Positions 1 through 60,642 of a stretch of 60,642 nucleotides of DNA are shown here, piece by piece. Each line of letters opens with the position of its first letter. Position 1 is the first letter of the stretch. The notes beneath the pieces were generated by a model. That model saw only the letters and a program-made list of their open reading frames with translations. It did no database searches and had not been told where the DNA came from. A program made the translations under genes and the position numbers. Source of the DNA: Bacteroidaceae bacterium (lineage in GTDB: Bacteria; Bacteroidota; Bacteroidia; Bacteroidales; Bacteroidaceae); contig JAFYNL010000066.1 of the NCBI GenBank assembly GCA_017548075.1, positions 1 to 60,642 on the forward strand. The letters are read 5' to 3'.

Positions 1-1833
1 CTGCCATCAGAAGAGAATCAGGTTCGCTATTTGGTGAGCTATGCCGACAAAGAAACGGGACTGAAGGTAGAGTGCGAAGTGACTGGATGGAAGGACTTTG
101 GAGTTGTGGAATGGGTGCTGAGATTTGAAAACCAATCGCAAAACACGACTCCAGCTATCAGTCAAGCTCAAACGCTTGATGCCACCTTCCTTTCTCCCTC
201 TACAAACATCCCTGCAACCATCTATTATGCAGAAGGAAGTAATGCCAGTCGCTCGGATTTTGCTCCTCGCCAAAAGACTTTGCAACCCAAGGATTCGCTC
301 GTTATGACTCCAAGAGGCGGTCGTTCTTCCGATGGGGCTTTTCCTTTCTTCAACCTTCAAACTTCAGCAAACGAAGGCGTTGTGGTGGCGATTGGCTGGA
401 CTGGAACTTGGACCAGTTGCATTACGGCTCTCGATAAACGCAGAACTCACTTGACTTCAGGCCTTAAGCATCTTGATGCAGAACTCTTTCCGGGCGAAAA
501 GATTCGTTTGGCAAGCGTTTGTCTTCTCTTTTGGCAGGGCGACAATCGAATGGTTGGGCACAATCAATTCCGTCGTTTCATGCTGGCTCATCACTCGCGA
601 AAAGTCGATGGCAAGCCCGTTTACTATCCCATGTTCTGCGGCTTCAACTGGGGAGATCCTGAGCCTTGCAACGAATACACTTGCATGACGACAGAGTATG
701 CAATTGCTCTCGTTCAGCGAACCTATCTCTTTGGCTTCTCGCCTGAAGCTTTTTGGTTGGATGCTGGTTGGTACACAGAGGCGAGTGACTACAAGGCAGG
801 CAAGAACTGGTATAATACTGTAGGCAATTGGACTCCTGATTCCAAGCGTTTCCCCAACACTCTTCGTCCTATCTCGGATTATATCCATCAGCAAGGAAAA
901 GCCAAGTTTATGGTATGGTTCGAGCCTGAACGCGTCTATAAAGGAAGTCGTTGGGACAAAGAACATCCTGAATGGATGCTAGCTGCTGGAGGCGATAATC
1001 GTCTCTTTAACCTCGGCAATCCTGATGCTTGTCGATGGATGAGCCAAACTATCGGCAACATCTTGGAAGAGAACGGGATAGACTATTATCGGCAGGACTT
1101 CAACATTGCTCCTGAAAGCATCTGGCTCGCTAATGACGAAGAGGGCAGACGAGGAATGACAGAAGTCAAATATATCATGGGCCTTTATGACTATTGGGAC
1201 TATCTGCTCAATCGTTTCCCCTCTTTGCTCATCGACAATTGCGCAAGTGGAGGCCGTAGAATCGATTACGAAACCATGCTGAGAAGCGCGCCAATGTGGC
1301 GAACGGATTACAATTACGGAGAACCTGTAGGCTATCAATGTCACACTTATGGCTTGGAGTTCTACTTGCCTCAGCATGCAACTGGAAGTTATCATGTAAA
1401 TCCTTTCGACTCTCGTTCCTCATTGGGAAGTGCAGTTGTCTTCAATTGGAAACTGACTCAGCAAGGCGAGTCCTTCACAGATATGGTGGCGGCGCAACAA
1501 GAGTTCGAGGAGGTGCGACCTTACTTCTACGAAGATTTCTATCCTCTTTCCGGTATTGGTGATTTGACGGGCGACAACATTTGGTTGGCCTATCAACTTC
1601 ATCGCCCCTCAGATAATTCGGGCTACATCGTGGCATTCCGTCGAGCCAATTGCGAGGCTTCGACTTACGAAGTAAAACTCTCTGGCCTTCAACCCGCGCA
1701 TACCTATCATCTTATAAATAAGGATACGAACGAAACGACAGAACTTTCGGGCAAAAATCTGATGGAAGGACTGACCTTGACCTTACCTCAACCTCGAAGC
1801 AGCTTGCTACTGAAATATGAATTATCTGAGTAA
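1..1833 (+). CDS. Alpha-galactosidase, GH36 family (5' end outside window)
   Basis: This enzyme is expected to remove terminal alpha-galactose from oligosaccharides such as raffinose-type sugars. The frame is open to base 1, giving about 610 visible codons; family members are usually about 700-740 residues, so roughly the first 100 are missing. The GH36 core is clear: FMVWFEPE, LFNLGNPDACRWM, then YYRQDFN with the likely nucleophile Asp at codon 1096-1098, and MWRTDYN with the likely acid/base Asp at codon 1305-1307. A C-terminal beta domain ends LLLKYELSE. No signal peptide can be judged because the start is missing. The next gene has its own promoter, so this is probably the last gene of an upstream unit. 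The family call is solid; the exact substrate is inference. Confidence 0.9.
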   Translation: MPSEENQVRYLVSYADKETGLKVECEVTGWKDFGVVEWVLRFENQSQNTTPAISQAQTLDATFLSPSTNIPATIYYAEGSNASRSDFAPRQKTLQPKDSLVMTPRGGRSSDGAFPFFNLQTSANEGVVVAIGWTGTWTSCITALDKRRTHLTSGLKHLDAELFPGEKIRLASVCLLFWQGDNRMVGHNQFRRFMLAHHSRKVDGKPVYYPMFCGFNWGDPEPCNEYTCMTTEYAIALVQRTYLFGFSPEAFWLDAGWYTEASDYKAGKNWYNTVGNWTPDSKRFPNTLRPISDYIHQQGKAKFMVWFEPERVYKGSRWDKEHPEWMLAAGGDNRLFNLGNPDACRWMSQTIGNILEENGIDYYRQDFNIAPESIWLANDEEGRRGMTEVKYIMGLYDYWDYLLNRFPSLLIDNCASGGRRIDYETMLRSAPMWRTDYNYGEPVGYQCHTYGLEFYLPQHATGSYHVNPFDSRSSLGSAVVFNWKLTQQGESFTDMVAAQQEFEEVRPYFYEDFYPLSGIGDLTGDNIWLAYQLHRPSDNSGYIVAFRRANCEASTYEVKLSGLQPAHTYHLINKDTNETTELSGKNLMEGLTLTLPQPRSSLLLKYELSE

Positions 1834-1857
1834 ACCAGAGCAAAAAGTTCAAATAGA

Positions 1858-1889
1858 TTTGGTACTTCTCTCACTTATTCGTAACTTTG
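1858..1889 (+). promoter_or_regulatory. Bacteroidetes promoter for the aminopeptidase P gene
   Basis: A -33 box TTTG (1858-1861), a 20-nt spacer and a -7 box TAACTTTG (1882-1889) match the primary sigma consensus of this phylum. The leader to the ATG at 1920 is about 25 nt. The spacer is nearly identical to the one in the etfB promoter at 18715-18746. Confidence 0.8.
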
Positions 1890-1919
1890 CAGGCAAAATA
1901 ACATAAAAACACAACAGAA

Positions 1920-3284
1920 ATGCTTTTCGACAAACAGACATACATTGAGCGCAGAAAGAAGCTCAAAGAAAGAATAGGCTCGGGCATCATCTTGCTGATG
2001 GGCAATAACGACTCGCCTGCCAACTATCCGAACAATGTTTATCGCTTCCGTCAGGACAGCTCTTTCCTCTATTTCTATGGTCAGCATCGCGAAGGCCTGG
2101 CTGGCATTATCGACATTGATAACGACCAGGAATACCTTGTTGGCGATGATATTGACATCGACGATATTGTTTGGTTCGGTAATGTGGATAGTGTGGCCGA
2201 TATGGCTGCCGAGACTGGTGTGGCAAAGACTTTGCCGATGAAAGGCCTTTCGGACTTCATCAAAAAAGCAAAAGCTTCAGGTCAACGCATCCATTTCCTG
2301 CCTCCTTATCGCCACGACACCATGATTCAGTTCATGGATATGCTGGGCATTCATCCCTCTCAACAAAGAGAATCAGCCAGCGTGGAACTCATCAAGGCCG
2401 TTGTTGACCAAAGAGCCGTGAAGAGCGCAGGTGAAATAGCCGAGATAGAACGCGCTTGTGCCATCGGTTATGAGATGCATACTACCGCCATTAAGATGTG
2501 CCGCGAAGGTGTGACGGAACAGGAGATTGCAGGTCGCATCAGCGGTATTGCCAGCAGTTACGGCTGTATGGTCAGCTTCCCAAGCATCGTGACAATGCAC
2601 GGAGAAATCATGCATGGCTACCCAAGCCCTCGTCCTCTCGAAGCAGGACGCTTGCTTCTTTGCGATGCAGGAGCCGAAACGAACGAAAACTATTGCAGCG
2701 ACAATACGCGAACGACTCCTATTAGCGGCCAATTTACTCAGCGCCAAAAGGAGATTTACGACATTGTGGTCGAGTGCCACGACTTTGCTCTCACCCTTGC
2801 TGCTCCAGGCGTGAAATGGTGGGACGTGCACTTTGGCGTTTGCCGACTCATGACTGAGCGTCTCAAGGAACTCGGCTTGATGAAAGGCGATACTGATGAG
2901 GCCGTTCTGGCTGGTGCTCATGCCATGTTCATGCCTCATGGACTTGGACATATGATGGGCATGGATGTGCACGATATGGAAGGCCTTGGACAGACATATG
3001 TTGGCTTCGACGATGAGGTTCGGCCCAACCTCGAGCAGTTCGGTACCAATTGTCTCCGCTGTGGTCGACGCCTTCAAGAAGGTTTCGTCATGACCGACGA
3101 GCCAGGCATCTACTTCATCCCTGCCCTCATCGACGATTGGAAGAGTACTGGCCGTTGTGCCGAGTTCCTCAACTTCGACAAGCTCGAGACCTACAAAGAC
3201 TTCGGCGGTATCCGCATCGAGGACGATATCCTCATCACAAAGGACGGTTGCCGTTACCTTGGAAAAGACAGAATACCTTATTAA
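1920..3284 (+). CDS. pepP: Xaa-Pro aminopeptidase (aminopeptidase P, M24B)
   Basis: This cytosolic metallopeptidase removes an N-terminal residue that precedes proline. Residues 1-130 look like the aminopeptidase P N-terminal domain (YRFRQDSSFLYFYG). The pita-bread catalytic domain follows, with metal ligands in DAGAE, SDNTRT, HGLGHMMG, TDEPGIYF and GIRIEDD. The second Asp motif reads SDNTRT rather than the more usual DITRT, but the Asp is kept. There is no signal peptide. Length, 454 residues, is normal. A secreted C1 peptidase begins 22 bp downstream on the same strand, suggesting co-transcription of two peptidases of different location. The start at 1920 follows a good promoter closely. 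Confidence 0.93.
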   Translation: MLFDKQTYIERRKKLKERIGSGIILLMGNNDSPANYPNNVYRFRQDSSFLYFYGQHREGLAGIIDIDNDQEYLVGDDIDIDDIVWFGNVDSVADMAAETGVAKTLPMKGLSDFIKKAKASGQRIHFLPPYRHDTMIQFMDMLGIHPSQQRESASVELIKAVVDQRAVKSAGEIAEIERACAIGYEMHTTAIKMCREGVTEQEIAGRISGIASSYGCMVSFPSIVTMHGEIMHGYPSPRPLEAGRLLLCDAGAETNENYCSDNTRTTPISGQFTQRQKEIYDIVVECHDFALTLAAPGVKWWDVHFGVCRLMTERLKELGLMKGDTDEAVLAGAHAMFMPHGLGHMMGMDVHDMEGLGQTYVGFDDEVRPNLEQFGTNCLRCGRRLQEGFVMTDEPGIYFIPALIDDWKSTGRCAEFLNFDKLETYKDFGGIRIEDDILITKDGCRYLGKDRIPY

Positions 3285-3306
3285 ATTCAAAATTCAAAAT
3301 AAAGAA

Positions 3307-4527
3307 ATGAAAAAGTTTATCTTACTTGCTGCAGCAGCATTGCTCGTTATGCCTGCAGTCGCAAAGGACAAGGAGAAGAAAAAGGCCGATCCCGATTCCC
3401 TCATCTTCACCACCATCATCGAGCACCCAGTAACAAGCATCAAGAACCAGAACAGTAGCGGTACTTGCTGGGCATACTCTTCTCTGGCATTCCTGGAGAG
3501 CGAGGCCATCAAGAAGAACCCTGCGTTGAAGGACGACCTCGACCTTTGCGAGTCTTTCCTCATCAGCAAGACTTATGTTGACCGCGCCGACAAGCATGTC
3601 CGCACTCATGGCGACGCCAGTTTCAGCCAAGGCGGCAGCTTCGAGGACGCACTCTACTGCATGGAGCACTACGGCCTCATTCCCGAGGGCATCATGCCTT
3701 ATCCCATCACAGAATACGGCGACTCCCTCTTCAACTTTGGCGGTCTCTTCCCTCCAATGACAGCTTTCCTTGAGAGCATCTCCAAGAGCAGTGCGAAGAA
3801 GATTTATCCGAAGGCTTGGAAGTCGGCTCTTCAGTCGATGCTCGACGGCTACTTCGGCAAGTGCCCCGAAGAGTTCGAATACAAAGGCGTTCGCTATACG
3901 CCTCAGTCTTTCGTGAAGGATTACCTCAAGCTCGATCCCAACGATTATGTCAGCCTGACCAGCTATACACACCATCCCTATTGGAGTAGCTTCATCCTCG
4001 AGATTGAGGACAACTGGCGCTGGGCAAGCAGCTACAACCTGCCCCTCGACGACTTCATGCGTGTTATGTACGATGCTGTGAAGAATGGCTGGACCTTTGC
4101 TTGGGGAGCAGACGTCAGCGAAGACGGATTCAGCCGTCGCAATGGCAAGAACAAGAGCGTTGCTATGGTGCCCGACACCAAGTTCAAGGCTGGCGTAGGC
4201 AGCGACCAGGCTCGTTGGACAGGCGAGAAAGCTTCCGAGAAGGTCGAGATTGTTAAAGCCAATGCCGAGAAGGAGATTACTCCTGAGATGCGCCAAGAGG
4301 CTTACGACAACTGGGAAACGACAGATGACCACGGCATGCAGATCTACGGTCTTGCAAAGGACCAGTATGGCAAGGAATACTTCATGATGAAGAACTCTTG
4401 GGGCGAAAGTGGTCCCTTCAAGGGCTTCTGGTATGTCAGCCAGGCTTATGTGGCTTACAAGACCATGAACATCGTCATCAACAAGAACGCCGTTCCTGCC
4501 GATATCCGCTCGAAACTGGGCTTCTAA
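3307..4527 (+). CDS. Secreted C1 (bleomycin hydrolase-like) cysteine peptidase
   Basis: An exported papain-fold aminopeptidase related to PepC/bleomycin hydrolase. From the ATG at 3307 the protein has 406 residues and starts with a typical signal peptide (MKKFILLAAAALLVMPAVA). The frame stays open upstream to 3157, inside the end of pepP, but that part would put 50 odd residues before the signal peptide, so 3307 is chosen. Catalytic residues are visible: Cys54 in SGTCWAYSS, His342 in DDHGMQIY and Asn363 in KNSWGE. The cytosolic enzymes lack an export signal, so this form probably works in the periplasm or at the surface. It likely shares the pepP transcript and ends at a strong terminator (4546-4583). 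Confidence 0.88.
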   Translation: MKKFILLAAAALLVMPAVAKDKEKKKADPDSLIFTTIIEHPVTSIKNQNSSGTCWAYSSLAFLESEAIKKNPALKDDLDLCESFLISKTYVDRADKHVRTHGDASFSQGGSFEDALYCMEHYGLIPEGIMPYPITEYGDSLFNFGGLFPPMTAFLESISKSSAKKIYPKAWKSALQSMLDGYFGKCPEEFEYKGVRYTPQSFVKDYLKLDPNDYVSLTSYTHHPYWSSFILEIEDNWRWASSYNLPLDDFMRVMYDAVKNGWTFAWGADVSEDGFSRRNGKNKSVAMVPDTKFKAGVGSDQARWTGEKASEKVEIVKANAEKEITPEMRQEAYDNWETTDDHGMQIYGLAKDQYGKEYFMMKNSWGESGPFKGFWYVSQAYVAYKTMNIVINKNAVPADIRSKLGF

Positions 4528-4545
4528 TTGGATTAGAGATTAAAG

Positions 4546-4583
4546 AATAGGAGAGGACGCAGCAATGTGCCCTCTCCTATTTT
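4546..4583. terminator. Bidirectional intrinsic terminator between convergent genes
   Basis: An 11-bp perfect stem (AATAGGAGAGG at 4546-4556 with CCTCTCCTATT at 4571-4581) is followed by T residues on the plus strand and is AT-rich on the other side. It lies between the stops of the C1 peptidase (+) and the four-helix-bundle gene (-), and could serve both. Confidence 0.8.
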
Positions 4584-4618
4584 ATCTAGCCTTACTAGAT
4601 AGGCTAGCCCAGCTAGTT

Positions 4619-5260
4619 CTAGTTCTTAAGCTTCGCTTCCAGCTCTGCTATCCTCTTGTTTGCTTCCTCTAGCTCTTGCTTCAGCCTTTCTATCTCTTCT
4701 CGCTGATTGGTGCGATAGCCAAGGCGGGCAGCGGTCATTCGCTCTTTGATGCCACCTTCTTTTACGAAGGTTTCTTCCTGTTGCTTTTGGTAGGTAGTCA
4801 TCATCTTATCTACCATGTGACAGAGAGTTAGTGCAATGTTTGCCATTTCTTCGTCTGTCCACTTCTCGAAATAATCTTGATAGTCCTCGATCTTATTGTG
4901 CTTGCGACAGAATTTCAGCATTCCGTCATATCTGGGATTGTCTGTTACCCATCTTGTCAGATGCCGAGAAGTTATATAATCTTCATAATCCTCTTTCAGT
5001 TCTTTGATGCTACTTCTGGCTACATTTAGCAGTTTCAGTTCCATCTCCATCGAAGTGACACCATCGGCAGAGCCTTCCACTATGTTCTGTTTGCCAGAAC
5101 GAGCCGCCTGAACCATCTGGTCTATTGTTCGGTCACCTCTTTTTAGGAACCGCTTGGTGAAAACGAAAGTCAACTGATATAGGACATTCGCTTTTTGATA
5201 GAAGTATAGTCCTTCCCAATTTGGCTGCTTGCGAAGTACTTGTGGTGTTTTAGTATCCAT
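4619..5260 (-). CDS. Four-helix-bundle protein (S23-like) with coiled-coil tail
   Basis: A 213-residue cytosolic protein of the family related to the S23 protein encoded in 23S rRNA intervening sequences. Residues 20-120 carry the expected helical pattern (YQLTFVFTKRF, RTIDQMVQAARSGKQNIVEG, LNVARSSIKELKEDYEDY). The last 40 residues are a strongly predicted coiled coil (EEIERLKQELEEANKRIAELEAKLKN). It fits the group described as having a four-helix-bundle 'suffix' domain. No biochemical role is established for these stand-alone copies; RNA or ribosome binding is only a guess. No rRNA gene is in this window. A minus-strand -7 box TATCTTTG lies at 5281-5288. Confidence 0.8.
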   Translation of the reverse strand: MDTKTPQVLRKQPNWEGLYFYQKANVLYQLTFVFTKRFLKRGDRTIDQMVQAARSGKQNIVEGSADGVTSMEMELKLLNVARSSIKELKEDYEDYITSRHLTRWVTDNPRYDGMLKFCRKHNKIEDYQDYFEKWTDEEMANIALTLCHMVDKMMTTYQKQQEETFVKEGGIKERMTAARLGYRTNQREEIERLKQELEEANKRIAELEAKLKN

Positions 5261-5280
5261 CTTGCACGAATAACTTTGTG

Positions 5281-5288
5281 CAAAGATA
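5281..5288 (-). promoter_or_regulatory. -7 box for the four-helix-bundle gene
   Basis: TATCTTTG on the minus strand, 20 nt before the ATG at 5260. No clear -33 TTTG is seen at the standard distance. A plus-strand TAACTTTG (5271-5278) abuts it, making a small symmetric patch. Confidence 0.5.
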
Positions 5289-5329
5289 ATGCTTTTTGTT
5301 GAACCAACCTAATAATCAACCAACAAAAC

Positions 5330-5370
5330 AATAAGAGAGAACATCATCGTGCTCTCTCTTATTATTTTTA
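5330..5370. terminator. Intrinsic terminator
   Basis: An 11-bp stem (AATAAGAGAGA 5330-5340 with TCTCTCTTATT 5353-5363) is followed by T-rich DNA on both strands. It lies just after the stop of the minus-strand gene at 5420 and is its likely terminator. Confidence 0.75.
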
Positions 5371-5419
5371 GCCTTTCTGTTTCTTGAGTCTAGCTTGCAG
5401 ACTGATGTCAGACGAATGA

Positions 5420-6214
5420 TTAAATAGTAATAGTAAATTTCCCCCAGTGAGTTAATATTTTCCCATCACCATTTTTGAGGAAATTCAGATTATAACTTAC
5501 AGAATAGTATTTACAGAATTGTATACCTGGGCTAAAGTCAAGCCCAAAGAAATTCCCTCTATAGCGGGTACCATTAAGCCAGCTAAATTTATGGTCGAGT
5601 GGAAAATCAAAATTGGCATATACAAATGAATAACCCAATCTTAAATCGGCAAAGAACCTAACAGTTTTAACGTCTGGAGTGGAAAGTCTTATTCCAAGGG
5701 CTCTTACGTTTACTATGCCAACGTCTGTAATGTCATCAAAGTCGGACATATATGAAACGCCTATGATGTTCCAGCCGAAATAAGAACTAATCTCTTTCCT
5801 AAATTGGTATCCAATGCCCCATGCATCTCGGACATAAAAGTCAATATCATGAGAAAACTTCTTCTCCTTACCATAATTTGAGTAGACAGAAGTGGATGAC
5901 ATATTAGAATTGTCTATTCCCGTCTTATTAGGACTCGCGGAATTGGCAAGAACAGATCCTTTTTGTTCAGACTCATTATAAAACAACTGCACATCTCCAT
6001 TTTTATACTTTATCGAATAAATGTTTGAACGCTTCTCAATAAAGACTGGACCATCCTCATTGTTACTCTTTTTGTATTTAACCTCAGTCGGAGAAACTTC
6101 AAGAACCTTCACATTTTCCACTTCACCGCCTTTGCGTACTAAGACATCCTGAGCATTCGATGAGAGAGAATAAACTGCCACAAATGCTACAACAAGAATT
6201 TTTTTCATATTCAT
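5420..6214 (-). CDS. Exported outer-membrane-like protein, function unknown
   Basis: A 264-residue protein with a signal peptide (MNMKKILVVAFVAVYSLSSNAQ). Residues 22-80 resemble a small domain common in Bacteroidetes surface proteins (GGEVENVKVLEVSPTEVKYKK, then IYSIKYKNGDVQLF). Residues 115-264 alternate polar and hydrophobic/aromatic residues and end FTITI, as in small eight-stranded outer-membrane barrels. I cannot assign a function. An alternative start two codons later (MKK) would give a cleaner signal peptide. The ncRNA promoter at 6453-6484 points toward this gene, so the structured RNA at 6279-6451 could be its 5' leader instead of a separate RNA. Base composition is more AT-rich than its neighbours. 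Confidence 0.75.
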   Translation of the reverse strand: MNMKKILVVAFVAVYSLSSNAQDVLVRKGGEVENVKVLEVSPTEVKYKKSNNEDGPVFIEKRSNIYSIKYKNGDVQLFYNESEQKGSVLANSASPNKTGIDNSNMSSTSVYSNYGKEKKFSHDIDFYVRDAWGIGYQFRKEISSYFGWNIIGVSYMSDFDDITDVGIVNVRALGIRLSTPDVKTVRFFADLRLGYSFVYANFDFPLDHKFSWLNGTRYRGNFFGLDFSPGIQFCKYYSVSYNLNFLKNGDGKILTHWGKFTITI

Positions 6215-6278
6215 CTTTATTTAGTTAGTACTATTAATCTCGTTCAATGAGTCAGAGCAAACTTTTGAATATAAAGAA

Positions 6279-6451
6279 AGCGCAGACCCTTTCATTTTCC
6301 TCTCAGGTCTGCAACAACCTCAAACGCGAAATGAACGAAGCCTGCGCTATACGCATCTTCAAATCGCGTTTGAAATGCTCGTATTCTTTTCCGAGGTTGC
6401 AGTTCGAGAGGAATTTGAGCAAATATGTTTGCATTCTTTGCAGAATGCGCT
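6279..6451 (-). ncRNA. ssrS: Structured non-coding RNA, 6S RNA candidate
   Basis: Downstream of a good minus-strand promoter, about 173 nt fold into one long interrupted hairpin. Pairings read from the sequence (plus coordinates) are 6446-6451 with 6279-6284 (closing stem), 6406-6411 with 6299-6304, 6397-6402 with 6309-6314, 6393-6396 with 6318-6321, 6364-6371 with 6322-6329 (8 bp), and an apical hairpin 6337-6360. A large internal loop separates the closing stem from the rest, and a local hairpin (6431-6436 with 6443-6448) competes with the closing stem at the 5' end. This layout resembles 6S RNA, the RNA polymerase decoy. The alternative is a 5' leader of the gene at 6214. No convincing terminator follows it. 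The RNA call is firmer than the 6S identity. Confidence 0.55.
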
Positions 6452-6452
6452 G

Positions 6453-6484
6453 CAAATTTACGAATTAAATATAATATAAAGCAA
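6453..6484 (-). promoter_or_regulatory. Promoter of the structured RNA
   Basis: On the minus strand, TTGC (6481-6484), a 20-nt spacer and TAAATTTG (6453-6460) match the Bacteroidetes promoter. Transcription would start near 6447-6451, exactly at the base of the closing stem of the predicted RNA. Confidence 0.75.
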
Positions 6485-6518
6485 GAAACAATCAAAAAAA
6501 CTTTGCGAGATAAATCAA

Positions 6519-6674
6519 AAACACTCATCACTCGTCACCAAGTGCCCTTAATTGGCTGAGTGATAGCGAAATACAGAGGTGATGAGTGGGTGATGAGTCG
6601 AAAAGCACTCGTCACCGATGTTATGGACTAATAATCAAAGGGTTAGGGGCGAGAGATGATGAGTGACGAGTGTT
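6519..6674. repeat. Cluster of ACTCRTCACC repeats in both orientations
   Basis: The motif ACTC(A/G)TCAC recurs at about 6521-6538 and 6606-6616, and in reverse complement at about 6579-6598 and 6655-6674. The outer copies could pair into a long imperfect hairpin. No gene is visible here. It precedes the nine-unit palindrome array directly. Confidence 0.65.
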
Positions 6675-6683
6675 CCTCAAAAT

Positions 6684-6869
6684 ACCTATAGGTAATTCCT
6701 CAAAGACCTTAAGGTAAATCGCCTGAGACCTATAGGTAATTCCTCAAAGACCTTAAGGTAAATCGCCTGAGACCTTAAGGTAATTTCCCAACGACTCACA
6801 GTTAAAATCCAAACTTAACACGTTACGATGGCCAACATCACGTGTGAAGTTGCCCAACTTCACTAGGGT
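6684..6869. repeat. 22-bp phased palindrome array A (nine units)
   Basis: Cores start at 6684, 6706, 6728, 6750, 6772, 6794, 6816, 6838 and 6860, every 22 bp without exception. Cores are ACCTATAGGT or ACCTTAAGGT (first five), a degenerate one at 6794, then TAACACGTTA, TCACGTGTGA and a degenerate TCACTAGGGT. Linkers are 12 nt. Three different palindrome types share one phase. The array ends about 60 bp before the -7 box of the CDF gene, so it may act as an operator or as a structural element. Confidence 0.85.
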
Positions 6870-6931
6870 CGTTTGAAAACACTCTGCAGATGTTTTTTCT
6901 GGGAAGCGAGACAAGTTTGTGAAAAAAGTTG

Positions 6932-6939
6932 TAAATTTG
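6932..6939 (+). promoter_or_regulatory. -7 box for the CDF transporter gene
   Basis: TAAATTTG lies 23 nt before the ATG at 6963. A TTTG at 6916-6919 is too close (12 nt) to be a normal -33 box. Confidence 0.5.
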
Positions 6940-6962
6940 CGAGCGATATGCAGTAATCGTCA

Positions 6963-7856
6963 ATGGAAAGGAGCAAAGAAATCTGTAGAGTGACGCTGTG
7001 GGGTGGGGTGATGAACGCCTTGCTCGTGGCGTTCAAGTTCGTGGCTGGCATCATGGGGCACAGTGCCGCTATGGTGGCCGATGCCGTGCATTCGCTCTCG
7101 GATTTCGTGACGGACATCATCGTCCTCGCTTTCGTCCATATCAGTGGCAAACCCAAGGACAGTTCGCACGACTACGGGCATGGGAAGTTCGAGACTTTGG
7201 CTATGACCTTCATCGGCTTCGCCTTGCTGGTTGTGGCGATTGGAATCGTCTATGAGGGACTGATGAAGATTTCTGCTTGGGCAAGCGGCGAGCAGTTGAA
7301 GGCTCCGGGCTTGCTTGCGCTTTGGGCGGCTCTCCTCTCAATCGTCATCAAGGAAGCGACTTTCCGCTATTCTATCAGGAAGTCGAGGGAACTGGATTCG
7401 CAAGCGCTGGAGGCCAATGCCTGGCACCACAGGAGCGATGCGCTATCCTCGATTGGAACGGCTCTGGGCATCGGCGGAGCCATCTTCTTGGGGCAGAAAT
7501 GGGCTGTGCTCGACCCCGTGGCTTCGGTCATCGTGGGTCTCTTTATTGTGAAAGTGGCCGTAGAACTGCTGAGGAACGGCTTTGGAGACCTCACCGAACA
7601 GTCGCTTCCAGATGATGTGGAGCAGGAAATCTTGCAGTTGGCAGGTTCCGTTCCAGGAGTTGTGGAGCCTCACGACCTTCGGACTCGCCGCATAGGCAAC
7701 CACTATGCCATCGAGTTGCACATCCTCATGGACGGCAACATCTCCCTCCTGGAAGCTCACGACAGGGCTTCGGAGGTGGAGGACTTGCTAAGGAAACAAT
7801 ATGGCGAGGAGACGCACGTGGTGGTGCACGTGGAGCCTATTTCTCAACCCACTTAA
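6963..7856 (+). CDS. Cation diffusion facilitator (CDF) metal exporter
   Basis: An inner-membrane metal/proton antiporter of the FieF/ZitB type, 297 residues. Six membrane segments can be traced between residues 12 and 195. The metal-site motifs are present: ADAVHSLSDFVTD in helix 2 and HHRSDALSS in helix 5. The C-terminal 90 residues form the cytoplasmic dimer domain (ELHILMDGNISLLEAHDRASEVE, HVVVHVEP). The metal is likely Zn2+, Fe2+ or Mn2+, but the sequence alone does not decide. Its 3' end overlaps the end of the convergent oxidoreductase gene by 20 bp. Confidence 0.92.
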   Translation: MERSKEICRVTLWGGVMNALLVAFKFVAGIMGHSAAMVADAVHSLSDFVTDIIVLAFVHISGKPKDSSHDYGHGKFETLAMTFIGFALLVVAIGIVYEGLMKISAWASGEQLKAPGLLALWAALLSIVIKEATFRYSIRKSRELDSQALEANAWHHRSDALSSIGTALGIGGAIFLGQKWAVLDPVASVIVGLFIVKVAVELLRNGFGDLTEQSLPDDVEQEILQLAGSVPGVVEPHDLRTRRIGNHYAIELHILMDGNISLLEAHDRASEVEDLLRKQYGEETHVVVHVEPISQPT

Positions 7857-9003
7857 CCCACTTCCCTTCTTTGTTGTAGCCTGAAGCGACCATCGTCTCG
7901 ATGAATTGAAGGCCGCGAACGCCGTCATAGACATTCGGGAAGTCCAGATATTCAGGTCGAGGTGTCTCTCCTGCAGCTTTGGCGCGAACGGTCTTGGCGA
8001 AGTTGCGATAGATGTTGGCAAAGGCCTCGATGTAGCCTTCGGGATGACCGCCAGGGACGCGTGTGTTCCATTTTGCCAGAGAACCCATGTACCCGTTGCC
8101 TGTGCGAATGATTTCTGCAGGCTTGTCGCTCCATCGAGCTATCACAGTATTGGGTTCCATCTGATGCCATTCGAAGCCGCCCTTCTCGCCATAAACACGA
8201 ATAGCCAGGCGGTTCTCTTCTCCCGCAGCAATCTGAGTGGCATGGAGCACACCTTTGACGCCATTTGTATAATGCAGGAAAGCCGCGGCATCGTCGTCGA
8301 TGGGGCGTCCCTCGACAAAGGCATTGAGTTCGGCACAAAGCTCTGTAACCTTCTCTCCTGTTATGTATTCCGAGAGATGCCAGGCATGTGTGCCGATGTC
8401 GCCCACACAACCTCCCTTGCCCGACTGACTGGGGTCGGTTCGCCAACCTGCGTTGTTGCCGCCCTCCAACTCGATGCGACGGGAGAGCCAGCCTTGCGTA
8501 TATTCCACATAAACGCGACGAAGCTTGCCGAGTTGCCCTTCTGCGATGCGCGTCTTCATCTCCTTTACGGCAGGATAGCCTGAGTAGGTATGGGTCAAGG
8601 CAAGCGTGAGGCGCGTCTCCTCTACCTTTTTCTGAAGCTTCAAAGCCTCCTCTAAAGAGAAGGTCATGGGTTTGTCGAGCACGACGTCGAAGCCCTTGTC
8701 GAGCGCCAAAGCAGCTTGTTCGTAGTGAACCTTATTGGGTGTGACGATGGCGACGAAGTCCATGCGCTCTCCTTTAGGCAGCAGCGCTTCCTTCTCCAGC
8801 ATTTCCTTGTAGTCGTGATAGATGCGCTCTTCGGGCACGAACCAAGCCTTTCCTGTGGCCAAAGACGTCTGATAGTTGCGGCTAAAGCAACCGCACACAA
8901 GTTCGATATCATTCTCCATCAATGCTGCTCGCAGATGGATGGGGCCAATCATGGCGTTTCCACCGCCGCCAATCATGCCCATTCTAAGCTTTCTTTCTGT
9001 CAT
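7837..9003 (-). CDS. Gfo/Idh/MocA family oxidoreductase
   Basis: An NAD(P)-dependent sugar or polyol dehydrogenase of about 388 residues. The N-terminal Rossmann fold shows MGMIGGGGNAMIG, then VVLDKPMTFS (the EKP-type catalytic lysine motif) and GGCVGDIGTHAWHLSEYI (catalytic Asp and His region). The start used here is ATG at 9003, which places MTERKLRMGMIGGG at the N terminus. An upstream in-frame ATG at 9033 overlaps the stop of the isomerase gene as ATGA and would add ten residues; that start would allow translational coupling and remains possible. It forms an operon with the TIM-barrel isomerase upstream, a common pairing in carbohydrate or inositol-type catabolism. No signal peptide was seen. 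Confidence 0.88.
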   Translation of the reverse strand: MTERKLRMGMIGGGGNAMIGPIHLRAALMENDIELVCGCFSRNYQTSLATGKAWFVPEERIYHDYKEMLEKEALLPKGERMDFVAIVTPNKVHYEQAALALDKGFDVVLDKPMTFSLEEALKLQKKVEETRLTLALTHTYSGYPAVKEMKTRIAEGQLGKLRRVYVEYTQGWLSRRIELEGGNNAGWRTDPSQSGKGGCVGDIGTHAWHLSEYITGEKVTELCAELNAFVEGRPIDDDAAAFLHYTNGVKGVLHATQIAAGEENRLAIRVYGEKGGFEWHQMEPNTVIARWSDKPAEIIRTGNGYMGSLAKWNTRVPGGHPEGYIEAFANIYRNFAKTVRAKAAGETPRPEYLDFPNVYDGVRGLQFIETMVASGYNKEGKWVKWVEK

Positions 9004-9029
9004 GATATAATGTTTTAGTCTGTTGTCTT

Positions 9030-10025
9030 TCATGATTTGATTGCTGCGTCGAACTTGATGTCAGAGGGTTTGAAATCTATCTTGCGGACAAACTCGCAGG
9101 CCTCTCTGGCACCATATTCTCTGTCCATTCCCGAGTCCTCCCATTCAACAGAGAGCGGGCCTTCGTAGTTGTAGGCATTCAGCACGCGGATAATCTCCTC
9201 GAAGTTGACGTCGCCATGACCTAAAGAGCGGAAGTTCCAGCCTCGATGTATGTTCCCAAAGTCAAGGTGCGAGCAGAGGAGACCATTGCGACCATTCAGC
9301 GTCACGGCACAATCCTTCATGTGAACATGATAGACGCGATCGATGAAGTCCTCAAGGAAAAGGTGAGGCGAGATGCCTTGCCATTGCAGGTGGCTCGGGT
9401 CGAAGTTGAGTCCGAACTCTGGCCAATCCTTGAACTTCTCGAGCAAGCGCTTGGTAGTATAATAGTCGAAAGCAATCTCGGCAGGATGCACCTCGAGGCA
9501 ATACTTGATGCCGTTCTCGCGGAAGACCTGCAGGATGGGAGTCCAAAGGTCGTATATCTCTTGGAAGCCGCGCTCTATCATCTCTTCGGTTGTCTGTGGG
9601 AAGGAGTACATGTACTTCCAGATAGTCGACCCAACGAAGCCGGTCACGCAATAGGCACCAAGCTTGCGGGCAGCAATGGCCGTTGCCTTCATCGTCTTGA
9701 TTGCCCATGCTCTTATGCCATCGGGGTTGTCGGCCAGTTCTGCAGGAGCGAAGTTGTTGAGGCGAGGGTCGTTGTAGTCTCCTACGCATTGGCTCGGCAC
9801 ATGTGAGCAAAGTGCTTTCACAACAAGGCCGTGCTTCTTGAAGATAGCCTTTATTTCCTCAACATAAGCATCATCCTCGGCTGCCCGAATAGGATTCAGA
9901 TGGTTGCCCCAAGTGGCAAGTTCGATGCCGTCGTAGCCCATCCCGGCTGCCTTGCCGCACAGGGTGTCCAAGTCCATGTCTGCCCATTGACAGCTCATCA
10001 GCGTAACTAATCTGCCTTTTCTCAT
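9030..10025 (-). CDS. Sugar phosphate isomerase/epimerase-like TIM-barrel protein
   Basis: A 331-residue member of the xylose isomerase-like (AP endonuclease 2) fold. Visible metal/active-site segments are CLEVHPAEIAFDYY, FGLNFDPSHLQW, VYHVHMKDC and PLSVEWEDSG, which hold the conserved Glu/His/Asp ligands. No signal peptide is present, so it is cytosolic. Its stop overlaps the upstream alternative start of the Gfo/Idh/MocA gene (ATGA), which supports one transcript. The two enzymes probably act in sequence on an oxidised sugar or inositol intermediate, but the substrate cannot be read from the sequence. Confidence 0.88.
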   Translation of the reverse strand: MRKGRLVTLMSCQWADMDLDTLCGKAAGMGYDGIELATWGNHLNPIRAAEDDAYVEEIKAIFKKHGLVVKALCSHVPSQCVGDYNDPRLNNFAPAELADNPDGIRAWAIKTMKATAIAARKLGAYCVTGFVGSTIWKYMYSFPQTTEEMIERGFQEIYDLWTPILQVFRENGIKYCLEVHPAEIAFDYYTTKRLLEKFKDWPEFGLNFDPSHLQWQGISPHLFLEDFIDRVYHVHMKDCAVTLNGRNGLLCSHLDFGNIHRGWNFRSLGHGDVNFEEIIRVLNAYNYEGPLSVEWEDSGMDREYGAREACEFVRKIDFKPSDIKFDAAIKS

Positions 10026-10076
10026 GATTCTTTAAATTATATGGTTGGTATTGATTCTTTCGTCCCTTTTCTTCTG

Positions 10077-10084
10077 CAAAGATA
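10077..10084 (-). promoter_or_regulatory. -7 box for the isomerase/oxidoreductase operon
   Basis: TATCTTTG on the minus strand, about 52 nt before the ATG at 10025. The region upstream is a heptamer repeat instead of a clear -33 box. Confidence 0.5.
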
Positions 10085-10090
10085 TAAAAA

Positions 10091-10120
10091 AGATTAGAGA
10101 TTAGAGATTAAGGATTAGAG
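10091..10120. repeat. Heptamer tandem repeat (GATTAGR-type)
   Basis: About four tandem copies of a 7-nt unit, GATTAGA with GATTAAG variants. It separates the two divergent promoters (10077-10084 minus, 10129-10136 plus) and replaces the usual -33 region of both. Confidence 0.75.
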
Positions 10121-10128
10121 TTTTTTTG

Positions 10129-10136
10129 TAATTTTG
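10129..10136 (+). promoter_or_regulatory. -7 box for the M28 peptidase gene
   Basis: TAATTTTG, 28 nt before the ATG at 10165. No TTTG is present at the -33 distance, where the heptamer repeat lies. Confidence 0.5.
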
Positions 10137-10164
10137 CAGTCGGAAATAATGAATTTGAGAAAAT

Positions 10165-11418
10165 ATGAGAAAGCTTTTGATAGTCCTGTTGGCTTTTGGC
10201 TTACAGGCAAGTGCGCAGAATATGGCGCTTTACAAGAAGGTGATAAAGGAGATAAGTTCTGCAAAGTATCAAGGTCGCGGTTATGCGAAGGGTGGAGCCA
10301 ACAAAGCTGGTAAGTTCCTTGCAAAGGAATATAAGAAAGCAGGCGTGGATGAAGTTGTTTGTCAGCCTTTTACGCTCGACATCCAGACCTTTGCAGGCAA
10401 GATGGATATGTGGGCTGATGGCAAGAAACTGACGGCTGGAGTGGACTTCTCGATGCGCGAGTATTCGCCTGGAGTCAAGGGAGAGTTCCCTGTCTATCAT
10501 GTCGATACCCTCAATTTCGATGCCGACAAGATGTTTGCCGACCTCGCAAAACCAGAGTACAAGAACTGTCTTGTGGCTTGCGAGTTCTGGTTTACCTACA
10601 AGCATCGCGAGGCTTTCTCTCGGCTGCAGAAGGCTGGCGAGTGCCAGAATGCAGGTCTCATCTTCACTTGGGAGTCGCCCATCAAGTTCTTCAAGGCCTA
10701 CGGCCACAGAGTTGTGGATAAGCCAATCGTTTGGGTTACGCCAGAAGCCATTGCTGGAGTAAAGCGCGTCAAGCTGAATGTGGACGCGAAGTTCCTGAAG
10801 GATTACGAGTGCTTTAATGTGATTGCAAAGGTCGAGGGACAAAAGCATGACAGTTGTTATGTTTTTACAGCTCATTATGACCACCTTGGCAACCTCGGCA
10901 AGAAGGTCTTCTATGCTGGAGCCAACGACAATGCTTCCGGCACAGCCACGCTTGTCACGCTTGCCGAGTATTATGCGAAGAACCGTCCAGAATATGATAT
11001 GTATTTCCTTGCTGTCTCAGGAGAAGATGCCAATTTGCGTGGCTCGACCTACTTTGTGGAGCATCCGACTTTCCCTCTCGAACAGATTAAGTATCTCTTC
11101 AACATCGACATGATTGGCGACAATAGCCCTGTTCAATATTGCGAGGTGAGCGACGAGGGCATGAAGGCTTTTCCTCTTTTCGAAAAGATAAATAAGGAGA
11201 AGCAGTATTTCAAGTCTCTCAATCGAGGTGCTCTTGCTGCAAATAGCGACCATTATGTGTTTGCAGTTCGTCATGTGCCTTGCATCTTCCTTGAGAACGA
11301 GAAGGGCGATGCCTTCCAATATTACCACACTATCTTCGATAACTGGGAGCATGTGGTTACTGATAGTTATGAGCCGGTCTTCCGTCTTGTCCGTGACTTC
11401 ATAGAAGAATACAAATAA
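10165..11418 (+). CDS. Secreted M28 family zinc aminopeptidase
   Basis: A 417-residue exported zinc peptidase. Residues 1-18 are a signal peptide (MRKLLIVLLAFGLQASAQ). The M28 signature is complete: TAHYDHLG (zinc His and Asp), GANDNASGTATLV (bridging Asp), SGEDANLRGS (catalytic Glu position), FNIDMIGDN (zinc Asp) and NSDHYVF (last zinc His). A protease-associated-like insert lies before the catalytic core. The catalytic Glu motif reads GED where many relatives have GEE. It probably trims peptides in the periplasm. A hairpin at 11438-11459 follows the stop and may end the transcript. Confidence 0.9.
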   Translation: MRKLLIVLLAFGLQASAQNMALYKKVIKEISSAKYQGRGYAKGGANKAGKFLAKEYKKAGVDEVVCQPFTLDIQTFAGKMDMWADGKKLTAGVDFSMREYSPGVKGEFPVYHVDTLNFDADKMFADLAKPEYKNCLVACEFWFTYKHREAFSRLQKAGECQNAGLIFTWESPIKFFKAYGHRVVDKPIVWVTPEAIAGVKRVKLNVDAKFLKDYECFNVIAKVEGQKHDSCYVFTAHYDHLGNLGKKVFYAGANDNASGTATLVTLAEYYAKNRPEYDMYFLAVSGEDANLRGSTYFVEHPTFPLEQIKYLFNIDMIGDNSPVQYCEVSDEGMKAFPLFEKINKEKQYFKSLNRGALAANSDHYVFAVRHVPCIFLENEKGDAFQYYHTIFDNWEHVVTDSYEPVFRLVRDFIEEYK

Positions 11419-11615
11419 AAGGTTCTCTCTAACTCTAACTTTGCTTTTTCGGGCAAAGTACCTCTTTCTGCTTATATAAATTCGGTTGGTCGCCATTCAA
11501 TGACGACCACTTAAATCGTTGTCATTAATGAGCATTCTGGGATGTTATTTTAACAAAATGACATGTTTTAGCGAATTTTGTTAACAAAAGTTTAGGTATT
11601 ATTAATCTTTTTTTA

Positions 11616-11623
11616 TACTTTTG
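11616..11623 (+). promoter_or_regulatory. -7 box for the SusC operon
   Basis: TACTTTTG lies in a 290-bp gap, with TTAG at 11592-11595 at the right distance for a weak -33 box. The leader to the ATG at 11709 is about 80 nt and AT-rich, without an evident riboswitch. The upstream part of the gap holds only the hairpin after the M28 gene. Confidence 0.55.
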
Positions 11624-11708
11624 CAGCCGAAATGTCTTTAGACGAAGTGACAAAAAAGGAAATAGTACATACATTATTAATATTTTATTAACTAACTTTT
11701 AACAACAA

Positions 11709-14700
11709 ATGGGTAAAAAGTTCCTTTCAATCCTTGCTTGTATGTTGATGACAGCAAGCATGGCACTAGCCCAGAAGCAGATTACAGGTACTGTGGTCGA
11801 TTCTGAGACTAGTGAACCTCTGATTGGAGTCGCTGTTCGCGTTCCTGATACCAGTATCGGGGTGCTGACGGACGAAGACGGAAAGTTTACAATCGCACTT
11901 CCCGAAAATCAGAAAAACTTAACTTTCAGTTACATGGGCATGAAGCCTGCTACTCTTGCTGCTCGCGACGGCATGAGAGTACTTCTGGAGACAGAAACAA
12001 AGGCTATGGACGAGGTGATTGTCGTTGCCTTCGGTACTGCAAAGAAGTCGGCCTTTACGGGTTCTGCTAAGGTGGTGGATGCCGAAGAACTGGCTAAGTC
12101 TCAGGTGACAAGTGTTACGAATGCGTTGGCTGGTGCTGTTCCAGGCCTTCAGTTGACATCAACATCTGGTGCTCCCGGTCATACGTCTACCATCCGTATT
12201 CGTGGTTTCGGATCTCTGAATGCCGGTAAAGACCCGTTGATTATCGTTGACGGCGCTCCTTATAGCGGTGACCTCAGCAACCTGAATCCCAACGATGTGG
12301 AGTCGATGACCGTATTGAAGGATGCCGCCTCCAATGCTCTGTATGGTGCTCGTGGTGCCAATGGCGTTATCATGATTACCACAAAGAAGGCTAAATATGG
12401 TGAGGCCAAGGTGACGCTTGATGCGAAGTATGGTTGGAACACTCGTGCTTTGAAACACTATAAAACCATTAACAGCCCCGAGAAGTATTACGAGTTGCAG
12501 TATGGTTCTGTTCGCGATTATTATTTGAACCAAGGCTATAGTGCTATTGATGCTTGGCAGAAAGCTAATGAGAATCTGTTTGGCCCTGCTGCAAATGGCG
12601 GTCTCGGATATAATGTCTGGACTTATCCCGAGGGTCAGTACCTTATTGGTCGTGATGGCAAGTTGAACCCCAATGCCACATTGGGCCGCATCGTTGACCG
12701 TGATGGTGAAGAATATCTGGTTACTCCTGACGATTGGGAAGATGTAGGTACTCGTACTGGTGCGCGCCAAGAATATAACCTCTCTGTTAGCGCCTCCAAT
12801 GAGAAGACCAATTTCTTTAGCTCATTAGGCTATCTGAACAATGAGGGTATCACACCGAATTCCGACTTAAAGCGTCTTACCGGTCGTCTGCGCGCAGACT
12901 ATCAGGCCAAGAAGTGGCTGAAGGTTGGTGGTAATATGTCTTATACTCATTTCAATGGTAACACTTTGGGTAACAATGGTACCAGCACCTCTACTGGTAA
13001 CATCTGGGCGTTTACCAGCCAGATAGCTCCCATCTATCCTATTTGGGTGCGTGATGCACGGGGCAATATCAAAGTTGACTCGTATGGAAACAAGATTATG
13101 GACTATGGTACTGGTCCTACCTCAACTTATGACGATCCTGGACTGACACGTCCGTTCATCGGTGATGCCAACCCCGTGCAGGATGTTCGCTTGAACACTC
13201 GTAATTACGAGGGTAATGCTCTTACTGCTAACGGCTTTGCCGATATTACTTTCTTGCCAGGTTTGGTATTTACTGTTAATGCTACTGCAAACCTCGACGA
13301 AACTCGTACCACATACGTTTATAATCCTTATTACGGACAGTTTGACACTACTGGCGGTACGGTAGAAAAATATCACACCCGTTCTTACGACTACAATGTT
13401 CAGCAAATCCTGAACTACACACATACATTTAAGAATGTTCACAATTTGAACGTTATGGTAGGTCATGAGTATTTCGACCGCACATACTCTTATCTGTATG
13501 CCAGCAAGTCGAAGATGTTCTCCCAAGACAACAAGGAATTGGGTGGCGCTGTCGTTGACGGCCAAAGCGCAAACTCATATAGGGAGCGCTACAACAACGA
13601 AGGTTGGTTTGCACGTGCACAATACGACTACGACACCCGTTATTTCGGTTCTGCCTCTATCCGTCGCGATGCCTCTTCACGTTTCCATCCCGATCATCGT
13701 TGGGGTACGTTCTGGTCGCTGGGTGCTGCTTGGCTGATAAACAAGGAAAAGTGGTTCAAGGCTTCATGGGTTGACGAACTGAAATACAAGATCTCTATCG
13801 GCTCTCAGGGTAATGACAATATCTACAGAGACGACGAACTGAACTCTTACTTCTATACGGACACCTATGGTATCAGCAACTCTTCTGGTAACATCGGTAC
13901 TGCATTCAACGAGAAGGGTTCCGAGGGCATCACTTGGGAAACTAATACCAACTTCAATACGGGCTTTGATTTCCGTTTGTTTAAGAAACTGACAGGTTCG
14001 TTGGAGTACTACTATCGTAAGACTTCGGACATGCTGTTCTCCTTCTCTGTTGCTCCATCACTGGGTTATTCACGATACTACGATAACATAGGTGACATGT
14101 ATAACACTGGCGTTGAGCTTGACTTGAACTACAATGTGTTGAAGACCAAGAACATCAATTGGGATTTGCATTTGAACTTCGCTACGTTGAAGAACCGCAT
14201 CACCAAGCTGGCCGACGACAAGAAGGTATCGAAAGTCTATGGCACAGACGGTAAAGTCCACGAGGGTTATGCTGATCCTGACTACAACTTCTATATCACC
14301 GAAGGTCAGTCTATATACTCGTGGTATTTCAGAGATTTCGCAGGTGTTGACCCCGAAGATGGTCAGTCTATGTGGTACAAGAACACCTTTGATGCTGATG
14401 GCAACTGGACTGGTCGTGAAACTACCAAGAAGTATTCCGAGGCTGATTACTATATGCTAGGTAAGAGCACAGTACCTCCTGTATATGGTGGCTTCGGTAC
14501 CACTGTCGAAGCTTACGGCTTTGATTTCTCCATGAACTTCTCTTATCAGTTGGGCGGCAAGCAGTATGACGGAACCTATTCACAGTTCATGTCTTCACCG
14601 AACTCTAACCATGCCGGTTATCAAATTCATGAGGATATCCTCAATGCGTGGTCTGCGACAAATACTTCTTCTAGTATTCCCCGCTTCATGTTCAACGACC

Positions 14701-14966
14701 TCTACTCGGCAGCAGCTTCGTCACGATTCCTGACGACAGCAAGTTACCTGAATATTGAGAACATTAACTTCGGTTACACCTTCCCTGCTAAACTGACACG
14801 TAAGGCTCTGATTGAGAAGCTTCGTCTGTATCTCGCTTGCGAGAATGTTGCTTACTTCTCTAAGCGCAAGGGCTTTGACCCGCGTCAGTCGTATACTAAC
14901 ACGACCAATGCAACACGCTACTCTCCAATGAGAACCATCTCACTTGGTGCTACGGTTACATTCTAA
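11709..14966 (+). CDS. susC: SusC/RagA-family TonB-dependent outer-membrane transporter
   Basis: A 1085-residue TonB-dependent importer that forms a lidded channel with SusD. Residues 1-21 are a signal peptide (ending ALAQ). Residues 24-110 are the carboxypeptidase D regulatory-like domain (GTVVDSETSEPLIGVAV). The SusC-specific stretch MDEVIVVAFGTAKKSAFTGS precedes the plug, whose landmarks are STIRIRGFGSLN, PLIIVDGAPY and NALYGARGANGVIMITTKK. The remaining residues form the 22-stranded barrel, ending GATVTF. It is the first gene of a three-gene operon with a SusD-like and a further lipoprotein. No glycoside hydrolase or sensor gene is next to it, so the ligand (glycan or peptide) is unknown; the preceding peptidase is suggestive only. 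Confidence 0.95.
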   Translation: MGKKFLSILACMLMTASMALAQKQITGTVVDSETSEPLIGVAVRVPDTSIGVLTDEDGKFTIALPENQKNLTFSYMGMKPATLAARDGMRVLLETETKAMDEVIVVAFGTAKKSAFTGSAKVVDAEELAKSQVTSVTNALAGAVPGLQLTSTSGAPGHTSTIRIRGFGSLNAGKDPLIIVDGAPYSGDLSNLNPNDVESMTVLKDAASNALYGARGANGVIMITTKKAKYGEAKVTLDAKYGWNTRALKHYKTINSPEKYYELQYGSVRDYYLNQGYSAIDAWQKANENLFGPAANGGLGYNVWTYPEGQYLIGRDGKLNPNATLGRIVDRDGEEYLVTPDDWEDVGTRTGARQEYNLSVSASNEKTNFFSSLGYLNNEGITPNSDLKRLTGRLRADYQAKKWLKVGGNMSYTHFNGNTLGNNGTSTSTGNIWAFTSQIAPIYPIWVRDARGNIKVDSYGNKIMDYGTGPTSTYDDPGLTRPFIGDANPVQDVRLNTRNYEGNALTANGFADITFLPGLVFTVNATANLDETRTTYVYNPYYGQFDTTGGTVEKYHTRSYDYNVQQILNYTHTFKNVHNLNVMVGHEYFDRTYSYLYASKSKMFSQDNKELGGAVVDGQSANSYRERYNNEGWFARAQYDYDTRYFGSASIRRDASSRFHPDHRWGTFWSLGAAWLINKEKWFKASWVDELKYKISIGSQGNDNIYRDDELNSYFYTDTYGISNSSGNIGTAFNEKGSEGITWETNTNFNTGFDFRLFKKLTGSLEYYYRKTSDMLFSFSVAPSLGYSRYYDNIGDMYNTGVELDLNYNVLKTKNINWDLHLNFATLKNRITKLADDKKVSKVYGTDGKVHEGYADPDYNFYITEGQSIYSWYFRDFAGVDPEDGQSMWYKNTFDADGNWTGRETTKKYSEADYYMLGKSTVPPVYGGFGTTVEAYGFDFSMNFSYQLGGKQYDGTYSQFMSSPNSNHAGYQIHEDILNAWSATNTSSSIPRFMFNDLYSAAASSRFLTTASYLNIENINFGYTFPAKLTRKALIEKLRLYLACENVAYFSKRKGFDPRQSYTNTTNATRYSPMRTISLGATVTF

Positions 14967-14989
14967 TCTAAAGAATAAATAGTAAAGAT

Positions 14990-16636
14990 ATGAAAAAGAT
15001 TAATAAAATATATTCAGCGCTGGCCCTGACTGCTGTTTTCTCTTTGACAGGATGTATCGACGAGACTATTCCTGAGAGTTCTACGGCTACTGCAGACATG
15101 GTTTCTGCATCTCCTAGCGCATTGGAAGGTGCTGTCAATGGCATATCCTCACAGATGTCACAGGGCTATTTGGTCTATGGTGACCAAGTGAACGAGATTG
15201 ACATGGCTCTGCCTTCAATGATGATTATCCAGACAGAACTATTGGGCGACATATTCCCTGGTATTTCTGACAACGCAGGTTACGACTGGTATCGTCGTTA
15301 TAACACGGTTCAGAACATCGACGAGACTACGGACTATGCCTATATTCCTTGGTTTACGTTGTATAAGTTCATCAAGTCGGCCAACGATATCATCGGTGTG
15401 GTTGACCTCGAGACCGCTGCTCCCGCCCAGAGGGTTTATGCAGGTATGGCATACGCTTGTCGTGCCTACGAGTACTATTTGCTGACGGTGTTCTATGAGC
15501 CGGTGGAGAATATCTACACCGACGTATCTGCTGTGAAGGATCTTACCGTACCTTTTGTACTGCCGACTATTACTGCCGAGCAGGCAAAGAACAACCCACG
15601 TGTTCCTCACGACGAGATGATTGCTTTCATCCTTTCCGACCTCGACAAGGCAGAGGAGTGTTTGGCAGATTATAAGAGCGATAATCGCTTGGTGCCTAGT
15701 TTGGCCGTTGTCTATGGCCTGAAGGCTAAGGTTTATCTGCTCGATGGCAAGTATGCTGAAGCTGCCGAGTATGCAGGTAAGGCTATCGAAGAAGCTACCA
15801 CTAATATGAAAGCGAAGCCCATGACTGCCGATGAATTGACAGACGAGACTTCTGCCTTCTCGAAGGCTGTTTCCAGCTGGCTGTGGTATATTCACTACGA
15901 TCCTGAGAACATGGGCAACTTGTGTAACTACGTTGGATGGTTGTCTTGCGAGGCAGCTTGGGGTTATGCTAAACTGACACAGCCTTGTATCAACAAGTCA
16001 CTCTACGACCACATGTCTGACAAGGACTACCGTAAGAATTGGTTCTTAAACCCCAAGAAGTATGACTATGCAGACTACAGAACCTGCCGTGACAAGGATT
16101 GGGTAGATGCAGCTCCTGCTTATGCCAGCCTCAAGTTCCGCTGCCTGAACGGCGACTATGAAACCTACAGCATCGGTGGTGCTTCCGACGTGTCCGTGAT
16201 GCGTCTTGAGGAACTCTACCTGATTCAGGCTGAAGCCGTTGGCGTTTCCGAGGGTGTCGGTGCTGGTGTTGCCAAACTCAATAGCTTCATGAAGTCGTAT
16301 CGCGATCCCAGCTACAATTTCAGCGCAACAGACTTGCGTGCCTTCCAGCTGGAGGTACTCACCCAGATGCGTATCGAGTCGTGGGGCGAGGGATGGGCAT
16401 TCCCATCGGCCAAACGTTTGCAGCCCGATGTGATTCAAAACTACGAGGGCACCAACGCTCCTACCGACGACTTCAAGGTTAACTGTAAGGGTATCAAGCC
16501 CACATGGACATTGGTTATTCCTCAGGCCGAGGTGCAGTCTAATGTTGCACTGGAGGGCAAGAACAACCCAAATCCAACTCAAGCTGTCGTAGGTCCTACT
16601 CCCATTGGAACCTTTGCTCCAGCTAATAATGAATAG
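14990..16636 (+). CDS. susD: SusD/RagB-family surface lipoprotein
   Basis: A 548-residue partner of the SusC protein 23 bp upstream; it closes the transporter as a ligand-capturing lid. The lipoprotein signal ends in LTGC, with Cys22 as the lipidation site and acidic residues (IDET) right after, as needed for surface export in Bacteroidetes. TPR-like helices follow in residues 90-290 (AGMAYACRAYEYYLL, KAKVYLLDGKYAEAAEYAGKAI). The C-terminal part carries MRLEELYLIQAEAV, typical of SusD. The family assignment is firm; ligand specificity cannot be read. Confidence 0.94.
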   Translation: MKKINKIYSALALTAVFSLTGCIDETIPESSTATADMVSASPSALEGAVNGISSQMSQGYLVYGDQVNEIDMALPSMMIIQTELLGDIFPGISDNAGYDWYRRYNTVQNIDETTDYAYIPWFTLYKFIKSANDIIGVVDLETAAPAQRVYAGMAYACRAYEYYLLTVFYEPVENIYTDVSAVKDLTVPFVLPTITAEQAKNNPRVPHDEMIAFILSDLDKAEECLADYKSDNRLVPSLAVVYGLKAKVYLLDGKYAEAAEYAGKAIEEATTNMKAKPMTADELTDETSAFSKAVSSWLWYIHYDPENMGNLCNYVGWLSCEAAWGYAKLTQPCINKSLYDHMSDKDYRKNWFLNPKKYDYADYRTCRDKDWVDAAPAYASLKFRCLNGDYETYSIGGASDVSVMRLEELYLIQAEAVGVSEGVGAGVAKLNSFMKSYRDPSYNFSATDLRAFQLEVLTQMRIESWGEGWAFPSAKRLQPDVIQNYEGTNAPTDDFKVNCKGIKPTWTLVIPQAEVQSNVALEGKNNPNPTQAVVGPTPIGTFAPANNE

Positions 16637-16666
16637 CATGTTAATAACTGATAAAAGAGAATTATT

Positions 16667-18607
16667 ATGAAGAATATTTTTAAATATGTCTATTCGCTTC
16701 TGGCAGGTGCTTTAGTTTTGACTGCGGTATCCTGCTCAGACGAGTATGAATATGAAGGTCGCGGTACTTGGGATGCAGACAAGGACTATGCCGACATCTA
16801 TTTCAATATCACAGACTCCGTGATAGAGCTTGACCCGGCAGACCCTACCTCTATAACTGTTACAGTAAAGCGCAAGAATGCTGCTGGTGCTTTGTCTGTT
16901 CCCTTCAAGGTTACCAAAAATACCGACGATGTCTTCGAGGTGGGTAATGCAGAGTTTGCTGAAGGCGCTGAGGAGACAACTCTTACTATCAACTTCCCTC
17001 AAGCAGCAGTCGGTACTACCTACAATTTGCAAATCATGTTGGATGATCCTGCATTAGTTTCCAAGTATTCCTCCGCTGCCACATACAACCTGACACTAAC
17101 TCGTGTGAAGTGGAACGATGTTGGTTTCTACTATGACGAGGATGGCAACAAGGTCGAGGGCTATGCCATGTACACCGACGATGTTCTCACAACTTTCTAC
17201 GGCGTGGGAAATCAGACTTTCCCGACTAGAGTGCAGGAACGTGACGATATGCCTGGCTATTTCCGCCTGATTAACACCTATGGCGCTAACTATCCTTGGA
17301 ACGATCCAGGCGACTGGGACGAGTCTAAGGACTACTACATCTTTATTGATGCTACAGATCCTGAAAAGGTTTACATTCCAAAGTTATGTAACTTAGGCGT
17401 TAACTGGGGTTACGGCTTCATGTATATATATAGCATGGTAGGTCTCGGCATTGAGCGAGAAAAACCTGACTACATAGAAGGCAATTATGGCACCTATGCC
17501 AATGGTAAGATTACCTTCCCCAAGAATGCTCTGCTCATGGGCATGGAGAATTATAAAAATCTTGGTCTTTATGACTCAAATAGCGGCGGTAACTTCTGTC
17601 TGGTCATCAATCCTGATCTCGATCCGTACATTGCTACTCCTCTTAACGACGACTTTGCTTGGGAAAAGGTCTTCGAAGGTGCTTTCATTTCAGAGAAGTT
17701 AGGTACTACGAAAGATAACGTTGCTCTCTATAGGGGCGTTGCCAAAGAGGATGTGGAGGCTGACAATCCCGGCTGCTATGATCGTTTCGCCGAACTATAT
17801 GGCACTCCATACCTCATTGAATCCCCTTATGCTGAAGACAAGAACATTATCTTCGGCGTTCTGGATGGAGAGGTGAAGGTTATCGAGGGTCTTGAGAATC
17901 AGAACCTCGGCATCCAAGCTGTCGGCGAGGATGTTTATGGCGTCATCGGTGCTGGTGGTTCTACTTTCACAGATGCTGTAATCAAGCTAAAGATTACCTT
18001 CCAAAACGAGAAGGGTGACATTGAGTATGGTACAACCGTTGAGACTCTGGCCAACCTGACTTGGACAGAACTCGGTACCGGTGTCTATACCTATGGCGTA
18101 GCAGCTCTTTCTGAAGATGCAGAGAGTTACTATGAAGGAACGGAAGATGCTACACTCTTCCAGTGTAACGAGTTGCCAGAACAATACATTCTTAAGCCTT
18201 GGGCTAGCTCAGAGGAAGGCCTGAAGTTCACGTTGAGTGCAGAGGACGGCAAGATTCGCTTCAATCAATATACAGGCGATGCTTTCGTTTACGAAGGAAC
18301 GAATTATGGCGACGTTTACTTCATTGACCTCGAGGCTTATAATCCTGAATATACAGAGTTTTTGGGTGAATATGACGAGGAGACTAAGACCTACGAGTTC
18401 TGTGGCTCATACCATATTCCTTCTGCAGGAGGCGGCTTCGGTCTCGTCAAAGAGACCTTCGTCTTGGGTGATACCGATACCCCTGCAGCAGCTCCGAAGG
18501 CCCTCCGAAGCAAAGGTAATTTGAAGTCCGTGTTCCAGCGCCATCAGTTGCCATCGCGCTTCCAACCGAATTCAGCCCTGAAGCAGCCAGTCTTGAAGAC
18601 TTGGTAA
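16667..18607 (+). CDS. Surface lipoprotein of the SusC/D operon (SusE/F position)
   Basis: A 646-residue lipoprotein with signal MKNIFKYVYSLLAGALVLTAVSC and acidic residues after the Cys (SDEYEYEG), as in surface-exposed lipoproteins. Residues 40-150 form a beta-sandwich-like segment (SITVTVKRKNAAGALSVPFK, TTLTINFP) like the N-terminal immunoglobulin-type domains of SusE/F-position proteins. The middle and C-terminal parts show beta-rich repeats with aromatic residues. The C terminus is unusually basic (KALRSKGNLKSVFQRHQ). It lies 30 bp after susD and ends at a strong terminator. It probably binds the transported ligand at the surface; no closer family was recognised. Confidence 0.8.
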   Translation: MKNIFKYVYSLLAGALVLTAVSCSDEYEYEGRGTWDADKDYADIYFNITDSVIELDPADPTSITVTVKRKNAAGALSVPFKVTKNTDDVFEVGNAEFAEGAEETTLTINFPQAAVGTTYNLQIMLDDPALVSKYSSAATYNLTLTRVKWNDVGFYYDEDGNKVEGYAMYTDDVLTTFYGVGNQTFPTRVQERDDMPGYFRLINTYGANYPWNDPGDWDESKDYYIFIDATDPEKVYIPKLCNLGVNWGYGFMYIYSMVGLGIEREKPDYIEGNYGTYANGKITFPKNALLMGMENYKNLGLYDSNSGGNFCLVINPDLDPYIATPLNDDFAWEKVFEGAFISEKLGTTKDNVALYRGVAKEDVEADNPGCYDRFAELYGTPYLIESPYAEDKNIIFGVLDGEVKVIEGLENQNLGIQAVGEDVYGVIGAGGSTFTDAVIKLKITFQNEKGDIEYGTTVETLANLTWTELGTGVYTYGVAALSEDAESYYEGTEDATLFQCNELPEQYILKPWASSEEGLKFTLSAEDGKIRFNQYTGDAFVYEGTNYGDVYFIDLEAYNPEYTEFLGEYDEETKTYEFCGSYHIPSAGGGFGLVKETFVLGDTDTPAAAPKALRSKGNLKSVFQRHQLPSRFQPNSALKQPVLKTW

Positions 18608-18621
18608 AAGCTAATATCTTA

Positions 18622-18665
18622 AGAAAGAGGATGTGTCTTTGGCGCATCCTCTTTCTCTTTTTTTA
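18622..18665 (+). terminator. Terminator of the SusC/D operon
   Basis: A perfect 12-bp stem (AGAAAGAGGATG 18622-18633 with CATCCTCTTTCT 18645-18656) is followed by a run of T residues. Confidence 0.88.
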
Positions 18666-18714
18666 TTAGTTGATGGCTCCCGATGCTCTTTTAGTTTAGA
18701 AATACTCAAATAAA

Positions 18715-18746
18715 TTTGGTATTTCGCTCGCTTATTCGTACCTTTG
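18715..18746 (+). promoter_or_regulatory. Promoter of the etfB-etfA-acd operon
   Basis: TTTG (18715-18718), 20-nt spacer, TACCTTTG (18739-18746). The spacer is close to identical to that at 1862-1881, so more than the two boxes is conserved between the two promoters. Confidence 0.82.
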
Positions 18747-18790
18747 CACGGATTTTATAAAAGTGTGCAAAAATAAACAACGAAAACAAT

Positions 18791-19678
18791 ATGAGTTTAA
18801 AGATTGTTGTGCTTGCTAAGCAAGTACCTGACACGCGCAATGTCGGGCCAGATGCAATGACACCGGAAGGTACCGTCAACCGAAGCGCGTTGCCTGCTAT
18901 TTTCAACCCCGAGGACCTCAACGCCCTCGAGCAGGCTTTGAGACTGAAAGACCAATTCCCTGGCACCACAGTTACCGTCATTACGATGGGTCCAGGTCGA
19001 GCTGCAGAGGTGATTCGAGAAGCAATGTATCGCGGAGCCGACGGCGGCTATCTGCTTACTGATCGCGCTTTTGCAGGTGCCGATACGCTTGCCACAAGCT
19101 ATGCACTCGCAACTGCCATCAAGCATGTTTGCCCCAATGTTGACCTTATCATTGGTGGTCGTCAGGCCATCGATGGCGATACGGCTCAAGTGGGACCGCA
19201 AGTGGCAGAAAAGCTTGGTTTGAATCAAATCACCTATACAGAGGAAGTGCTTAGCCTCAAAGACGGCAAGATTACTGTAAAGCGCCACATTGATGGCGGT
19301 GTTGAGACAGTCGAGAGTCCTCTGCCTTGCGTTTTGACCGTCAACGGAAGCGCATCTCCTTGCCGTCCTCGCAATGTGAAGCGAGTGATGAAGTACAGGC
19401 GCTGTCTTGCTCCAATGGAGTTGGCTCCTGAGACAAGCTTCGCTGACCTTCCATACGCAGCTGAATATGAGAAGAAACCTTACCTGAAGCTCGGGCAACT
19501 GAGCTGTGCCGACGTGAATGCCGACCTGCAGCAATGCGGCTTGGCAGGCTCGCCGACTAAGGTTAAGAACGTAGAGAACATCGTCTTCAAGGCGAAGGAA
19601 AGTAAAGTATTAACCGGCAGCGACGAGGATGTGAACGGTCTCGTTCAGGAACTCCTCGCCAGCCATACAATCGGATAA
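18791..19678 (+). CDS. etfB: Electron transfer flavoprotein beta subunit
   Basis: The 295-residue beta subunit of an FAD/AMP-containing electron carrier. It opens MSLKIVVLAKQVPDT, as EtfB/FixA proteins do, and shows NPEDLNALEQALRLKD, TVITMGPGRAAEVIREA and GGRQAIDGDTAQVGPQ, which line the AMP site. It is cytosolic. It begins the operon etfB-etfA-acyl-CoA dehydrogenase, with 6 bp to etfA. In Bacteroidales such clusters move electrons between acyl-CoA dehydrogenase and another flavoprotein or the respiratory chain. Whether it bifurcates electrons cannot be decided here. Confidence 0.94.
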   Translation: MSLKIVVLAKQVPDTRNVGPDAMTPEGTVNRSALPAIFNPEDLNALEQALRLKDQFPGTTVTVITMGPGRAAEVIREAMYRGADGGYLLTDRAFAGADTLATSYALATAIKHVCPNVDLIIGGRQAIDGDTAQVGPQVAEKLGLNQITYTEEVLSLKDGKITVKRHIDGGVETVESPLPCVLTVNGSASPCRPRNVKRVMKYRRCLAPMELAPETSFADLPYAAEYEKKPYLKLGQLSCADVNADLQQCGLAGSPTKVKNVENIVFKAKESKVLTGSDEDVNGLVQELLASHTIG

Positions 19679-19684
19679 CGCCCT

Positions 19685-20707
19685 ATGAATAGTGTATTTG
19701 TTTATTGCGAGCTTGAAGGCACAAAGGTGGCCGAAGTAAGCCAAGAGCTTTTGACCAAGGGAAGAAAGCTTGCCAATACGCTTGGCGTTAGGCTCGAAGC
19801 TGTGGCAGCTGGCAGCGGAATTACAGGAAAAGTGGAGGCTCAGATTCTTCCATATGGCGTCGATAAGCTTCATATCTTCGATGCAGAAGGCCTTGCTCCC
19901 TATACGAGCAAACCTCATACGGCAGTCCTCGTCAATCTCTTCAAACAAGAGCAACCTCAGATTTGTCTGATGGGTGCTGATGTAGTGGGTCGTGACCTTG
20001 GTCCTCGCGTCTCTTCTGCTTTGCATAGTGGACTGACTGCGGACTGCACAGCACTTGAGATTGGTCCTCATGAGGACAAGAAGAATGGCAAAACCTATGA
20101 GAATCTGCTTTATCAGATTCGCCCTGCCTTTGGCGGTAACATCGTGGCAACCATCGTCAATCCGGAGAACAGACCGCAGATGGCAACGGTTCGTAGTGGC
20201 GTAATGAAGGCAGAGATTCTCGACCCGAACTACAAGGGCGAAGTCATCATAGAAGATGTGGCGAAGTTCGTTCCCGAGGCAGAATACGTAACGAAGGTGC
20301 TCGACCGTCATGTTGAGGCAGCCAAGAACAATCTGAAAGGTGCTTCTATCATCGTTGCTGGCGGCTATGGCGTTGGTTCGAAGGAAGGCTTCGAGCAGCT
20401 TTATGAACTGGCGAAAGTACTTCATGCAGAGGTCGGAGCAAGTCGTGCCGCCGTTGATGCAGGCTTTGCTGACCACGACCTTCAGATTGGTCAGACAGGC
20501 GTCACCGTTCGTCCGAAAGTGTATATCGCTTGCGGTATCAGCGGCGCCATCCAGCACGTGGCAGGCATGAAGGAGTCGGGCATCATCATATCTATCAATA
20601 GCGATGAGAACGCTCCCATCAATACGATTGCCGACTACGTTATCAATGGCACAGTAGAAGAAGTCGTACCCAAACTCATCAAGTATTACAAGCAAAATTC
20701 GAAGTAA
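19685..20707 (+). CDS. etfA: Electron transfer flavoprotein alpha subunit
   Basis: The 340-residue alpha subunit that carries FAD in its C-terminal half. The FAD-domain signature is clear: GGYGVGSKEGFEQLYELAK, EVGASRAAVDAGF, QIGQTGVTVRPKVYIACG, ISGAIQHVAGM and NSDENAPINTIADY. It begins 6 bp after etfB and ends one base before the acyl-CoA dehydrogenase ATG, so translation is probably coupled. Confidence 0.95.
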   Translation: MNSVFVYCELEGTKVAEVSQELLTKGRKLANTLGVRLEAVAAGSGITGKVEAQILPYGVDKLHIFDAEGLAPYTSKPHTAVLVNLFKQEQPQICLMGADVVGRDLGPRVSSALHSGLTADCTALEIGPHEDKKNGKTYENLLYQIRPAFGGNIVATIVNPENRPQMATVRSGVMKAEILDPNYKGEVIIEDVAKFVPEAEYVTKVLDRHVEAAKNNLKGASIIVAGGYGVGSKEGFEQLYELAKVLHAEVGASRAAVDAGFADHDLQIGQTGVTVRPKVYIACGISGAIQHVAGMKESGIIISINSDENAPINTIADYVINGTVEEVVPKLIKYYKQNSK

Positions 20708-20708
20708 T

Positions 20709-22421
20709 ATGGCAAACTATTATAACGACATAAAAGAGATTCAGTTCGAACTGAATAACAGCGACTTGATGTCTCGCATCGTTGAACTCAAGGAGCGTCA
20801 ATTCGAGGATAAAGACAAGTATGATGAGGCTCCGCAGGACTTTGCGGATGCGATGGACACTTACGACAAGGTGCTCGACATTGTTGGCGACATCACTGCG
20901 AATGTGATTGCGCCTAATGCTGAGGCTGTCGATGCTGAGGGACCTCATCACGAGAACGGTCGTGTGCGCTATGCTTCGAAGACCTACGAGAACCTCGAGG
21001 CCATGATTCAGGCTGGCATGAACGGAATGACGATGCCTCGCCGATATGGTGGCTTGAACCTGCCTGTAACGGTCTATACGGCTGCCAACGAAATTGTATC
21101 GACTGGCGACGCAGGTTTCGAGAACATTTGGAGCCTGCAGGACTGCATCGAGACGCTCTATTGCTTCGGCAACGAGGAACAGCGTCAGAAGTATATTCCC
21201 CGTGTCTGCAAGGGCGAGACCATGTCGATGGACCTCACGGAGCCTGATGCAGGTAGCGACCTTCAAAGCGTCATGCTCAAGGCAACCTTCGATGAGGAGA
21301 ACGATTGCTGGCGTCTGAACGGTGCAAAGCGTTTCATCACTAATGGCGACAGCGACATTCATTTGGTTCTCGCCCGTAGTGAAGCAGGCACAAGAGACGG
21401 CCGTGGTCTCTCGATGTTCATTTATGACAAGCGCGACGGAGGTGTCGATGTGCGTCGCATAGAGAACAAGCTCGGCATACATGGCTCGCCAACTTGTGAA
21501 CTTGTCTATAAGAACGCAAAGTGCGAACTCTGTGGCGACCGCAAGCTTGGTCTTATTAAATATGTAATGTCCCTCATGAACGGAGCCCGTCTTGGCATTG
21601 CTGCTCAGAGTGTAGGTCTTTCACAAGCCGCTTATAATGAGGCGATTGCTTATGCTCGCGACCGTAAGCAGTTTGGCAAAGCCATCATCGAGTTCCCCGC
21701 AGTTGCTGAGATGATTAGCAACATCAAGGCTCGTCTGGATGCCGGTCGTGCTTTGCTCTACCAGACGGCTCGCTATGTCGATATCTACAAAGCCCTGGAG
21801 GACATTGCCCGCGAGCGCAAACTTGAGCCCGAAGAACGTGCAGAATTGAAGCAATACAGTCGCCTTGCCGATGCTTTCACACCTCTTGCAAAGGGCATGA
21901 ACAGCGAGTATGCCAACCAGAATGGCTACGATTGCATCCAGGTTCACGGCGGCAGTGGCTTCATGCTCGAGTATGCTTGTCAGCGCATCTATCGCGATGC
22001 ACGCATTACTTCCATTTATGAAGGTACGACTCAGTTGCAGACGGTTGCTGCGATTCGCTATGTAACGAATGGTTTCTATGCTCAGGTCATTGAAGAATAC
22101 GAGCAGTTGCCCGTTGCTGCAGAACTTGAAGGAACGAAGGCTCGTATTAAGGCAATGGCCGAGAAGTTCAATGCTTGCACTGCAGCCGTTAAGGAGGCTG
22201 CCGATCAAGACTTGCATGACCTTTGCGCTCGTCATTTTTATGAAATGGCTGCCGACGTCATTATGTGTCATCTTTTGGTGCAGAATGCTACAAAGGCTCC
22301 CGAGTTGTTTGGCAAGAGTCTTCAGGTCTATGTCAATCTCGCAGAAGCCGAAGTGGAGAAACACGCTTCTTTGCTTGGCAAGATGAGTGTAGAGCAACTT
22401 GACAACTACAGACAACAATAA
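20709..22421 (+). CDS. Acyl-CoA dehydrogenase family protein (long form)
   Basis: A flavin dehydrogenase that oxidises acyl-CoA and passes electrons to the EtfAB encoded just upstream. Family motifs include MSMDLTEPDAGSD, RFITNGDSDIHLVLARSE, RKQFGKAIIEFPAV and YRDARITSIYEGTTQLQ, where the Glu is the usual catalytic base. It has 570 residues compared with about 380 for the standard family; the extra length is an N-terminal 35-residue segment and a C-terminal helical extension (residues about 450-570), as in some long anaerobe forms. The substrate is not evident. The DUF3472 gene starts 12 bp downstream. Confidence 0.93.
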   Translation: MANYYNDIKEIQFELNNSDLMSRIVELKERQFEDKDKYDEAPQDFADAMDTYDKVLDIVGDITANVIAPNAEAVDAEGPHHENGRVRYASKTYENLEAMIQAGMNGMTMPRRYGGLNLPVTVYTAANEIVSTGDAGFENIWSLQDCIETLYCFGNEEQRQKYIPRVCKGETMSMDLTEPDAGSDLQSVMLKATFDEENDCWRLNGAKRFITNGDSDIHLVLARSEAGTRDGRGLSMFIYDKRDGGVDVRRIENKLGIHGSPTCELVYKNAKCELCGDRKLGLIKYVMSLMNGARLGIAAQSVGLSQAAYNEAIAYARDRKQFGKAIIEFPAVAEMISNIKARLDAGRALLYQTARYVDIYKALEDIARERKLEPEERAELKQYSRLADAFTPLAKGMNSEYANQNGYDCIQVHGGSGFMLEYACQRIYRDARITSIYEGTTQLQTVAAIRYVTNGFYAQVIEEYEQLPVAAELEGTKARIKAMAEKFNACTAAVKEAADQDLHDLCARHFYEMAADVIMCHLLVQNATKAPELFGKSLQVYVNLAEAEVEKHASLLGKMSVEQLDNYRQQ

Positions 22422-22433
22422 ATAATCTATACC

Positions 22434-24779
22434 ATGAAACAACATCTTTTGTCGTTCCTCCTGATGATGCTTGGGGCTTTGCAGATGCAGGCTACCGACG
22501 TCATCTACGGCAATTGCCACTATCGTGAGATAGAAGGACGTTATGCAGGCGTTCGTAAGACCGAGAGTTCTACGACTTTCGAGACGGACGACCGCATCAT
22601 TCTCGTTTATTGTCTTCGCATTCCTCGTGCCACAGTGTCTGGCTCGGCAAAGTTGAGGTCAAAGGTAACAGGTGACATTACGCTTAACGTTCGTGTCAAG
22701 AACTGTGAGACTGATGCCGTCCTTCTTGAGCATAGTGTCACTGAAGCTTGCACCAGAGGCGAGACTGCAGACTTGGAGATTATTCCAGAAATGAACTTCC
22801 CTGCCGATACTTGGTATCGTGTGGAGATTCAAGCTCCTAATGGTTATAATCGTATTCAAAGTCTTATTGAGCTTGATTTCGAACGTTCAGGCAGCCTACC
22901 CGTTGTCGATGCTCATCTGCGAGGCTTCCCAACGCCTGCCACACACCTCTGGTTTGGACATTCTTCCGCTTCGGGCGCTCCTCAGAACGAATCGTATGAA
23001 TGGTGCTATCAGGAAGTGCTCATGCCTAAAGAGTGGGCAACCATCAACACTTACCTCATGACGCTTGGCATCACTGGGGGATACATGGGCATACAGATGT
23101 GTGGACAGACGGTACGGAACGAGAATGGTCAGGAAACCGACACGATCCCTTCGTCTTATCAGCATCGCGTCCTCTTTTCCATTTGGGACAATGGCGATAC
23201 AGACATTACACCCGACCTGGCGACCTACCTTAGAGCAGGCGCTTTGGCTTCTGGTGATGATGTGACTATCAATCGCTTTGGCAACGAAGGAACTGGATGT
23301 CAGTCAATGGTGTACAATGGTAAGTGGGAGCCCGGGCAGTGGGTACAGTTCCTGACCTGCGCACGTCCGGAGGAACGAACCATTGTATTGAAGGATGAGA
23401 GCGGTAACGAGGACATCATCCGCTATCCATGCTCTCTGCTTTCCACTTGGTACAAGAATCTTGATGATCCGGAGTGGCACTATATGGCTACTATTCGTCA
23501 CAGTGGCGAGTCGCACTACTACAACACATGGTACTCCTTCATCGAGAACTGGGCGGACACTGGTGGCGAGCTTTTCCGTAGAGCATATTATCGCAACAAC
23601 TACCAGCGAAGTGTGGGTAGCGGAAAGTGGTACTTCGTCAACAAGGTGGATCTCTTCAGCCAGACCACCTATCAGAACTTCATCGACGATGGTGAGATAA
23701 CCAAACGCCACGTTCGAAAAGACTATGGCCACGGGCGTGCAAGCGACGTGCCTCGAGCCTTTTTTATGCAGACTGGTGGCTACGGTCAACCCAAAGATTC
23801 TGCAAGTACATTGCCTCTTGTCACAGACCACAGTTGCGTGGAGAGCATTAATCTCGACTCACTCATCGCAACCTTGCAGACCGCTTATTTGGCCGATTCT
23901 AAGGCTTCGATGACCACTCTCATAAAAACTCGGACTAATCTTGCCAAACTCAAACCATTTGTGGAAGAACTTCTCGCAAAGGCCAATCGTTTCGAGGGTT
24001 ATACAAGTGAAGCCTTGGAGCCTATTCGTGAGCTTGCCGCAACGGAATACAAGTATTCAGAGATGCGTAAGGCATTGCTCGAAATGGCAGGAAAGAACGT
24101 GACGTTGCGCTACGGAAACACGATAAAAGCCGATCACATTTGTTCCTTCCGAGCTTATATGATAGGTACGGGAGAAGACATTCTTGCAGTGCGCGACCAT
24201 CAGGTTGTCAGCATTCCTCAGGCTGAGGCCGACGTTACCGACCCGAACAACCATTGGATTGTCCTGCGTCACGATAACCAGACATACTATTGTCTCTACA
24301 ATCTTGGCACAGGTTTTTATCTCTCCATCGGTAGCAGAATCACATTAGATGATGTTCCTCACAAGATAAATTTCAATTCTTACAGCGGAGAGTTTACACT
24401 TCGTGAAGGCAGTAGCGCATATATTGGCTTCAATTCCTCGAAAGAGCCAGTAGTCGTCCAATCCAATAAAGCAGCACGCTTCGAATTGCTCGACAACTAC
24501 TATCTCACGCCTCAGACCTCGCTTGTGGAAACCTTGCTTATGGAAACGGATCCAGAAGGCATTGGCACAGGAATTGACGAGATAGAGCCAGTTCTTCCCT
24601 TTGGTGAGGATTGGAGTGAGGCAGAAGGAGCTTCTTTGGCAAACGATATTGTAGGCGTTTATTACTACGACCTTCAAGGCCGCCGCATCGGCTACGCTTT
24701 GCCAGCAGGAGAACCCGTCATCGCTCACATTATCCTCCGCAACGGAGCCTCAATTGTAAGGAAGATTGTAGCGAAGTAA
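22434..24779 (+). CDS. Secreted DUF3472 protein with C-terminal sorting-like tail
   Basis: A 781-residue exported protein of unknown function. Residues 1-20 are a signal peptide (ending LQMQA). Residues 25-160 look like the carbohydrate-binding-type domain that precedes DUF3472. The DUF3472 region spans about 165-430 (TGGYMGIQMCG, VLFSIWDNGD, YNGKWEPGQWVQF). Residues 480-560 are helical. The end, YYDLQGRRIGYALPAGEPV then VRKIVAK, resembles C-terminal sorting or anchoring tails of Bacteroidales secreted proteins and is echoed by the CotH-like protein at 53306. It sits 12 bp after a cytosolic acyl-CoA dehydrogenase, an unexpected pairing, and ends at a terminator. Confidence 0.82.
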   Translation: MKQHLLSFLLMMLGALQMQATDVIYGNCHYREIEGRYAGVRKTESSTTFETDDRIILVYCLRIPRATVSGSAKLRSKVTGDITLNVRVKNCETDAVLLEHSVTEACTRGETADLEIIPEMNFPADTWYRVEIQAPNGYNRIQSLIELDFERSGSLPVVDAHLRGFPTPATHLWFGHSSASGAPQNESYEWCYQEVLMPKEWATINTYLMTLGITGGYMGIQMCGQTVRNENGQETDTIPSSYQHRVLFSIWDNGDTDITPDLATYLRAGALASGDDVTINRFGNEGTGCQSMVYNGKWEPGQWVQFLTCARPEERTIVLKDESGNEDIIRYPCSLLSTWYKNLDDPEWHYMATIRHSGESHYYNTWYSFIENWADTGGELFRRAYYRNNYQRSVGSGKWYFVNKVDLFSQTTYQNFIDDGEITKRHVRKDYGHGRASDVPRAFFMQTGGYGQPKDSASTLPLVTDHSCVESINLDSLIATLQTAYLADSKASMTTLIKTRTNLAKLKPFVEELLAKANRFEGYTSEALEPIRELAATEYKYSEMRKALLEMAGKNVTLRYGNTIKADHICSFRAYMIGTGEDILAVRDHQVVSIPQAEADVTDPNNHWIVLRHDNQTYYCLYNLGTGFYLSIGSRITLDDVPHKINFNSYSGEFTLREGSSAYIGFNSSKEPVVVQSNKAARFELLDNYYLTPQTSLVETLLMETDPEGIGTGIDEIEPVLPFGEDWSEAEGASLANDIVGVYYYDLQGRRIGYALPAGEPVIAHIILRNGASIVRKIVAK

Positions 24780-24796
24780 AAAAAGTGTATATACAC

Positions 24797-24830
24797 AAAA
24801 AGCCCCTGTCAATCGATAGGGGCTTTCTTT
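24797..24830. terminator. Bidirectional terminator
   Basis: A stem AAAAGCCCCT / AGGGGCTTTCTTT with a 10-nt loop lies after the DUF3472 stop and has T-rich flanks on both strands. It can also end the minus-strand topA-fprA operon, whose message would read through array B first. Confidence 0.85.
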
Positions 24831-24840
24831 ATGCCAAACA

Positions 24841-24960
24841 CTCCATGGGTAGTTTGCAAACTTAACGTGTTATGTTGGCCATCTTAACGTGTTAAGTTTA
24901 CAAAGTTAACGTGTTACGTTTGCAATCATAACTGGCGTCAATTAAAAACGTAACCGTTTG
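24841..24960. repeat. 22-bp phased palindrome array B
   Basis: Three identical cores TAACGTGTTA start at 24863, 24885 and 24907. Degenerate cores keep the phase at 24841 (CTCCATGGGT), 24929 (TAACTGGCGT) and 24951 (TAACCGTTTG). Linkers are 12 nt; one of them, AGTTTGCAAACT, is a perfect palindrome. The array fills the gap between two convergent stops. Confidence 0.85.
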
Positions 24961-24970
24961 CGTTTTTTCC

Positions 24971-26137
24971 CTAAAAAGAGTGTGGGGACATTAATGCTTC
25001 AGCTAACTTTGCAAGTTGTTCTTCGTCGGCGGGTTTCATGCGAGAGCGGATAGTGACCATTGGCTCAACTATCTCGCAGTCCTTCATTGCCTCGATCATC
25101 TCACGCATGACACGACCTGCTGAGGGAGCCCAACTGCCGTTCTCGACGATGCCGAAGCGACGCTTCTGGTAGTTCTTGATTTGCAGATGGTGCAGGAAGT
25201 CGTGCATAACGGGGAACACGCCGCCGTCGTAGCTGGCTGCACAGCAGACGATGTTTGGGTAGCGGAAGGCATCCTCGATGACTTCTGCCATATCGTCGCG
25301 GCTGAGGTCGCTCACGACAACCTTTGGTGCGCCTTTTTCTCTAAGCAACTCTCCAAGACGCTTTGCCGCTGCTGCTGTGCCGCCGTGAATGCTTGCATAA
25401 GCAACAAGCACTCCTTCGTTTTCAGGTTCGTAACGACTCCAAATGTCATAGAGCCTGATGGCCTCTTTCAAAGCCTCACCTTTGAGGACGGGACCATGAA
25501 GAGGGTAGATGGCCTGAATGTCGAGAGCCGCAGCTTTTTTGAGGACATTCTGAACCTGAACACCATATTTGCCGCAGATGTTGAAGTAGTAGCGACGAGC
25601 TTCGCAAGCCCAATCGTCAGTCTCATGAACAAGAGCACCGAACTTACCAAAGCCGTCGGCTGCAAAGAGGACTTTCTCCTTCTCTTCGTAACTCATGATG
25701 ACTTCGGGCCAATGTACCATCGGAGCTGCGATGAATTGGAGAGTATGGCAGCCAAGAGAGAGTGTGTCGCCTTCCTTTACGGTCATGACTCTGCCCTCGA
25801 AGTTGAAGCCGTCAAAGAAGTTTGGCAGCATCTTCAAGGCCTGAGCGCTGCAAACGAGTTTCATTTCAGGATAAGTTTCGAGAGCCTCTGCAATAAGCGA
25901 AGCGTGATCGGGTTCCATATGATGAGAAACAAGATAGTCAGGCTTTCTTCCTGCAAGCGCTTCCTTGAGGTTTGCCTTCCATTCATCACCTTTGCGACGG
26001 TCGGCAGTATCCATAATGGCAATCTTCTCGTCCTCGATGAGATAGGAGTTATAACTCATTCCTTCGGGTACAACATACTGACTCTCAAAGAGATCAATAT
26101 CGAGATCGTCAACGCCAATATACTTAATTGAGTTCAT
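24971..26137 (-). CDS. fprA: FprA-type A flavodiiron protein
   Basis: A cytosolic O2- or NO-reducing flavodiiron protein of 388 residues. The metallo-beta-lactamase-like half holds the diiron ligands: SHHMEPDHASL, MVHWPEV, FAADGFGKFG and YPLHGPVLKG. The flavodoxin half starts near residue 245 (VLVAYASIHGGTAAAAKRL) and binds FMN. It would protect an anaerobe from oxygen or nitric oxide. It is the last gene of the topA-aroK-speA-fprA set, 19 bp after speA. Its start codon lies inside a heptamer tandem repeat (26131-26151). Confidence 0.92.
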   Translation of the reverse strand: MNSIKYIGVDDLDIDLFESQYVVPEGMSYNSYLIEDEKIAIMDTADRRKGDEWKANLKEALAGRKPDYLVSHHMEPDHASLIAEALETYPEMKLVCSAQALKMLPNFFDGFNFEGRVMTVKEGDTLSLGCHTLQFIAAPMVHWPEVIMSYEEKEKVLFAADGFGKFGALVHETDDWACEARRYYFNICGKYGVQVQNVLKKAAALDIQAIYPLHGPVLKGEALKEAIRLYDIWSRYEPENEGVLVAYASIHGGTAAAAKRLGELLREKGAPKVVVSDLSRDDMAEVIEDAFRYPNIVCCAASYDGGVFPVMHDFLHHLQIKNYQKRRFGIVENGSWAPSAGRVMREMIEAMKDCEIVEPMVTIRSRMKPADEEQLAKLAEALMSPHSF

Positions 26138-26151
26138 AGTTTATAGTTTAG
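26131..26151. repeat. Heptamer repeat covering the fprA start
   Basis: Three 7-nt units, AGTTCAT, AGTTTAT and AGTTTAG on the plus strand; read on the minus strand the first is ATGAACT and contains the fprA start codon. Confidence 0.65.
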
Positions 26152-26156
26152 AGTGA

Positions 26157-28049
26157 TTACTCAAGATAGGTGTAGCCGTAAAGTCCGGCGCGATAGTTGC
26201 TGATGAATTCTTTGCCTTCGCTTGGGGTAATCTTGCCGTCCTTGATGGCTTTGCTTACCCATATCTCCAAGCGGCGAACAAGCTTCTTCGGGTCGTACTG
26301 AACATACTCGAGAACATCGGCAACTGTCTCACCGTCAATGAATTGCTCGATGTTGTAGTTCTCTTTGTCTACGCTGATGTGAACCGCATTCGTGTCGCCA
26401 AAGAGGTTGTGCATGTTGCCCAGAATCTCCTGATATGCTCCAACGAGGAAAACGCCAATGTAGTAGTGCTCGCCTTGACGGACAGGATGTAGAGGAATGT
26501 AGTTTGTCTGCTGACCTCCATTGACGTAAGCCGTTATCTTGCCATCGCTGTCGCAAGTAATGTCCTGCAAGGTCGCACTTCTCGTCGGCTGTTCCTCCAA
26601 TCGAGCAATAGGCATGATGGGGAAGAGTTGGTCGATGCCCCATGAGTCGGGCATGCTTTGGAAGAGCGAGAAGTTGCAGAAGTACTTGTCGGCCATTTGT
26701 TTATCGAGGTTGCGAAGTTCGTCGGGAACATGCTTCTGATGGTGTGCAAGTTCTGCTACTTCGTGGCTGATGGCCCAATACAGAGATTCGATTTGTGCTC
26801 GCGTCTTGAGGTCGATAATTCCGTGACGGAAGAGGTCGAGAGCTTCCTCGCGAATGTCCTCAGCATCGTGCCAGTCCTCAAGAAGAGAGCGTGAAGACAG
26901 TTTGTCCCAAATCTCCGTCAAATCGTGCACAAGTTTATGGTCATCAGGACCAGGAACGAAGTCTTCAGGCATTTGAGGAGCAGAAACACTCTCAAGCACA
27001 TCAATGACAAGAACGCTATGGTGTGCGGTCAAAGAACGGCCGCCTTCGGTAATGAGGTCGGGGTGGGGGATGTTGTTATTGTTGGCCGCTTCCACAAAGG
27101 TGTAGATGCAGTCGTTGACATACTCCTGAATACTGTAATTCACACTACTCTCGCTATTGCTGCTTCTGGTACCATCGTAGTCGACACCCAAGCCGCCACC
27201 ACAATCGACGAATTTAATGTCGAAGCCCATCGAGTGGAGCTGAACATAGTATTGAGCGGCTTCACGAAGAGCTGTGCTGATGCGGCGAATCTTGTTAATC
27301 TGGCTACCGATGTGGAAGTGAATGAGGCGCAGGCAATCACGAAGTCCAAGTTCGTCGAGCATCTGAAGAGCCATCAGCAACTCAGACGAGTTAAGTCCGA
27401 ACTTAGAAGCATCGCCACCACTCTCGCTCCACTTTCCGCTTCCGTTGCTTGCCAACTTGATACGAATGCCCAGATTAGGATGCACACCAAGTTTCTTTGC
27501 AGTCTCAGCAATGATGGCCAGTTCTGGGAGTTTCTCTATGACGAGGAAGACGCGTTTACCCATCTTCTGTGCCAAGAGAGCCAACTCGATGAAGTTCTGG
27601 TCCTTGTGACCGTTACAGATAATGAGACTATCGCTATCCATATTGGTTGCAAGGACGGCATGAAGTTCGGGCTTAGAACCAGCTTCCAGTCCAAGATTGT
27701 AACGCTTTCCGTGACTGATAATCTCCTCTACAACAGGTCGCATTTGGTTCACTTTCACAGGGAAAATGATGAAATGCTCGCCTTTGTATTCGTACTCCTT
27801 CGTGGCCTTACGGAAGCACTCGTCGGTCTTCTCGATGCGATTGTCCAAAATGTCTGGGAAACGAAGCAGGACGGGAGCGGTTACATGGCGAGTGGCCAAT
27901 TGGTCCACCACCTCTTTTAGGTCCACCTGAACGCCGTTCTTCTTGGGCGTTACATAAACGTGTCCCTTTTCATTGATGCCGAAATAATTGACTCCCCAGC
28001 CTTTGATGTTGTAGAGCTCCTCAGAGTCCTCAATACGCCATTTCTTCAT
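26157..28049 (-). CDS. speA: Biosynthetic arginine decarboxylase
   Basis: A PLP-dependent cytosolic enzyme making agmatine from arginine, the first step to putrescine and spermidine. Its 630 residues match the long SpeA form. The PLP lysine motif is IIFPVKVNQ; other landmarks are NLGLEAGSKPEL, LIHFHIGSQI and FVDCGGGLGVDYDG, which binds the PLP phosphate, and the C-terminal part ends YLE. It is 12 bp after aroK. No agmatine deiminase is in this window. Confidence 0.94.
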   Translation of the reverse strand: MKKWRIEDSEELYNIKGWGVNYFGINEKGHVYVTPKKNGVQVDLKEVVDQLATRHVTAPVLLRFPDILDNRIEKTDECFRKATKEYEYKGEHFIIFPVKVNQMRPVVEEIISHGKRYNLGLEAGSKPELHAVLATNMDSDSLIICNGHKDQNFIELALLAQKMGKRVFLVIEKLPELAIIAETAKKLGVHPNLGIRIKLASNGSGKWSESGGDASKFGLNSSELLMALQMLDELGLRDCLRLIHFHIGSQINKIRRISTALREAAQYYVQLHSMGFDIKFVDCGGGLGVDYDGTRSSNSESSVNYSIQEYVNDCIYTFVEAANNNNIPHPDLITEGGRSLTAHHSVLVIDVLESVSAPQMPEDFVPGPDDHKLVHDLTEIWDKLSSRSLLEDWHDAEDIREEALDLFRHGIIDLKTRAQIESLYWAISHEVAELAHHQKHVPDELRNLDKQMADKYFCNFSLFQSMPDSWGIDQLFPIMPIARLEEQPTRSATLQDITCDSDGKITAYVNGGQQTNYIPLHPVRQGEHYYIGVFLVGAYQEILGNMHNLFGDTNAVHISVDKENYNIEQFIDGETVADVLEYVQYDPKKLVRRLEIWVSKAIKDGKITPSEGKEFISNYRAGLYGYTYLE

Positions 28050-28061
28050 TGTCTTTAACCT

Positions 28062-28589
28062 TTACAATCCTAATTTCTCTCGAATGAGTTGAACGCTAAT
28101 TTGCAGTTTGTCGTAGTTGTCGAGCAAAGTCACATCGACCACATGCTCAGCCTTTAGGTAGTAGGGCTCGCGTTCCTTGAGTGAAGCGCGAATGAATTCA
28201 AGTAGTTCGTCTTCGCTTTTACCTTGCAGAAGGGGGCGTTCCACCTTTCGCATCTTCAAATGTTGAGCCAGTACTTCTGGTGTGGCTTTCAGATAGACAC
28301 TTTCACCAACGCTTCGAATGTAGTCCATATTGTCGAAGAAACAAGGTGTTCCGCCTCCACAACTCAAGACAATGTCCTCAAACTCAGCGGCTTCGTGAAG
28401 CATATTGCGTTCCATCTCGCGGAAGCCATCTTCGCCTCTCTCTTGAAAGAGTTGAGCCACAGAGCGATGATAACGCATTTCGATGTACCAATCGAGGTCG
28501 TAGAAAGTACGTCCCAGAGCAAGGGCAAGCTGCCTTCCGACAGTTGTTTTTCCCGAACCCATGTAACCGACTAGGATGATGCTTTTCAT
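28062..28589 (-). CDS. aroK: Shikimate kinase
   Basis: It phosphorylates shikimate at the 3-hydroxyl in aromatic amino acid synthesis. The chosen ATG at 28589 gives 175 residues, opening MKSIILVGYMGSGKTTVG with the Walker A loop, followed by FYDLDWYIE (substrate Asp), FREMERNML and VLSCGGGTPCF. The frame extends to 28658, but that extension lies within topA and adds 23 unrelated residues. The chosen start overlaps the topA stop as ATGA, a typical coupling. Confidence 0.93.
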   Translation of the reverse strand: MKSIILVGYMGSGKTTVGRQLALALGRTFYDLDWYIEMRYHRSVAQLFQERGEDGFREMERNMLHEAAEFEDIVLSCGGGTPCFFDNMDYIRSVGESVYLKATPEVLAQHLKMRKVERPLLQGKSEDELLEFIRASLKEREPYYLKAEHVVDVTLLDNYDKLQISVQLIREKLGL

Positions 28590-30928
28590 TTGCGTGTGAA
28601 TCGACGCTTTGGCTTTGCAGCAGGCTTTTCGCTCTGCTCGTTCACAATCTCCATGCACTCTTCGTAGGTCAAGTCCTTAGCGCGATCGTGCATATTCTTT
28701 GGCAGACGGAAATTGTTGCCCTTATAGGTGATGTAAGGACCGTAGCGACCATTCAGAACCTCGAGTTCTGCGTCTTCTTCGAAGGTCTTGAGGTGGCGCT
28801 CAGCCTCTTCCTGATGTTTGCGATGCATCATGATGACGGCCTGCTCGAAGGTAATCTCCATCGGATCAACGTCCTTAGGCACAGAGACATACGAGCCTTT
28901 GTGAGAAACATAAGGACCATACTTGCCTGCACCGATAGTGATGGGTTCGCCTTCGTACATTCCCAATTTGCGAGGCAGTTGGAAGAGTTCGAGTGCTTCT
29001 TCCAGAGTGATGGTCTCGAGTTTCTGGCCTGATGCAAGTTGAGCAAAGCGAGGTTTCTGGCCGGGATCGTTGCTACCCATTTGTGCCACAGGACCAAAGC
29101 GACCAATTTTGACTGTTACAGGAACGCCTGTTTTAGGATCGTTACCCAAAAGACGCTCGCCGACTTTGTGTTCAGTGTGGGTGTTGACTGACTTCTCAAC
29201 CAACGGCTCGAAACCCTCATAGAAGTTTTTCACCACACCTTCCCAAGCCATCTTTCCTTCGGCTATCTCGTCGAATTCCTTTTCGATGTCGGCTGTGAAG
29301 TTGTAGTCCATGATTTCGGGGAAGTTTTCCTTTAGGAAATCGTTCACAACAATACCGGTATCTGTTGGAAGAAGTTTGCCTCTCTCTTGTCCCACGATTG
29401 TGGTGTGCGACTCAGTAGAAAGCTTGTCGCCGCTCAGAGTGATAGTCTGATAGGTGCGTTCTTCGCCTGGCTTATCGCCTTTTACCACATATTCGCGTTG
29501 CTGAATGGTTGTGATGGTCGTTGCATAAGTGCTAGGGCGACCAATACCAAGTTCTTCGAGTTTGCGAACCAGGCTGGCTTCGTTGTAGCGAATAGGGCGT
29601 TGAGAGAAGCGCTGAGTAGCGACGATTTGCTCGCGGCTGAGGCTCTCTCCAACTGTCATAGCAGGCAGAGTGCTGAGGTTTTCGTTGTCGCCTTCGTTGT
29701 CGAAGTAAACTTCGCCATTTGCGTCACTATAAACACGCAGAAAACCATCGAATTTAACTACTTCGCCATCTGCAAGGAAAGTCTCTTCTTTGCCGTCGAT
29801 GTTAATGATAACATGCGTGCGTTCCAGTTCTGCATCGGCCATCTGGCTTGCAATAGTGCGCTTCCAGATGAGGTCGTAGAGACGGCGTTCTTGTTGGTTG
29901 CCCTCAATCTGTTGCTGGTCCATATAAGTGGGACGGATAGCTTCGTGAGCCTCCTGAGCGCCCTTCGAGCTAGTGTGGTATTGGCGAGTCTTAACATACT
30001 CTTTGCCCATCTGCTCTGTGATGACATTCTTGCTGGCACCCAGGCAAATCTTGCTCAGGTTCACGCTATCGGTTCTCATATAAGTGATGCGACCACTTTC
30101 GTAGAGGTGCTGAGCCACCATCATTGTTTGAGCCACAGTAAAACCGAGCTTGTGAGCGGCTTCCTGTTGCAGAGTGCTTGTGGTAAATGGAGGAGCTGGA
30201 GTGCGCTTAACAGGCTTCGTCGAAATGTCCTGAACTGTGAAGCGACAACCCTTGCAACTTTCCAAGAAAGCCTTAGCCTCTTCGGCTGTTGGGAAACGAC
30301 GGCTGAGTTCAGCCTTCACTTCGCTGCCGTCGGTATTGTGGAAGACTGCGGTAATGCGATAGTTCTCTTCGCATACGAAATCCTCAATTTCACGTTCGCG
30401 CTCTACAATCAGTCGAACTGCGACACTCTGAACGCGACCGGCAGAAAGACTGGGCTTAACCTTCTTCCAAAGCACAGGACTAAGTTTGAAGCCAACAATT
30501 CGATCCAGAACTCGACGAGCTTGTTGAGCATTCACCAAGTTGAGGTCAATCTGTCTTGGATGTTCGATGGCGTCGAGAATGGCAGGCTTTGTGATTTCGT
30601 GGAAGACAATGCGGCGAGTGTTCTGCGGCTTGAGGCCGAGCACTTCATAGAGGTGCCAGCTGATAGCTTCTCCTTCGCGGTCTTCATCGGAAGCCAACCA
30701 AACCATATTAGCCTGTTCCGCCTGGCTCTTCAGTTGAGCAACGACCTTCTGTTTGTCGGAAGGCACTTCGTATTGTGGAGCGAATGTCTTCTCGTCCACG
30801 CTGAAAGAACGCTTCTTCAGGTCGCGAATGTGTCCGTAGCTGGACAGAACCTTATATTTATCACCCAGGAATTTTTCTATAGTTTTAGCCTTTGCAGGGC
30901 TCTCTACGATTACCAGATTTTCGTTCAT
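28586..30928 (-). CDS. topA: DNA topoisomerase I (type IA)
   Basis: It relaxes negative supercoils. The protein has 780 residues. The Toprim domain opens with VIVESPAKAKTIEKFLG and carries DEDREGEAISWHL; the active-site Tyr is in SGRITYMRTDSV. Instead of classic zinc fingers the C terminus has repeated GRYGPYITYKGNNFRLPK-like units, as is usual in Bacteroidetes, and ends in a basic tail (KPKRRFTRK). It heads a four-gene operon. A minus-strand -7 box lies at 30971-30978. Confidence 0.96.
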   Translation of the reverse strand: MNENLVIVESPAKAKTIEKFLGDKYKVLSSYGHIRDLKKRSFSVDEKTFAPQYEVPSDKQKVVAQLKSQAEQANMVWLASDEDREGEAISWHLYEVLGLKPQNTRRIVFHEITKPAILDAIEHPRQIDLNLVNAQQARRVLDRIVGFKLSPVLWKKVKPSLSAGRVQSVAVRLIVEREREIEDFVCEENYRITAVFHNTDGSEVKAELSRRFPTAEEAKAFLESCKGCRFTVQDISTKPVKRTPAPPFTTSTLQQEAAHKLGFTVAQTMMVAQHLYESGRITYMRTDSVNLSKICLGASKNVITEQMGKEYVKTRQYHTSSKGAQEAHEAIRPTYMDQQQIEGNQQERRLYDLIWKRTIASQMADAELERTHVIINIDGKEETFLADGEVVKFDGFLRVYSDANGEVYFDNEGDNENLSTLPAMTVGESLSREQIVATQRFSQRPIRYNEASLVRKLEELGIGRPSTYATTITTIQQREYVVKGDKPGEERTYQTITLSGDKLSTESHTTIVGQERGKLLPTDTGIVVNDFLKENFPEIMDYNFTADIEKEFDEIAEGKMAWEGVVKNFYEGFEPLVEKSVNTHTEHKVGERLLGNDPKTGVPVTVKIGRFGPVAQMGSNDPGQKPRFAQLASGQKLETITLEEALELFQLPRKLGMYEGEPITIGAGKYGPYVSHKGSYVSVPKDVDPMEITFEQAVIMMHRKHQEEAERHLKTFEEDAELEVLNGRYGPYITYKGNNFRLPKNMHDRAKDLTYEECMEIVNEQSEKPAAKPKRRFTRK

Positions 30929-30970
30929 CAGAATATATATTATTTATCAGATTCTTAAAAATTACGGCTG

Positions 30971-30978
30971 CAAAGGTA
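30971..30978 (-). promoter_or_regulatory. -7 box for the topA operon
   Basis: TACCTTTG on the minus strand, 43 nt before the topA ATG. No -33 TTTG was found at the standard spacing. The rest of the gap to the tRNA (about 30990-31242) holds the tRNA terminator, one further hairpin and a decayed promoter-like motif, but no gene. Confidence 0.55.
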
Positions 30979-31110
30979 AGTCATTTTTTCAAATTACACA
31001 TTATATATATAGAAAAAATCACCTTCCTCGGCAATTTTTCATTTTTTTTAGGATTTCCTTTTTTCATTTTTATAATATATGCGTGTGGGGGTGCGCAGGC
31101 AGGTGCGCAA

Positions 31111-31144
31111 AAAGAAAAAGCGCGACACACATTGTGTATCGCGC
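31111..31144 (-). terminator. Terminator of the tRNA-Gln transcript
   Basis: A near-perfect 12-bp stem (31120-31131 with 31133-31144, one mismatch, GCGCGA arms) is followed on the minus strand by TTTTTCTTTTT. Confidence 0.82.
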
Positions 31145-31156
31145 CTAACTTTCAAA

Positions 31157-31183
31157 GTTGAAGGAAATTGTATTTCCTTCAAC
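31157..31183. repeat. Perfect 11-bp inverted repeat in the tRNA-Gln trailer
   Basis: GTTGAAGGAAA (31157-31167) and TTTCCTTCAAC (31173-31183) with a 5-nt loop. It lies between the tRNA 3' end and its terminator and has no T-run of its own. Confidence 0.75.
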
Positions 31184-31242
31184 AATCCTCTTGCTCGGCA
31201 ATATTCAAACGATCTTGATATTGCTCTCGCTTACTCGGATTG

Positions 31243-31313
31243 TTGGACTACCTGGATTCGAACCAAGACTAAGAGAACCAAAACCTCTTGTGCTGCCATT
31301 ACACCATAGCCCA
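31243..31313 (-). tRNA. tRNA-Gln (anticodon TTG)
   Basis: On the minus strand a full cloverleaf can be drawn: acceptor TGGGCTA with TAGTCCA, anticodon stem AGAGG with TCTCT around the loop TTTTGGT (anticodon TTG), and T-arm loop GGTTCGAATCC. The discriminator is A; CCA is not encoded in full. It has its own promoter at 31348-31378 and its own terminator. Confidence 0.93.
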
Positions 31314-31347
31314 ATCCAAAACCAAACGATTTTCTCGTTTGCGGCTG

Positions 31348-31378
31348 CAAAGGTACGACAAATAATTCAAAATACAAA
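31348..31378 (-). promoter_or_regulatory. Promoter of tRNA-Gln
   Basis: Minus-strand TTTG (31375-31378), 19-nt spacer, TACCTTTG (31348-31355), about 35 nt before the tRNA. Confidence 0.8.
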
Positions 31379-31415
31379 AATCTGTATTCAAAATTATTTG
31401 TTTTCCCTCACTTTT

Positions 31416-32717
31416 TTACTTTGCGATGAGCAGGAAATACTTCTTTTTACCTTGTTGGACGAGCAGATATTTGCCGTCAAGGAGATCTGCTTCGCTAACC
31501 ATTTGGTCGAAACTTGTGAGTTTTTCCTTATTCAGACTGACACCTCCACCTTGAGTGAGCTTGCGCATTTCGCCCTTACTGGGGAAACATTGGGTGTGCT
31601 CGGCAAAGAGGTCGACTGCTTTTGTGCCTTCGCCTTTGAGCAAATCCTTGCTTATCTCGAACTGAGGAACACCGCTGAACACATCCAGAAGCGTCTGCTC
31701 ATCGAGTTTGACGAGACTTTCCTTTGTGCTCTTACCAAAGAGAATTCCGCTGGCTTCAAGAGCCTGCTCGTAATCTTCCTTGCTATGAACCATAATGGTC
31801 AGTTCCTCTGCCAGTTTCTTCTGCAAGATGCGAAGACCTGGATCTTGGCGATGTTCCTCGATGAGAGCATCGATAGTTGGCTTGTCGAGCGAGGTGAAAA
31901 TCTTGATGTAACGCTCTGCATCTTCGTCTGCCACATTGAGCCAGAACTGATAGAAAGCATAAGGACTGGTGCGATTGCGGTCGAGCCAGATGTTGCCTTT
32001 CTCGGTCTTGCCAAACTTCTTGCCGTCGGCCTTTGTGATGAGAGGGCAAGTGAGAGCAAAGGCTTCGTTCTCTACGCCCAACTTCCTGCGGATAAGCTCT
32101 GTGCCGGTCGTAATGTTACCCCATTGGTCGCTGCCGCCCATCTGCAACTTACAGTTCTTGGTCTGGTAGAGATAGAGGAAATCGTAGCCCTGCAAGAGCT
32201 GGTAGGTGAACTCTGTGAACGACATTCCGTCCTGAGCCTCACCATTCAAGCGACGCTTCACGCTATCTTTCGCCATCATATAGTTGACGGTAATGCACTT
32301 GCCAATCTCGCGAGCAAAGTCGAGGAAGGAAAAGTCCTTCATCCAGTCGTAGTTGTTGACCAGTTCGGCCTTGTTGGGAGCGTCGCTCTCGAAATCGAGG
32401 AAGTGAGCCAACTGCTTCTGGATGCAAGCAACATTGTGGCGTAAAGTCTCCTCGTTCAGGAGGTTACGTTCCTGGCTCTTTCCGCTTGGGTCGCCAATCA
32501 TGCCGGTTGCTCCGCCGACAAGAGCGATGGGTTTGTGGCCACAGCGTTGCAAGTGACGAAGCATCATCACACCGCAAAGATGACCGATATGCAGACTGTC
32601 GGCCGTCGGGTCTATGCCCACATAAGCCGATACTTGTTCCTTCTGTAACAGCTCTTCTGTTCCGGGCATCATCTGGTGGATCATGCCCCTCCATTTTAGT
32701 TCTTCAACAAAGTTCAT
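31416..32717 (-). CDS. tyrS: Tyrosyl-tRNA synthetase
   Basis: It charges tRNA-Tyr. Class I motifs are [10 protein letters not shown] (HIGH) and KKFGKTEKG (KMSKS equivalent); GGSDQWGN is the TyrRS signature and the C terminus is an S4-like domain ([14 protein letters not shown]). The ATG at 32717 gives 433 residues, beginning [12 protein letters not shown]. An in-frame ATG at 32744 would lie in or upstream of the transcription start predicted from the promoter at 32745-32776, so it is rejected. Confidence 0.95.
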
Positions 32718-32744
32718 CGATACAATATATTTGAAATTGGGCAC

Positions 32745-32776
32745 AAAGGTACACCTTTTTGCTCAAAACACCAAAT
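32745..32776 (-). promoter_or_regulatory. Promoter of tyrS
   Basis: Minus-strand TTTG (32773-32776), 20-nt spacer, TACCTTTG (32745-32752). It fixes the tyrS start downstream of about 32739. Confidence 0.8.
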
Positions 32777-32796
32777 TTTCCGATAAGAGAAACGCC

Positions 32797-33810
32797 TTAG
32801 AACTGCTCCAGGTAAGCGATGCGGCTTTCTGTGCTTGGATGTGTGCTGAAGAGTTTGCTCATCATGTTGGTGAACTCGCTCTTGAAGGCGTGTGGACGAA
32901 CGATGAAGAGCTGAGCCACATCTTCGCGATCCACCTGTCCGAGACCTGGGTCGCTCGATATCTTGCGAAGGGCAGAAGCCAGAGCCAACGGATTTCCGCA
33001 AAGCTCGGCACCGCCTGCATCGGCCATGTATTCGCGCTTTCGGCTGATGGCAAAGCGAGTGAGCAGCGTGAAGAAATAACCGATGGCAGCCAGAACGATG
33101 GCAACCAGGATGACTGCAATGATGGCGACGCCGTTCTTGCCGTCCCTGCTGCTTGTCCTCCTGTTGCCTCCACCATATATAAAGGTGTTCCAAAGCATGC
33201 GAACCGCCAGGCTGAGAGCCGTGCTCATGATGCCCACAAAAATGATGCTAATGATGAGCAGACGGGTGTCCTTGTTGCGGATGTGCGTCAGTTCGTGGCC
33301 GATGACACCAGCCAATTCGGCGTCGTTCAGACGGTCGCAAATGCCCGTAGTCACAGTAACGGTATAGCTCTTCTCGTCTATTCCACTGGCAAAGGCGTTG
33401 AGCTGCGGGTCGTCGATGACATTTATCTTAGGCATCGGCATTCCGCAAGTCATTGTCAGGTTCTCCACAATGTTGTAGACGCGTGGATTCTCGCGGCGTT
33501 CCAGAGGCTTGGCTCCAGTTGCGCTTCGAACCATGCTGGCGTTCGAGAAATAGGAGATGAGGAACCAGATTGCAACGGCTCCTATTACCCAAGGCAAAGC
33601 CATCAGGAAGGCCTCGTTGGTCGACATTGCATCGAACTCCAGATGCGAGCTTTGGAAGCCGTTCTGGTAGCCGTCGTACACCTCCTGCATATTCATGAAC
33701 GCCACGAAGCAATACACCATTGCAAGGATGATGCAAGGGAAGAGGAAGAGTAGCAGCAGACTCTTCATGTTGTTCTGAATCTGCTGCTTATGTATGCCGA
33801 CGTATTGCAT
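32797..33810 (-). CDS. M48 family membrane metalloprotease (HtpX-like)
   Basis: A zinc protease of 337 residues anchored in the inner membrane, probably in membrane-protein quality control. Membrane segments lie near residues 16-38, 57-75 and in the 165-230 region. The zinc motif is GVIGHELTHIRNKD, with the third ligand in REYMADAGG. Its start overlaps the lemA stop (TAATG), which supports the long N terminus MQYVGIHKQQIQNN over a later MKSLLLL. LemA and M48 proteases are commonly paired, so joint action at the membrane is likely. Confidence 0.9.
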   Translation of the reverse strand: MQYVGIHKQQIQNNMKSLLLLFLFPCIILAMVYCFVAFMNMQEVYDGYQNGFQSSHLEFDAMSTNEAFLMALPWVIGAVAIWFLISYFSNASMVRSATGAKPLERRENPRVYNIVENLTMTCGMPMPKINVIDDPQLNAFASGIDEKSYTVTVTTGICDRLNDAELAGVIGHELTHIRNKDTRLLIISIIFVGIMSTALSLAVRMLWNTFIYGGGNRRTSSRDGKNGVAIIAVILVAIVLAAIGYFFTLLTRFAISRKREYMADAGGAELCGNPLALASALRKISSDPGLGQVDREDVAQLFIVRPHAFKSEFTNMMSKLFSTHPSTESRIAYLEQF

Positions 33811-34376
33811 TAGAAGTTGATTTCAGGAGCTTTGTCCATGTTTGCGCGCTCTGTCTCGCCTACATCGAAGAGAGGCTCTTTGTGGAAGCCGAACATGCCA
33901 GCCACGAGAACTGCGGGGAAGTGCTGAACTGCGCTGTTCAGTTCCTTTGTAGCGCTGTTGAAGAAGCGGCGAACTGCAGCCAACTTGTTCTCGATGTCGC
34001 TGATTTCGCTTTGCAGCTGCATGAAGTTCTGGTTGGCCTTCAGGTCGGGATAAGCCTCTGCCACAGCTTTCAGGTTCAGCATAGCGTTCGAGAGTTGGTT
34101 CTCGGCAGCAATCTTGTCGTTGATGGTTGTTGCGTTCATGGCAGCTGTGCGAGCCTCAGTCACCTTTTCGAACACCTCTTTCTCGTGAGCGGCATAGCCC
34201 TTCACGGTAGCCACGAGCTGAGGAATCAGGTCGTAGCGCTGTTTCAACTGAACGTCGATGTTTGCGAACGCATTTTCGCGATTGTTACGCAGAGTTACCA
34301 GGTTGTTGTAGATACCGATAACACCCAAAATAAGCAGTACGACGACCGCAATCACAATAATAGCTACTGTACTCAT
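33810..34376 (-). CDS. lemA: LemA family membrane protein
   Basis: A 188-residue protein with one N-terminal membrane helix (VAIIVIAVVVLLILGVIGIYNNL) and a helical exported domain (NNRENAFANIDVQLKQRYDLIPQLV, YPDLKANQNFMQLQSEISDIENKLA), both diagnostic of LemA. The C terminus ends APEINF. The molecular role of LemA is not settled; here it is co-transcribed with an M48 protease. A -7 box lies at 34431-34438. Confidence 0.93.
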   Translation of the reverse strand: MSTVAIIVIAVVVLLILGVIGIYNNLVTLRNNRENAFANIDVQLKQRYDLIPQLVATVKGYAAHEKEVFEKVTEARTAAMNATTINDKIAAENQLSNAMLNLKAVAEAYPDLKANQNFMQLQSEISDIENKLAAVRRFFNSATKELNSAVQHFPAVLVAGMFGFHKEPLFDVGETERANMDKAPEINF

Positions 34377-34430
34377 AATGATATTATTTAAGATTAAACC
34401 TTTTGCTTTTCACATTATCATATTTTCAGG

Positions 34431-34438
34431 CAAAGATA
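34431..34438 (-). promoter_or_regulatory. -7 box for lemA-M48
   Basis: TATCTTTG on the minus strand, about 55 nt before the lemA ATG. Confidence 0.55.
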
Positions 34439-34565
34439 CGGAAAAAAGTGAAAACTCAAAACAGAAAAGCGAAAAATGAAGCGCAAAATTGCAAAAGATT
34501 GTGCGTTTTTGCATCTTTTTCACATCTTTTAGCATTTCAACGCTAATTATTTAGTGAAAAAGTTC

Positions 34566-34573
34566 TATATTTG
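34566..34573 (+). promoter_or_regulatory. -7 box for rpoD
   Basis: TATATTTG, 33 nt before the ATG at 34607; the -33 region has no exact TTTG. Confidence 0.55.
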
Positions 34574-34606
34574 CCCGCTAATTCTTCGAAACAACGAATA
34601 AGGTCT

Positions 34607-35470
34607 ATGAGACAACTAAAAATCACAAAGAGCATTACCAGTCGTGACAGCGCGTCACTCGACAAATATCTACAGGAAATCGGCCGCGAGGCATTACTCC
34701 CAGTTGAAGAGGAGGTAGAGCTTTCGCAAAGGATACGGAAAGGCGACCGCCGCGCACTCGACAAACTGGTTCGTGCCAACCTTCGTTTCGTGGTCAGTGT
34801 GGCCAAGCAGTACCAGAACCAGGGACTTTCCCTGCCCGACCTCATCAACGAGGGTAATGTGGGACTCATCAAAGCAGCCGAGAAGTTCGACGAAACGCGT
34901 GGTTTCAAGTTCATCTCCTACGCCGTTTGGTGGATTCGTCAGACCATCCTCCAGGCCCTCGCCGAGCAGAGCCGTATCGTTCGTCTGCCCCTCAACCAGG
35001 TCAGCGCAGTGAACAAGATCACGAAGGCCATGACCAAGTTCGAGCAGGAGTTCGAGCGCAAGCCAAGTGCCGACGAACTGGCAGAACTCGTCAACGAGTT
35101 GCCCGAGAAGATCAGCGACTCTCTGCGTGCTAGTGGCCGCCATGTCAGCGTGGACGCACCCTTCATCGAAGGCGAGGAAAACAGCCTCCTCGATGTGATG
35201 GTCAATACCGATTCTCCCATGGCAGATAAGGGTCTGGTCAGCGAGAGTCTTTCCACCGAGATTGACCGTGCTTTGGGTGTCTTGAACGAACGCGAGAAGC
35301 AGATTATTGAGCGCAGTTTCGGCATCAACAACCAGCCCGAGATGACGCTCGAAGAGATAGGCGAGACCTTTGGTCTTACTCGTGAGCGCGTCCGTCAGAT
35401 TCGCGAGAAAGCTATCCGCAAACTTCGTGCTGGCAGCCGTAACAGCCTGCTTCGCTCCTATCTCGGATAA
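34607..35470 (+). CDS. rpoD: Primary RNA polymerase sigma factor RpoD (short Bacteroidetes form)
   Basis: The housekeeping sigma factor that recognises the -33/-7 promoters listed here. From ATG 34607 it has 287 residues, as usual for this phylum, and lacks the long region 1.1 and spacer of the E. coli protein. Region 1.2 is [20 protein letters not shown]; regions 2.1-2.4 run [17 protein letters not shown] through [19 protein letters not shown]; region 4.2 is [20 protein letters not shown]. The frame is open 12 codons further up to 34571, but that codon lies in the promoter. It is followed by a terminator. Confidence 0.96.
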
Positions 35471-35496
35471 CCCCAATAGGTTGGTACAAACAAAAG

Positions 35497-35528
35497 AAGA
35501 GAGACACATTCCGTGCCTCTCTTTTTCT
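35497..35528 (+). terminator. Terminator of rpoD
   Basis: An 11-bp stem with one mismatch (35497-35507 with 35513-35523), followed by TTTTTCTTT. Confidence 0.75.
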
Positions 35529-35552
35529 TTATCCGAGCTTTATCTAAAAACG

Positions 35553-35606
35553 CTCCACGTTACGATGCCAATCATAACACGTTATGTTGCCCGTCATAAC
35601 ACGTTA
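35553..35606. repeat. 22-bp phased palindrome array C
   Basis: TAACACGTTA at 35575 and 35597, and a half-decayed CTCCACGTTA at 35553, all 22 bp apart. It sits between the rpoD terminator and the gltX stop. The core centre is AC, the reverse of arrays B and E. Confidence 0.8.
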
Positions 35607-35621
35607 TGTTTTGCGATGACC

Positions 35622-37187
35622 CTACCCGAGGGTTTCGATGGCGAAGCGCATGCGACTCAGGGTCTCGTCCTTGCCGAGGAAGGCTGCCAGTTCGTACATG
35701 TCGGGACCTTGTCCTTCGCCTACAAGACAGATGCGCCATGCGTTCCAGGGCTTGATGCCGGTCTGCTCCGACCAAGCATCGACGGCGGCTTTCTGACCCT
35801 CGACTGAGAAGTCGTCCAAACCTGCAAGCAAATCGGCGAGTCGCTGCATCTCTTTCGCAGTCTCTTCCCGCCAGTTCTTGCGGACGAATTTGTCCTCTTT
35901 GTCGAACCCAGTCGGAGCGACGAAGAAGAAGCGCGTCAAAGGCCAAAGGTCGCTCACGAAACTGATGTTGCGCTTGTGCTTTTGCCCTTGTCCGTCGGTG
36001 TATTCGATGACTTTGAGCTTCATCATGCGGACCACTTCGGCCTCCTTTTCGGGAGTCGAGACGATGCCCTGCTCGCGAAGGACTTTGTCGAACGAGGGAA
36101 CCCAAGCTTCGTCGGGCTGCTGAAGAAGGTACTGATGGTTGAACCAAGCCGCTTTGATGTAGTCGAACTTCGCGCCGTTCTTGGAGCATTTGCTGAGGTC
36201 GAAAAGACGGACCATCTCGTCGAGGCTCATGACCTCTTGGTCGTTACCCGGATTCCAGCCAAGCAGAGCAAGGAAATTGACGACGGCTTCGGGCAGATAA
36301 CCCTTCTCGCGATAGCCGCTGCTCACCTCTCCGCTCTTCGGATCGTGCCATTCAAGCGGGAAGACAGGGAAGCCCAGCTTGTCGCCGTCGCGTTTGCTCA
36401 ACTTGCCGTTACCAACGGGTTTGAGCAAGAGAGGCAAGTGAGCGAATCGGGGCATTGTGTCGGCCCAACCGAAAGCTTCGTAGAGAAGGACATGAAGAGG
36501 AGCGCTCGGCAACCATTCTTCGCCTCGAATCACATGCGTGACTTCCATCAAATGGTCGTCCACAATGTTGGCGAGATGGTAGGTCGGAAGCTCGTCGGCA
36601 CTCTTGTAGAGCACCTTGTCGTCGAGGATGCTACTGTTGATGCGAACCTCTCCGCGAATGATGTCGTCCACAATCACATCCCTTCCGGGCTCGATGAGGA
36701 AGCGAACCACATACTGCTTGCCTTCGGCAATAAGGTTTTCGACCTCTTCTTTGCTCAAAGTCAAGGAGTTACGCATCTGCAAACGTGTGCTTGCATCGTA
36801 CTGGAAGTTCTCTATTTCAGCGCGTTTTGCATCGAGTTCCTCGGGGGTATCGAAAGCGATATAGGCCTTTCCGTTGTCGAGGAGTTGCTGAACATATTTC
36901 TTATAGATGTCGCGACGCTCGCTCTGGCGATAAGGTCCGTGCTCGCCACCAAAGCTCACACCCTCGTCGAACTTGATTCCCAGCCACTTGAACGACTCGA
37001 TGATATATTCCTCGGCTCCAGGTACGAAACGCGTGGAGTCGGTATCTTCGATGCGGAAAATCAGGTCGCCGCCATGTTGCTTGGCGAAAAGGTAGTTGTA
37101 GAGGGCAGTACGAACACCGCCGATATGAAGCGGTCCGGTTGGGCTTGGAGCGAAACGAACGCGTACTTTTTTCAGTTCAGAGTTCAT
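35622..37187 (-). CDS. gltX: Glutamyl-tRNA synthetase
   Basis: It charges tRNA-Glu. It has 521 residues from ATG 37187. Class I motifs are [22 protein letters not shown] (quoted in part: [10 protein letters not shown]) and [10 protein letters not shown] (KMSKS equivalent). The frame extends to 37298 but crosses the promoter, so the start giving [16 protein letters not shown] is used. The start codon lies in a heptamer repeat (37174-37208). It is divergent from the pgpH-like gene with a short shared control region. Confidence 0.95.
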
Positions 37188-37208
37188 AGTTATGAGTTCA
37201 TAGTTATA
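37174..37208. repeat. Heptamer repeat over the gltX start
   Basis: Five tandem 7-nt units (AGTTCAG, AGTTCAT, AGTTATG, AGTTCAT, AGTTATA). The second unit carries the gltX start codon on the minus strand; the fourth repeats it 14 nt upstream, out of frame. Confidence 0.7.
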
Positions 37209-37217
37209 TTTTCCGTG

Positions 37218-37225
37218 CAAAAGTA
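37218..37225 (-). promoter_or_regulatory. -7 box for gltX
   Basis: TACTTTTG on the minus strand, 31 nt before the ATG. The -33 region is occupied by the TTGAACA heptamers. Confidence 0.55.
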
Positions 37226-37235
37226 CAAAAAATAA

Positions 37236-37262
37236 TTGAACATTGAACATTGAACATTGAAC
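37236..37262. repeat. Heptamer repeat (TTGAACA)
   Basis: Three full copies of TTGAACA and a fourth lacking its last base. It lies between the two divergent -7 boxes (37218-37225 minus, 37270-37277 plus), in the place of both -33 boxes. Confidence 0.8.
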
Positions 37263-37269
37263 TTTTTTG

Positions 37270-37277
37270 TATCTTTG
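37270..37277 (+). promoter_or_regulatory. -7 box for the pgpH-like gene
   Basis: TATCTTTG, 50 nt before the ATG at 37327. Confidence 0.55.
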
Positions 37278-37292
37278 CGCTGAAAACCAATT

Positions 37293-37320
37293 CTTCACTC
37301 TTCATTCTTCACTCTTCACT
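37293..37320. repeat. Heptamer repeat (CTTCACT) in the pgpH leader
   Basis: Four tandem 7-nt units, CTTCACT or CTTCATT, directly before the ATG at 37327. They fall in the transcribed leader. Confidence 0.75.
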
Positions 37321-37326
37321 AAGGAT

Positions 37327-39387
37327 ATGAGCAGATTCAATCACAAACATAAATTGAGCCCAAAGGCTTATCTCTATCGCATCCTCTTCTCCCTGATTGC
37401 GATAGCCATTCTGGTGGCTTTCATGCCGCATGGAAACACGTCGGCCTACCATTATCAGAAGGGCGAACCTTGGGACGACGAAGCGCTCATAGCACAAGAC
37501 AGTTTCCCGATTCTCAAGTCGCCCGAGCAGATTGCCCAAGAGCAGGACAGCCTCAAGCAGTTCTATGAGCCTTATTTTCAGCAAGATGAAGATGCTCTGG
37601 AACGACAACTGACCGCCCTTAAGCAGTATTTTGGCTCCACTCAAGGCCAGAGCATTCCGCACTATTTCTTCCCGCATCTCAGCGAAAAGTTGCGCCACAT
37701 CTATTCTGTCGGCATTCTTTCGGGCGAATCGGCAGCCCTCTTCGACAAAGAACAGCCCAAGCAAGTGCGTCTCTATTCGGGAAACGAGTCGGATGTGCGC
37801 CAGTTCTCACAGCTTTTCACTGAGAAAGCAGCCTACGAATATCTCGTTCACGAGGACGATAGCGTTCGCTACAACCACAGCCAATTGCATGGGCTAGACC
37901 TCACGAAATTCGTTCAGCCCAACCTTGCTTACGACAACGAAAAGAGCATGCAGCAAAGAGCCGAGGTGGACGGCCGACTGGTTCGCACAAAAGGCGTCGT
38001 GCTGCAAGGTCAGAAGATTGTGGACAAGGGCCAGATTATCGACGACGAGCTGGTGAACACCCTTCGCTCTTGGGAGCATCACTTGCGCGAACACAAGCTC
38101 ACGGCAAAGGAGAGACTGTCCCGATTGGGTGGCAGAGCGGTCTATGCAGCCATTCTGGTCGTGCTTCTGCTCATGTATTTCCAGCAGTTCAGGAGCGACT
38201 ATCTCGACAGCCTTCGAACGGTTCTGCTCATCATGTCGCTCTTCCTTTTCTTCCCGATTGTCACCTATATAATCATCGGCCACATGTGGGCTAGCGTCTA
38301 TCTGGTGCCCTATTGCGTGCTGCCCATTATGCTTCGCATCTTCCTCGATTCCAGAACTGCCTTTGTCACTCATGTCCTTTCCGTTCTGGCATCGGCCGTC
38401 GTCCTGACGCAACCCTTTACATTCATCGTTACTCAGATTGTAGCCGGACTGGTAGCCATCTATTCGCTTCGCGAACTTTCGCAGCGCTCCGAGCTTTTCC
38501 GTGCTGCCGTGCTCGTCACGCTCGCCACTCTGGTCACCTATCTCTGCATGGAGTTTGTGCGCGGAACTTCCGATGTTCAGGGCATTAGCCGTTGGCCTTA
38601 CATCTATCTGGTTGTGGCAGGTGTGCTCTCCATGCTGGCCTATCTGCTGCTCATCCCCATAGAGCGCATTTTCGGCTTTACGAGTATCGTGACGCTCGTC
38701 GAACTCCAGAACGTCAACAACCCTCTGTTGAGGAGACTTTCCGAGCAAGCAAACGGCACTTTCAACCATAGCATGCAAGTGGCAAATCTCGCAGCCGAGG
38801 TGGCCGACAAACTGGGCGGAAAGGTGCAGCTGGTAAGGACTGGCGCTCTCTATCACGACATAGGAAAGCTCGAGAATGCCGTCTTCTTCACCGAGAACCA
38901 GGCCGGCCAAAAGAATCCTCACGACACGCTCTCCTACGAGCAAAGTGCCCAGATCATCATCCAGCATGTAGAGAACGGCCTCAAGCTCGCCGACAAATAC
39001 AAACTCCCCTCCGCAGTCAAGGACTTCATTGCCACCCACCATGGCAAGAGCCTCACCAAATATTTCTACATCAAAGCCCAACAGGAACTCCCCTTAAATG
39101 GGGCTGGAAGGTTCGCTGCTTTCACCTATCCTGGGCCCAAGCCGCAGACCTTAGAGCAAGCCATTTTGATGATGGCCGATGGGGTAGAGGCAGCCAGCAG
39201 AAGTCTGACCGAATACACCGAAGAGAGCATTTCGGCTTTGGTAGAAAAGATAGTTAGCGCGCAGGTTGCCGACGGCAGTTTCGACGAGTGTGCCATTACG
39301 TTCCGCGAGATTGCAGAGGCCAAAGAGGTGCTTTGCACTCGCCTTCGCACCATCTATCACACCCGCATTCAGTATCCCGAAGGATAG
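37327..39387 (+). CDS. pgpH: PgpH-type cyclic di-AMP phosphodiesterase (7TM-HD)
   Basis: A membrane phosphodiesterase that degrades c-di-AMP. The ATG at 37327 gives 686 residues; an in-frame start at 37267 lies in the promoter. One N-terminal membrane helix (residues 17-33) is followed by an extracellular domain to about 275, then several membrane helices (280-455) and a cytosolic HD domain (NGTFNHSMQVANLAAEVA, GALYHDIGK, IATHHGKS), with the metal-binding His/Asp pairs intact. This order is that of the PgpH family. It implies c-di-AMP signalling in the host cell. Confidence 0.9.
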   Translation: MSRFNHKHKLSPKAYLYRILFSLIAIAILVAFMPHGNTSAYHYQKGEPWDDEALIAQDSFPILKSPEQIAQEQDSLKQFYEPYFQQDEDALERQLTALKQYFGSTQGQSIPHYFFPHLSEKLRHIYSVGILSGESAALFDKEQPKQVRLYSGNESDVRQFSQLFTEKAAYEYLVHEDDSVRYNHSQLHGLDLTKFVQPNLAYDNEKSMQQRAEVDGRLVRTKGVVLQGQKIVDKGQIIDDELVNTLRSWEHHLREHKLTAKERLSRLGGRAVYAAILVVLLLMYFQQFRSDYLDSLRTVLLIMSLFLFFPIVTYIIIGHMWASVYLVPYCVLPIMLRIFLDSRTAFVTHVLSVLASAVVLTQPFTFIVTQIVAGLVAIYSLRELSQRSELFRAAVLVTLATLVTYLCMEFVRGTSDVQGISRWPYIYLVVAGVLSMLAYLLLIPIERIFGFTSIVTLVELQNVNNPLLRRLSEQANGTFNHSMQVANLAAEVADKLGGKVQLVRTGALYHDIGKLENAVFFTENQAGQKNPHDTLSYEQSAQIIIQHVENGLKLADKYKLPSAVKDFIATHHGKSLTKYFYIKAQQELPLNGAGRFAAFTYPGPKPQTLEQAILMMADGVEAASRSLTEYTEESISALVEKIVSAQVADGSFDECAITFREIAEAKEVLCTRLRTIYHTRIQYPEG

Positions 39388-39391
39388 TCTT

Positions 39392-42391
39392 TTATTGTTC
39401 TTCCGACTTGGGCTTCTTGTTCAGGCGCCAAGTTACGTGGAAAAGACCGTAGGAGGGAATGACGTTGTAGAAGGTTTCGCTTCGACCTTGTGCGTCGATA
39501 TAACGACGGACATTCGAGAGTTGTCCCAGCAAATCGAATCCATCGAGTTGGAGGAGCAGGTTGCCGTGCATGAGCCTTTTTGTGAGGCGGGCATTCCAAA
39601 CTAATTCGTTGGTATTCATCGTGTTGTCGATGTAGCCTCTGCGCGAGTACATCGTCAGGTCGGTAGCAAGTTGGAGGTTCCAGGGCAACTCAATTTGTCC
39701 GCTCAGACCATAGTCGAAATCGAAGACATTGATTGCCATGAAGTCCGCTTTTGTGCTGGTTGAGCGCTGGTAATGCAGGTTGCTTTTTGCCATAAAGTCG
39801 AGCTTGTCGGTAGGTTTCCAAGCAAGCGAAAGTTCGTCGTCGAGGTTGTTCGAAGCCACCACGCTTCGAGTCAGGTTCATCAAATCGACACTATGATTGT
39901 AGTTGTATGAAAGGGACTGCTTGAGTCGCAGACGTTCTTTGTGGTCGAGCGGAAAATCGACTCCGGCGGAAGTGTGCGTACTCCAGTTGCCATCGATGTT
40001 CTGAGGCGTTCTTGTCCTTACGCCAGTCGTCAAATCATAGAGCGTTGCTGTGGCGACGGCATCCTGCACGGCCTCGAATCGGAACGAGCCATGGACCAGT
40101 ACGCGACGCAGTTTCTCGCGATAGCTTCCATAGATGCTATGGCTGCGCGAAGGCTGCAAATCGGGGTTGCCAAGCTGGATGTTGAGCGGATCGCTGTCGG
40201 TTCGGATATTGAGTAGGCTGCGCATGGAAGGCTGCGAGACGCGAGTGCTGTATTCGGCATTGATGTTGCGGTCGGTTTTTCTGCGGCTGTGGTAGAAACC
40301 TATGTTTACCGCGATGTTTTTTACACGGCGAGTCATCGTGGTATCCACCTGCGAACCCTGCCAATAGTCGAGCGTTTCGTGCCTGATGGGCATCGCGATT
40401 CCTGCGTGGAAATAGTTGCTCGTCTGTGTGGAGTCGTTATAGTTACTGAAGTTATAGCTTATTTCTGGGGTGTTGGTAACGGTCTTGTTGTGCGATATCT
40501 GACTGTTGTTCGCATCGAGGGTTCGCAGCATATCCAGTGTGGAAGGCAATGTTCCGAGAGGATGTTGCTCTGTGTCCTTCCACTCTTCAATCTGGTTCAA
40601 GAGGTACAGACTCCTGTTGCTTTCGTTATTGTTGTAAGTGAAATCGTTCTCGAGTGAAATTGTGTGATGGTGGTTGCCGCCGAGCACGAACGACAGACTG
40701 GGCTCGATGCTGGCATTGTGTGTGCGGTCATTGTTGGGACGATACCGGTTCCGGAAGTCCGATTCCACTGCCGTCTTGGGATAGTCCAGCAGGTAATGCT
40801 CGAAGGCGTCCTCGTATCTGTCGCTATAATTATAGTTGTAGGAGAGTTCGAAACCGACGAAATCGTTATGGGCAGGACTTGTGTAGAGGAAGCCCCAGTT
40901 CTGCAGGCTGTAGTGACGACCAACGCCGTGCCTCCGCGAAAGGGTGCGGTTCAGGGCATAGCGGCGCAGAAGCTCTCCCGCATTTGGTGTCATCAGACTG
41001 TCCATCCAAGCCTTTCCCCAACCAGCCGAAACATCCTCTGCAAGCGTGGTACTTGCGGAGTTGGAGAAGTTCGACCAATGCAAGTATTCCAGCGAGGAAC
41101 GGTGGTCGAAGTACATAGTCTTGAGCGCTCCCCAAAGTACCCCTTGCTTTTGCAGACGGATGTTGTGAGTCGTATTCAGTTTGAGGTCGTAGCTCCGCCT
41201 CGTAAAGAACGAGCGTTCGAAGGTATTGCCTTCCGAAAGGAACGTCTCGCCCGAGCCGTGGTTGGCGTCGTTTATGTCGGAATAGGTTCCGTTCAGGCTT
41301 CCCTGATAGCGCAGGTTCTCGCCCTTCTCGTAGAGTCCGTTTGCTCCCAGCGTGTAGCTCGTTGTCAGTCCTTCTGCTTGTCTCAGTGGCGACCACTCGC
41401 CCTTCTCGCCAGGAGTGCGGTAATCGCTCAGGTTGTTCACGTTGGCATAGAGGGCTATTCGCGAGTTCGTGGCATATCGCATCGCAAAGGCTCTACCCAG
41501 GAATGGCGGCGCTTTAGTGGGTTCGCCGAAGTCTTTCTGACTGCCGAAACGCTTTCCCACTCCTCCTTCCGCATTTGCGAGCCAGGCCTTGTTGTAGTCA
41601 CGCTTCAGCCGGACATCCATAACCATCTCCTTTTGCGTCGTCTTTTCGCGGATTGTGCCCTTCGCATTCTCGGGCGTGCGTTCGTAGCTGCGAATGTCCT
41701 TAACCATATAGGAAGGCATGTTGTCGAGGAGCAGCTCGCGGTCGCTGTCGAAAAAGTCCTTTCCGTTGAGCAGCAGAGCATCCACTTTCCTTCCGTTCAC
41801 GGTTATCTCTCCGCCGCTATGAAGCTCCACTCCTGGCAGTTTCTTGATGAGCGCATCCAGCATAGAACCCTCCGCCATCGAGAAGGCATCCGCATCATAG
41901 ACCAGCGTGTCGCCATCCATATAGAACTTCAGTTTCGTGGCCTTCACCACAATCTCGTCCATGACCGTCGAGTCGTTTTCCATACCATAGCTCGACGGCT
42001 TTTGAGCCTTGATTTTGTGCAGATAGATGGGCTTCAGTTCGCGATAGACCTCGCGCCTGTACATCCTCGGAATGTCGATGGCAGCATAGCGAGGCTGATA
42101 GCCCTTGGCCTCCACCAGCAAGAGGTATTTGCCAGCCTCTTTTATGCTCGCTTCCACATAAGTGTGCAGCTTGTCGTCGTCTTTATAGCTTTCCACATGA
42201 GCCGAGTCCACATAACTGCTGTCGGCTCGGAGGAGCGAAGCTTTCAGGCTGTCAATGCCGTTGTGGGTTAAATGGTCTGCCACAGAGGCATAGACGGACA
42301 ACTCCCGCTTCTTGGTCTTCGTAGAGTCGGTCTGAGCGTAGGCTGCGACCGTAGCAAAGGCAAGCAGCAGGGCAAAGAAGTTTCGGTACAT
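39392..42391 (-). CDS. TonB-receptor-like outer-membrane barrel protein
   Basis: A 999-residue outer-membrane protein. A signal peptide (MYRNFFALLLAFATVAAYAQ) is followed by a regulatory-like beta domain (residues 25-125), a plug-like part (MDEIVVKATKLKFYMDGDTLVYDAD, LIKKLPGVELHSGGEITVNG) and a long barrel ending LFHVTWRLNKKPKSEEQ. It belongs to the Bacteroidetes receptors with an OMP-beta-barrel type domain and no SusD partner. The plug motif LNGKDFFDSDRELLLDNMP is typical of that group. It has its own -7 box (42428-42435), so it may be separate from the ECF operon upstream. Ligand unknown. Confidence 0.85.
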   Translation of the reverse strand: MYRNFFALLLAFATVAAYAQTDSTKTKKRELSVYASVADHLTHNGIDSLKASLLRADSSYVDSAHVESYKDDDKLHTYVEASIKEAGKYLLLVEAKGYQPRYAAIDIPRMYRREVYRELKPIYLHKIKAQKPSSYGMENDSTVMDEIVVKATKLKFYMDGDTLVYDADAFSMAEGSMLDALIKKLPGVELHSGGEITVNGRKVDALLLNGKDFFDSDRELLLDNMPSYMVKDIRSYERTPENAKGTIREKTTQKEMVMDVRLKRDYNKAWLANAEGGVGKRFGSQKDFGEPTKAPPFLGRAFAMRYATNSRIALYANVNNLSDYRTPGEKGEWSPLRQAEGLTTSYTLGANGLYEKGENLRYQGSLNGTYSDINDANHGSGETFLSEGNTFERSFFTRRSYDLKLNTTHNIRLQKQGVLWGALKTMYFDHRSSLEYLHWSNFSNSASTTLAEDVSAGWGKAWMDSLMTPNAGELLRRYALNRTLSRRHGVGRHYSLQNWGFLYTSPAHNDFVGFELSYNYNYSDRYEDAFEHYLLDYPKTAVESDFRNRYRPNNDRTHNASIEPSLSFVLGGNHHHTISLENDFTYNNNESNRSLYLLNQIEEWKDTEQHPLGTLPSTLDMLRTLDANNSQISHNKTVTNTPEISYNFSNYNDSTQTSNYFHAGIAMPIRHETLDYWQGSQVDTTMTRRVKNIAVNIGFYHSRRKTDRNINAEYSTRVSQPSMRSLLNIRTDSDPLNIQLGNPDLQPSRSHSIYGSYREKLRRVLVHGSFRFEAVQDAVATATLYDLTTGVRTRTPQNIDGNWSTHTSAGVDFPLDHKERLRLKQSLSYNYNHSVDLMNLTRSVVASNNLDDELSLAWKPTDKLDFMAKSNLHYQRSTSTKADFMAINVFDFDYGLSGQIELPWNLQLATDLTMYSRRGYIDNTMNTNELVWNARLTKRLMHGNLLLQLDGFDLLGQLSNVRRYIDAQGRSETFYNVIPSYGLFHVTWRLNKKPKSEEQ

Positions 42392-42427
42392 ATATAATAT
42401 TAATTAGGCTTTTCAATTAGGCTTCTG

Positions 42428-42435
42428 CAAAATTA
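42428..42435 (-). promoter_or_regulatory. -7 box for the outer-membrane barrel gene
   Basis: TAATTTTG on the minus strand, 36 nt before the ATG at 42391. Confidence 0.5.
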
Positions 42436-42537
42436 CGAACAAACCGTCAGAAATATTGTGCGCGAAGACATCCTTTAACTCAGCCCCCAATGGTTTTAAG
42501 GAAAATTAGGGTGATTTATTCGCTTTTGTTGCATAAT

Positions 42538-42567
42538 CTGCTCCCGCGTTTCGCAACGAAGGAGCAG
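42538..42567 (-). terminator. Possible terminator after the 372-residue protein gene
   Basis: CTGCTCC (42538-42544) pairs with GGAGCAG (42561-42567). There is no long T-run, so this is weak. Confidence 0.4.
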
Positions 42568-42610
42568 TATGGCGCCTTGATTTATTAACTTCATAACTAA
42601 AACAAAACGT

Positions 42611-43729
42611 TTAATTTTTGCTTTCTTTTGGCATCAAGTCTTCGAAGTAAACCTTCTTGCCGTTGATGAAGGACTTGAGGCGATACCATTCGGTGGGAAT
42701 CCATTCAGCGCCTCTTGTGTTGAGGATGAGGAAATGATAGCCGTGATTGGCTGCTTGCACCTGTATTGAGTTTGTTTCCGAGATATGGTGAGAATAGACG
42801 GACAGCATCGAGGAATTGACCCCTCCTAATGTAACTCCGTAGTGATACTCATAATATCGGTCTTGCGGACAATTGGTGAACTTCAACGCCAAACTGTCGA
42901 TGGCGGCAAGCAACTGCTGGGCAAGCGGCTTCTGATCTTCCGTTAAGGAATAAATCTTTGCTTCTGTCATGCCTGAATGAGCGTATTCTCCATAGTTGAC
43001 AATATTTAACCAATCTTTCCTATAATCTGCCCCGTTATCATTCCAGATAGAGTCGGAATATGCATCGTCGTGTTGCCAGAAGGAATTTCGATAAGTGATG
43101 CCGTGCTCGTTGAAGAGGCTTTCGATGTCGTCATTCAGGTCTCCCCAAGTATATGTATCAGAATAAGAGTCAATCCGAGGCAGAGAGACGGTATAGTGGA
43201 AGCGCACTTCGAGGGCATCTTTTCCTCTTCCTGATTCAAGAAGGAAGTCGAGATACTCGTCGGAATAAAAGTATGTGTATTTGCCTTCGCTGTATTTCTG
43301 GACTCGCGAAGAGTCGCGACAGAGGTTCATGGAACAGACGATTGTGTCTTTGCCGCCTATGTGACTTTCGTAATAACAAGTGTCCTGTGCCTCTTTCTGC
43401 AGCTCGGAAATGGTTCGACGGATAGCCTTCACTCGTTTATCAAAGCAGGCCTTTTCTACTCGCAGTACGCTATCCACGAAGAGGCTGTCTTTCCTGCCCC
43501 TTATGAGACCTGGACTATAGTAAAAATGCAGGGAATAGTCTAGCTGCGGACGATTGTCATGGCTATCCCTTCCTCCTCTCTTTACGATGGATGGTGGCCT
43601 ATTAAATAGAGTCGTTTTCGTTGCCTCAAGTTCTTCGAAGAGCTGGCTTATCTTGGGATTCACCTGGCCTTGTGTCTTGGATACTGCACCCATGAGTGCA
43701 AGTATCACGAGTATTGTTGTCTTTTTCAT
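42611..43729 (-). CDS. Exported protein of unknown function in ECF sigma operon
   Basis: A 372-residue protein with a signal peptide (MKKTTILVILALMGAVSKTQGQ). I recognise no domain. It is polar and rich in Tyr, Asp and Ser, with several cysteines (CYYES, CSMNLCRDSS, TNCPQDR) that could form disulphides. Residues 280-372 look like an alpha/beta segment (LLAAIDSLALKF, SIQVQAANHGYHFLILNT). It starts 21 bp after the 537-codon-frame gene upstream and is probably part of the sigma/anti-sigma transcript. Confidence 0.65.
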   Translation of the reverse strand: MKKTTILVILALMGAVSKTQGQVNPKISQLFEELEATKTTLFNRPPSIVKRGGRDSHDNRPQLDYSLHFYYSPGLIRGRKDSLFVDSVLRVEKACFDKRVKAIRRTISELQKEAQDTCYYESHIGGKDTIVCSMNLCRDSSRVQKYSEGKYTYFYSDEYLDFLLESGRGKDALEVRFHYTVSLPRIDSYSDTYTWGDLNDDIESLFNEHGITYRNSFWQHDDAYSDSIWNDNGADYRKDWLNIVNYGEYAHSGMTEAKIYSLTEDQKPLAQQLLAAIDSLALKFTNCPQDRYYEYHYGVTLGGVNSSMLSVYSHHISETNSIQVQAANHGYHFLILNTRGAEWIPTEWYRLKSFINGKKVYFEDLMPKESKN

Positions 43730-43750
43730 CGTGTCGTATAAATAAATTCT

Positions 43751-45337
43751 TTACTCTGAAGGAAGGTCGCCAACCCTTTCGAGTACGAAATCGACGGCAG
43801 AGAGCCAGCGGCCTGTAAACTGTTTGCCTGTGAAATCCGAGTCGCAGGAAACGCCATAAGTAACTATTCCGTTACGAACCTCGATGCCATCTATGACGAT
43901 TTTGCTCCAGCCATAGCCCATTCCGCCATTCGCCAAAGCGATTCGGACATCTTGTGGCGAGATTTGTTGTCCCTTTTCGTCAGCCTCCTTCACACGTATT
44001 GCAGCATCTTTCCAGATGTCGCCTTCGTGGTCGTCGCAGGCAGGAATCTCCTTCAGCAGAGGCTTTCCTTCCGTCTGAGCAAAGATGAAGGCTCCCGTGT
44101 AACCGCTATATGAAGTGCGTCCTGCGGCAGTCAGTCTGTAGATGCCAGGCTTGAGATTCTCCTCGACATGCTGAGCATGATACTTCAACGTACCGTCCTC
44201 GTCGGCACAACCATCCAGGTATTCCAACTCGGGATTGCCCGTATAGTGCTTTCCAGAGACTGCGTAGTACCAACGCCCTCCGTCGTTCTTCGTGACGGTA
44301 AAGCCTATGTTGCGAAGGAACTGATGCCGTTTCGCATCATGATATTTCAGCCTGACCGACTCGTTTATCTTGCCTCGCAGAATGCTTTCCGAAGCCGTGA
44401 AGTAGTCCCCGATCTGCTTGTCCGCATTCTTTGCCTTGCTTTCCAAGTCGTAAAGACCTTTCCAAAGCATAGCGAATTCCTCGGGGGAGAGGAGAAGTTC
44501 ATAGCGCGAAGCCTCTCGTTTCAAAGCGAATCCGATGGAAGCCAATTGCCCTTCGTTGGCACCCTTGCTGCGTTCTACGAGTTCGTTTACCTTATTCATA
44601 ATAGCGGGAAAGCCGTCCTGATAGTCGCTAACATGGTCCATAGCACGCAAGACGCCTCGATGGAATTGCGTACTTACTGCCCACTTTCCGTCGATATAAG
44701 TCGTGTCGATTTCAATCTTCGCGTTATTCTTGTTCTCTCTCACCACTTCGCCTATCTTAACGGCAGTACGGACGCTGTCCATGGCGATGCGGTTTTCACT
44801 GGTTATAAGCTTTATCGGTCTGGGGTTGTTACCGATGAAGCGCATCAAAGTGCCTTCCTTTCTGCCGTTTGGTAAGTCGTTCCAAGATAGGAAGAAGCCG
44901 TTATCGTTGCCGTCTTTGTCCTCGAACGTAAGCACATACACATTCTTATGGTCGCTTGTCAACACTATAATGCCCTCCATGTTGTCTAACTTTAATCCCT
45001 TCCAAGGCTCTGTCTTCGGATGTAATTCATCTGAACAATAGAAGTAAGAGGTGTTCTTGATGTGTCCCATAAACTCTTTCCAAAGGTTGGTCACCAGTTC
45101 GTCATCCGTGCATGTAAAGTCCGTACACCAGTCAGTTTCCTTGACATTGATGCTTTTCTTGTCAATCGGCTGACCTCGAGCAATGATGCGTGGGTCTGAG
45201 AGCGACACGCTCTTGTCTTTGATGAAGCATTCCAAGGCTTTTTCCAGCTCTTGTATATCATTGTGCCATTTCGCAGAAAGAGGCTGTGCCATGAACATGC
45301 AAACGAGCAACAGGCTGATTTGTGTGATTCTTTTCAT
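43751..45337 (-). CDS. Exported protein of unknown function in ECF sigma operon
   Basis: About 528 residues with a signal peptide (MKRITQISLLLVCMFMAQPLSA). An alternative ATG at 45364 overlaps the stop of the anti-sigma-like gene (ATGA) and adds nine residues; the start at 45337 gives the cleaner signal. Residues 25-330 are not recognised. The last 150 residues look like a beta-sandwich, perhaps carbohydrate-binding (LKPGIYRLTAAGRTSYSGY, then RWLSAVDFVLERV). It lies between the anti-sigma-like gene and another unknown exported protein, so it may be a target of or a sensor for the ECF system. Function unknown. Confidence 0.65.
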   Translation of the reverse strand: MKRITQISLLLVCMFMAQPLSAKWHNDIQELEKALECFIKDKSVSLSDPRIIARGQPIDKKSINVKETDWCTDFTCTDDELVTNLWKEFMGHIKNTSYFYCSDELHPKTEPWKGLKLDNMEGIIVLTSDHKNVYVLTFEDKDGNDNGFFLSWNDLPNGRKEGTLMRFIGNNPRPIKLITSENRIAMDSVRTAVKIGEVVRENKNNAKIEIDTTYIDGKWAVSTQFHRGVLRAMDHVSDYQDGFPAIMNKVNELVERSKGANEGQLASIGFALKREASRYELLLSPEEFAMLWKGLYDLESKAKNADKQIGDYFTASESILRGKINESVRLKYHDAKRHQFLRNIGFTVTKNDGGRWYYAVSGKHYTGNPELEYLDGCADEDGTLKYHAQHVEENLKPGIYRLTAAGRTSYSGYTGAFIFAQTEGKPLLKEIPACDDHEGDIWKDAAIRVKEADEKGQQISPQDVRIALANGGMGYGWSKIVIDGIEVRNGIVTYGVSCDSDFTGKQFTGRWLSAVDFVLERVGDLPSE

Positions 45338-45360
45338 AGTGGTATTTTTAATTATTTGAT

Positions 45361-46035
45361 TCATAATGGGATGTAACGGGTTGTGGTATCTACGAGGTAT
45401 TCTTCTTGATAGGCGGACTCCACTTGCTTGTGGATGATTTTGTTCACCAAGTCCTTGATGCGCTCGTCGGCTTGCATGAGGTTTCCAAGTTCAGCCAGGC
45501 AAGTACTATCTCGGCAGTCGCCCATCTGATTCTCGAGTTGCGTGAGATAGTAGTAAAGACTGTCCGCAGCATTTGCAAGAACGGGTGTTTCAGTCGAGGC
45601 TTGTGGTTCGTCGGCAATCGTAGGCAGGGATGATTTCAAACGACGCGTGTGAAGTTGCCCAACTTCACGTGTGATGTTTGCCAACTTCACGTGTGAAGTT
45701 TGCGATTTAACCATGTGATCTTTTTCGACGACCTTGGGTGTGTCTTCCTGAGGAGCTATTTCTTCCGTCTTTTCAGCAAGTTGAGGTTGGCTTTCCGACT
45801 TGAAGTTTTTCCAGGTGAAGAGTGCCACAACTGCAATCAGAACTGCGGCTATTGCCAGAAGAGTCCTTCCAATCGTCCTCGTGAAGCGAGAAGTCTGTTT
45901 CTTCTCGGCATTCAGAGCGTCGAAGAGCGCTTCGTCTCTGTCGAGTTCTTCGGCAGTTGGGAGTTCCCACTTCTTTCCCTCAATTGGGTGCTTGCCCTGC
46001 AGATATTCGTCTATGAGTAGTTTTTTATCCATCAA
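45361..46035 (-). CDS. Anti-sigma-like single-pass membrane protein
   Basis: A 224-residue protein encoded right after an ECF sigma factor, overlapping it by 11 bp. The N-terminal 50 residues are acidic and cytosolic (DEYLQGKHPIEGKKWELPTAEE), followed by one membrane helix (TLLAIAAVLIAVVALFTW, near residues 58-75), the layout of an anti-sigma factor. The outer part includes a segment encoded by a 22-bp palindrome array (45643-45718), read as SHVKLANITREVGQLHTRR. The array's period of three units equals 66 nt, so the frame is kept. Anti-sigma function is inferred from position and topology only. Confidence 0.7.
   Translation of the reverse strand: MMDKKLLIDEYLQGKHPIEGKKWELPTAEELDRDEALFDALNAEKKQTSRFTRTIGRTLLAIAAVLIAVVALFTWKNFKSESQPQLAEKTEEIAPQEDTPKVVEKDHMVKSQTSHVKLANITREVGQLHTRRLKSSLPTIADEPQASTETPVLANAADSLYYYLTQLENQMGDCRDSTCLAELGNLMQADERIKDLVNKIIHKQVESAYQEEYLVDTTTRYIPL
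45643..45718. repeat. 22-bp phased palindrome array D, inside a coding sequence
   Basis: TCACGTGTGA cores at 45665 and 45687 with degenerate cores in phase at 45643 (ACGCGTGTGA) and 45709 (AACCATGTGA). The stretch around 45650-45670 repeats a 20-odd-bp segment of array A (6843-6863) exactly. Confidence 0.82.
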
Positions 46036-46558
46036 TAAACCCTCCTTCTTTTAATACATTATATATATGGTGTCGAGCGTGACTGAGCATCGAACTGACT
46101 GTCCGAACGTTGATTCCCGTTACGAGAGCTATTTCTCGTGGCTGCATTTCTGCTTCTGCGAACATTCGCCAAAGCCGCCTTTCGGACTTTCGGAGCGTGC
46201 TTGCTGCCTGTCGAATGGCTTCCACGAGTTCGTTTTCTTCCATAGAATGGTCTTCGTTCGAGGCAGGATGTGTCTGTTCCTGACTGATTGTGAGCGAAGA
46301 GTGAGGTCGCCTCTGCTCCCTTCTCCAAACGTCGATGCACTCGTGCTTAGCAACCTTGACGACCAGTCTCTCTGCCTCTTCCCTTGAAGATAGCGAGCCC
46401 CAAGCCTTCCAGAGGCTTATAACGGTCTCCTGCGCAACATCTTCGGCTTGCTCTTCCGAAGTGAAGAAACTCATGCCGATGGCTTTCGCCTTTGAGCGCA
46501 AAATGGGTGCCAGGCGTTCGAAGCTTATGCTCGACGAAGTCAACTCTGTGTGCTCCAT
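46025..46558 (-). CDS. ECF-type RNA polymerase sigma factor
   Basis: A 177-residue extracytoplasmic-function sigma factor with only regions 2 and 4. Region 2 shows ILRSKAKAIGMSFFTSEEQAEDVAQETVISLWKAW; part of this, EEQAEDVAQETV, is the typical core-binding stretch. Region 4 has MQPREIALVTGINVRTVSSMLSHAR (helix-turn-helix). Its stop overlaps the start of the anti-sigma-like gene. It probably directs expression of its own operon and perhaps of the barrel gene downstream; targets cannot be read here. Confidence 0.9.
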   Translation of the reverse strand: MEHTELTSSSISFERLAPILRSKAKAIGMSFFTSEEQAEDVAQETVISLWKAWGSLSSREEAERLVVKVAKHECIDVWRREQRRPHSSLTISQEQTHPASNEDHSMEENELVEAIRQAASTLRKSERRLWRMFAEAEMQPREIALVTGINVRTVSSMLSHARHHIYNVLKEGGFIDG

Positions 46559-46624
46559 ACACCTCTATAACGACAGAAAGCAGGAAATGTTATGCGGCTT
46601 TAAGAAATATTAACAATCTCGCTA

Positions 46625-46680
46625 TTCTTTTCTTTTTCTGTCTTTTTTCTCTTTCTGCTCATTTTTTCTGTCTTTTTCTT
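46625..46680. repeat. Pyrimidine-rich tract upstream of ECF sigma and tRNA-Leu
   Basis: About 56 nt that are almost all T and C on the plus strand, containing two copies of TTTTTCTGTCTTTTT. It lies in the divergent gap between the ECF sigma gene and tRNA-Leu. Confidence 0.6.
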
Positions 46681-46709
46681 GGTGGTTTGGTTAAAAAAGT
46701 GTAACTTTG
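46678..46709 (+). promoter_or_regulatory. Promoter of tRNA-Leu
   Basis: CTTG (46678-46681), 20-nt spacer, TAACTTTG (46702-46709), 12 nt before the tRNA. Confidence 0.65.
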
Positions 46710-46721
46710 TGGCGACATCAT

Positions 46722-46803
46722 GCGCTTGTGGTGGAATTGGTAGACACGCCAGACTTAGGATCTGGTGCCGAGAGGCGTGTAAGTTCGAGTCTTATCAGGC
46801 GTA
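46722..46803 (+). tRNA. tRNA-Leu (anticodon TAG)
   Basis: A class II tRNA with acceptor GCGCTTG paired to CAGGCGT, anticodon stem CCAGA/TCTGG around CTTAGGA (anticodon TAG), variable arm TGCCGAGAGGCGT and T-loop GTTCGAGTC. CCA is not encoded. Confidence 0.93.
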
Positions 46804-46821
46804 CGCACTTAAAGAGTGCTT

Positions 46822-46851
46822 GGATTAGGGATTAGGGATTAGAGATTAGGG
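46822..46851. repeat. Heptamer repeat (GATTAGG)
   Basis: Four tandem 7-nt units, GATTAGG or GATTAGA, between tRNA-Leu and the fasciclin lipoprotein gene. Confidence 0.8.
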
Positions 46852-46886
46852 TAAAAAGATAAGATAAAGAAAGGGAATTTGACACT

Positions 46887-48977
46887 ATGAAGAAACTGTT
46901 GTCTATCGTCTGTGGTCTGCTAACCATTGTCCTCCTGGCTTGTCACGAGGATGTGGATACGTCGGCCAGATACGTCTTCAAGGAAAGCACGGTTGCCAGC
47001 TATCTGGAAAATCATTCGCAGTTCAGCGAGTATGTCCGGCTGATGAAGGAACAGCCCGTGAGCGATGTCAGCAAGACGAGCGTCTATCAGCTCATGACGG
47101 CCTATGGCTGCTACACTTGCTTCGCCCCGACGAACGACGCCATTCAGCTCTATCTGGACTCGCTGGTCATCAAGAAGATTATCCCCGAAGCCAGTTGGGA
47201 CGCTTTCCCCAACGAACGCACGAAGGACAGCATTCGCGCCGTCATTGTCCTGAACAGCATTCTGGACGGCACGAAGTACGACAGGATGTACTTCACTGCC
47301 GAGTTCCCGAAAACGAACGAGGAGTTCGAAATCACTACGATGGCTGACCGCAAAATCAGCGTCACCTACTATAAGACGGACCTGGACAGCCTCTCGATTG
47401 ACGGCATGTGTCCCATCTCGAAAAAGAATCGCGACATAGAGACCATCAATGGCTTCATCCACGAGGTGGGCTATGTAATCAACCCGAGCAACGAGACGCT
47501 GGGCAGCACGCTCCACAAGTTCTCGTACGACTTCGAGTGCAACCTGAGTGTGATGGGCAAGATGGTGGAGGCTTGCGGCCTGATAGATACGCTCACGAAA
47601 GTGAGGGACGAACGCTACGAAACGCTCTATAAGACGGGTGCTTTCCCCGACTTCAACTGGCAGCTCCGCAGCTGGCCTATTCCTCCTCCAGAGCATCGTA
47701 AGTACGGCTTTACGCTCTTCGCAGAAACCGACGAGTTCTGGGAGACCACGCTCGGCAAGGACCGCAGGGAAATCAATGTGGAAGACGTGCAGAACTGGGT
47801 GCAGGAGCAGGGCTACTATCCCGAAGCCGTGGTGGACGACAACTACAAGAACCCCGACAATCTGCTCTATCAGTTCGTCACCTATCACCTCCTGCCACAA
47901 CGCATTCCCATCGATAAACTGGCGCTCCACTACAACGAGAAGGGCTTCAACTACAAGGTAAAGAATGCTGCTCCCACCATTCCCGTCTGGGCACACTATG
48001 TGACGATGGGCCAGCGTCGCTTGTTGCGTATCTGGGAGAGTGCCGAGAGCCAAGGGCCCTACCTGAACCGCTTCCCGAAACTCAATAACGGGCGTACCGA
48101 AGACTATCACGAGAAGGAGTGCACGGAACAGAATCAGGGCGTTCGTCTGGAAACAGGAGAGGGCTCGGGAGTGGTAAGGCTCATCAACGCCATGATCTAT
48201 CCCATCAACGCGCCGATTGCCTATACCGAGCACGTTCGCAACGAATTGGGCAAAGTGCGTCTGCGCTACGACTCATGGGAGTTCCAGCCCGAAGCCATGA
48301 ACAACGACATGCGACTGACAACCAGAACCGATGCGTGCTGGTACTTCTCGAGCGACCCCGACAAGCAGTACTTCGACAATATGACCGTCAATAGCAAGGA
48401 GACAAGATTCATGCTCTTGAGCGGTCGCGACCAGAGCTGGCCCAACTATCAGGGCGACGAGGTGCTGGCAGAAGGCGTTTACGACATCACTTTCACTTGT
48501 CCCCCTGTCCCGAAGACCGGCGTTTACGAGATACGAATGGGTGTGTCGACTTATAGCGGAACTCGTGGCATTTGTCAGGTTTATTGGGGTCCGCGCAAAG
48601 ACCAGCTCGTCCCGCAAGGTATTCCCGTAAACATGCAGTTGGGTGGTAACAGCGCTAACAATCTGCTCGGTTGGGAAAAGGATTCCGGCGACGAGGATTA
48701 CGATGCCGAGGTGGACAAGAAGATGCGTAACAACGGCTTCCTGAAAGGTCCGGAATACATTGTGGCAAGCGCTGGCGGCAGAGAGACAAACCGAATGAAT
48801 GCGGGTGCAACACGCCGTATCGTTGTGCGTGAGACCATGTCGCCCGACGTTGTCTATTACATTCGTTTTAAGACCGTGCAGCCCGACTACACCACGAAAC
48901 AGCTCTTCGTGGATTATCTGGAATGGTGTCCGAAGGAAGTTTACGACAACCCCGAACGTCCGGAAGATATTTGGTAG
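46887..48977 (+). CDS. Fasciclin-domain surface lipoprotein
   Basis: A 696-residue lipoprotein: signal MKKLLSIVCGLLTIVLLAC with Cys19, then acidic residues (HEDVD), which favour surface export. Residues 38-200 resemble a fasciclin domain (SVYQLMTAYGCYTCFAPTND, then IETINGFIHEVGYVI), and a second degenerate copy may follow at 200-380. The C-terminal 250 residues are beta-rich (YDITFTCPPVPKTGVYEIRMGV). Fasciclin domains mediate adhesion. It is a single gene between tRNA-Leu and a terminator; it could share the tRNA transcript since no separate promoter was found. Confidence 0.8.
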   Translation: MKKLLSIVCGLLTIVLLACHEDVDTSARYVFKESTVASYLENHSQFSEYVRLMKEQPVSDVSKTSVYQLMTAYGCYTCFAPTNDAIQLYLDSLVIKKIIPEASWDAFPNERTKDSIRAVIVLNSILDGTKYDRMYFTAEFPKTNEEFEITTMADRKISVTYYKTDLDSLSIDGMCPISKKNRDIETINGFIHEVGYVINPSNETLGSTLHKFSYDFECNLSVMGKMVEACGLIDTLTKVRDERYETLYKTGAFPDFNWQLRSWPIPPPEHRKYGFTLFAETDEFWETTLGKDRREINVEDVQNWVQEQGYYPEAVVDDNYKNPDNLLYQFVTYHLLPQRIPIDKLALHYNEKGFNYKVKNAAPTIPVWAHYVTMGQRRLLRIWESAESQGPYLNRFPKLNNGRTEDYHEKECTEQNQGVRLETGEGSGVVRLINAMIYPINAPIAYTEHVRNELGKVRLRYDSWEFQPEAMNNDMRLTTRTDACWYFSSDPDKQYFDNMTVNSKETRFMLLSGRDQSWPNYQGDEVLAEGVYDITFTCPPVPKTGVYEIRMGVSTYSGTRGICQVYWGPRKDQLVPQGIPVNMQLGGNSANNLLGWEKDSGDEDYDAEVDKKMRNNGFLKGPEYIVASAGGRETNRMNAGATRRIVVRETMSPDVVYYIRFKTVQPDYTTKQLFVDYLEWCPKEVYDNPERPEDIW

Positions 48978-48980
48978 GGT

Positions 48981-49017
48981 AGTTTACCGTTTACGGTTTA
49001 GGGTTTATCGTTTAGGC
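48981..49017. repeat. Heptamer repeat (GTTTAGG-type)
   Basis: Five 7-nt units: GTTTACC, GTTTACG, GTTTAGG, GTTTATC, GTTTAGG, right after the fasciclin stop. Confidence 0.75.
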
Positions 49018-49023
49018 AAAATA

Positions 49024-49055
49024 AAGGCCCCTTTCCTTGTTGGGAGAGGGGCTTT
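49024..49055. terminator. Bidirectional terminator between convergent genes
   Basis: AAAGGCCCCT pairs with AGGGGCTTT across a short loop, with minor bulges. It lies between the fasciclin gene (+) and the kinase-like gene (-). Confidence 0.75.
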
Positions 49056-49077
49056 GTTGTTGTGAGGGCTTCGTTGT

Positions 49078-50178
49078 TTATTTCAAGCAACCATCAATGA
49101 AAGCTTGCATCTCGGGATAACTCTTTTCGATGCTCAAAAGCAAGTGCAACTGGTTGTTTGCCCGAACGAAGTTGTGGTCGGGATACTGGCACTTCCAATA
49201 CTTATCGCCGCTCAGATAGTCCCAAAGGAAGCGAACACATTGCATATAAGGGAAGAGAGCCGTTGCGTAGGGCAGGTTCTCTATCTCTACTGGCAACAGG
49301 AAACTCTTGGCGCTCGAGAGATAACCCTCGGTGAAGGCCTTGAAGATGTCCATGCGGAACTTCACTTTGTCCATTTCGGGACAGTCCTCGGCGACCTCGT
49401 TGGCTGCGGTGCGAAGGAAATCGCCATAGTCGGAGAAGATGAAGTTGGGCATTACGGTATCGAGGTCGATGACGCAAAGCACGTTGTCCTGCTTGTCGAA
49501 CATCATGTTGTTCACTTTCGTGTCGCAATGGCAAACGCGTTTCGGAAGGGTTCCTTCGCGGCCCATTCGTTCGGCCTTGCACATCTCGTCGGCTCGCTTA
49601 TCTATTTCGGCAAGCATGTTCTGGACGCGCTCTTCCTTCACTCTTCCAGCAGGATCGCGACTTACAACCTCTCGAAGTTGCTCGAGACGGAACTCCATGT
49701 TGTGGAAGTCCTTGATGGTCTCGCCCAACTGAACGGGAATGTCGGCAAGCATAGCCTGGAAGTTTCCGAAGGCTTTACCAGCAGCCCGACTGCTCTCGGG
49801 ATCGACAGCTTGCTTTGTGATGGCATCGGCGATGAAGACCATCAAGCGCCAATAGTTGCCATCGACTTTTACATAAAGTTTTCCGCCTTCCTTTGCGGGA
49901 ATGAAACGCAAGACTCTGCGGTCAATATCGGGAGTTCCTTGCTCTAAAAGTTTCTTGCGGATGTGCGAAGTAACTGCATCGATATTGCGCATTACCATAT
50001 CCACATCGGGAAAGACGACGTGGTTGACGCGCTGAAGCACATAGTCGGGCTTGTCCTGTTCGGCAGTTTTCACCTTATAGGTGTCGTTGATGAGCCCTTC
50101 ACCCAAGGGCTTAATCTCGCTAATCGTTCCTTCGTAGGCAAATTGGCCAACGATAGTTGTCAGTTGTTCTTGTTGCAT
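49078..50178 (-). CDS. APH-fold phosphotransferase (N-acetylhexosamine kinase-like)
   Basis: A 366-residue kinase of the aminoglycoside-phosphotransferase fold. The catalytic loop is HCDTKVNNMMFD and the metal motif VIDLDTVMPNF; GEGLINDTYKV is in the nucleotide-binding lobe. In Bacteroidales, such genes are often annotated as N-acetylhexosamine 1-kinases acting on GlcNAc/GalNAc, but substrate is not proven here. The ATG at 50178 is used; an in-frame start at 50370 lies upstream of the promoter box at 50212-50219. Confidence 0.82.
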   Translation of the reverse strand: MQQEQLTTIVGQFAYEGTISEIKPLGEGLINDTYKVKTAEQDKPDYVLQRVNHVVFPDVDMVMRNIDAVTSHIRKKLLEQGTPDIDRRVLRFIPAKEGGKLYVKVDGNYWRLMVFIADAITKQAVDPESSRAAGKAFGNFQAMLADIPVQLGETIKDFHNMEFRLEQLREVVSRDPAGRVKEERVQNMLAEIDKRADEMCKAERMGREGTLPKRVCHCDTKVNNMMFDKQDNVLCVIDLDTVMPNFIFSDYGDFLRTAANEVAEDCPEMDKVKFRMDIFKAFTEGYLSSAKSFLLPVEIENLPYATALFPYMQCVRFLWDYLSGDKYWKCQYPDHNFVRANNQLHLLLSIEKSYPEMQAFIDGCLK

Positions 50179-50211
50179 AATATTAGATGAATTTTTGTAT
50201 GGTTTCGTTTG

Positions 50212-50219
50212 CAAAGATA
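50212..50219 (-). promoter_or_regulatory. -7 box for the kinase-like gene
   Basis: TATCTTTG on the minus strand, 34 nt before the ATG at 50178. Confidence 0.55.
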
Positions 50220-50262
50220 CAAAAAAAAGAACAATAAAGCACGATGAATGAATAATTTTTGC

Positions 50263-50270
50263 TAACTTTG
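50263..50270 (+). promoter_or_regulatory. -7 box for the MG2-like protein gene
   Basis: TAACTTTG, 33 nt before the ATG at 50304. No -33 TTTG at the standard distance. Confidence 0.55.
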
Positions 50271-50303
50271 CAAGGTCGTTAACGGTAAAAAGGTTACAGG
50301 AAT

Positions 50304-53183
50304 ATGAATAGAATACTTTCTTTCTTATGCGCGATATTGTTTCTGCCGACACTCTTCGCTCAGCAGACAAGCAGTCCTACAACCCTCGACGGATGGGCTG
50401 AACGACTCGATAAGTTTGGCAAGAGCATTCCTCAAGAGCAGGTTTTCATCCACACAGACAATACTTGCTATTTTCTGGGCGACACCCTTTATTATAAGGC
50501 TTATGTGCGTCGTAGCGATACAGGAACTCCCAGCCGAATAAGTGGCGTGCTTTATGCGGAGTTGCTCAATCAGGATGGTTACCTCGTTCAACGTCAACAA
50601 CTCGAATTGGAGAATGGTCAGGCTCACGGAAGTTTCATCCTGCAAGACACGCTTTATGGCGGTTATTACGAGCTTAGAGCCTATACAAGATGGCAACTTA
50701 ACTGGGGCATTACGGAGCATCCGCACAATATCATCTCCGAGCAATGGTTCTTCAATAAGCGAATGGCTAAGGAGTATTATCAGGATTACGAGAAGCTTTA
50801 TAGCCGAGTCTTTCCCGTCTTCGATAAACCGAAAGAACCGGGCGATTTCTTCCACGAAATGACCTTGCGTCCTCTTCGTCGAGTTTCGAAAGTGGACGAA
50901 ACGTCTCCCAAACCCAAATTGCAGCTTTTCCCGGAAGGTGGAAACTTGGTTGCAGGCGTTCCTAACCGCGTAGCCTTCGAGGTTACGAGCAACGAAGGAC
51001 TCCATTTGGAAGGCAAAGTGGTGGTTACTGAAGGGCAAAGCAATGTAGTTACGGAAGCCGAAATAGAGCAGAGAGGTCGTGGTTCCTTCACTTTCACCCC
51101 CGAAAGCGGCAAGAGTTATCGTGTTACATATACCGGCAAGAAAGGTACTGCGAAGGAAACACTCGCAAGTCCTGAGAAAGACGGATGTGCCGTTCAGGTG
51201 GTTAGAGAAGGCGGGAAGACCTTAGTGAAAGTGGCTTCTGCAGGCCTTGCAGCCAGCGAACCTTTGGGAATGACCGTAATGCACGATGGCGTTTTGCTCG
51301 ACTTCCAGAATGTTCCAACTGGCGCATCGGCTACGCTTACCCTCGATGACGAGAAACTGAAGACCGGCGTCTGTCAGGTTACCATATATAATAATGTAGG
51401 GCGTGTCTATGCAGACCGACTTTTCTTCCATTTGGGAAAGGATTTCGCTCCAAGCAATCTGCATTTCGACGGCTTGAGTAAGCAACCGGCAGAGCCTTTC
51501 GCTCCAGTCAATCTTGCAGTAGAAGGTGGCAAACCTGGTGCAACGGTTAGCGTATCTGTCTGTGATGCAACGCATTCCGAATACATTTACGACAACGGAA
51601 ACATCCTGACGGAAATGCTCTTGGCAAGCGAGATTCGTGGTTTTGTGGAGAATCCCGGCTACTTCTTCGAGAAGGACGACGAGGAGCATTCTCGTGCTCT
51701 CGACCTCTTGTTGATGATTCAAGGCTGGCGTCGTTACGACTGGCACACAATGACCGAGCCCGGAGCCTTTGTTCTCAACCACAAGCCCGAACAGACACCT
51801 CTCCTTGTTGGCGAGGTCAATAAGTATATGGCAACCGAGCAGGAATCGATGTTTGCCGACAATTATTCCTCGATAAGTGTGGAGGATAATGCGGTTGATG
51901 CGGTCAGTCTGACTGGCGAGCAACAAGATGCCACCAACGAGGATAGCGATACGAAGGAAGCCGAAGATGGTGGAAGTGTGACTGCCTCTCGAGCTCTTGG
52001 TGAAACAACTGGCCGAGATATTCCTGTTCAGTCCGACCAATTAGGTCGTAGAATGCAAAACGAAGGCACTCTGAAGAAGGAAGTTCTGGTTCGTGCAAGT
52101 TTCTTCAAACCAGGAGCCGACCAGAAAGTCGACGGCGAGATGATGACGGATAAACGAGCCTTCTCGATTCCTACACCTCGATTCTACGAAGGTTGCATCC
52201 TGAATCTCGGAGCAAGCGACAGCAGTCTGTGGAAGAAGAAAAAGTATGTTTGGGAGGTCCCATCTACGGATAGAAACGACCGACTCAACTATCCGGAGTT
52301 TTATGTCCGCATTCGTCCCGTCTATCCTCGCTTCGTAAAGCCTTACGATTGGTATCAGTGCCATCTTGCCGAAGCACCAAAAGGTTCTGTTATTGCCCCG
52401 GATTGGGTGATGGATGGCTCGCGTCTTTTGGACGAGGTGACGATTGGCGTTAAGCGTGCTCGCTTGGGTAAGTTCGACCCGACTAAGCCCGCCTATGTCA
52501 TCGATGCCTATGAAGCCTTCAATGAGGCCTGCGATGCTGGGTTCTGTCCGGGCATTTTCTATGGTCGGAACCGCTTTGCTCGCGACATTTCCCGCACTTT
52601 TATAGGGGACATGAATCTGTCTCGCGACTATGATCTCGAGCTTCGAGTGGAGGGCAAACAGGAATCGAACATCTCTGCCGTAACACAAAATCGCATCCAA
52701 ATTGGTGGGGCTGTGGATTCCCCAATGCCTGCCGAAACGTTCAATATCCCTGCAGGTGTGAAGGAGAAATACAACCTCCTGAAGAACCTGGGAAAAGTCT
52801 ATATCTATACCGACTACAGCCCTCGTCGCGAAGGCAACTCGCTCTATGACGGAGAGGACATTCCTACGGTTTGTGTGGACCTGCACCTCATCGACCAACT
52901 CGACTCGCATCGTATCACTTCTCGTGACCGCAGATATATTCTTCCAGGCTATTCCGCTCCCGAAGAATTCTACCAGCCCGACTATTCGAACAAGCCTTTG
53001 CCAGATGTGAAAGACTATCGCAGAACCCTCTATTGGAACCCGAATCTGCAGTTGGACGACAATGGAAAGGCCGAGTTCCGCTTCTATGGAAACGGGAAAC
53101 AGACGCATCTCATAGTAACGGCCGAGGGTCTGGCAAACGATGGAACACTCCTTACTGGCAAGAGCATGCCGGAAGATAGATAA
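50304..53183 (+). CDS. Large exported MG2-like (macroglobulin-type) protein
   Basis: A 959-residue exported protein: signal peptide MNRILSFLCAILFLPTLFAQ. Residues 40-150 match the MG2-type beta-sandwich seen in large Bacteroidetes envelope proteins (EQVFIHTDNTCYFLGDTLYYKAYV, of which IHTDNTCYFLGDTLYY is the core). Further beta-sandwich domains follow to about 440. Residues 540-600 are low-complexity and acidic (EDSDTKEAEDGGS). Residues 715-800 contain LLDEVTIGVKRA, which resembles a degenerate plug of TonB-type receptors. No thioester motif was seen, so it is not a classical alpha-2-macroglobulin. Function unknown. Confidence 0.75.
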   Translation: MNRILSFLCAILFLPTLFAQQTSSPTTLDGWAERLDKFGKSIPQEQVFIHTDNTCYFLGDTLYYKAYVRRSDTGTPSRISGVLYAELLNQDGYLVQRQQLELENGQAHGSFILQDTLYGGYYELRAYTRWQLNWGITEHPHNIISEQWFFNKRMAKEYYQDYEKLYSRVFPVFDKPKEPGDFFHEMTLRPLRRVSKVDETSPKPKLQLFPEGGNLVAGVPNRVAFEVTSNEGLHLEGKVVVTEGQSNVVTEAEIEQRGRGSFTFTPESGKSYRVTYTGKKGTAKETLASPEKDGCAVQVVREGGKTLVKVASAGLAASEPLGMTVMHDGVLLDFQNVPTGASATLTLDDEKLKTGVCQVTIYNNVGRVYADRLFFHLGKDFAPSNLHFDGLSKQPAEPFAPVNLAVEGGKPGATVSVSVCDATHSEYIYDNGNILTEMLLASEIRGFVENPGYFFEKDDEEHSRALDLLLMIQGWRRYDWHTMTEPGAFVLNHKPEQTPLLVGEVNKYMATEQESMFADNYSSISVEDNAVDAVSLTGEQQDATNEDSDTKEAEDGGSVTASRALGETTGRDIPVQSDQLGRRMQNEGTLKKEVLVRASFFKPGADQKVDGEMMTDKRAFSIPTPRFYEGCILNLGASDSSLWKKKKYVWEVPSTDRNDRLNYPEFYVRIRPVYPRFVKPYDWYQCHLAEAPKGSVIAPDWVMDGSRLLDEVTIGVKRARLGKFDPTKPAYVIDAYEAFNEACDAGFCPGIFYGRNRFARDISRTFIGDMNLSRDYDLELRVEGKQESNISAVTQNRIQIGGAVDSPMPAETFNIPAGVKEKYNLLKNLGKVYIYTDYSPRREGNSLYDGEDIPTVCVDLHLIDQLDSHRITSRDRRYILPGYSAPEEFYQPDYSNKPLPDVKDYRRTLYWNPNLQLDDNGKAEFRFYGNGKQTHLIVTAEGLANDGTLLTGKSMPEDR

Positions 53184-53186
53184 ACG

Positions 53187-53279
53187 TCCCCAGTGTCGTT
53201 GCCAAACTTAACGTGTTATGTTGGCAAAGTTAACGTGTTACGATTGCAAACTTAACGTGTTACGTTTGGATTTTAACTG
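53187..53279. repeat. 22-bp phased palindrome array E
   Basis: TAACGTGTTA cores at 53209, 53231 and 53253, and a degenerate TCCCCAGTGT in phase at 53187. The last partial unit (TAACTG at 53274) is one base out of phase. It fills the gap between two co-directional genes. Confidence 0.85.
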
Positions 53280-53305
53280 AGGGTTGTTCTTAAACGAAAC
53301 GAAAG

Positions 53306-55498
53306 ATGCTGAAAAGGATAACATTTTGTGTGGCTTCGAGCCTGCTGATTATCGGAATGCTTCGTGCAGAGGCTCCGACTTTCAGCATACCTCACGGCAT
53401 CTATCACGAAGCGTTTCGGCTCTCAATCACTTCGCCCATTCAAGGCGCCACCCTCTATTATACCGACGATGGAAGCGATCCGAGAGAGAAGGGACAACTC
53501 TACGACGGTTCCCTGAATATCAATTCCACAAAGGTTATTCGCTCGGCTGTTTTGGTGGGAGATACTGTTTGGAGCGATGTTGCGACTGCCTCCTACATTT
53601 TTCCTCAAAGCCTTCTGTCTCAAGGAAATAAGCCTTTCGGCTATCCTCAATACTGGGGTAAGTACTGCCAAATCTCGGGAATCGCAATCGCAGACTATGA
53701 GATGGACCCCGAGATAACGGGCAACAAGACCTATTCCACCTATGTGACTGAGGGCATCCAGACGCTCCCAATCGTCTCTTTGGTGACCGACAGAGGCAAT
53801 CTCTTCAATAGTGAAAACGACTCGATTAAGGGCGGCATTTACATTTATACTGGTTGTCCTGTTGGAGACGGAACCGGAAGAGGGTGGGAGAGACCAGTTT
53901 CCTTCGAACTGATAGGCGGTTCGGCGAATCACGACTTAACGGTAGATTGTTGTCTGAAACTGCATGGAGGTCACGGAAGACTGCCCGAAAAGAACCCCAA
54001 ACACGCTTTCCGACTCCATTTCAAAGGCGATTACGGACCTAAGAGTCTCAAGTATAGAGTCTTCGGAAAACGGGCTCCAAAGAAGTTCGACGCACTCGTT
54101 CTTCGCACTTTCTTCGGCTATTCTTGGCAACATTGGGACAATGCTCAACGCAACAAAGCTCAGTATGCTCGCGATCTTTGGACGCGAGAAACGCAGGCAA
54201 AGTTTGGCGATCCGATTAGTACAGGACAGTATGTCCACCTCTTTCTCAACGGCCTTTACTGGGGGATGTACAATTTGTGCGAGCGAGTGGACAGTAAATA
54301 TTGCTCGAACCGCTTTGGAGGTCTGGAGGAAGACTGGGATGTGGCTGAGGTTGACGGAGGCGCAGGGAACTATCATGCTGCAATTCCTGTGTCCGGGACT
54401 ATCGACGCTTGGAATCGGATGGCTGACCTCATCTACGATCTCCCCAACCATTCGAGTTATATGCACCTGATTGGTTGTGGTTCCGACGGTAAGCCGAATG
54501 TGAAATATCCGCCTTTGCTCGATGTGGATAACTTCATCCATTTCATGCTCATCAATCTTTATGGCGGCAATACCGACTGGGACCATCACAACTGGTATGC
54601 TTATAGAGATAGAGTTTGGGAAGCCGAGGGTTTCCGATTCATCTGTTGGGATTCGGAGAATGTCCTCGTTTCGCCGACGGAAAACCTTACCAACAAGAAC
54701 AATCGAGGTTGCCCGACTGGTTTTCTGAACCGTTTGATGAAGCAAGGAATCTTTGCCCATCATTTCCACGAAGAAGCGCAGAAAGCCCTCACTCATGGAG
54801 GTCCGTTGACTCCCGAATCTGCTCTCGCTACTTGGGACAGCCTGTCGAATGTCATCGAACTGGCTTTGTGGGATGAGGCTGCAAGATGGGGCGATTATCG
54901 CAGAGATGTGCATCCTTACACTTCGCAAGGTTCCCTCTACAAGCCCGATGGAACCTATGCTTCCGAGCGAACCCGCCTTCTGAAACAATATTTCCCAGTC
55001 AGGACGGACAACTTCATTCAGCAACTTCGCAACAAAGGCTGGTTCCCCAAAGCCGAAGCACCTTCCATCTTTGTCGATGAGATTGAAATTGGCTATGGAG
55101 TTCAGCCGTTCTCCATCCAAAGCACGCTGACTATAACGGGCACAAACGTCTATTATACGCTCGATGGAAGCGAGCCAGTCAGTTGGTTTAATAATGATGC
55201 GGGAGCACTCTCGCTTACCGCAAAGCCCTATTCCGACGGGGAAAACATCCTGATGGACTTCGATGGACAAACCATTCCAGACACCCTAACTCTGCGAGCC
55301 ATCTGCAATCAGGACGGAGAATGGAGTCCTATTGTGACCGTTCGGCTTGCAGTTTACGACCCAGACGGATTGGCGTCCGTAGCCGAAGAAAAGCCGAAGA
55401 TGGAAGGCATCTTTGACCTCTCTGGCCGTCGTATCACGGCTCGAGACCTCCGACAGGGAATCTTTATTATCAACGGAAAGAAGAAAATTGTGAGATGA
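53306..55498 (+). CDS. CotH-like exported protein with C-terminal sorting-like tail
   Basis: A 730-residue exported protein of the CotH kinase-like group. Signal peptide at residues 1-22 (ending LRA). Residues 24-100 form a chitobiase-type C-terminal-like beta domain (GATLYYTDDGSDP); a second copy is near 590-640 (NVYYTLDGSEP). The CotH part spans about 155-500 (LRTFFGYSWQHWD, NGLYWGMYNLCERVD, DWDHHNWYAYRD, FICWDSENVL). The end, GIFDLSGRRITARDLRQG then KKKIVR, is similar to the tail of the DUF3472 protein. CotH proteins are kinase-like in spore-formers; the role here is unknown. Confidence 0.85.
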   Translation: MLKRITFCVASSLLIIGMLRAEAPTFSIPHGIYHEAFRLSITSPIQGATLYYTDDGSDPREKGQLYDGSLNINSTKVIRSAVLVGDTVWSDVATASYIFPQSLLSQGNKPFGYPQYWGKYCQISGIAIADYEMDPEITGNKTYSTYVTEGIQTLPIVSLVTDRGNLFNSENDSIKGGIYIYTGCPVGDGTGRGWERPVSFELIGGSANHDLTVDCCLKLHGGHGRLPEKNPKHAFRLHFKGDYGPKSLKYRVFGKRAPKKFDALVLRTFFGYSWQHWDNAQRNKAQYARDLWTRETQAKFGDPISTGQYVHLFLNGLYWGMYNLCERVDSKYCSNRFGGLEEDWDVAEVDGGAGNYHAAIPVSGTIDAWNRMADLIYDLPNHSSYMHLIGCGSDGKPNVKYPPLLDVDNFIHFMLINLYGGNTDWDHHNWYAYRDRVWEAEGFRFICWDSENVLVSPTENLTNKNNRGCPTGFLNRLMKQGIFAHHFHEEAQKALTHGGPLTPESALATWDSLSNVIELALWDEAARWGDYRRDVHPYTSQGSLYKPDGTYASERTRLLKQYFPVRTDNFIQQLRNKGWFPKAEAPSIFVDEIEIGYGVQPFSIQSTLTITGTNVYYTLDGSEPVSWFNNDAGALSLTAKPYSDGENILMDFDGQTIPDTLTLRAICNQDGEWSPIVTVRLAVYDPDGLASVAEEKPKMEGIFDLSGRRITARDLRQGIFIINGKKKIVR

Positions 55499-56316
55499 AA
55501 ATAATTGAAGTTACATCGCTAACTGCCTCAGGACTTGAGGTTTACGGGACGCTAACCGAAGCGCAACTGCGTAACAGACTCGAGCCGGAGAAAGGCGTCT
55601 TCATTGCAGAAAGCCCGAAAGTGATAAGTGTTGCGCTCGATGCGGGCCTCGAACCTCTTTCTCTCCTCTGCGAACACAAGCATATCGAGGGCGATGCAAA
55701 GGCTATCATTGAACGTTGCCCTGCTGAAATGCCCATTTATACCGGCAGTCGCGAACTCTTGGCACAGCTTACGGGCTATACTCTGACTCGTGGCGTTCTA
55801 TGTGCAATGCGGCGTCCAAAGCCACTTTCGCCAGAAGAAGTTTGCAAGGAAGCTCGTCGAATTGTCGTTCTTCACGGCGTTGTCGATACCACAAACGTGG
55901 GCGCAATCTTCCGTTCGGCTGCGGCTCTCGGCATAGATGCCCTGTTGATGACGCGAGATTCCTGCGATCCGTTGAATAGAAGGGCAGTTCGCGTCTCGAT
56001 GGGAAGCGTTTTCCTTGTGCCTTGGACTTGGCTCGATTCGGAAGACGGAACACCCGTCGGCACCATTCATAAACTGAAGGAAATGGGCTTTACGACTGCT
56101 GCGATGGCTCTCAGGAAGGATGATGTCAACATCGACGACCCGAAACTCAAACAGACAGAACGGCTCGCCCTCATTATGGGGACTGAAGGCGACGGGCTTC
56201 CCGAAGCAATTATTGATGTCTCAGACCTTGTTGTGAAGATTCCCATGCATCATGGCGTCGATAGCCTGAACGTGGGAAATGCCGCTGCAATTGCTTTCTG
56301 GGAGTTGGCCCATTAA
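55495..56316 (+). CDS. TrmH/SpoU-family RNA 2'-O-methyltransferase
   Basis: A 273-residue SPOUT methyltransferase that methylates a ribose in tRNA or rRNA using SAM. Motifs: TTNVGAIFRSAAALGID (motif 1), LIMGTEGDGLP (motif 2) and VKIPMHHGVDSLNVGNAAAIAFWEL (core: SLNVGNAAAIAFWE, motif 3, SAM knot). Residues 1-100 form the RNA-binding domain. Its start overlaps the CotH stop (ATGA), so translation is coupled to an unrelated exported protein. The exact RNA target is not readable. Confidence 0.9.
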   Translation: MKIIEVTSLTASGLEVYGTLTEAQLRNRLEPEKGVFIAESPKVISVALDAGLEPLSLLCEHKHIEGDAKAIIERCPAEMPIYTGSRELLAQLTGYTLTRGVLCAMRRPKPLSPEEVCKEARRIVVLHGVVDTTNVGAIFRSAAALGIDALLMTRDSCDPLNRRAVRVSMGSVFLVPWTWLDSEDGTPVGTIHKLKEMGFTTAAMALRKDDVNIDDPKLKQTERLALIMGTEGDGLPEAIIDVSDLVVKIPMHHGVDSLNVGNAAAIAFWELAH

Positions 56317-56321
56317 GGTTT

Positions 56322-58112
56322 CTACATATCGTACCTCAAGTTCTCCCAGTCTGTTTCTTGGTCGAGCTGAGCCATGAAGTCATCGAGCACAGCCTGATCA
56401 ATATCGCCAAGTTCGAACTCTTTTAGTGCGTCTTTGCGAATCTCGGCAATCCAAGCACGACGGGCTTGCACATAATCTTCGTGAACTCGTGCAGCCGTTT
56501 CCTCTGTTATCTCGTCGATTCCGTAGTACTCACAAATGAGTCGATAGCTCCAAGCCCAGCGATATTCGGCATAGTTCTCGTTGGCCTGCACGAACTCTTC
56601 GCGGATGTCATGAATGTTATCAAGCGTTCCGTCCTTAATAGCGGCAACGATTCTTTGCTCTTCAGTCAGGGGAATGAGCAAACCGCTCAAGTCGCTCCAT
56701 TTGCCCGTACCTACCGATGAAATCGGGCGTTCCAAGCGATGGCGCTTCATGACTGCACCCATATAAATGCGAAGAGCGATGTCGTAGTACTTGATGCCCT
56801 TTTTGAGCGAGGAATTCTTGATGACATAATCGTGGAAGTTATAAGTCTCCACATCGCCAGAAACCTCTCTTAAAGCCTCGAGAGTCCGTTTTGCGACCAT
56901 AATTCCGCCTACCGAGAAAGGGGAGAGCCAGTCGAAGTTGACGATGGAGTTCTTGCCTCTATTGTGCCTCTTATCACGTTTCGGCCACTTGCGGATGTCG
57001 CGATAAAGCCCCACAGTAGTGAGGTTTCGGCCAGGCACAAGATACATATCGTCGCCATAAGCAATGAGGTATGAGAAGGGCAGTTTGCGTGTGTCGGGAT
57101 GGTGCATGAGCTTTCCGAAGCAGACACTGAAGGTGCCAATCTGTGCAGGCATCAGGATGTAACCTCCGCTGGCAGTCTTCGTGCCCCTTTCCAGCACGCC
57201 CCAATGCATCGGGCCCATCTTGTAGGCGTGGTTCGAGAAGTTGGTTCCAGAGCCCGCATTATAGAAGGAAAACATACCTCCGATGAGGAGCGAACTCTTA
57301 TGATGCGAGGCAGAGAAAGGACCGCAAAACGCCGCGCAAGCCTCGCCATTACTCATATAGCAGTTGGCAAAGAAAAGGCTGTTTTCCGCAGTAAAGCCGT
57401 CGGTAATCTTGCAGGCTTCCCCTACAAAGCAGTTCTCCAGTTTAGAAGCGTTTGTGATGCTCGAACCATTATATATTACAGAGTTCTGACAAATGACGCC
57501 AACCCCGATGGTAACGGCTGCTCCGGGTATGCTCTTGAGTGTGCAGTCGCGGAGGCGGAACGCTCCATCTATGATGCAACCGTTGCTAATGTGGCAGTTT
57601 GTAATGTCGTGAACAGAGATGATTCGCACATCATTGCCGATGGTCGTGACCGTCAGGCTGTGTTCTACGATGCTCTTCCTGACGAGCTCTCGTACAATTT
57701 CCGTGAACTCTTTGTCCTGCTCGTACTTGACCATGAGCGAAGCAAGCTGGGAGTTAAGGCCGTCGAAAATCATGACATTTCCGTCGCCTACTTCGTTGAG
57801 GACGGAGATAATGTGCCCTTCGCCAAAAGATGCATCGGGAGTGGTGTTGATGCAGTCAACGTCTTCAATGAAACAATCGTCACCAATGATGCAATTTCGC
57901 AAGGTAGCCCTACGGATGCCGCTGTGCTTCGTAAAGCCTTCGCTCAGTTCTATCGTCTTGTGAAACGCTCCAAGCGTCACCTCTCCATAGAAGTCCGTGT
58001 GATGAACATAGTCGCTGCAGAAATCGTCTGCCACATTGATATCCTGCCAATTCTCTGCCGTGCAACCCTGAGCTTCGAGGGCTGCCACTTCGCTCTCATT
58101 AAGTTTCCTCAT
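56322..58112 (-). CDS. DUF4954 protein with left-handed beta-helix
   Basis: A 596-residue cytosolic protein matching the Bacteroidetes DUF4954 group. Residues 60-270 form hexapeptide-type repeats (TLRNCIIGDDCFIEDVDCI, CHISNGCIIDGAFRLRDCTL, VICQNSVIYNGSSI), i.e. a left-handed beta-helix as in acyl- and nucleotidyl-transferases. The C-terminal 200 residues are helical. No active-site motif was recognised, so enzymatic activity is open. It is a single gene with its own promoter and is convergent with the trmH-like gene (5 bp apart). Confidence 0.82.
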   Translation of the reverse strand: MRKLNESEVAALEAQGCTAENWQDINVADDFCSDYVHHTDFYGEVTLGAFHKTIELSEGFTKHSGIRRATLRNCIIGDDCFIEDVDCINTTPDASFGEGHIISVLNEVGDGNVMIFDGLNSQLASLMVKYEQDKEFTEIVRELVRKSIVEHSLTVTTIGNDVRIISVHDITNCHISNGCIIDGAFRLRDCTLKSIPGAAVTIGVGVICQNSVIYNGSSITNASKLENCFVGEACKITDGFTAENSLFFANCYMSNGEACAAFCGPFSASHHKSSLLIGGMFSFYNAGSGTNFSNHAYKMGPMHWGVLERGTKTASGGYILMPAQIGTFSVCFGKLMHHPDTRKLPFSYLIAYGDDMYLVPGRNLTTVGLYRDIRKWPKRDKRHNRGKNSIVNFDWLSPFSVGGIMVAKRTLEALREVSGDVETYNFHDYVIKNSSLKKGIKYYDIALRIYMGAVMKRHRLERPISSVGTGKWSDLSGLLIPLTEEQRIVAAIKDGTLDNIHDIREEFVQANENYAEYRWAWSYRLICEYYGIDEITEETAARVHEDYVQARRAWIAEIRKDALKEFELGDIDQAVLDDFMAQLDQETDWENLRYDM

Positions 58113-58150
58113 AAACCAATCTTTTTACCTACCTAAGTGCTATCAGAGTG

Positions 58151-58158
58151 CAAAAGTA
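58151..58158 (-). promoter_or_regulatory. -7 box for the DUF4954 gene
   Basis: TACTTTTG on the minus strand, 39 nt before the ATG at 58112. Confidence 0.55.
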
Positions 58159-58170
58159 CGAATTTTATTT

Positions 58171-58197
58171 GGATTAGGGATTAGAGATTAGGGATTA
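58171..58197. repeat. Heptamer repeat (GATTAGG)
   Basis: About three and a half 7-nt units (GATTAGG, GATTAGA) between two divergent -7 boxes, as at 10091-10120. Confidence 0.75.
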
Positions 58198-58202
58198 TTT
58201 CG

Positions 58203-58210
58203 TACCTTTG
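58203..58210 (+). promoter_or_regulatory. -7 box for queD-queE
   Basis: TACCTTTG, 17 nt before the ATG at 58227. No preQ1 riboswitch is visible in this short leader. Confidence 0.55.
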
Positions 58211-58226
58211 CAAAAACTTTCAGATT

Positions 58227-58559
58227 ATGTACTACATAAGCAAGAGATTAGTAATATCGGCCAGCCATCGTTTGGAGCTGTCCTATCCCAGCAAATGCAG
58301 CCAGTTGCATGGACACAATTGGACCATCACGGTTCATTGCAAGGCCAAGGAACTCAATCAGGACGGAATGGTCATCGACTTCAAACTCATCAAGCAGAAG
58401 ATAGAGTCGCAACTCGACCATGCAAACCTCAACGAAGTGCTTCCCTGCAACCCGACTGCCGAGAACATCGCCAAGTGGATATGCGACCAACTGCCTGAGT
58501 GCTACCGCGTTGACGTGCAGGAGAGTGAGGGCAATATGGCAACGTACGAAGAGGAATGA
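58227..58559 (+). CDS. queD: 6-carboxy-tetrahydropterin synthase
   Basis: The second step of queuosine/7-deazaguanine synthesis: it makes 6-carboxytetrahydropterin from dihydroneopterin triphosphate. Its 110 residues are normal for the family. Zinc ligands are His in ISASHRLEL and the two in HGHNW; the Cys four residues before HGH (CSQLHGH) is the catalytic one; LDHANLNE carries the conserved Asp-His. It overlaps queE by 4 bp (ATGA). Confidence 0.94.
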   Translation: MYYISKRLVISASHRLELSYPSKCSQLHGHNWTITVHCKAKELNQDGMVIDFKLIKQKIESQLDHANLNEVLPCNPTAENIAKWICDQLPECYRVDVQESEGNMATYEEE

Positions 58560-59119
58560 GAGTAAACGAGACGTTTCTTTCTTTGCAGGGTGAGGGGCAT
58601 TTCACTGGCACGCCTGCCTTTTTCCTTCGTTTTGCGGGATGCAACCTCGAGTGTCCTTTCTGCGACACCAATCATCAGACTTATCACGAGATGAGCGAGG
58701 AGGAAATTGTCGAGGAGGCAAGCCGCTATAAGCCTCGTCACATTGTCATTACAGGCGGCGAACCAGCCTTGCAACTCACGCAGTCGCTTGTCGATAAACT
58801 CCACGAAGCGGGCTTCTTCATTCAGGTCGAGACTAACGGCACCATGCCTCTGCCAGAGCGAATTGACTGGGTGACGTGCTCGCCGAAAGGAACTCCCGTT
58901 CTAAAGGATGTTGACGAATTGAAGGTGCTCTTCAAAGGCGATGGTACAGATTTGAGTATTGCTGACCATATTCAGGCGAAAGAATATCGTCTTCAGCCCC
59001 TCGATACCGGCAATGAGGAGCAGAATCGCATCATCCTTCGCGCCACAATCGCTTATGTTCTGGAGCATCCCAGGTGGTCGCTCTCCCTGCAAACCCACAA
59101 GATGCTGGGGATTAAGTGA
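58556..59119 (+). CDS. queE: 7-carboxy-7-deazaguanine synthase (radical SAM)
   Basis: A radical SAM enzyme that converts the queD product into CDG in queuosine synthesis. The cluster motif CNLECPFC is CX3CX2C, as expected for QueE; FFLRFAGC precedes it and VITGGEPALQ is the SAM-binding GGEP motif. Length, 187 residues, is at the short end of the family, as in Bacteroidetes. Other queuosine genes (queC, queF, tgt) are outside the window. Array F begins 25 bp after the stop. Confidence 0.94.
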   Translation: MRVNETFLSLQGEGHFTGTPAFFLRFAGCNLECPFCDTNHQTYHEMSEEEIVEEASRYKPRHIVITGGEPALQLTQSLVDKLHEAGFFIQVETNGTMPLPERIDWVTCSPKGTPVLKDVDELKVLFKGDGTDLSIADHIQAKEYRLQPLDTGNEEQNRIILRATIAYVLEHPRWSLSLQTHKMLGIK

Positions 59120-59143
59120 CGCGGGCAGATTGGAAGGCAAACT

Positions 59144-59175
59144 TGACGTGTTTCGTGGCCACTTTTAACACGTGT
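59144..59175. repeat. 22-bp phased palindrome array F (two units)
   Basis: TGACGTGTTT at 59144 and TAACACGTGT at 59166, 22 bp apart, with the linker CGTGGCCACTTT whose centre GTGGCCAC is a palindrome. Both cores are slightly decayed. Confidence 0.65.
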
Positions 59176-59221
59176 AGATTGCCGTTGCTTCAGCCTGTGT
59201 TTCAGTAAGTCAAAGTTTCAT

Positions 59222-59297
59222 TTTTGGATAAGGATGCGCCGCTGCGTGTCCTTATTTATATGTTGTATGCCGCGTCCGGCATTGTGTCTTCGAATCA
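59222..59297 (-). ncRNA. Small RNA candidate (promoter plus two hairpins)
   Basis: A strong minus-strand promoter (59303-59334) points into DNA without a gene. About 75 nt downstream contain two hairpins: ATGCCG with CGGCAT (59267-59282) and ATAAGGA with TCCTTAT around CGC/GCG (about 59227-59255). The second has no clear U-run on the minus strand and could also be the queE terminator on the plus strand. A chance 8-codon ORF lies inside. It could alternatively be the remnant of a lost gene's leader. Confidence 0.4.
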
Positions 59298-59302
59298 CAT
59301 TG

Positions 59303-59334
59303 CAAAGGTACGACATTCTATCTGCGCTGCCAAA
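59303..59334 (-). promoter_or_regulatory. Orphan promoter in the queE-purF gap
   Basis: Minus-strand TTTG (59331-59334), 20-nt spacer, TACCTTTG (59303-59310): as good as any promoter in the window, but no gene follows before queE. Confidence 0.75.
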
Positions 59335-59388
59335 TTTCAGCACTCCAATTGGGCCGATTTTCAGCACCAATTGACGCGATTTTCAGCA
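59335..59388. repeat. Three direct repeats of TTTCAGCA
   Basis: TTTCAGCA at 59335, 59359 and 59381 with CAATTG-type sequence between copies (59346-59351, 59368-59373). The rest of the gap to 59550 is AT-rich, with hairpins GGTTGC/GCAACC near 59415-59445 and a palindrome TATTATTATTTATAATAATA near 59472-59491, which may end purF transcription. No gene is seen in 59120-59550. Confidence 0.6.
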
Positions 59389-59550
59389 AAAGGACAAAAT
59401 GGAGGGGAGGGAAGGTTGCGGTTGCACAATTATGCAACCAAAAACACAGACCCTACCTCACTAATTTAGGTCTATTATTATTTATAATAATAGAATTATT
59501 TTCTAAGAGTAAGGTTGCGTATTTTCGGCATCAGATACCTGCAACCTGCA

Positions 59551-60642
59551 CTACTTGTTTTCTTCTTCGAGAGAATAAAAGGAACTGCCGTCGAAGCAAT
59601 GTGTACAAATGCGTTCTTTTGGCAGGCCGATGGCACCCACGAGTGTCTCGAGTTTGGAAAAACGCAGCGAATCGAGGTTCAAACGGCGTGCAATCTCGGC
59701 AACCATCCTTTTGTATTCAGGGCTGTCGGTGCGGGTGTAAGCCTCGAGGTTCTTGTTGTCATCGCCCTCGAATTCCTTGATGATTCGCCTTGTAATAAGC
59801 TCCAAATCGCTCTTGCTTGCACTATAATTGACGAAGGGACAGCTATAAACCAGCGGCGGACAACCGATGCGCATGTGAACCTCCTTGGCTCCAAGGTTGT
59901 GAAGCTCCTTCGTGTTGTCCCTCAACTGAGTGCCACGAACGATGCTATCGTCGCAGAAAAGCACGCGTTTGCCTTCTAGAACGTCCCTGTTGGCAATGAG
60001 TTTCATCTTGGCAACAAGGTTTCGCATCTCCTGATTGCTTGGAGTAAAGGAGCGAGGCCAAGTAGGCGTGTACTTGCTTATAGCACGCATATAGGGACAT
60101 TTGTGTCCCATGGCATAGCCCACAGCCATACCGACGCCGCTATCAGGAATGCCGCAAGCACAATCCACCTCAGTCTTGTCTTCCTCTCCCATTACTCGTC
60201 CGCATTCGTTTCGCACCATTTCGGTGTTGCGGCCTTCGTAGTTGCTGGTTGGGAAACCGTAGTAAACCCAAAGGAAGGAGCAGATTTGCATCTTTGGATT
60301 GGCTGGTCGGAGCACTTCCATCTCGTCTGCATTGATGCGAATTATCTCGCCTGGGCCGACGAAATGCTTTGTCTCGAAGCCTAAGTTGGGGAAGGCCGAA
60401 GTCTCGCTCGTCACGGCTAAAGCACCTTCTTTCTTGCCCACCACGATTGGCGTACGGCCCCAAGCGTCGCGAGCCGCAATGATGCCGTCTTCTGTGAGGA
60501 GCAGCATGGAGCAAGAGCCCTTGATGTGCTTGTAAACGATTTCAATGCCGTCCACGAAGTTCTTACCTTTTATAATAAGGAGAGCGACGAGTTCCGTAGG
60601 ATTGATTTTGCCGCTGCTGAACTCGCTGAGGTGACCGCCTTC
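59551..60642 (-). CDS. purF: Amidophosphoribosyltransferase-like protein (5' end outside window)
   Basis: The first committed enzyme of purine synthesis, joining glutamine-derived ammonia to PRPP. The frame is open to the window edge, giving 363 visible residues; the N-terminal catalytic Cys lies outside. Seen here are the end of the class II glutaminase domain (GSCSMLLLTEDGIIAARDAWG, of which GIIAARDAWGRTPIVVG is diagnostic), PDSGVGMAVGYA, and the PRPP-binding loop RVLFCDDSIVRGTQL. The C-terminal part includes CPPLVYSCPF and THCFDGSSFYSL. Bacteroidales can carry two PurF-like genes, so this could be the second. Confidence 0.9.
   Translation of the reverse strand, partial: EGGHLSEFSSGKINPTELVALLIIKGKNFVDGIEIVYKHIKGSCSMLLLTEDGIIAARDAWGRTPIVVGKKEGALAVTSETSAFPNLGFETKHFVGPGEIIRINADEMEVLRPANPKMQICSFLWVYYGFPTSNYEGRNTEMVRNECGRVMGEEDKTEVDCACGIPDSGVGMAVGYAMGHKCPYMRAISKYTPTWPRSFTPSNQEMRNLVAKMKLIANRDVLEGKRVLFCDDSIVRGTQLRDNTKELHNLGAKEVHMRIGCPPLVYSCPFVNYSASKSDLELITRRIIKEFEGDDNKNLEAYTRTDSPEYKRMVAEIARRLNLDSLRFSKLETLVGAIGLPKERICTHCFDGSSFYSLEEENK

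Follow-up and report, generated by a model that had tools for sequence, protein, structure and literature searches.

Hundreds of 22-bp-phased palindrome arrays in a gut Bacteroidales genome, with core dialects that follow sub-clades

Six short arrays of palindromes lie in the window analysed here, a 60,642-nt stretch from an uncultured gut Bacteroidales genome, and they raise the question of what such rows are and what, if anything, reads them. The first-pass annotation had described six arrays of one design, 10-bp cores recurring every 22 bp across 12-nt linkers; arrays 1 to 5 follow this design clearly, and array 6 is a decayed version of it. The features are listed below.

6684..6781: array 1a, five cores ACCTATAGGT/ACCTTAAGGT in 22-bp steps, the second core family
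6782..6869: array 1b, edge core ACTCACAGTT, then TAACACGTTA, TCACGTGTGA and a decayed TCACTAGGGT, in the register of array 1a
24841..24960: array 2, three TAACGTGTTA cores at 24863-24916, edges decaying but phased
35553..35606: array 3, two TAACACGTTA cores and one decayed core
35622..37298, minus strand: gltX (glutamyl-tRNA synthetase), register reference for array 3
45361..46035, minus strand: open reading frame (ORF) of 224 aa with a TTG start, holding array 4
45643..45718: array 4, cores ACGCGTGTGA, TCACGTGTGA and TCACGTGTGA, within that ORF
53187..53279: array 5, three TAACGTGTTA cores at 53209-53262
59144..59175: array 6, two decayed cores, TGACGTGTTT and TAACACGTGT, 22 bp apart

A 22-bp period in the window and across the genome

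Array 1 combines two core families in a single 22-bp register, ACCTTAAGGT/ACCTATAGGT at 6684-6781 and TAAC/TCAC at 6816-6869. The claim that even decayed edge cores keep the phase was borne out at the edges of array 2, and each core of array 6 retains 2 of its 4 arm pairs at the right spacing. Pairs of exact 10-bp inverted repeats with 4-nt arms occurred 12 times at period 22 in the window, compared with a mean of 1.1 and a maximum of 4 in 100 first-order Markov simulations; the top count at any other period from 10 to 45 was 6 (period 44). Eleven of these pairs lay wholly within the six arrays first noted, and the twelfth was a linker pair at 6849 and 6871, reaching 11 bp beyond array 1. At gathering scores, Rfam returned two tRNAs only from the window and left the arrays unmatched. 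The 12-nt linkers, drawn from a small set, do not look like CRISPR spacers.

The arrays number in the hundreds and are more extensive than first noted. A genome scan had been proposed as the check for excess, and in the window's own genome (G000, 88% complete) the core-linker-core pattern with TAAC arms was present at 480 forward and 486 reverse places, whereas the reversed pattern gave a single place in each direction. Within a 788-kb sample of this genome, adjacent exact TAAC cores no more than 60 bp apart were always spaced by 22 bp (110 of 110 steps), and 71 arrays were detected at period 22 but none at 20, 21, 23 or 24. Single-copy enrichment of TAAC cores was absent from the same sample, with 187 cores in register and 5 isolated cores against 5.7 expected by chance.

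Core dialects and orthologous sites among relatives

Our comparison set comprised 61 genomes, 14 of them array carriers. Sister species share the architecture with different core arms, CCGC-NN-GCGG in two and CAAC-NN-GTTG in three. The CCGC dialect was found at 391/404 places (forward/reverse) in G026 and 356/366 in G075, and at no more than 4 in the other 59 genomes; CAAC was confined to the trio G077 (296/300), G079 (187/195) and G008 (172/176), with at most 1 place in the other 58. The CCGC core steps of G075 and G026 were 22 bp in 89 of 101 cases, 21 bp in 10 and 44 bp in 2. In both of these genomes two dialects coexist side by side, and both group with G005, a TAAC species, at a fork that the gltX tree leaves open. 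Overall, the dialects are congruent with phylogeny and follow sub-clades. A layout common to related species, with the palindrome spelled differently, suggests docking sites for some DNA-binding protein.

A short genome-wide motif whose spelling varies among related species by phylogeny is also a property of the DNA uptake sequence (DUS), whose dialects track the Neisseriaceae tree according to the available text of PMC3630211, and the arrays could correspondingly be marks for a competence machinery and their dialects uptake dialects. Uptake sequences, however, are described in that text as single short words, abundant as single copies and often within genes, whereas the cores here occur only in phased rows, isolated ones being at chance level; we regard an uptake role as very improbable. 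As for carriage by other replicons, a 92-nt array composite matched none of 72,556 plasmid records, which speaks against plasmids, and IMG/VR held no contig with three exact TAAC cores and one with three exact CCGC cores (L292, carrying an ORF6N gene), which speaks against viruses.

Orthologous loci showed how far individual sites are shared. The core of array 3 closest to gltX begins 15 nt past the gltX stop codon, and 7 of 12 clade species, our own included, have an array behind gltX whose register relative to the stop codon is the same; one of these arrays has CCGC cores. The other 5 species are without it, and G086 has none either. Site and register of TAAC arrays were kept between species at nine loci. 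Where a CCGC array and a TAAC array occupy orthologous 3′ ends, the register was kept at gltX but was 4 bp off at two other loci, so that in-place rewriting is not general; register retention at only one of three loci moved weight from the binding reading towards a mobile one. Of 152 orthologous 3′-end pairs in which one or both members had an array, 92 were one-sided. A blastn synteny comparison with 400 kb of G075 yielded one usable pair.

Placement, internal structure and mobile repeats

The 75 TAAC arrays of the 788-kb sample were distributed as 36 tandem, 26 convergent and 9 divergent; of the other four, 3 lay at stretch ends and 1 overlapped a gene, by 11 bp. For comparison, among intergenic regions of at least 100 bp, tandem ones numbered 118, convergent ones 36 and divergent ones 50. 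When the overlapping case is counted as tandem, the array was closer to the upstream stop codon in 33 of 37. Within the window, array 2 is flanked by convergent genes ending at 24779 and 24971, array 5 separates two tandem genes and lies 25 nt from the stop codon of the upstream one, and array 6 follows a radical SAM gene (58556-59119) by about 25 nt. Furthermore, the TAAC arrays were over-dispersed (42 gaps, mean 9.8 kb, CV 0.51, none below 3.5 kb): 0 of 5000 random placements equalled this absence of gaps below 3.5 kb or the observed minimum, and the P value for the CV was 0.0002. The CCGC arrays of G075 were less evenly spaced (CV 0.70, P 0.10; minimum gap P 0.003). Neither the even spacing nor the dialects had been anticipated in the first-pass annotation.

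Since the arrays sit behind stop codons, an element acting in RNA, either a terminator or an mRNA-stabilising hairpin, has to be weighed. Folding z values of nine stretches ranged from -1.0 to -3.7, and the edge of array 3 overlaps a terminator-like site on the minus strand; this was, however, the only overlap among arrays 2 to 6, the ones scanned, and arrays 2, 4, 5 and 6 had none. The core centres are asymmetric (GT or AC), and their orientation showed no clear dependence on gene direction. Moreover, the inner linkers of an array were less complementary than permuted ones (P 0.0014 for TAAC, 0.005 for CCGC), and halves across core and linker avoid matching each other. Compensatory change maintaining a hairpin was not found: linkers avoid pairing, though the 4-nt core arms co-change between dialects. 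At gltX, a separate hairpin occurs whether or not a species has the array. An RNA-level function thus appears highly unlikely. The linkers, earlier called near-palindromic, proved only quasi-palindromic, with halves from a small set that avoid being identical. In eight comparisons at five orthologous loci, identity was 164/192 in the arms, 192/288 in the linkers and 26/48 in the centres, so that arms are conserved above linkers; the stretch preceding the array, at 159/224, was conserved little below the arms.

The main rival of the binding-array reading is a mobile repeat. A REP/REPIN- or MITE-like selfish element, non-autonomous and copied in successive waves (TAAC, CCGC, CAAC) by some enzyme, would be tolerated mainly behind genes, and target immunity or deletion between close copies would account for the even spacing. 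The high copy number, the 92 one-sided pairs, the two dialects coexisting in G075 and G026 and the 4-bp offset at two of three shared CCGC/TAAC loci are all consistent with this account, as are the bounded inverted ends of the CCGC arrays (AAACG on the left in 28/38, CGTTT on the right in 35/38), which suit a mobile element. Against it, 38 CCGC and 75 TAAC arrays gave no signal of target-site duplication, TAAC sites persist in register between species at nine loci, and the linkers shun hairpin pairing. Nearly all pairwise array matches end within about 50 bp of the array, and the best copies reach 95-97% identity over merely 60-100 bp; long near-identical copies are absent, which speaks against a recent copy burst. 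PF01797 (Y1_Tnp), the RAYT family, was unmatched in G000, which argues against a RAYT-driven REP, and its matches in 22 of the 61 genomes include just four of the 14 carriers (G012, G026, G034 and G076). On this evidence we consider a selfish repeat a possible account, though less likely than the binding reading.

The annotation's suggestion of a REP-like element stands for placement and copy number, and not for the enzyme, given the missing PF01797 match in the own genome. REP/BIME elements are high-copy, palindromic and chiefly intergenic, lying mostly between tandem and convergent genes, as far as the available text of PMC3733652 describes them, and the present arrays resemble them in being high-copy, intergenic, palindromic and mostly behind genes. 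They differ in lacking the GTAG/CGTC-tagged 20-40 bp hairpin design, in their exact 22-bp phase, over-dispersed spacing and hairpin-avoiding linkers, in core arms that vary between sister clades, and in the missing RAYT match of our own genome. Closer in taxonomy is the BrickBuilt MITE minisatellite of Porphyromonas gingivalis, which, in the accessible portion of PMC4596501, has a 23-nt unit in 19 copies, a leader and tail and IS5-like terminal inverted repeats; the paper also mentions repeats of 22 nt in strain W83. It too consists of short intergenic tandem repeats on a Bacteroidales chromosome, but the arrays here have 22-bp units, occur in hundreds of copies and share no common leader or tail. 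A survey of the literature by titles and abstract openings gave no description of 22-bp palindromic arrays in Bacteroidales.

Candidate proteins and a putative chromosome-organising role

We favour, with about even confidence, a reading in which the arrays are phased duplex-DNA binding sites of a clade-specific protein with a chromosome-organising or topological role and a specificity that switches between dialects. The annotation had proposed a phased protein-binding array and not a terminator; the support is indirect (exact period, arms conserved above linkers, less complementary inner linkers, terminator-like overlap at 1 of 5 arrays scanned), and no array-binding protein was identified among the candidate families sought in these genomes. 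Each array would be a row of duplex sites recognised by a single sequence-specific protein, or by two related domains, restricted to this clade of rumen and gut Bacteroidales. One protein unit would occupy each 22-bp repeat, that is, two helical turns, so that the units would share one face; the core arms would be read symmetrically, and the asymmetric centre and unequal linker halves would give each unit its direction. Three to five units, with edge cores spelled differently, may then form one nucleoprotein complex of about 100-150 bp. Such complexes, behind genes or between convergent genes and about 10 kb apart, could serve chromosome organisation or deal with the supercoiling that transcription generates, as has been suggested for the BIMEs of E. 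coli. Dialects would arise if the specificity of the protein shifted between sub-clades and the arrays followed.

In E. coli, REPs serve as targets of gyrase, and cleavage sites of this enzyme lie in BIME-2 regions, according to the available parts of PMC3733652 and PMC6379681. The latter describes an extended E. coli gyrase motif of about 130 bp, helix-phased and enriched downstream of transcribed operons, much like the arrays in length, phasing and position; that motif, though, is a degenerate G/C periodicity of 10.75 bp, whereas the arrays are exact palindromes, and a conserved enzyme would not account for TAAC versus CCGC. ParB matched once in 57 of the 61 genomes, our own included (none in G033, two in G013 and G084, three in G030), which argues against a ParB/Noc paralogue as the binder.

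Iterons are oriented 22-bp direct repeats of quasi-palindromic appearance; those of plasmids (R6K pi, pPS10 RepA) repeat at about 22 bp on one helical face, in a single cluster at an origin. The arrays look alike, and could be sites for a chromosomal Rep_3-family initiator (winged helices, DnaA domain-I-like C-terminus), one monomer contacting each 22-bp unit through two non-identical winged helices. G000 encodes a protein of about 500 aa that matches Rep_3 and, below threshold, DnaA_N; its gene adjoins one of ParA type, and 22- and 24-bp repeats lie upstream of rep. Relatives of this protein (E below 1e-10) occur in 10 of 14 carriers versus 9 of 47 other genomes (Fisher P 0.0005), a value overstated by the kinship of the carriers: most of them form one clade plus a sister trio, and a correlation with the arrays would be expected of any gene typical of the clade. 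Three protein families were tried. Yet rep is accompanied by repeats that read GGTGCGA/TTCGCACC and differ from the TAAC, CCGC and CAAC cores, and the arrays form hundreds of dispersed rows. The array finder returned no array at the rep loci of G068, G070 and G074, nor at those of the carriers G075, G011, G023, G034 and G076. Four carriers (G012, G019, G026 and G035, all incomplete genomes) had no match below 1e-10, and the proteins of G000 and G079 are only 35% identical. We judge iterons improbable.

The boldest form of the binding reading, and in our view an unlikely one, sees the arrays as a chromosome-wide lattice in which phased docking sites follow transcription units at intervals of about 10 kb. 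They would be served by a clade-specific protein, possibly a domesticated iteron-binding initiator, whose code was switched at least twice (TAAC, CCGC, CAAC) with hundreds of sites replaced in step. This would be a bacterial counterpart of the drive between centromere protein and satellite DNA. If the binding reading is true, an uncultured gut clade marks its chromosome regularly and sequence-specifically, in a code that varies between sisters under a constant layout and phase. It would then offer a test case for how hundreds of binding sites come to be replaced within one genome and a clean comparison with BIMEs on the purpose of repeats behind genes, and the three dialects would allow the cognate protein to be sought by co-variation.

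One array is coding. The ORF holding array 4 gave no match in a Pfam search and overlaps the terminal part of a gene for a sigma-70-type factor (46025-46558, minus strand). Its orthologues in G035 and G079 also contain exact palindrome pairs at period 22, and those in G005, G026, G023, G011 and G034 show, by eye, decayed cores in the 22-bp register; in G026, a CCGC species, the coding array still has TAAC-like decayed cores.

Period and genome-wide occurrence of the arrays

The first-pass annotation had proposed six arrays of 22-bp units, each a 10-bp inverted-repeat core (4-nt arms, 2-nt centre) plus a 12-nt linker. Arrays 1-5 are clear, and array 6 is decayed:

6684-6869, array 1
24841-24960, array 2
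35553-35606, array 3, behind gltX (35622..37298, minus strand)
45643-45718, array 4, within a gene (45361-46035) adjoining a sigma factor gene
53187-53279, array 5
59144-59175, array 6, decayed

The exact period claimed for them was borne out. In the window, exact inverted repeats of 10 bp form 12 pairs with a 22-bp spacing, against a simulated mean of 1.1 and maximum of 4 (100 simulations), and the runner-up period has 6 pairs. Run on 788 kb of the source genome, G000, a sequence-agnostic finder, combining period self-similarity with palindromic cores, located 71 arrays with a 22-bp period and not one with a period of 20, 21, 23 or 24. This sample (the window plus 39 stretches) is non-random, its contigs having been picked partly for already listed matches. 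In 505 kb of a relative, G075, the finder returned 43 arrays at period 22 and 0, 2, 0 and 0 at 20, 21, 23 and 24. A genome scan for the design, proposed in the annotation, found GTTA-N12-TAACRYGTTA (≤1 mismatch) at 480 forward and 486 reverse places in G000 (2.66 Mb, 66 contigs, 88% complete), against 1 and 1 for the reversed control.

Anatomy and dialects of the repeat unit

Core arms occur in dialects, spelled TAAC-NN-GTTA, CCGC-NN-GCGG or CAAC-NN-GTTG. The TAAC arrays (n=75) contain three cores in 47 cases, two in 18, four in 9 and five in 1, and in the G000 sample every step of 60 bp or less from one core to the next measures 22 bp (110/110); CCGC steps are 22 bp in 89 cases, 21 in 10 and 44 in 2. 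Beyond the last exact TAAC core the consensus decays within two to three units, edge cores frequently being hybrid (for example ACTGCAGTTA or TAACTGCAGT). Borders of CCGC arrays are sharper, with AAACG ahead of the first core in 28/38 and CGTTT past the last in 35/38.

The central dinucleotide is almost never self-complementary in either dialect (TAAC, n=192: AC 89, GT 79, AG 10, TC 7, GA 3, CT 2, AT 1, AA 1; CCGC, n=141: GT 63, AC 56, AG 12, CT 6, AT 2, AA 1, TG 1), and adjacent cores share their orientation more often than expected (TAAC 0.75 vs 0.39; CCGC 0.70 vs 0.42). Linker halves are drawn from a small set, and their matching falls below expectation both across the core (TAAC 0.06 vs 0.15; CCGC 0.08 vs 0.25) and across the linker (0.07 vs 0.15; 0.01 vs 0.20). 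With arrays oriented, complementarity between the two inner linkers was lower than permuted (P 0.0014 TAAC, 0.005 CCGC), as was the direct likeness of TAAC inner linkers (0.587 vs 0.674); pairing inside single linkers was not lowered relative to permuted for TAAC (P 0.75) and slightly lowered for CCGC (P 0.02). Each unit is thus an oriented direct repeat whose dyads are imperfect, a design not suited to hairpins. A terminator-like site overlaps one of the five window arrays scanned, in agreement with the annotation's view that these are not terminators. RNA folding z ranged from -1.0 to -3.7 over nine stretches.

The closest named relatives are gut or rumen metagenome genomes labelled Bacteroidaceae, Prevotellaceae or Bacteroidales, including Candidatus Minthosoma caballi. 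A 92-nt composite query matched 13/61 genus-sample genomes and 2/18 genomes behind named loci. In the gltX tree (29 rows, 12/26 inner forks open, G076 absent), carriers form one 12-species group and the sister trio G077, G008 and G079. Exact junctions of the CCGC dialect number 356 forward and 366 reverse in G075 and 391 and 404 in G026, with at most 4 elsewhere and 0 in G000. The CAAC dialect, searched for after one G077 array and a coding array of G079, is that of the trio (forward/reverse counts 296/300 in G077, 172/176 in G008 and 187/195 in G079; elsewhere at most 1). Forward/reverse TAAC counts in other carriers (G075, G077 and G079 excluded) are modest, at 39/38 in G005, 33/34 in G035, 28/25 in G011, 20/19 in G023, 7/7 in G026 and 6/6 in G034, and these genomes may therefore use additional unrecognised spellings. 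Further period-22 core families occur in G005 (CCCTATAGGG, GGACGCGTCC, TGCAATTGCA), G075 (ACATGTATGT, GTTTTGAAAC) and G035 (GACTCGAGTC). A AGGATATCCT array with four exact cores at 22-bp steps lies upstream of gltX at locus L068 (1727-1802), whose genome, a Roe deer reticulum bin, is more distant (gltX 76%). The 60-kb samples of G086, G001, G016, G015 and G010 contained no period-22 arrays.

Placement, spacing and orthologous sites

Placement classes, approximate because the codon-usage script predicting genes overlooks real ones such as the sigma factor gene (46025-46558), were tandem 36, convergent 26, divergent 9, stretch ends 3 and an 11-bp gene overlap 1 for the 75 TAAC arrays (array 4, with TCAC cores, left out), against 118 tandem, 36 convergent and 50 divergent intergenic regions 100 bp or longer. 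With the overlapping array counted as tandem, 33 of 37 tandem arrays stood closer to the upstream stop (median 56 vs 155 nt), a placement like that of BIMEs. Thirty CCGC arrays in 400 kb of G075 were tandem 18, convergent 8, divergent 2 and overlapping 2.

Gaps between neighbouring arrays on six G000 contigs (n=42; array 4 included manually, decayed arrays and those of other families left uncounted) average 9.8 kb with a CV of 0.51 and a minimum of 3542 bp; random intergenic placement with the same class counts gave a CV of 0.83 and 10.8 gaps below 3.5 kb, and in 5000 draws neither the observed minimum gap nor the observed short-gap count was ever reached. Spacing of G075 CCGC arrays was less clear (CV 0.70, P 0.10; minimum gap 3364 bp, P 0.003); pooled with TAAC arrays they left 4 gaps below 3.5 kb, against 14.0 expected under uniform placement.

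On the 3' side of gltX, a core lies 15 nt past the stop in a common register in G000, G075, G005, G035, G085, G012 (decayed) and G026 (CCGC cores); the site is array-free in G023, G086, G019, G011 and G034. Among orthologous 3'-end species pairs an array was detected on both sides in 60, on one side only in 92 and on neither in 143. Of the 60 both-sided pairs, 40 share the register modulo 22 and 8 differ by 1, with loci recurring among pairs; by locus, in our own grouping of rows, 9/17 agree against about 0.8 expected (gltX, on the gltX side; G000 against L232, L233, L234, L213, L226 and L265; G075 against L255; G005 against L261), and several arrays at the eight others are doubtful. CCGC stands opposite TAAC at three orthologous loci, with the register kept at gltX and a shift of 4 bp at each of the two remaining loci. 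Same-register identity over eight comparisons at five loci, four being non-independent gltX pairs, was 164/192 in arms, 192/288 in linkers, 26/48 in centres and 159/224 in the stretch before the array. One G000 array has a TCAC counterpart in G035 and another a CCCTATAGGG counterpart in G005. Unit number also varies: a period-22 TGCAATTGCA array of G005 (L248, about 2000-2090) has three or more units, and its orthologous site in G035 (L261) about one, spelled differently.

Orthologues of the array-4 gene contain exact period-22 pairs in G035 and G079 (in G079 37% identity, CAAC cores). By script, this region has no exact pair in G005, G026, G023, G011 or G034; read by eye, these orthologues show decayed cores at 22-bp steps, TAAC-like in G026. 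The G034 orthologue (L301) carries additional repeated ACGCGACACGTC units, and the repeats therefore seem to have grown within its reading frame.

Candidate readings and other repeats

A serious competing reading is that the arrays are mobile repeats. G000 has no match to RAYT, the PF01797 transposase of REP elements, and target duplication at arrays gave no signal. Isolated TAACNNGTTA cores number 5 (3 intergenic) against 5.7 expected in 788 kb, with 187 in array register. No Rfam family matched the arrays (at gathering scores the window shows two tRNAs only), no array was found in 72,556 plasmid records (92-nt composite), and no IMG/VR contig has three TAAC cores. One has three CCGC cores (L292 4865-4918, IMGVR_UViG_3300028888_002997), close to a gene with an ORF6N domain, and probably represents host flank or prophage. 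Most likely, the arrays are phased rows on duplex DNA bound by a putative clade-specific protein; we infer the cognate protein, its binding and a topological role. The dialects are reminiscent of uptake sequences.

Rep_3, ParB and RAYT were tried as candidate families, Rep_3 by analogy with 22-bp plasmid iterons. G000 encodes a protein of ~500 aa that matches Rep_3 (E 5e-7) and, below threshold, DnaA_N; its gene adjoins a ParA-type gene. Relatives (E <1e-10) occur in 10/14 carriers (G000, G005, G008 as a fragment, G011, G023, G034, G075, G076, G077, G079) and 9/47 other genomes (G006, G007, G022, G031, G036, G068, G070, G071, G074; Fisher P 0.0005, shared descent not removed); carriers G012, G019, G026 and G035 have none at this threshold. 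The 22- and 24-bp repeats 5' of the G000 rep gene, of GGTGCGA type, are unlike the arrays, and the protein is no more than a candidate for the array factor. Its chromosomal locus (L313, contig C29, about 6700-11013) comprises a ParA-type gene, 24-bp GGTGCGA-type repeats and the Rep_3 initiator, which has a weak match to DnaA domain I at its C-terminus. The two gene regions can be aligned in G075, G005, G011, G023, G034, G076, G068, G070 and G074, and the locus looks like a plasmid-type origin residing in the chromosome.

The window also holds other repeats. One dispersed repeat of ~250 bp (6503-6752, and L048 2773-3024; 85% identical) has GATGAGTGACGAGTG motifs and includes the ACCTTAAGGT array, distinct from the TAAC arrays. 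A short 22-23-bp tandem repeat of TTTCAGCACC-CAATTG type at 59335-59388 has no sequence kinship to the arrays, and a 7-bp repeat, AGATTAG/GGATTAG, forms three separate short runs (10091-10120, 46822-46851, 58171-58197).
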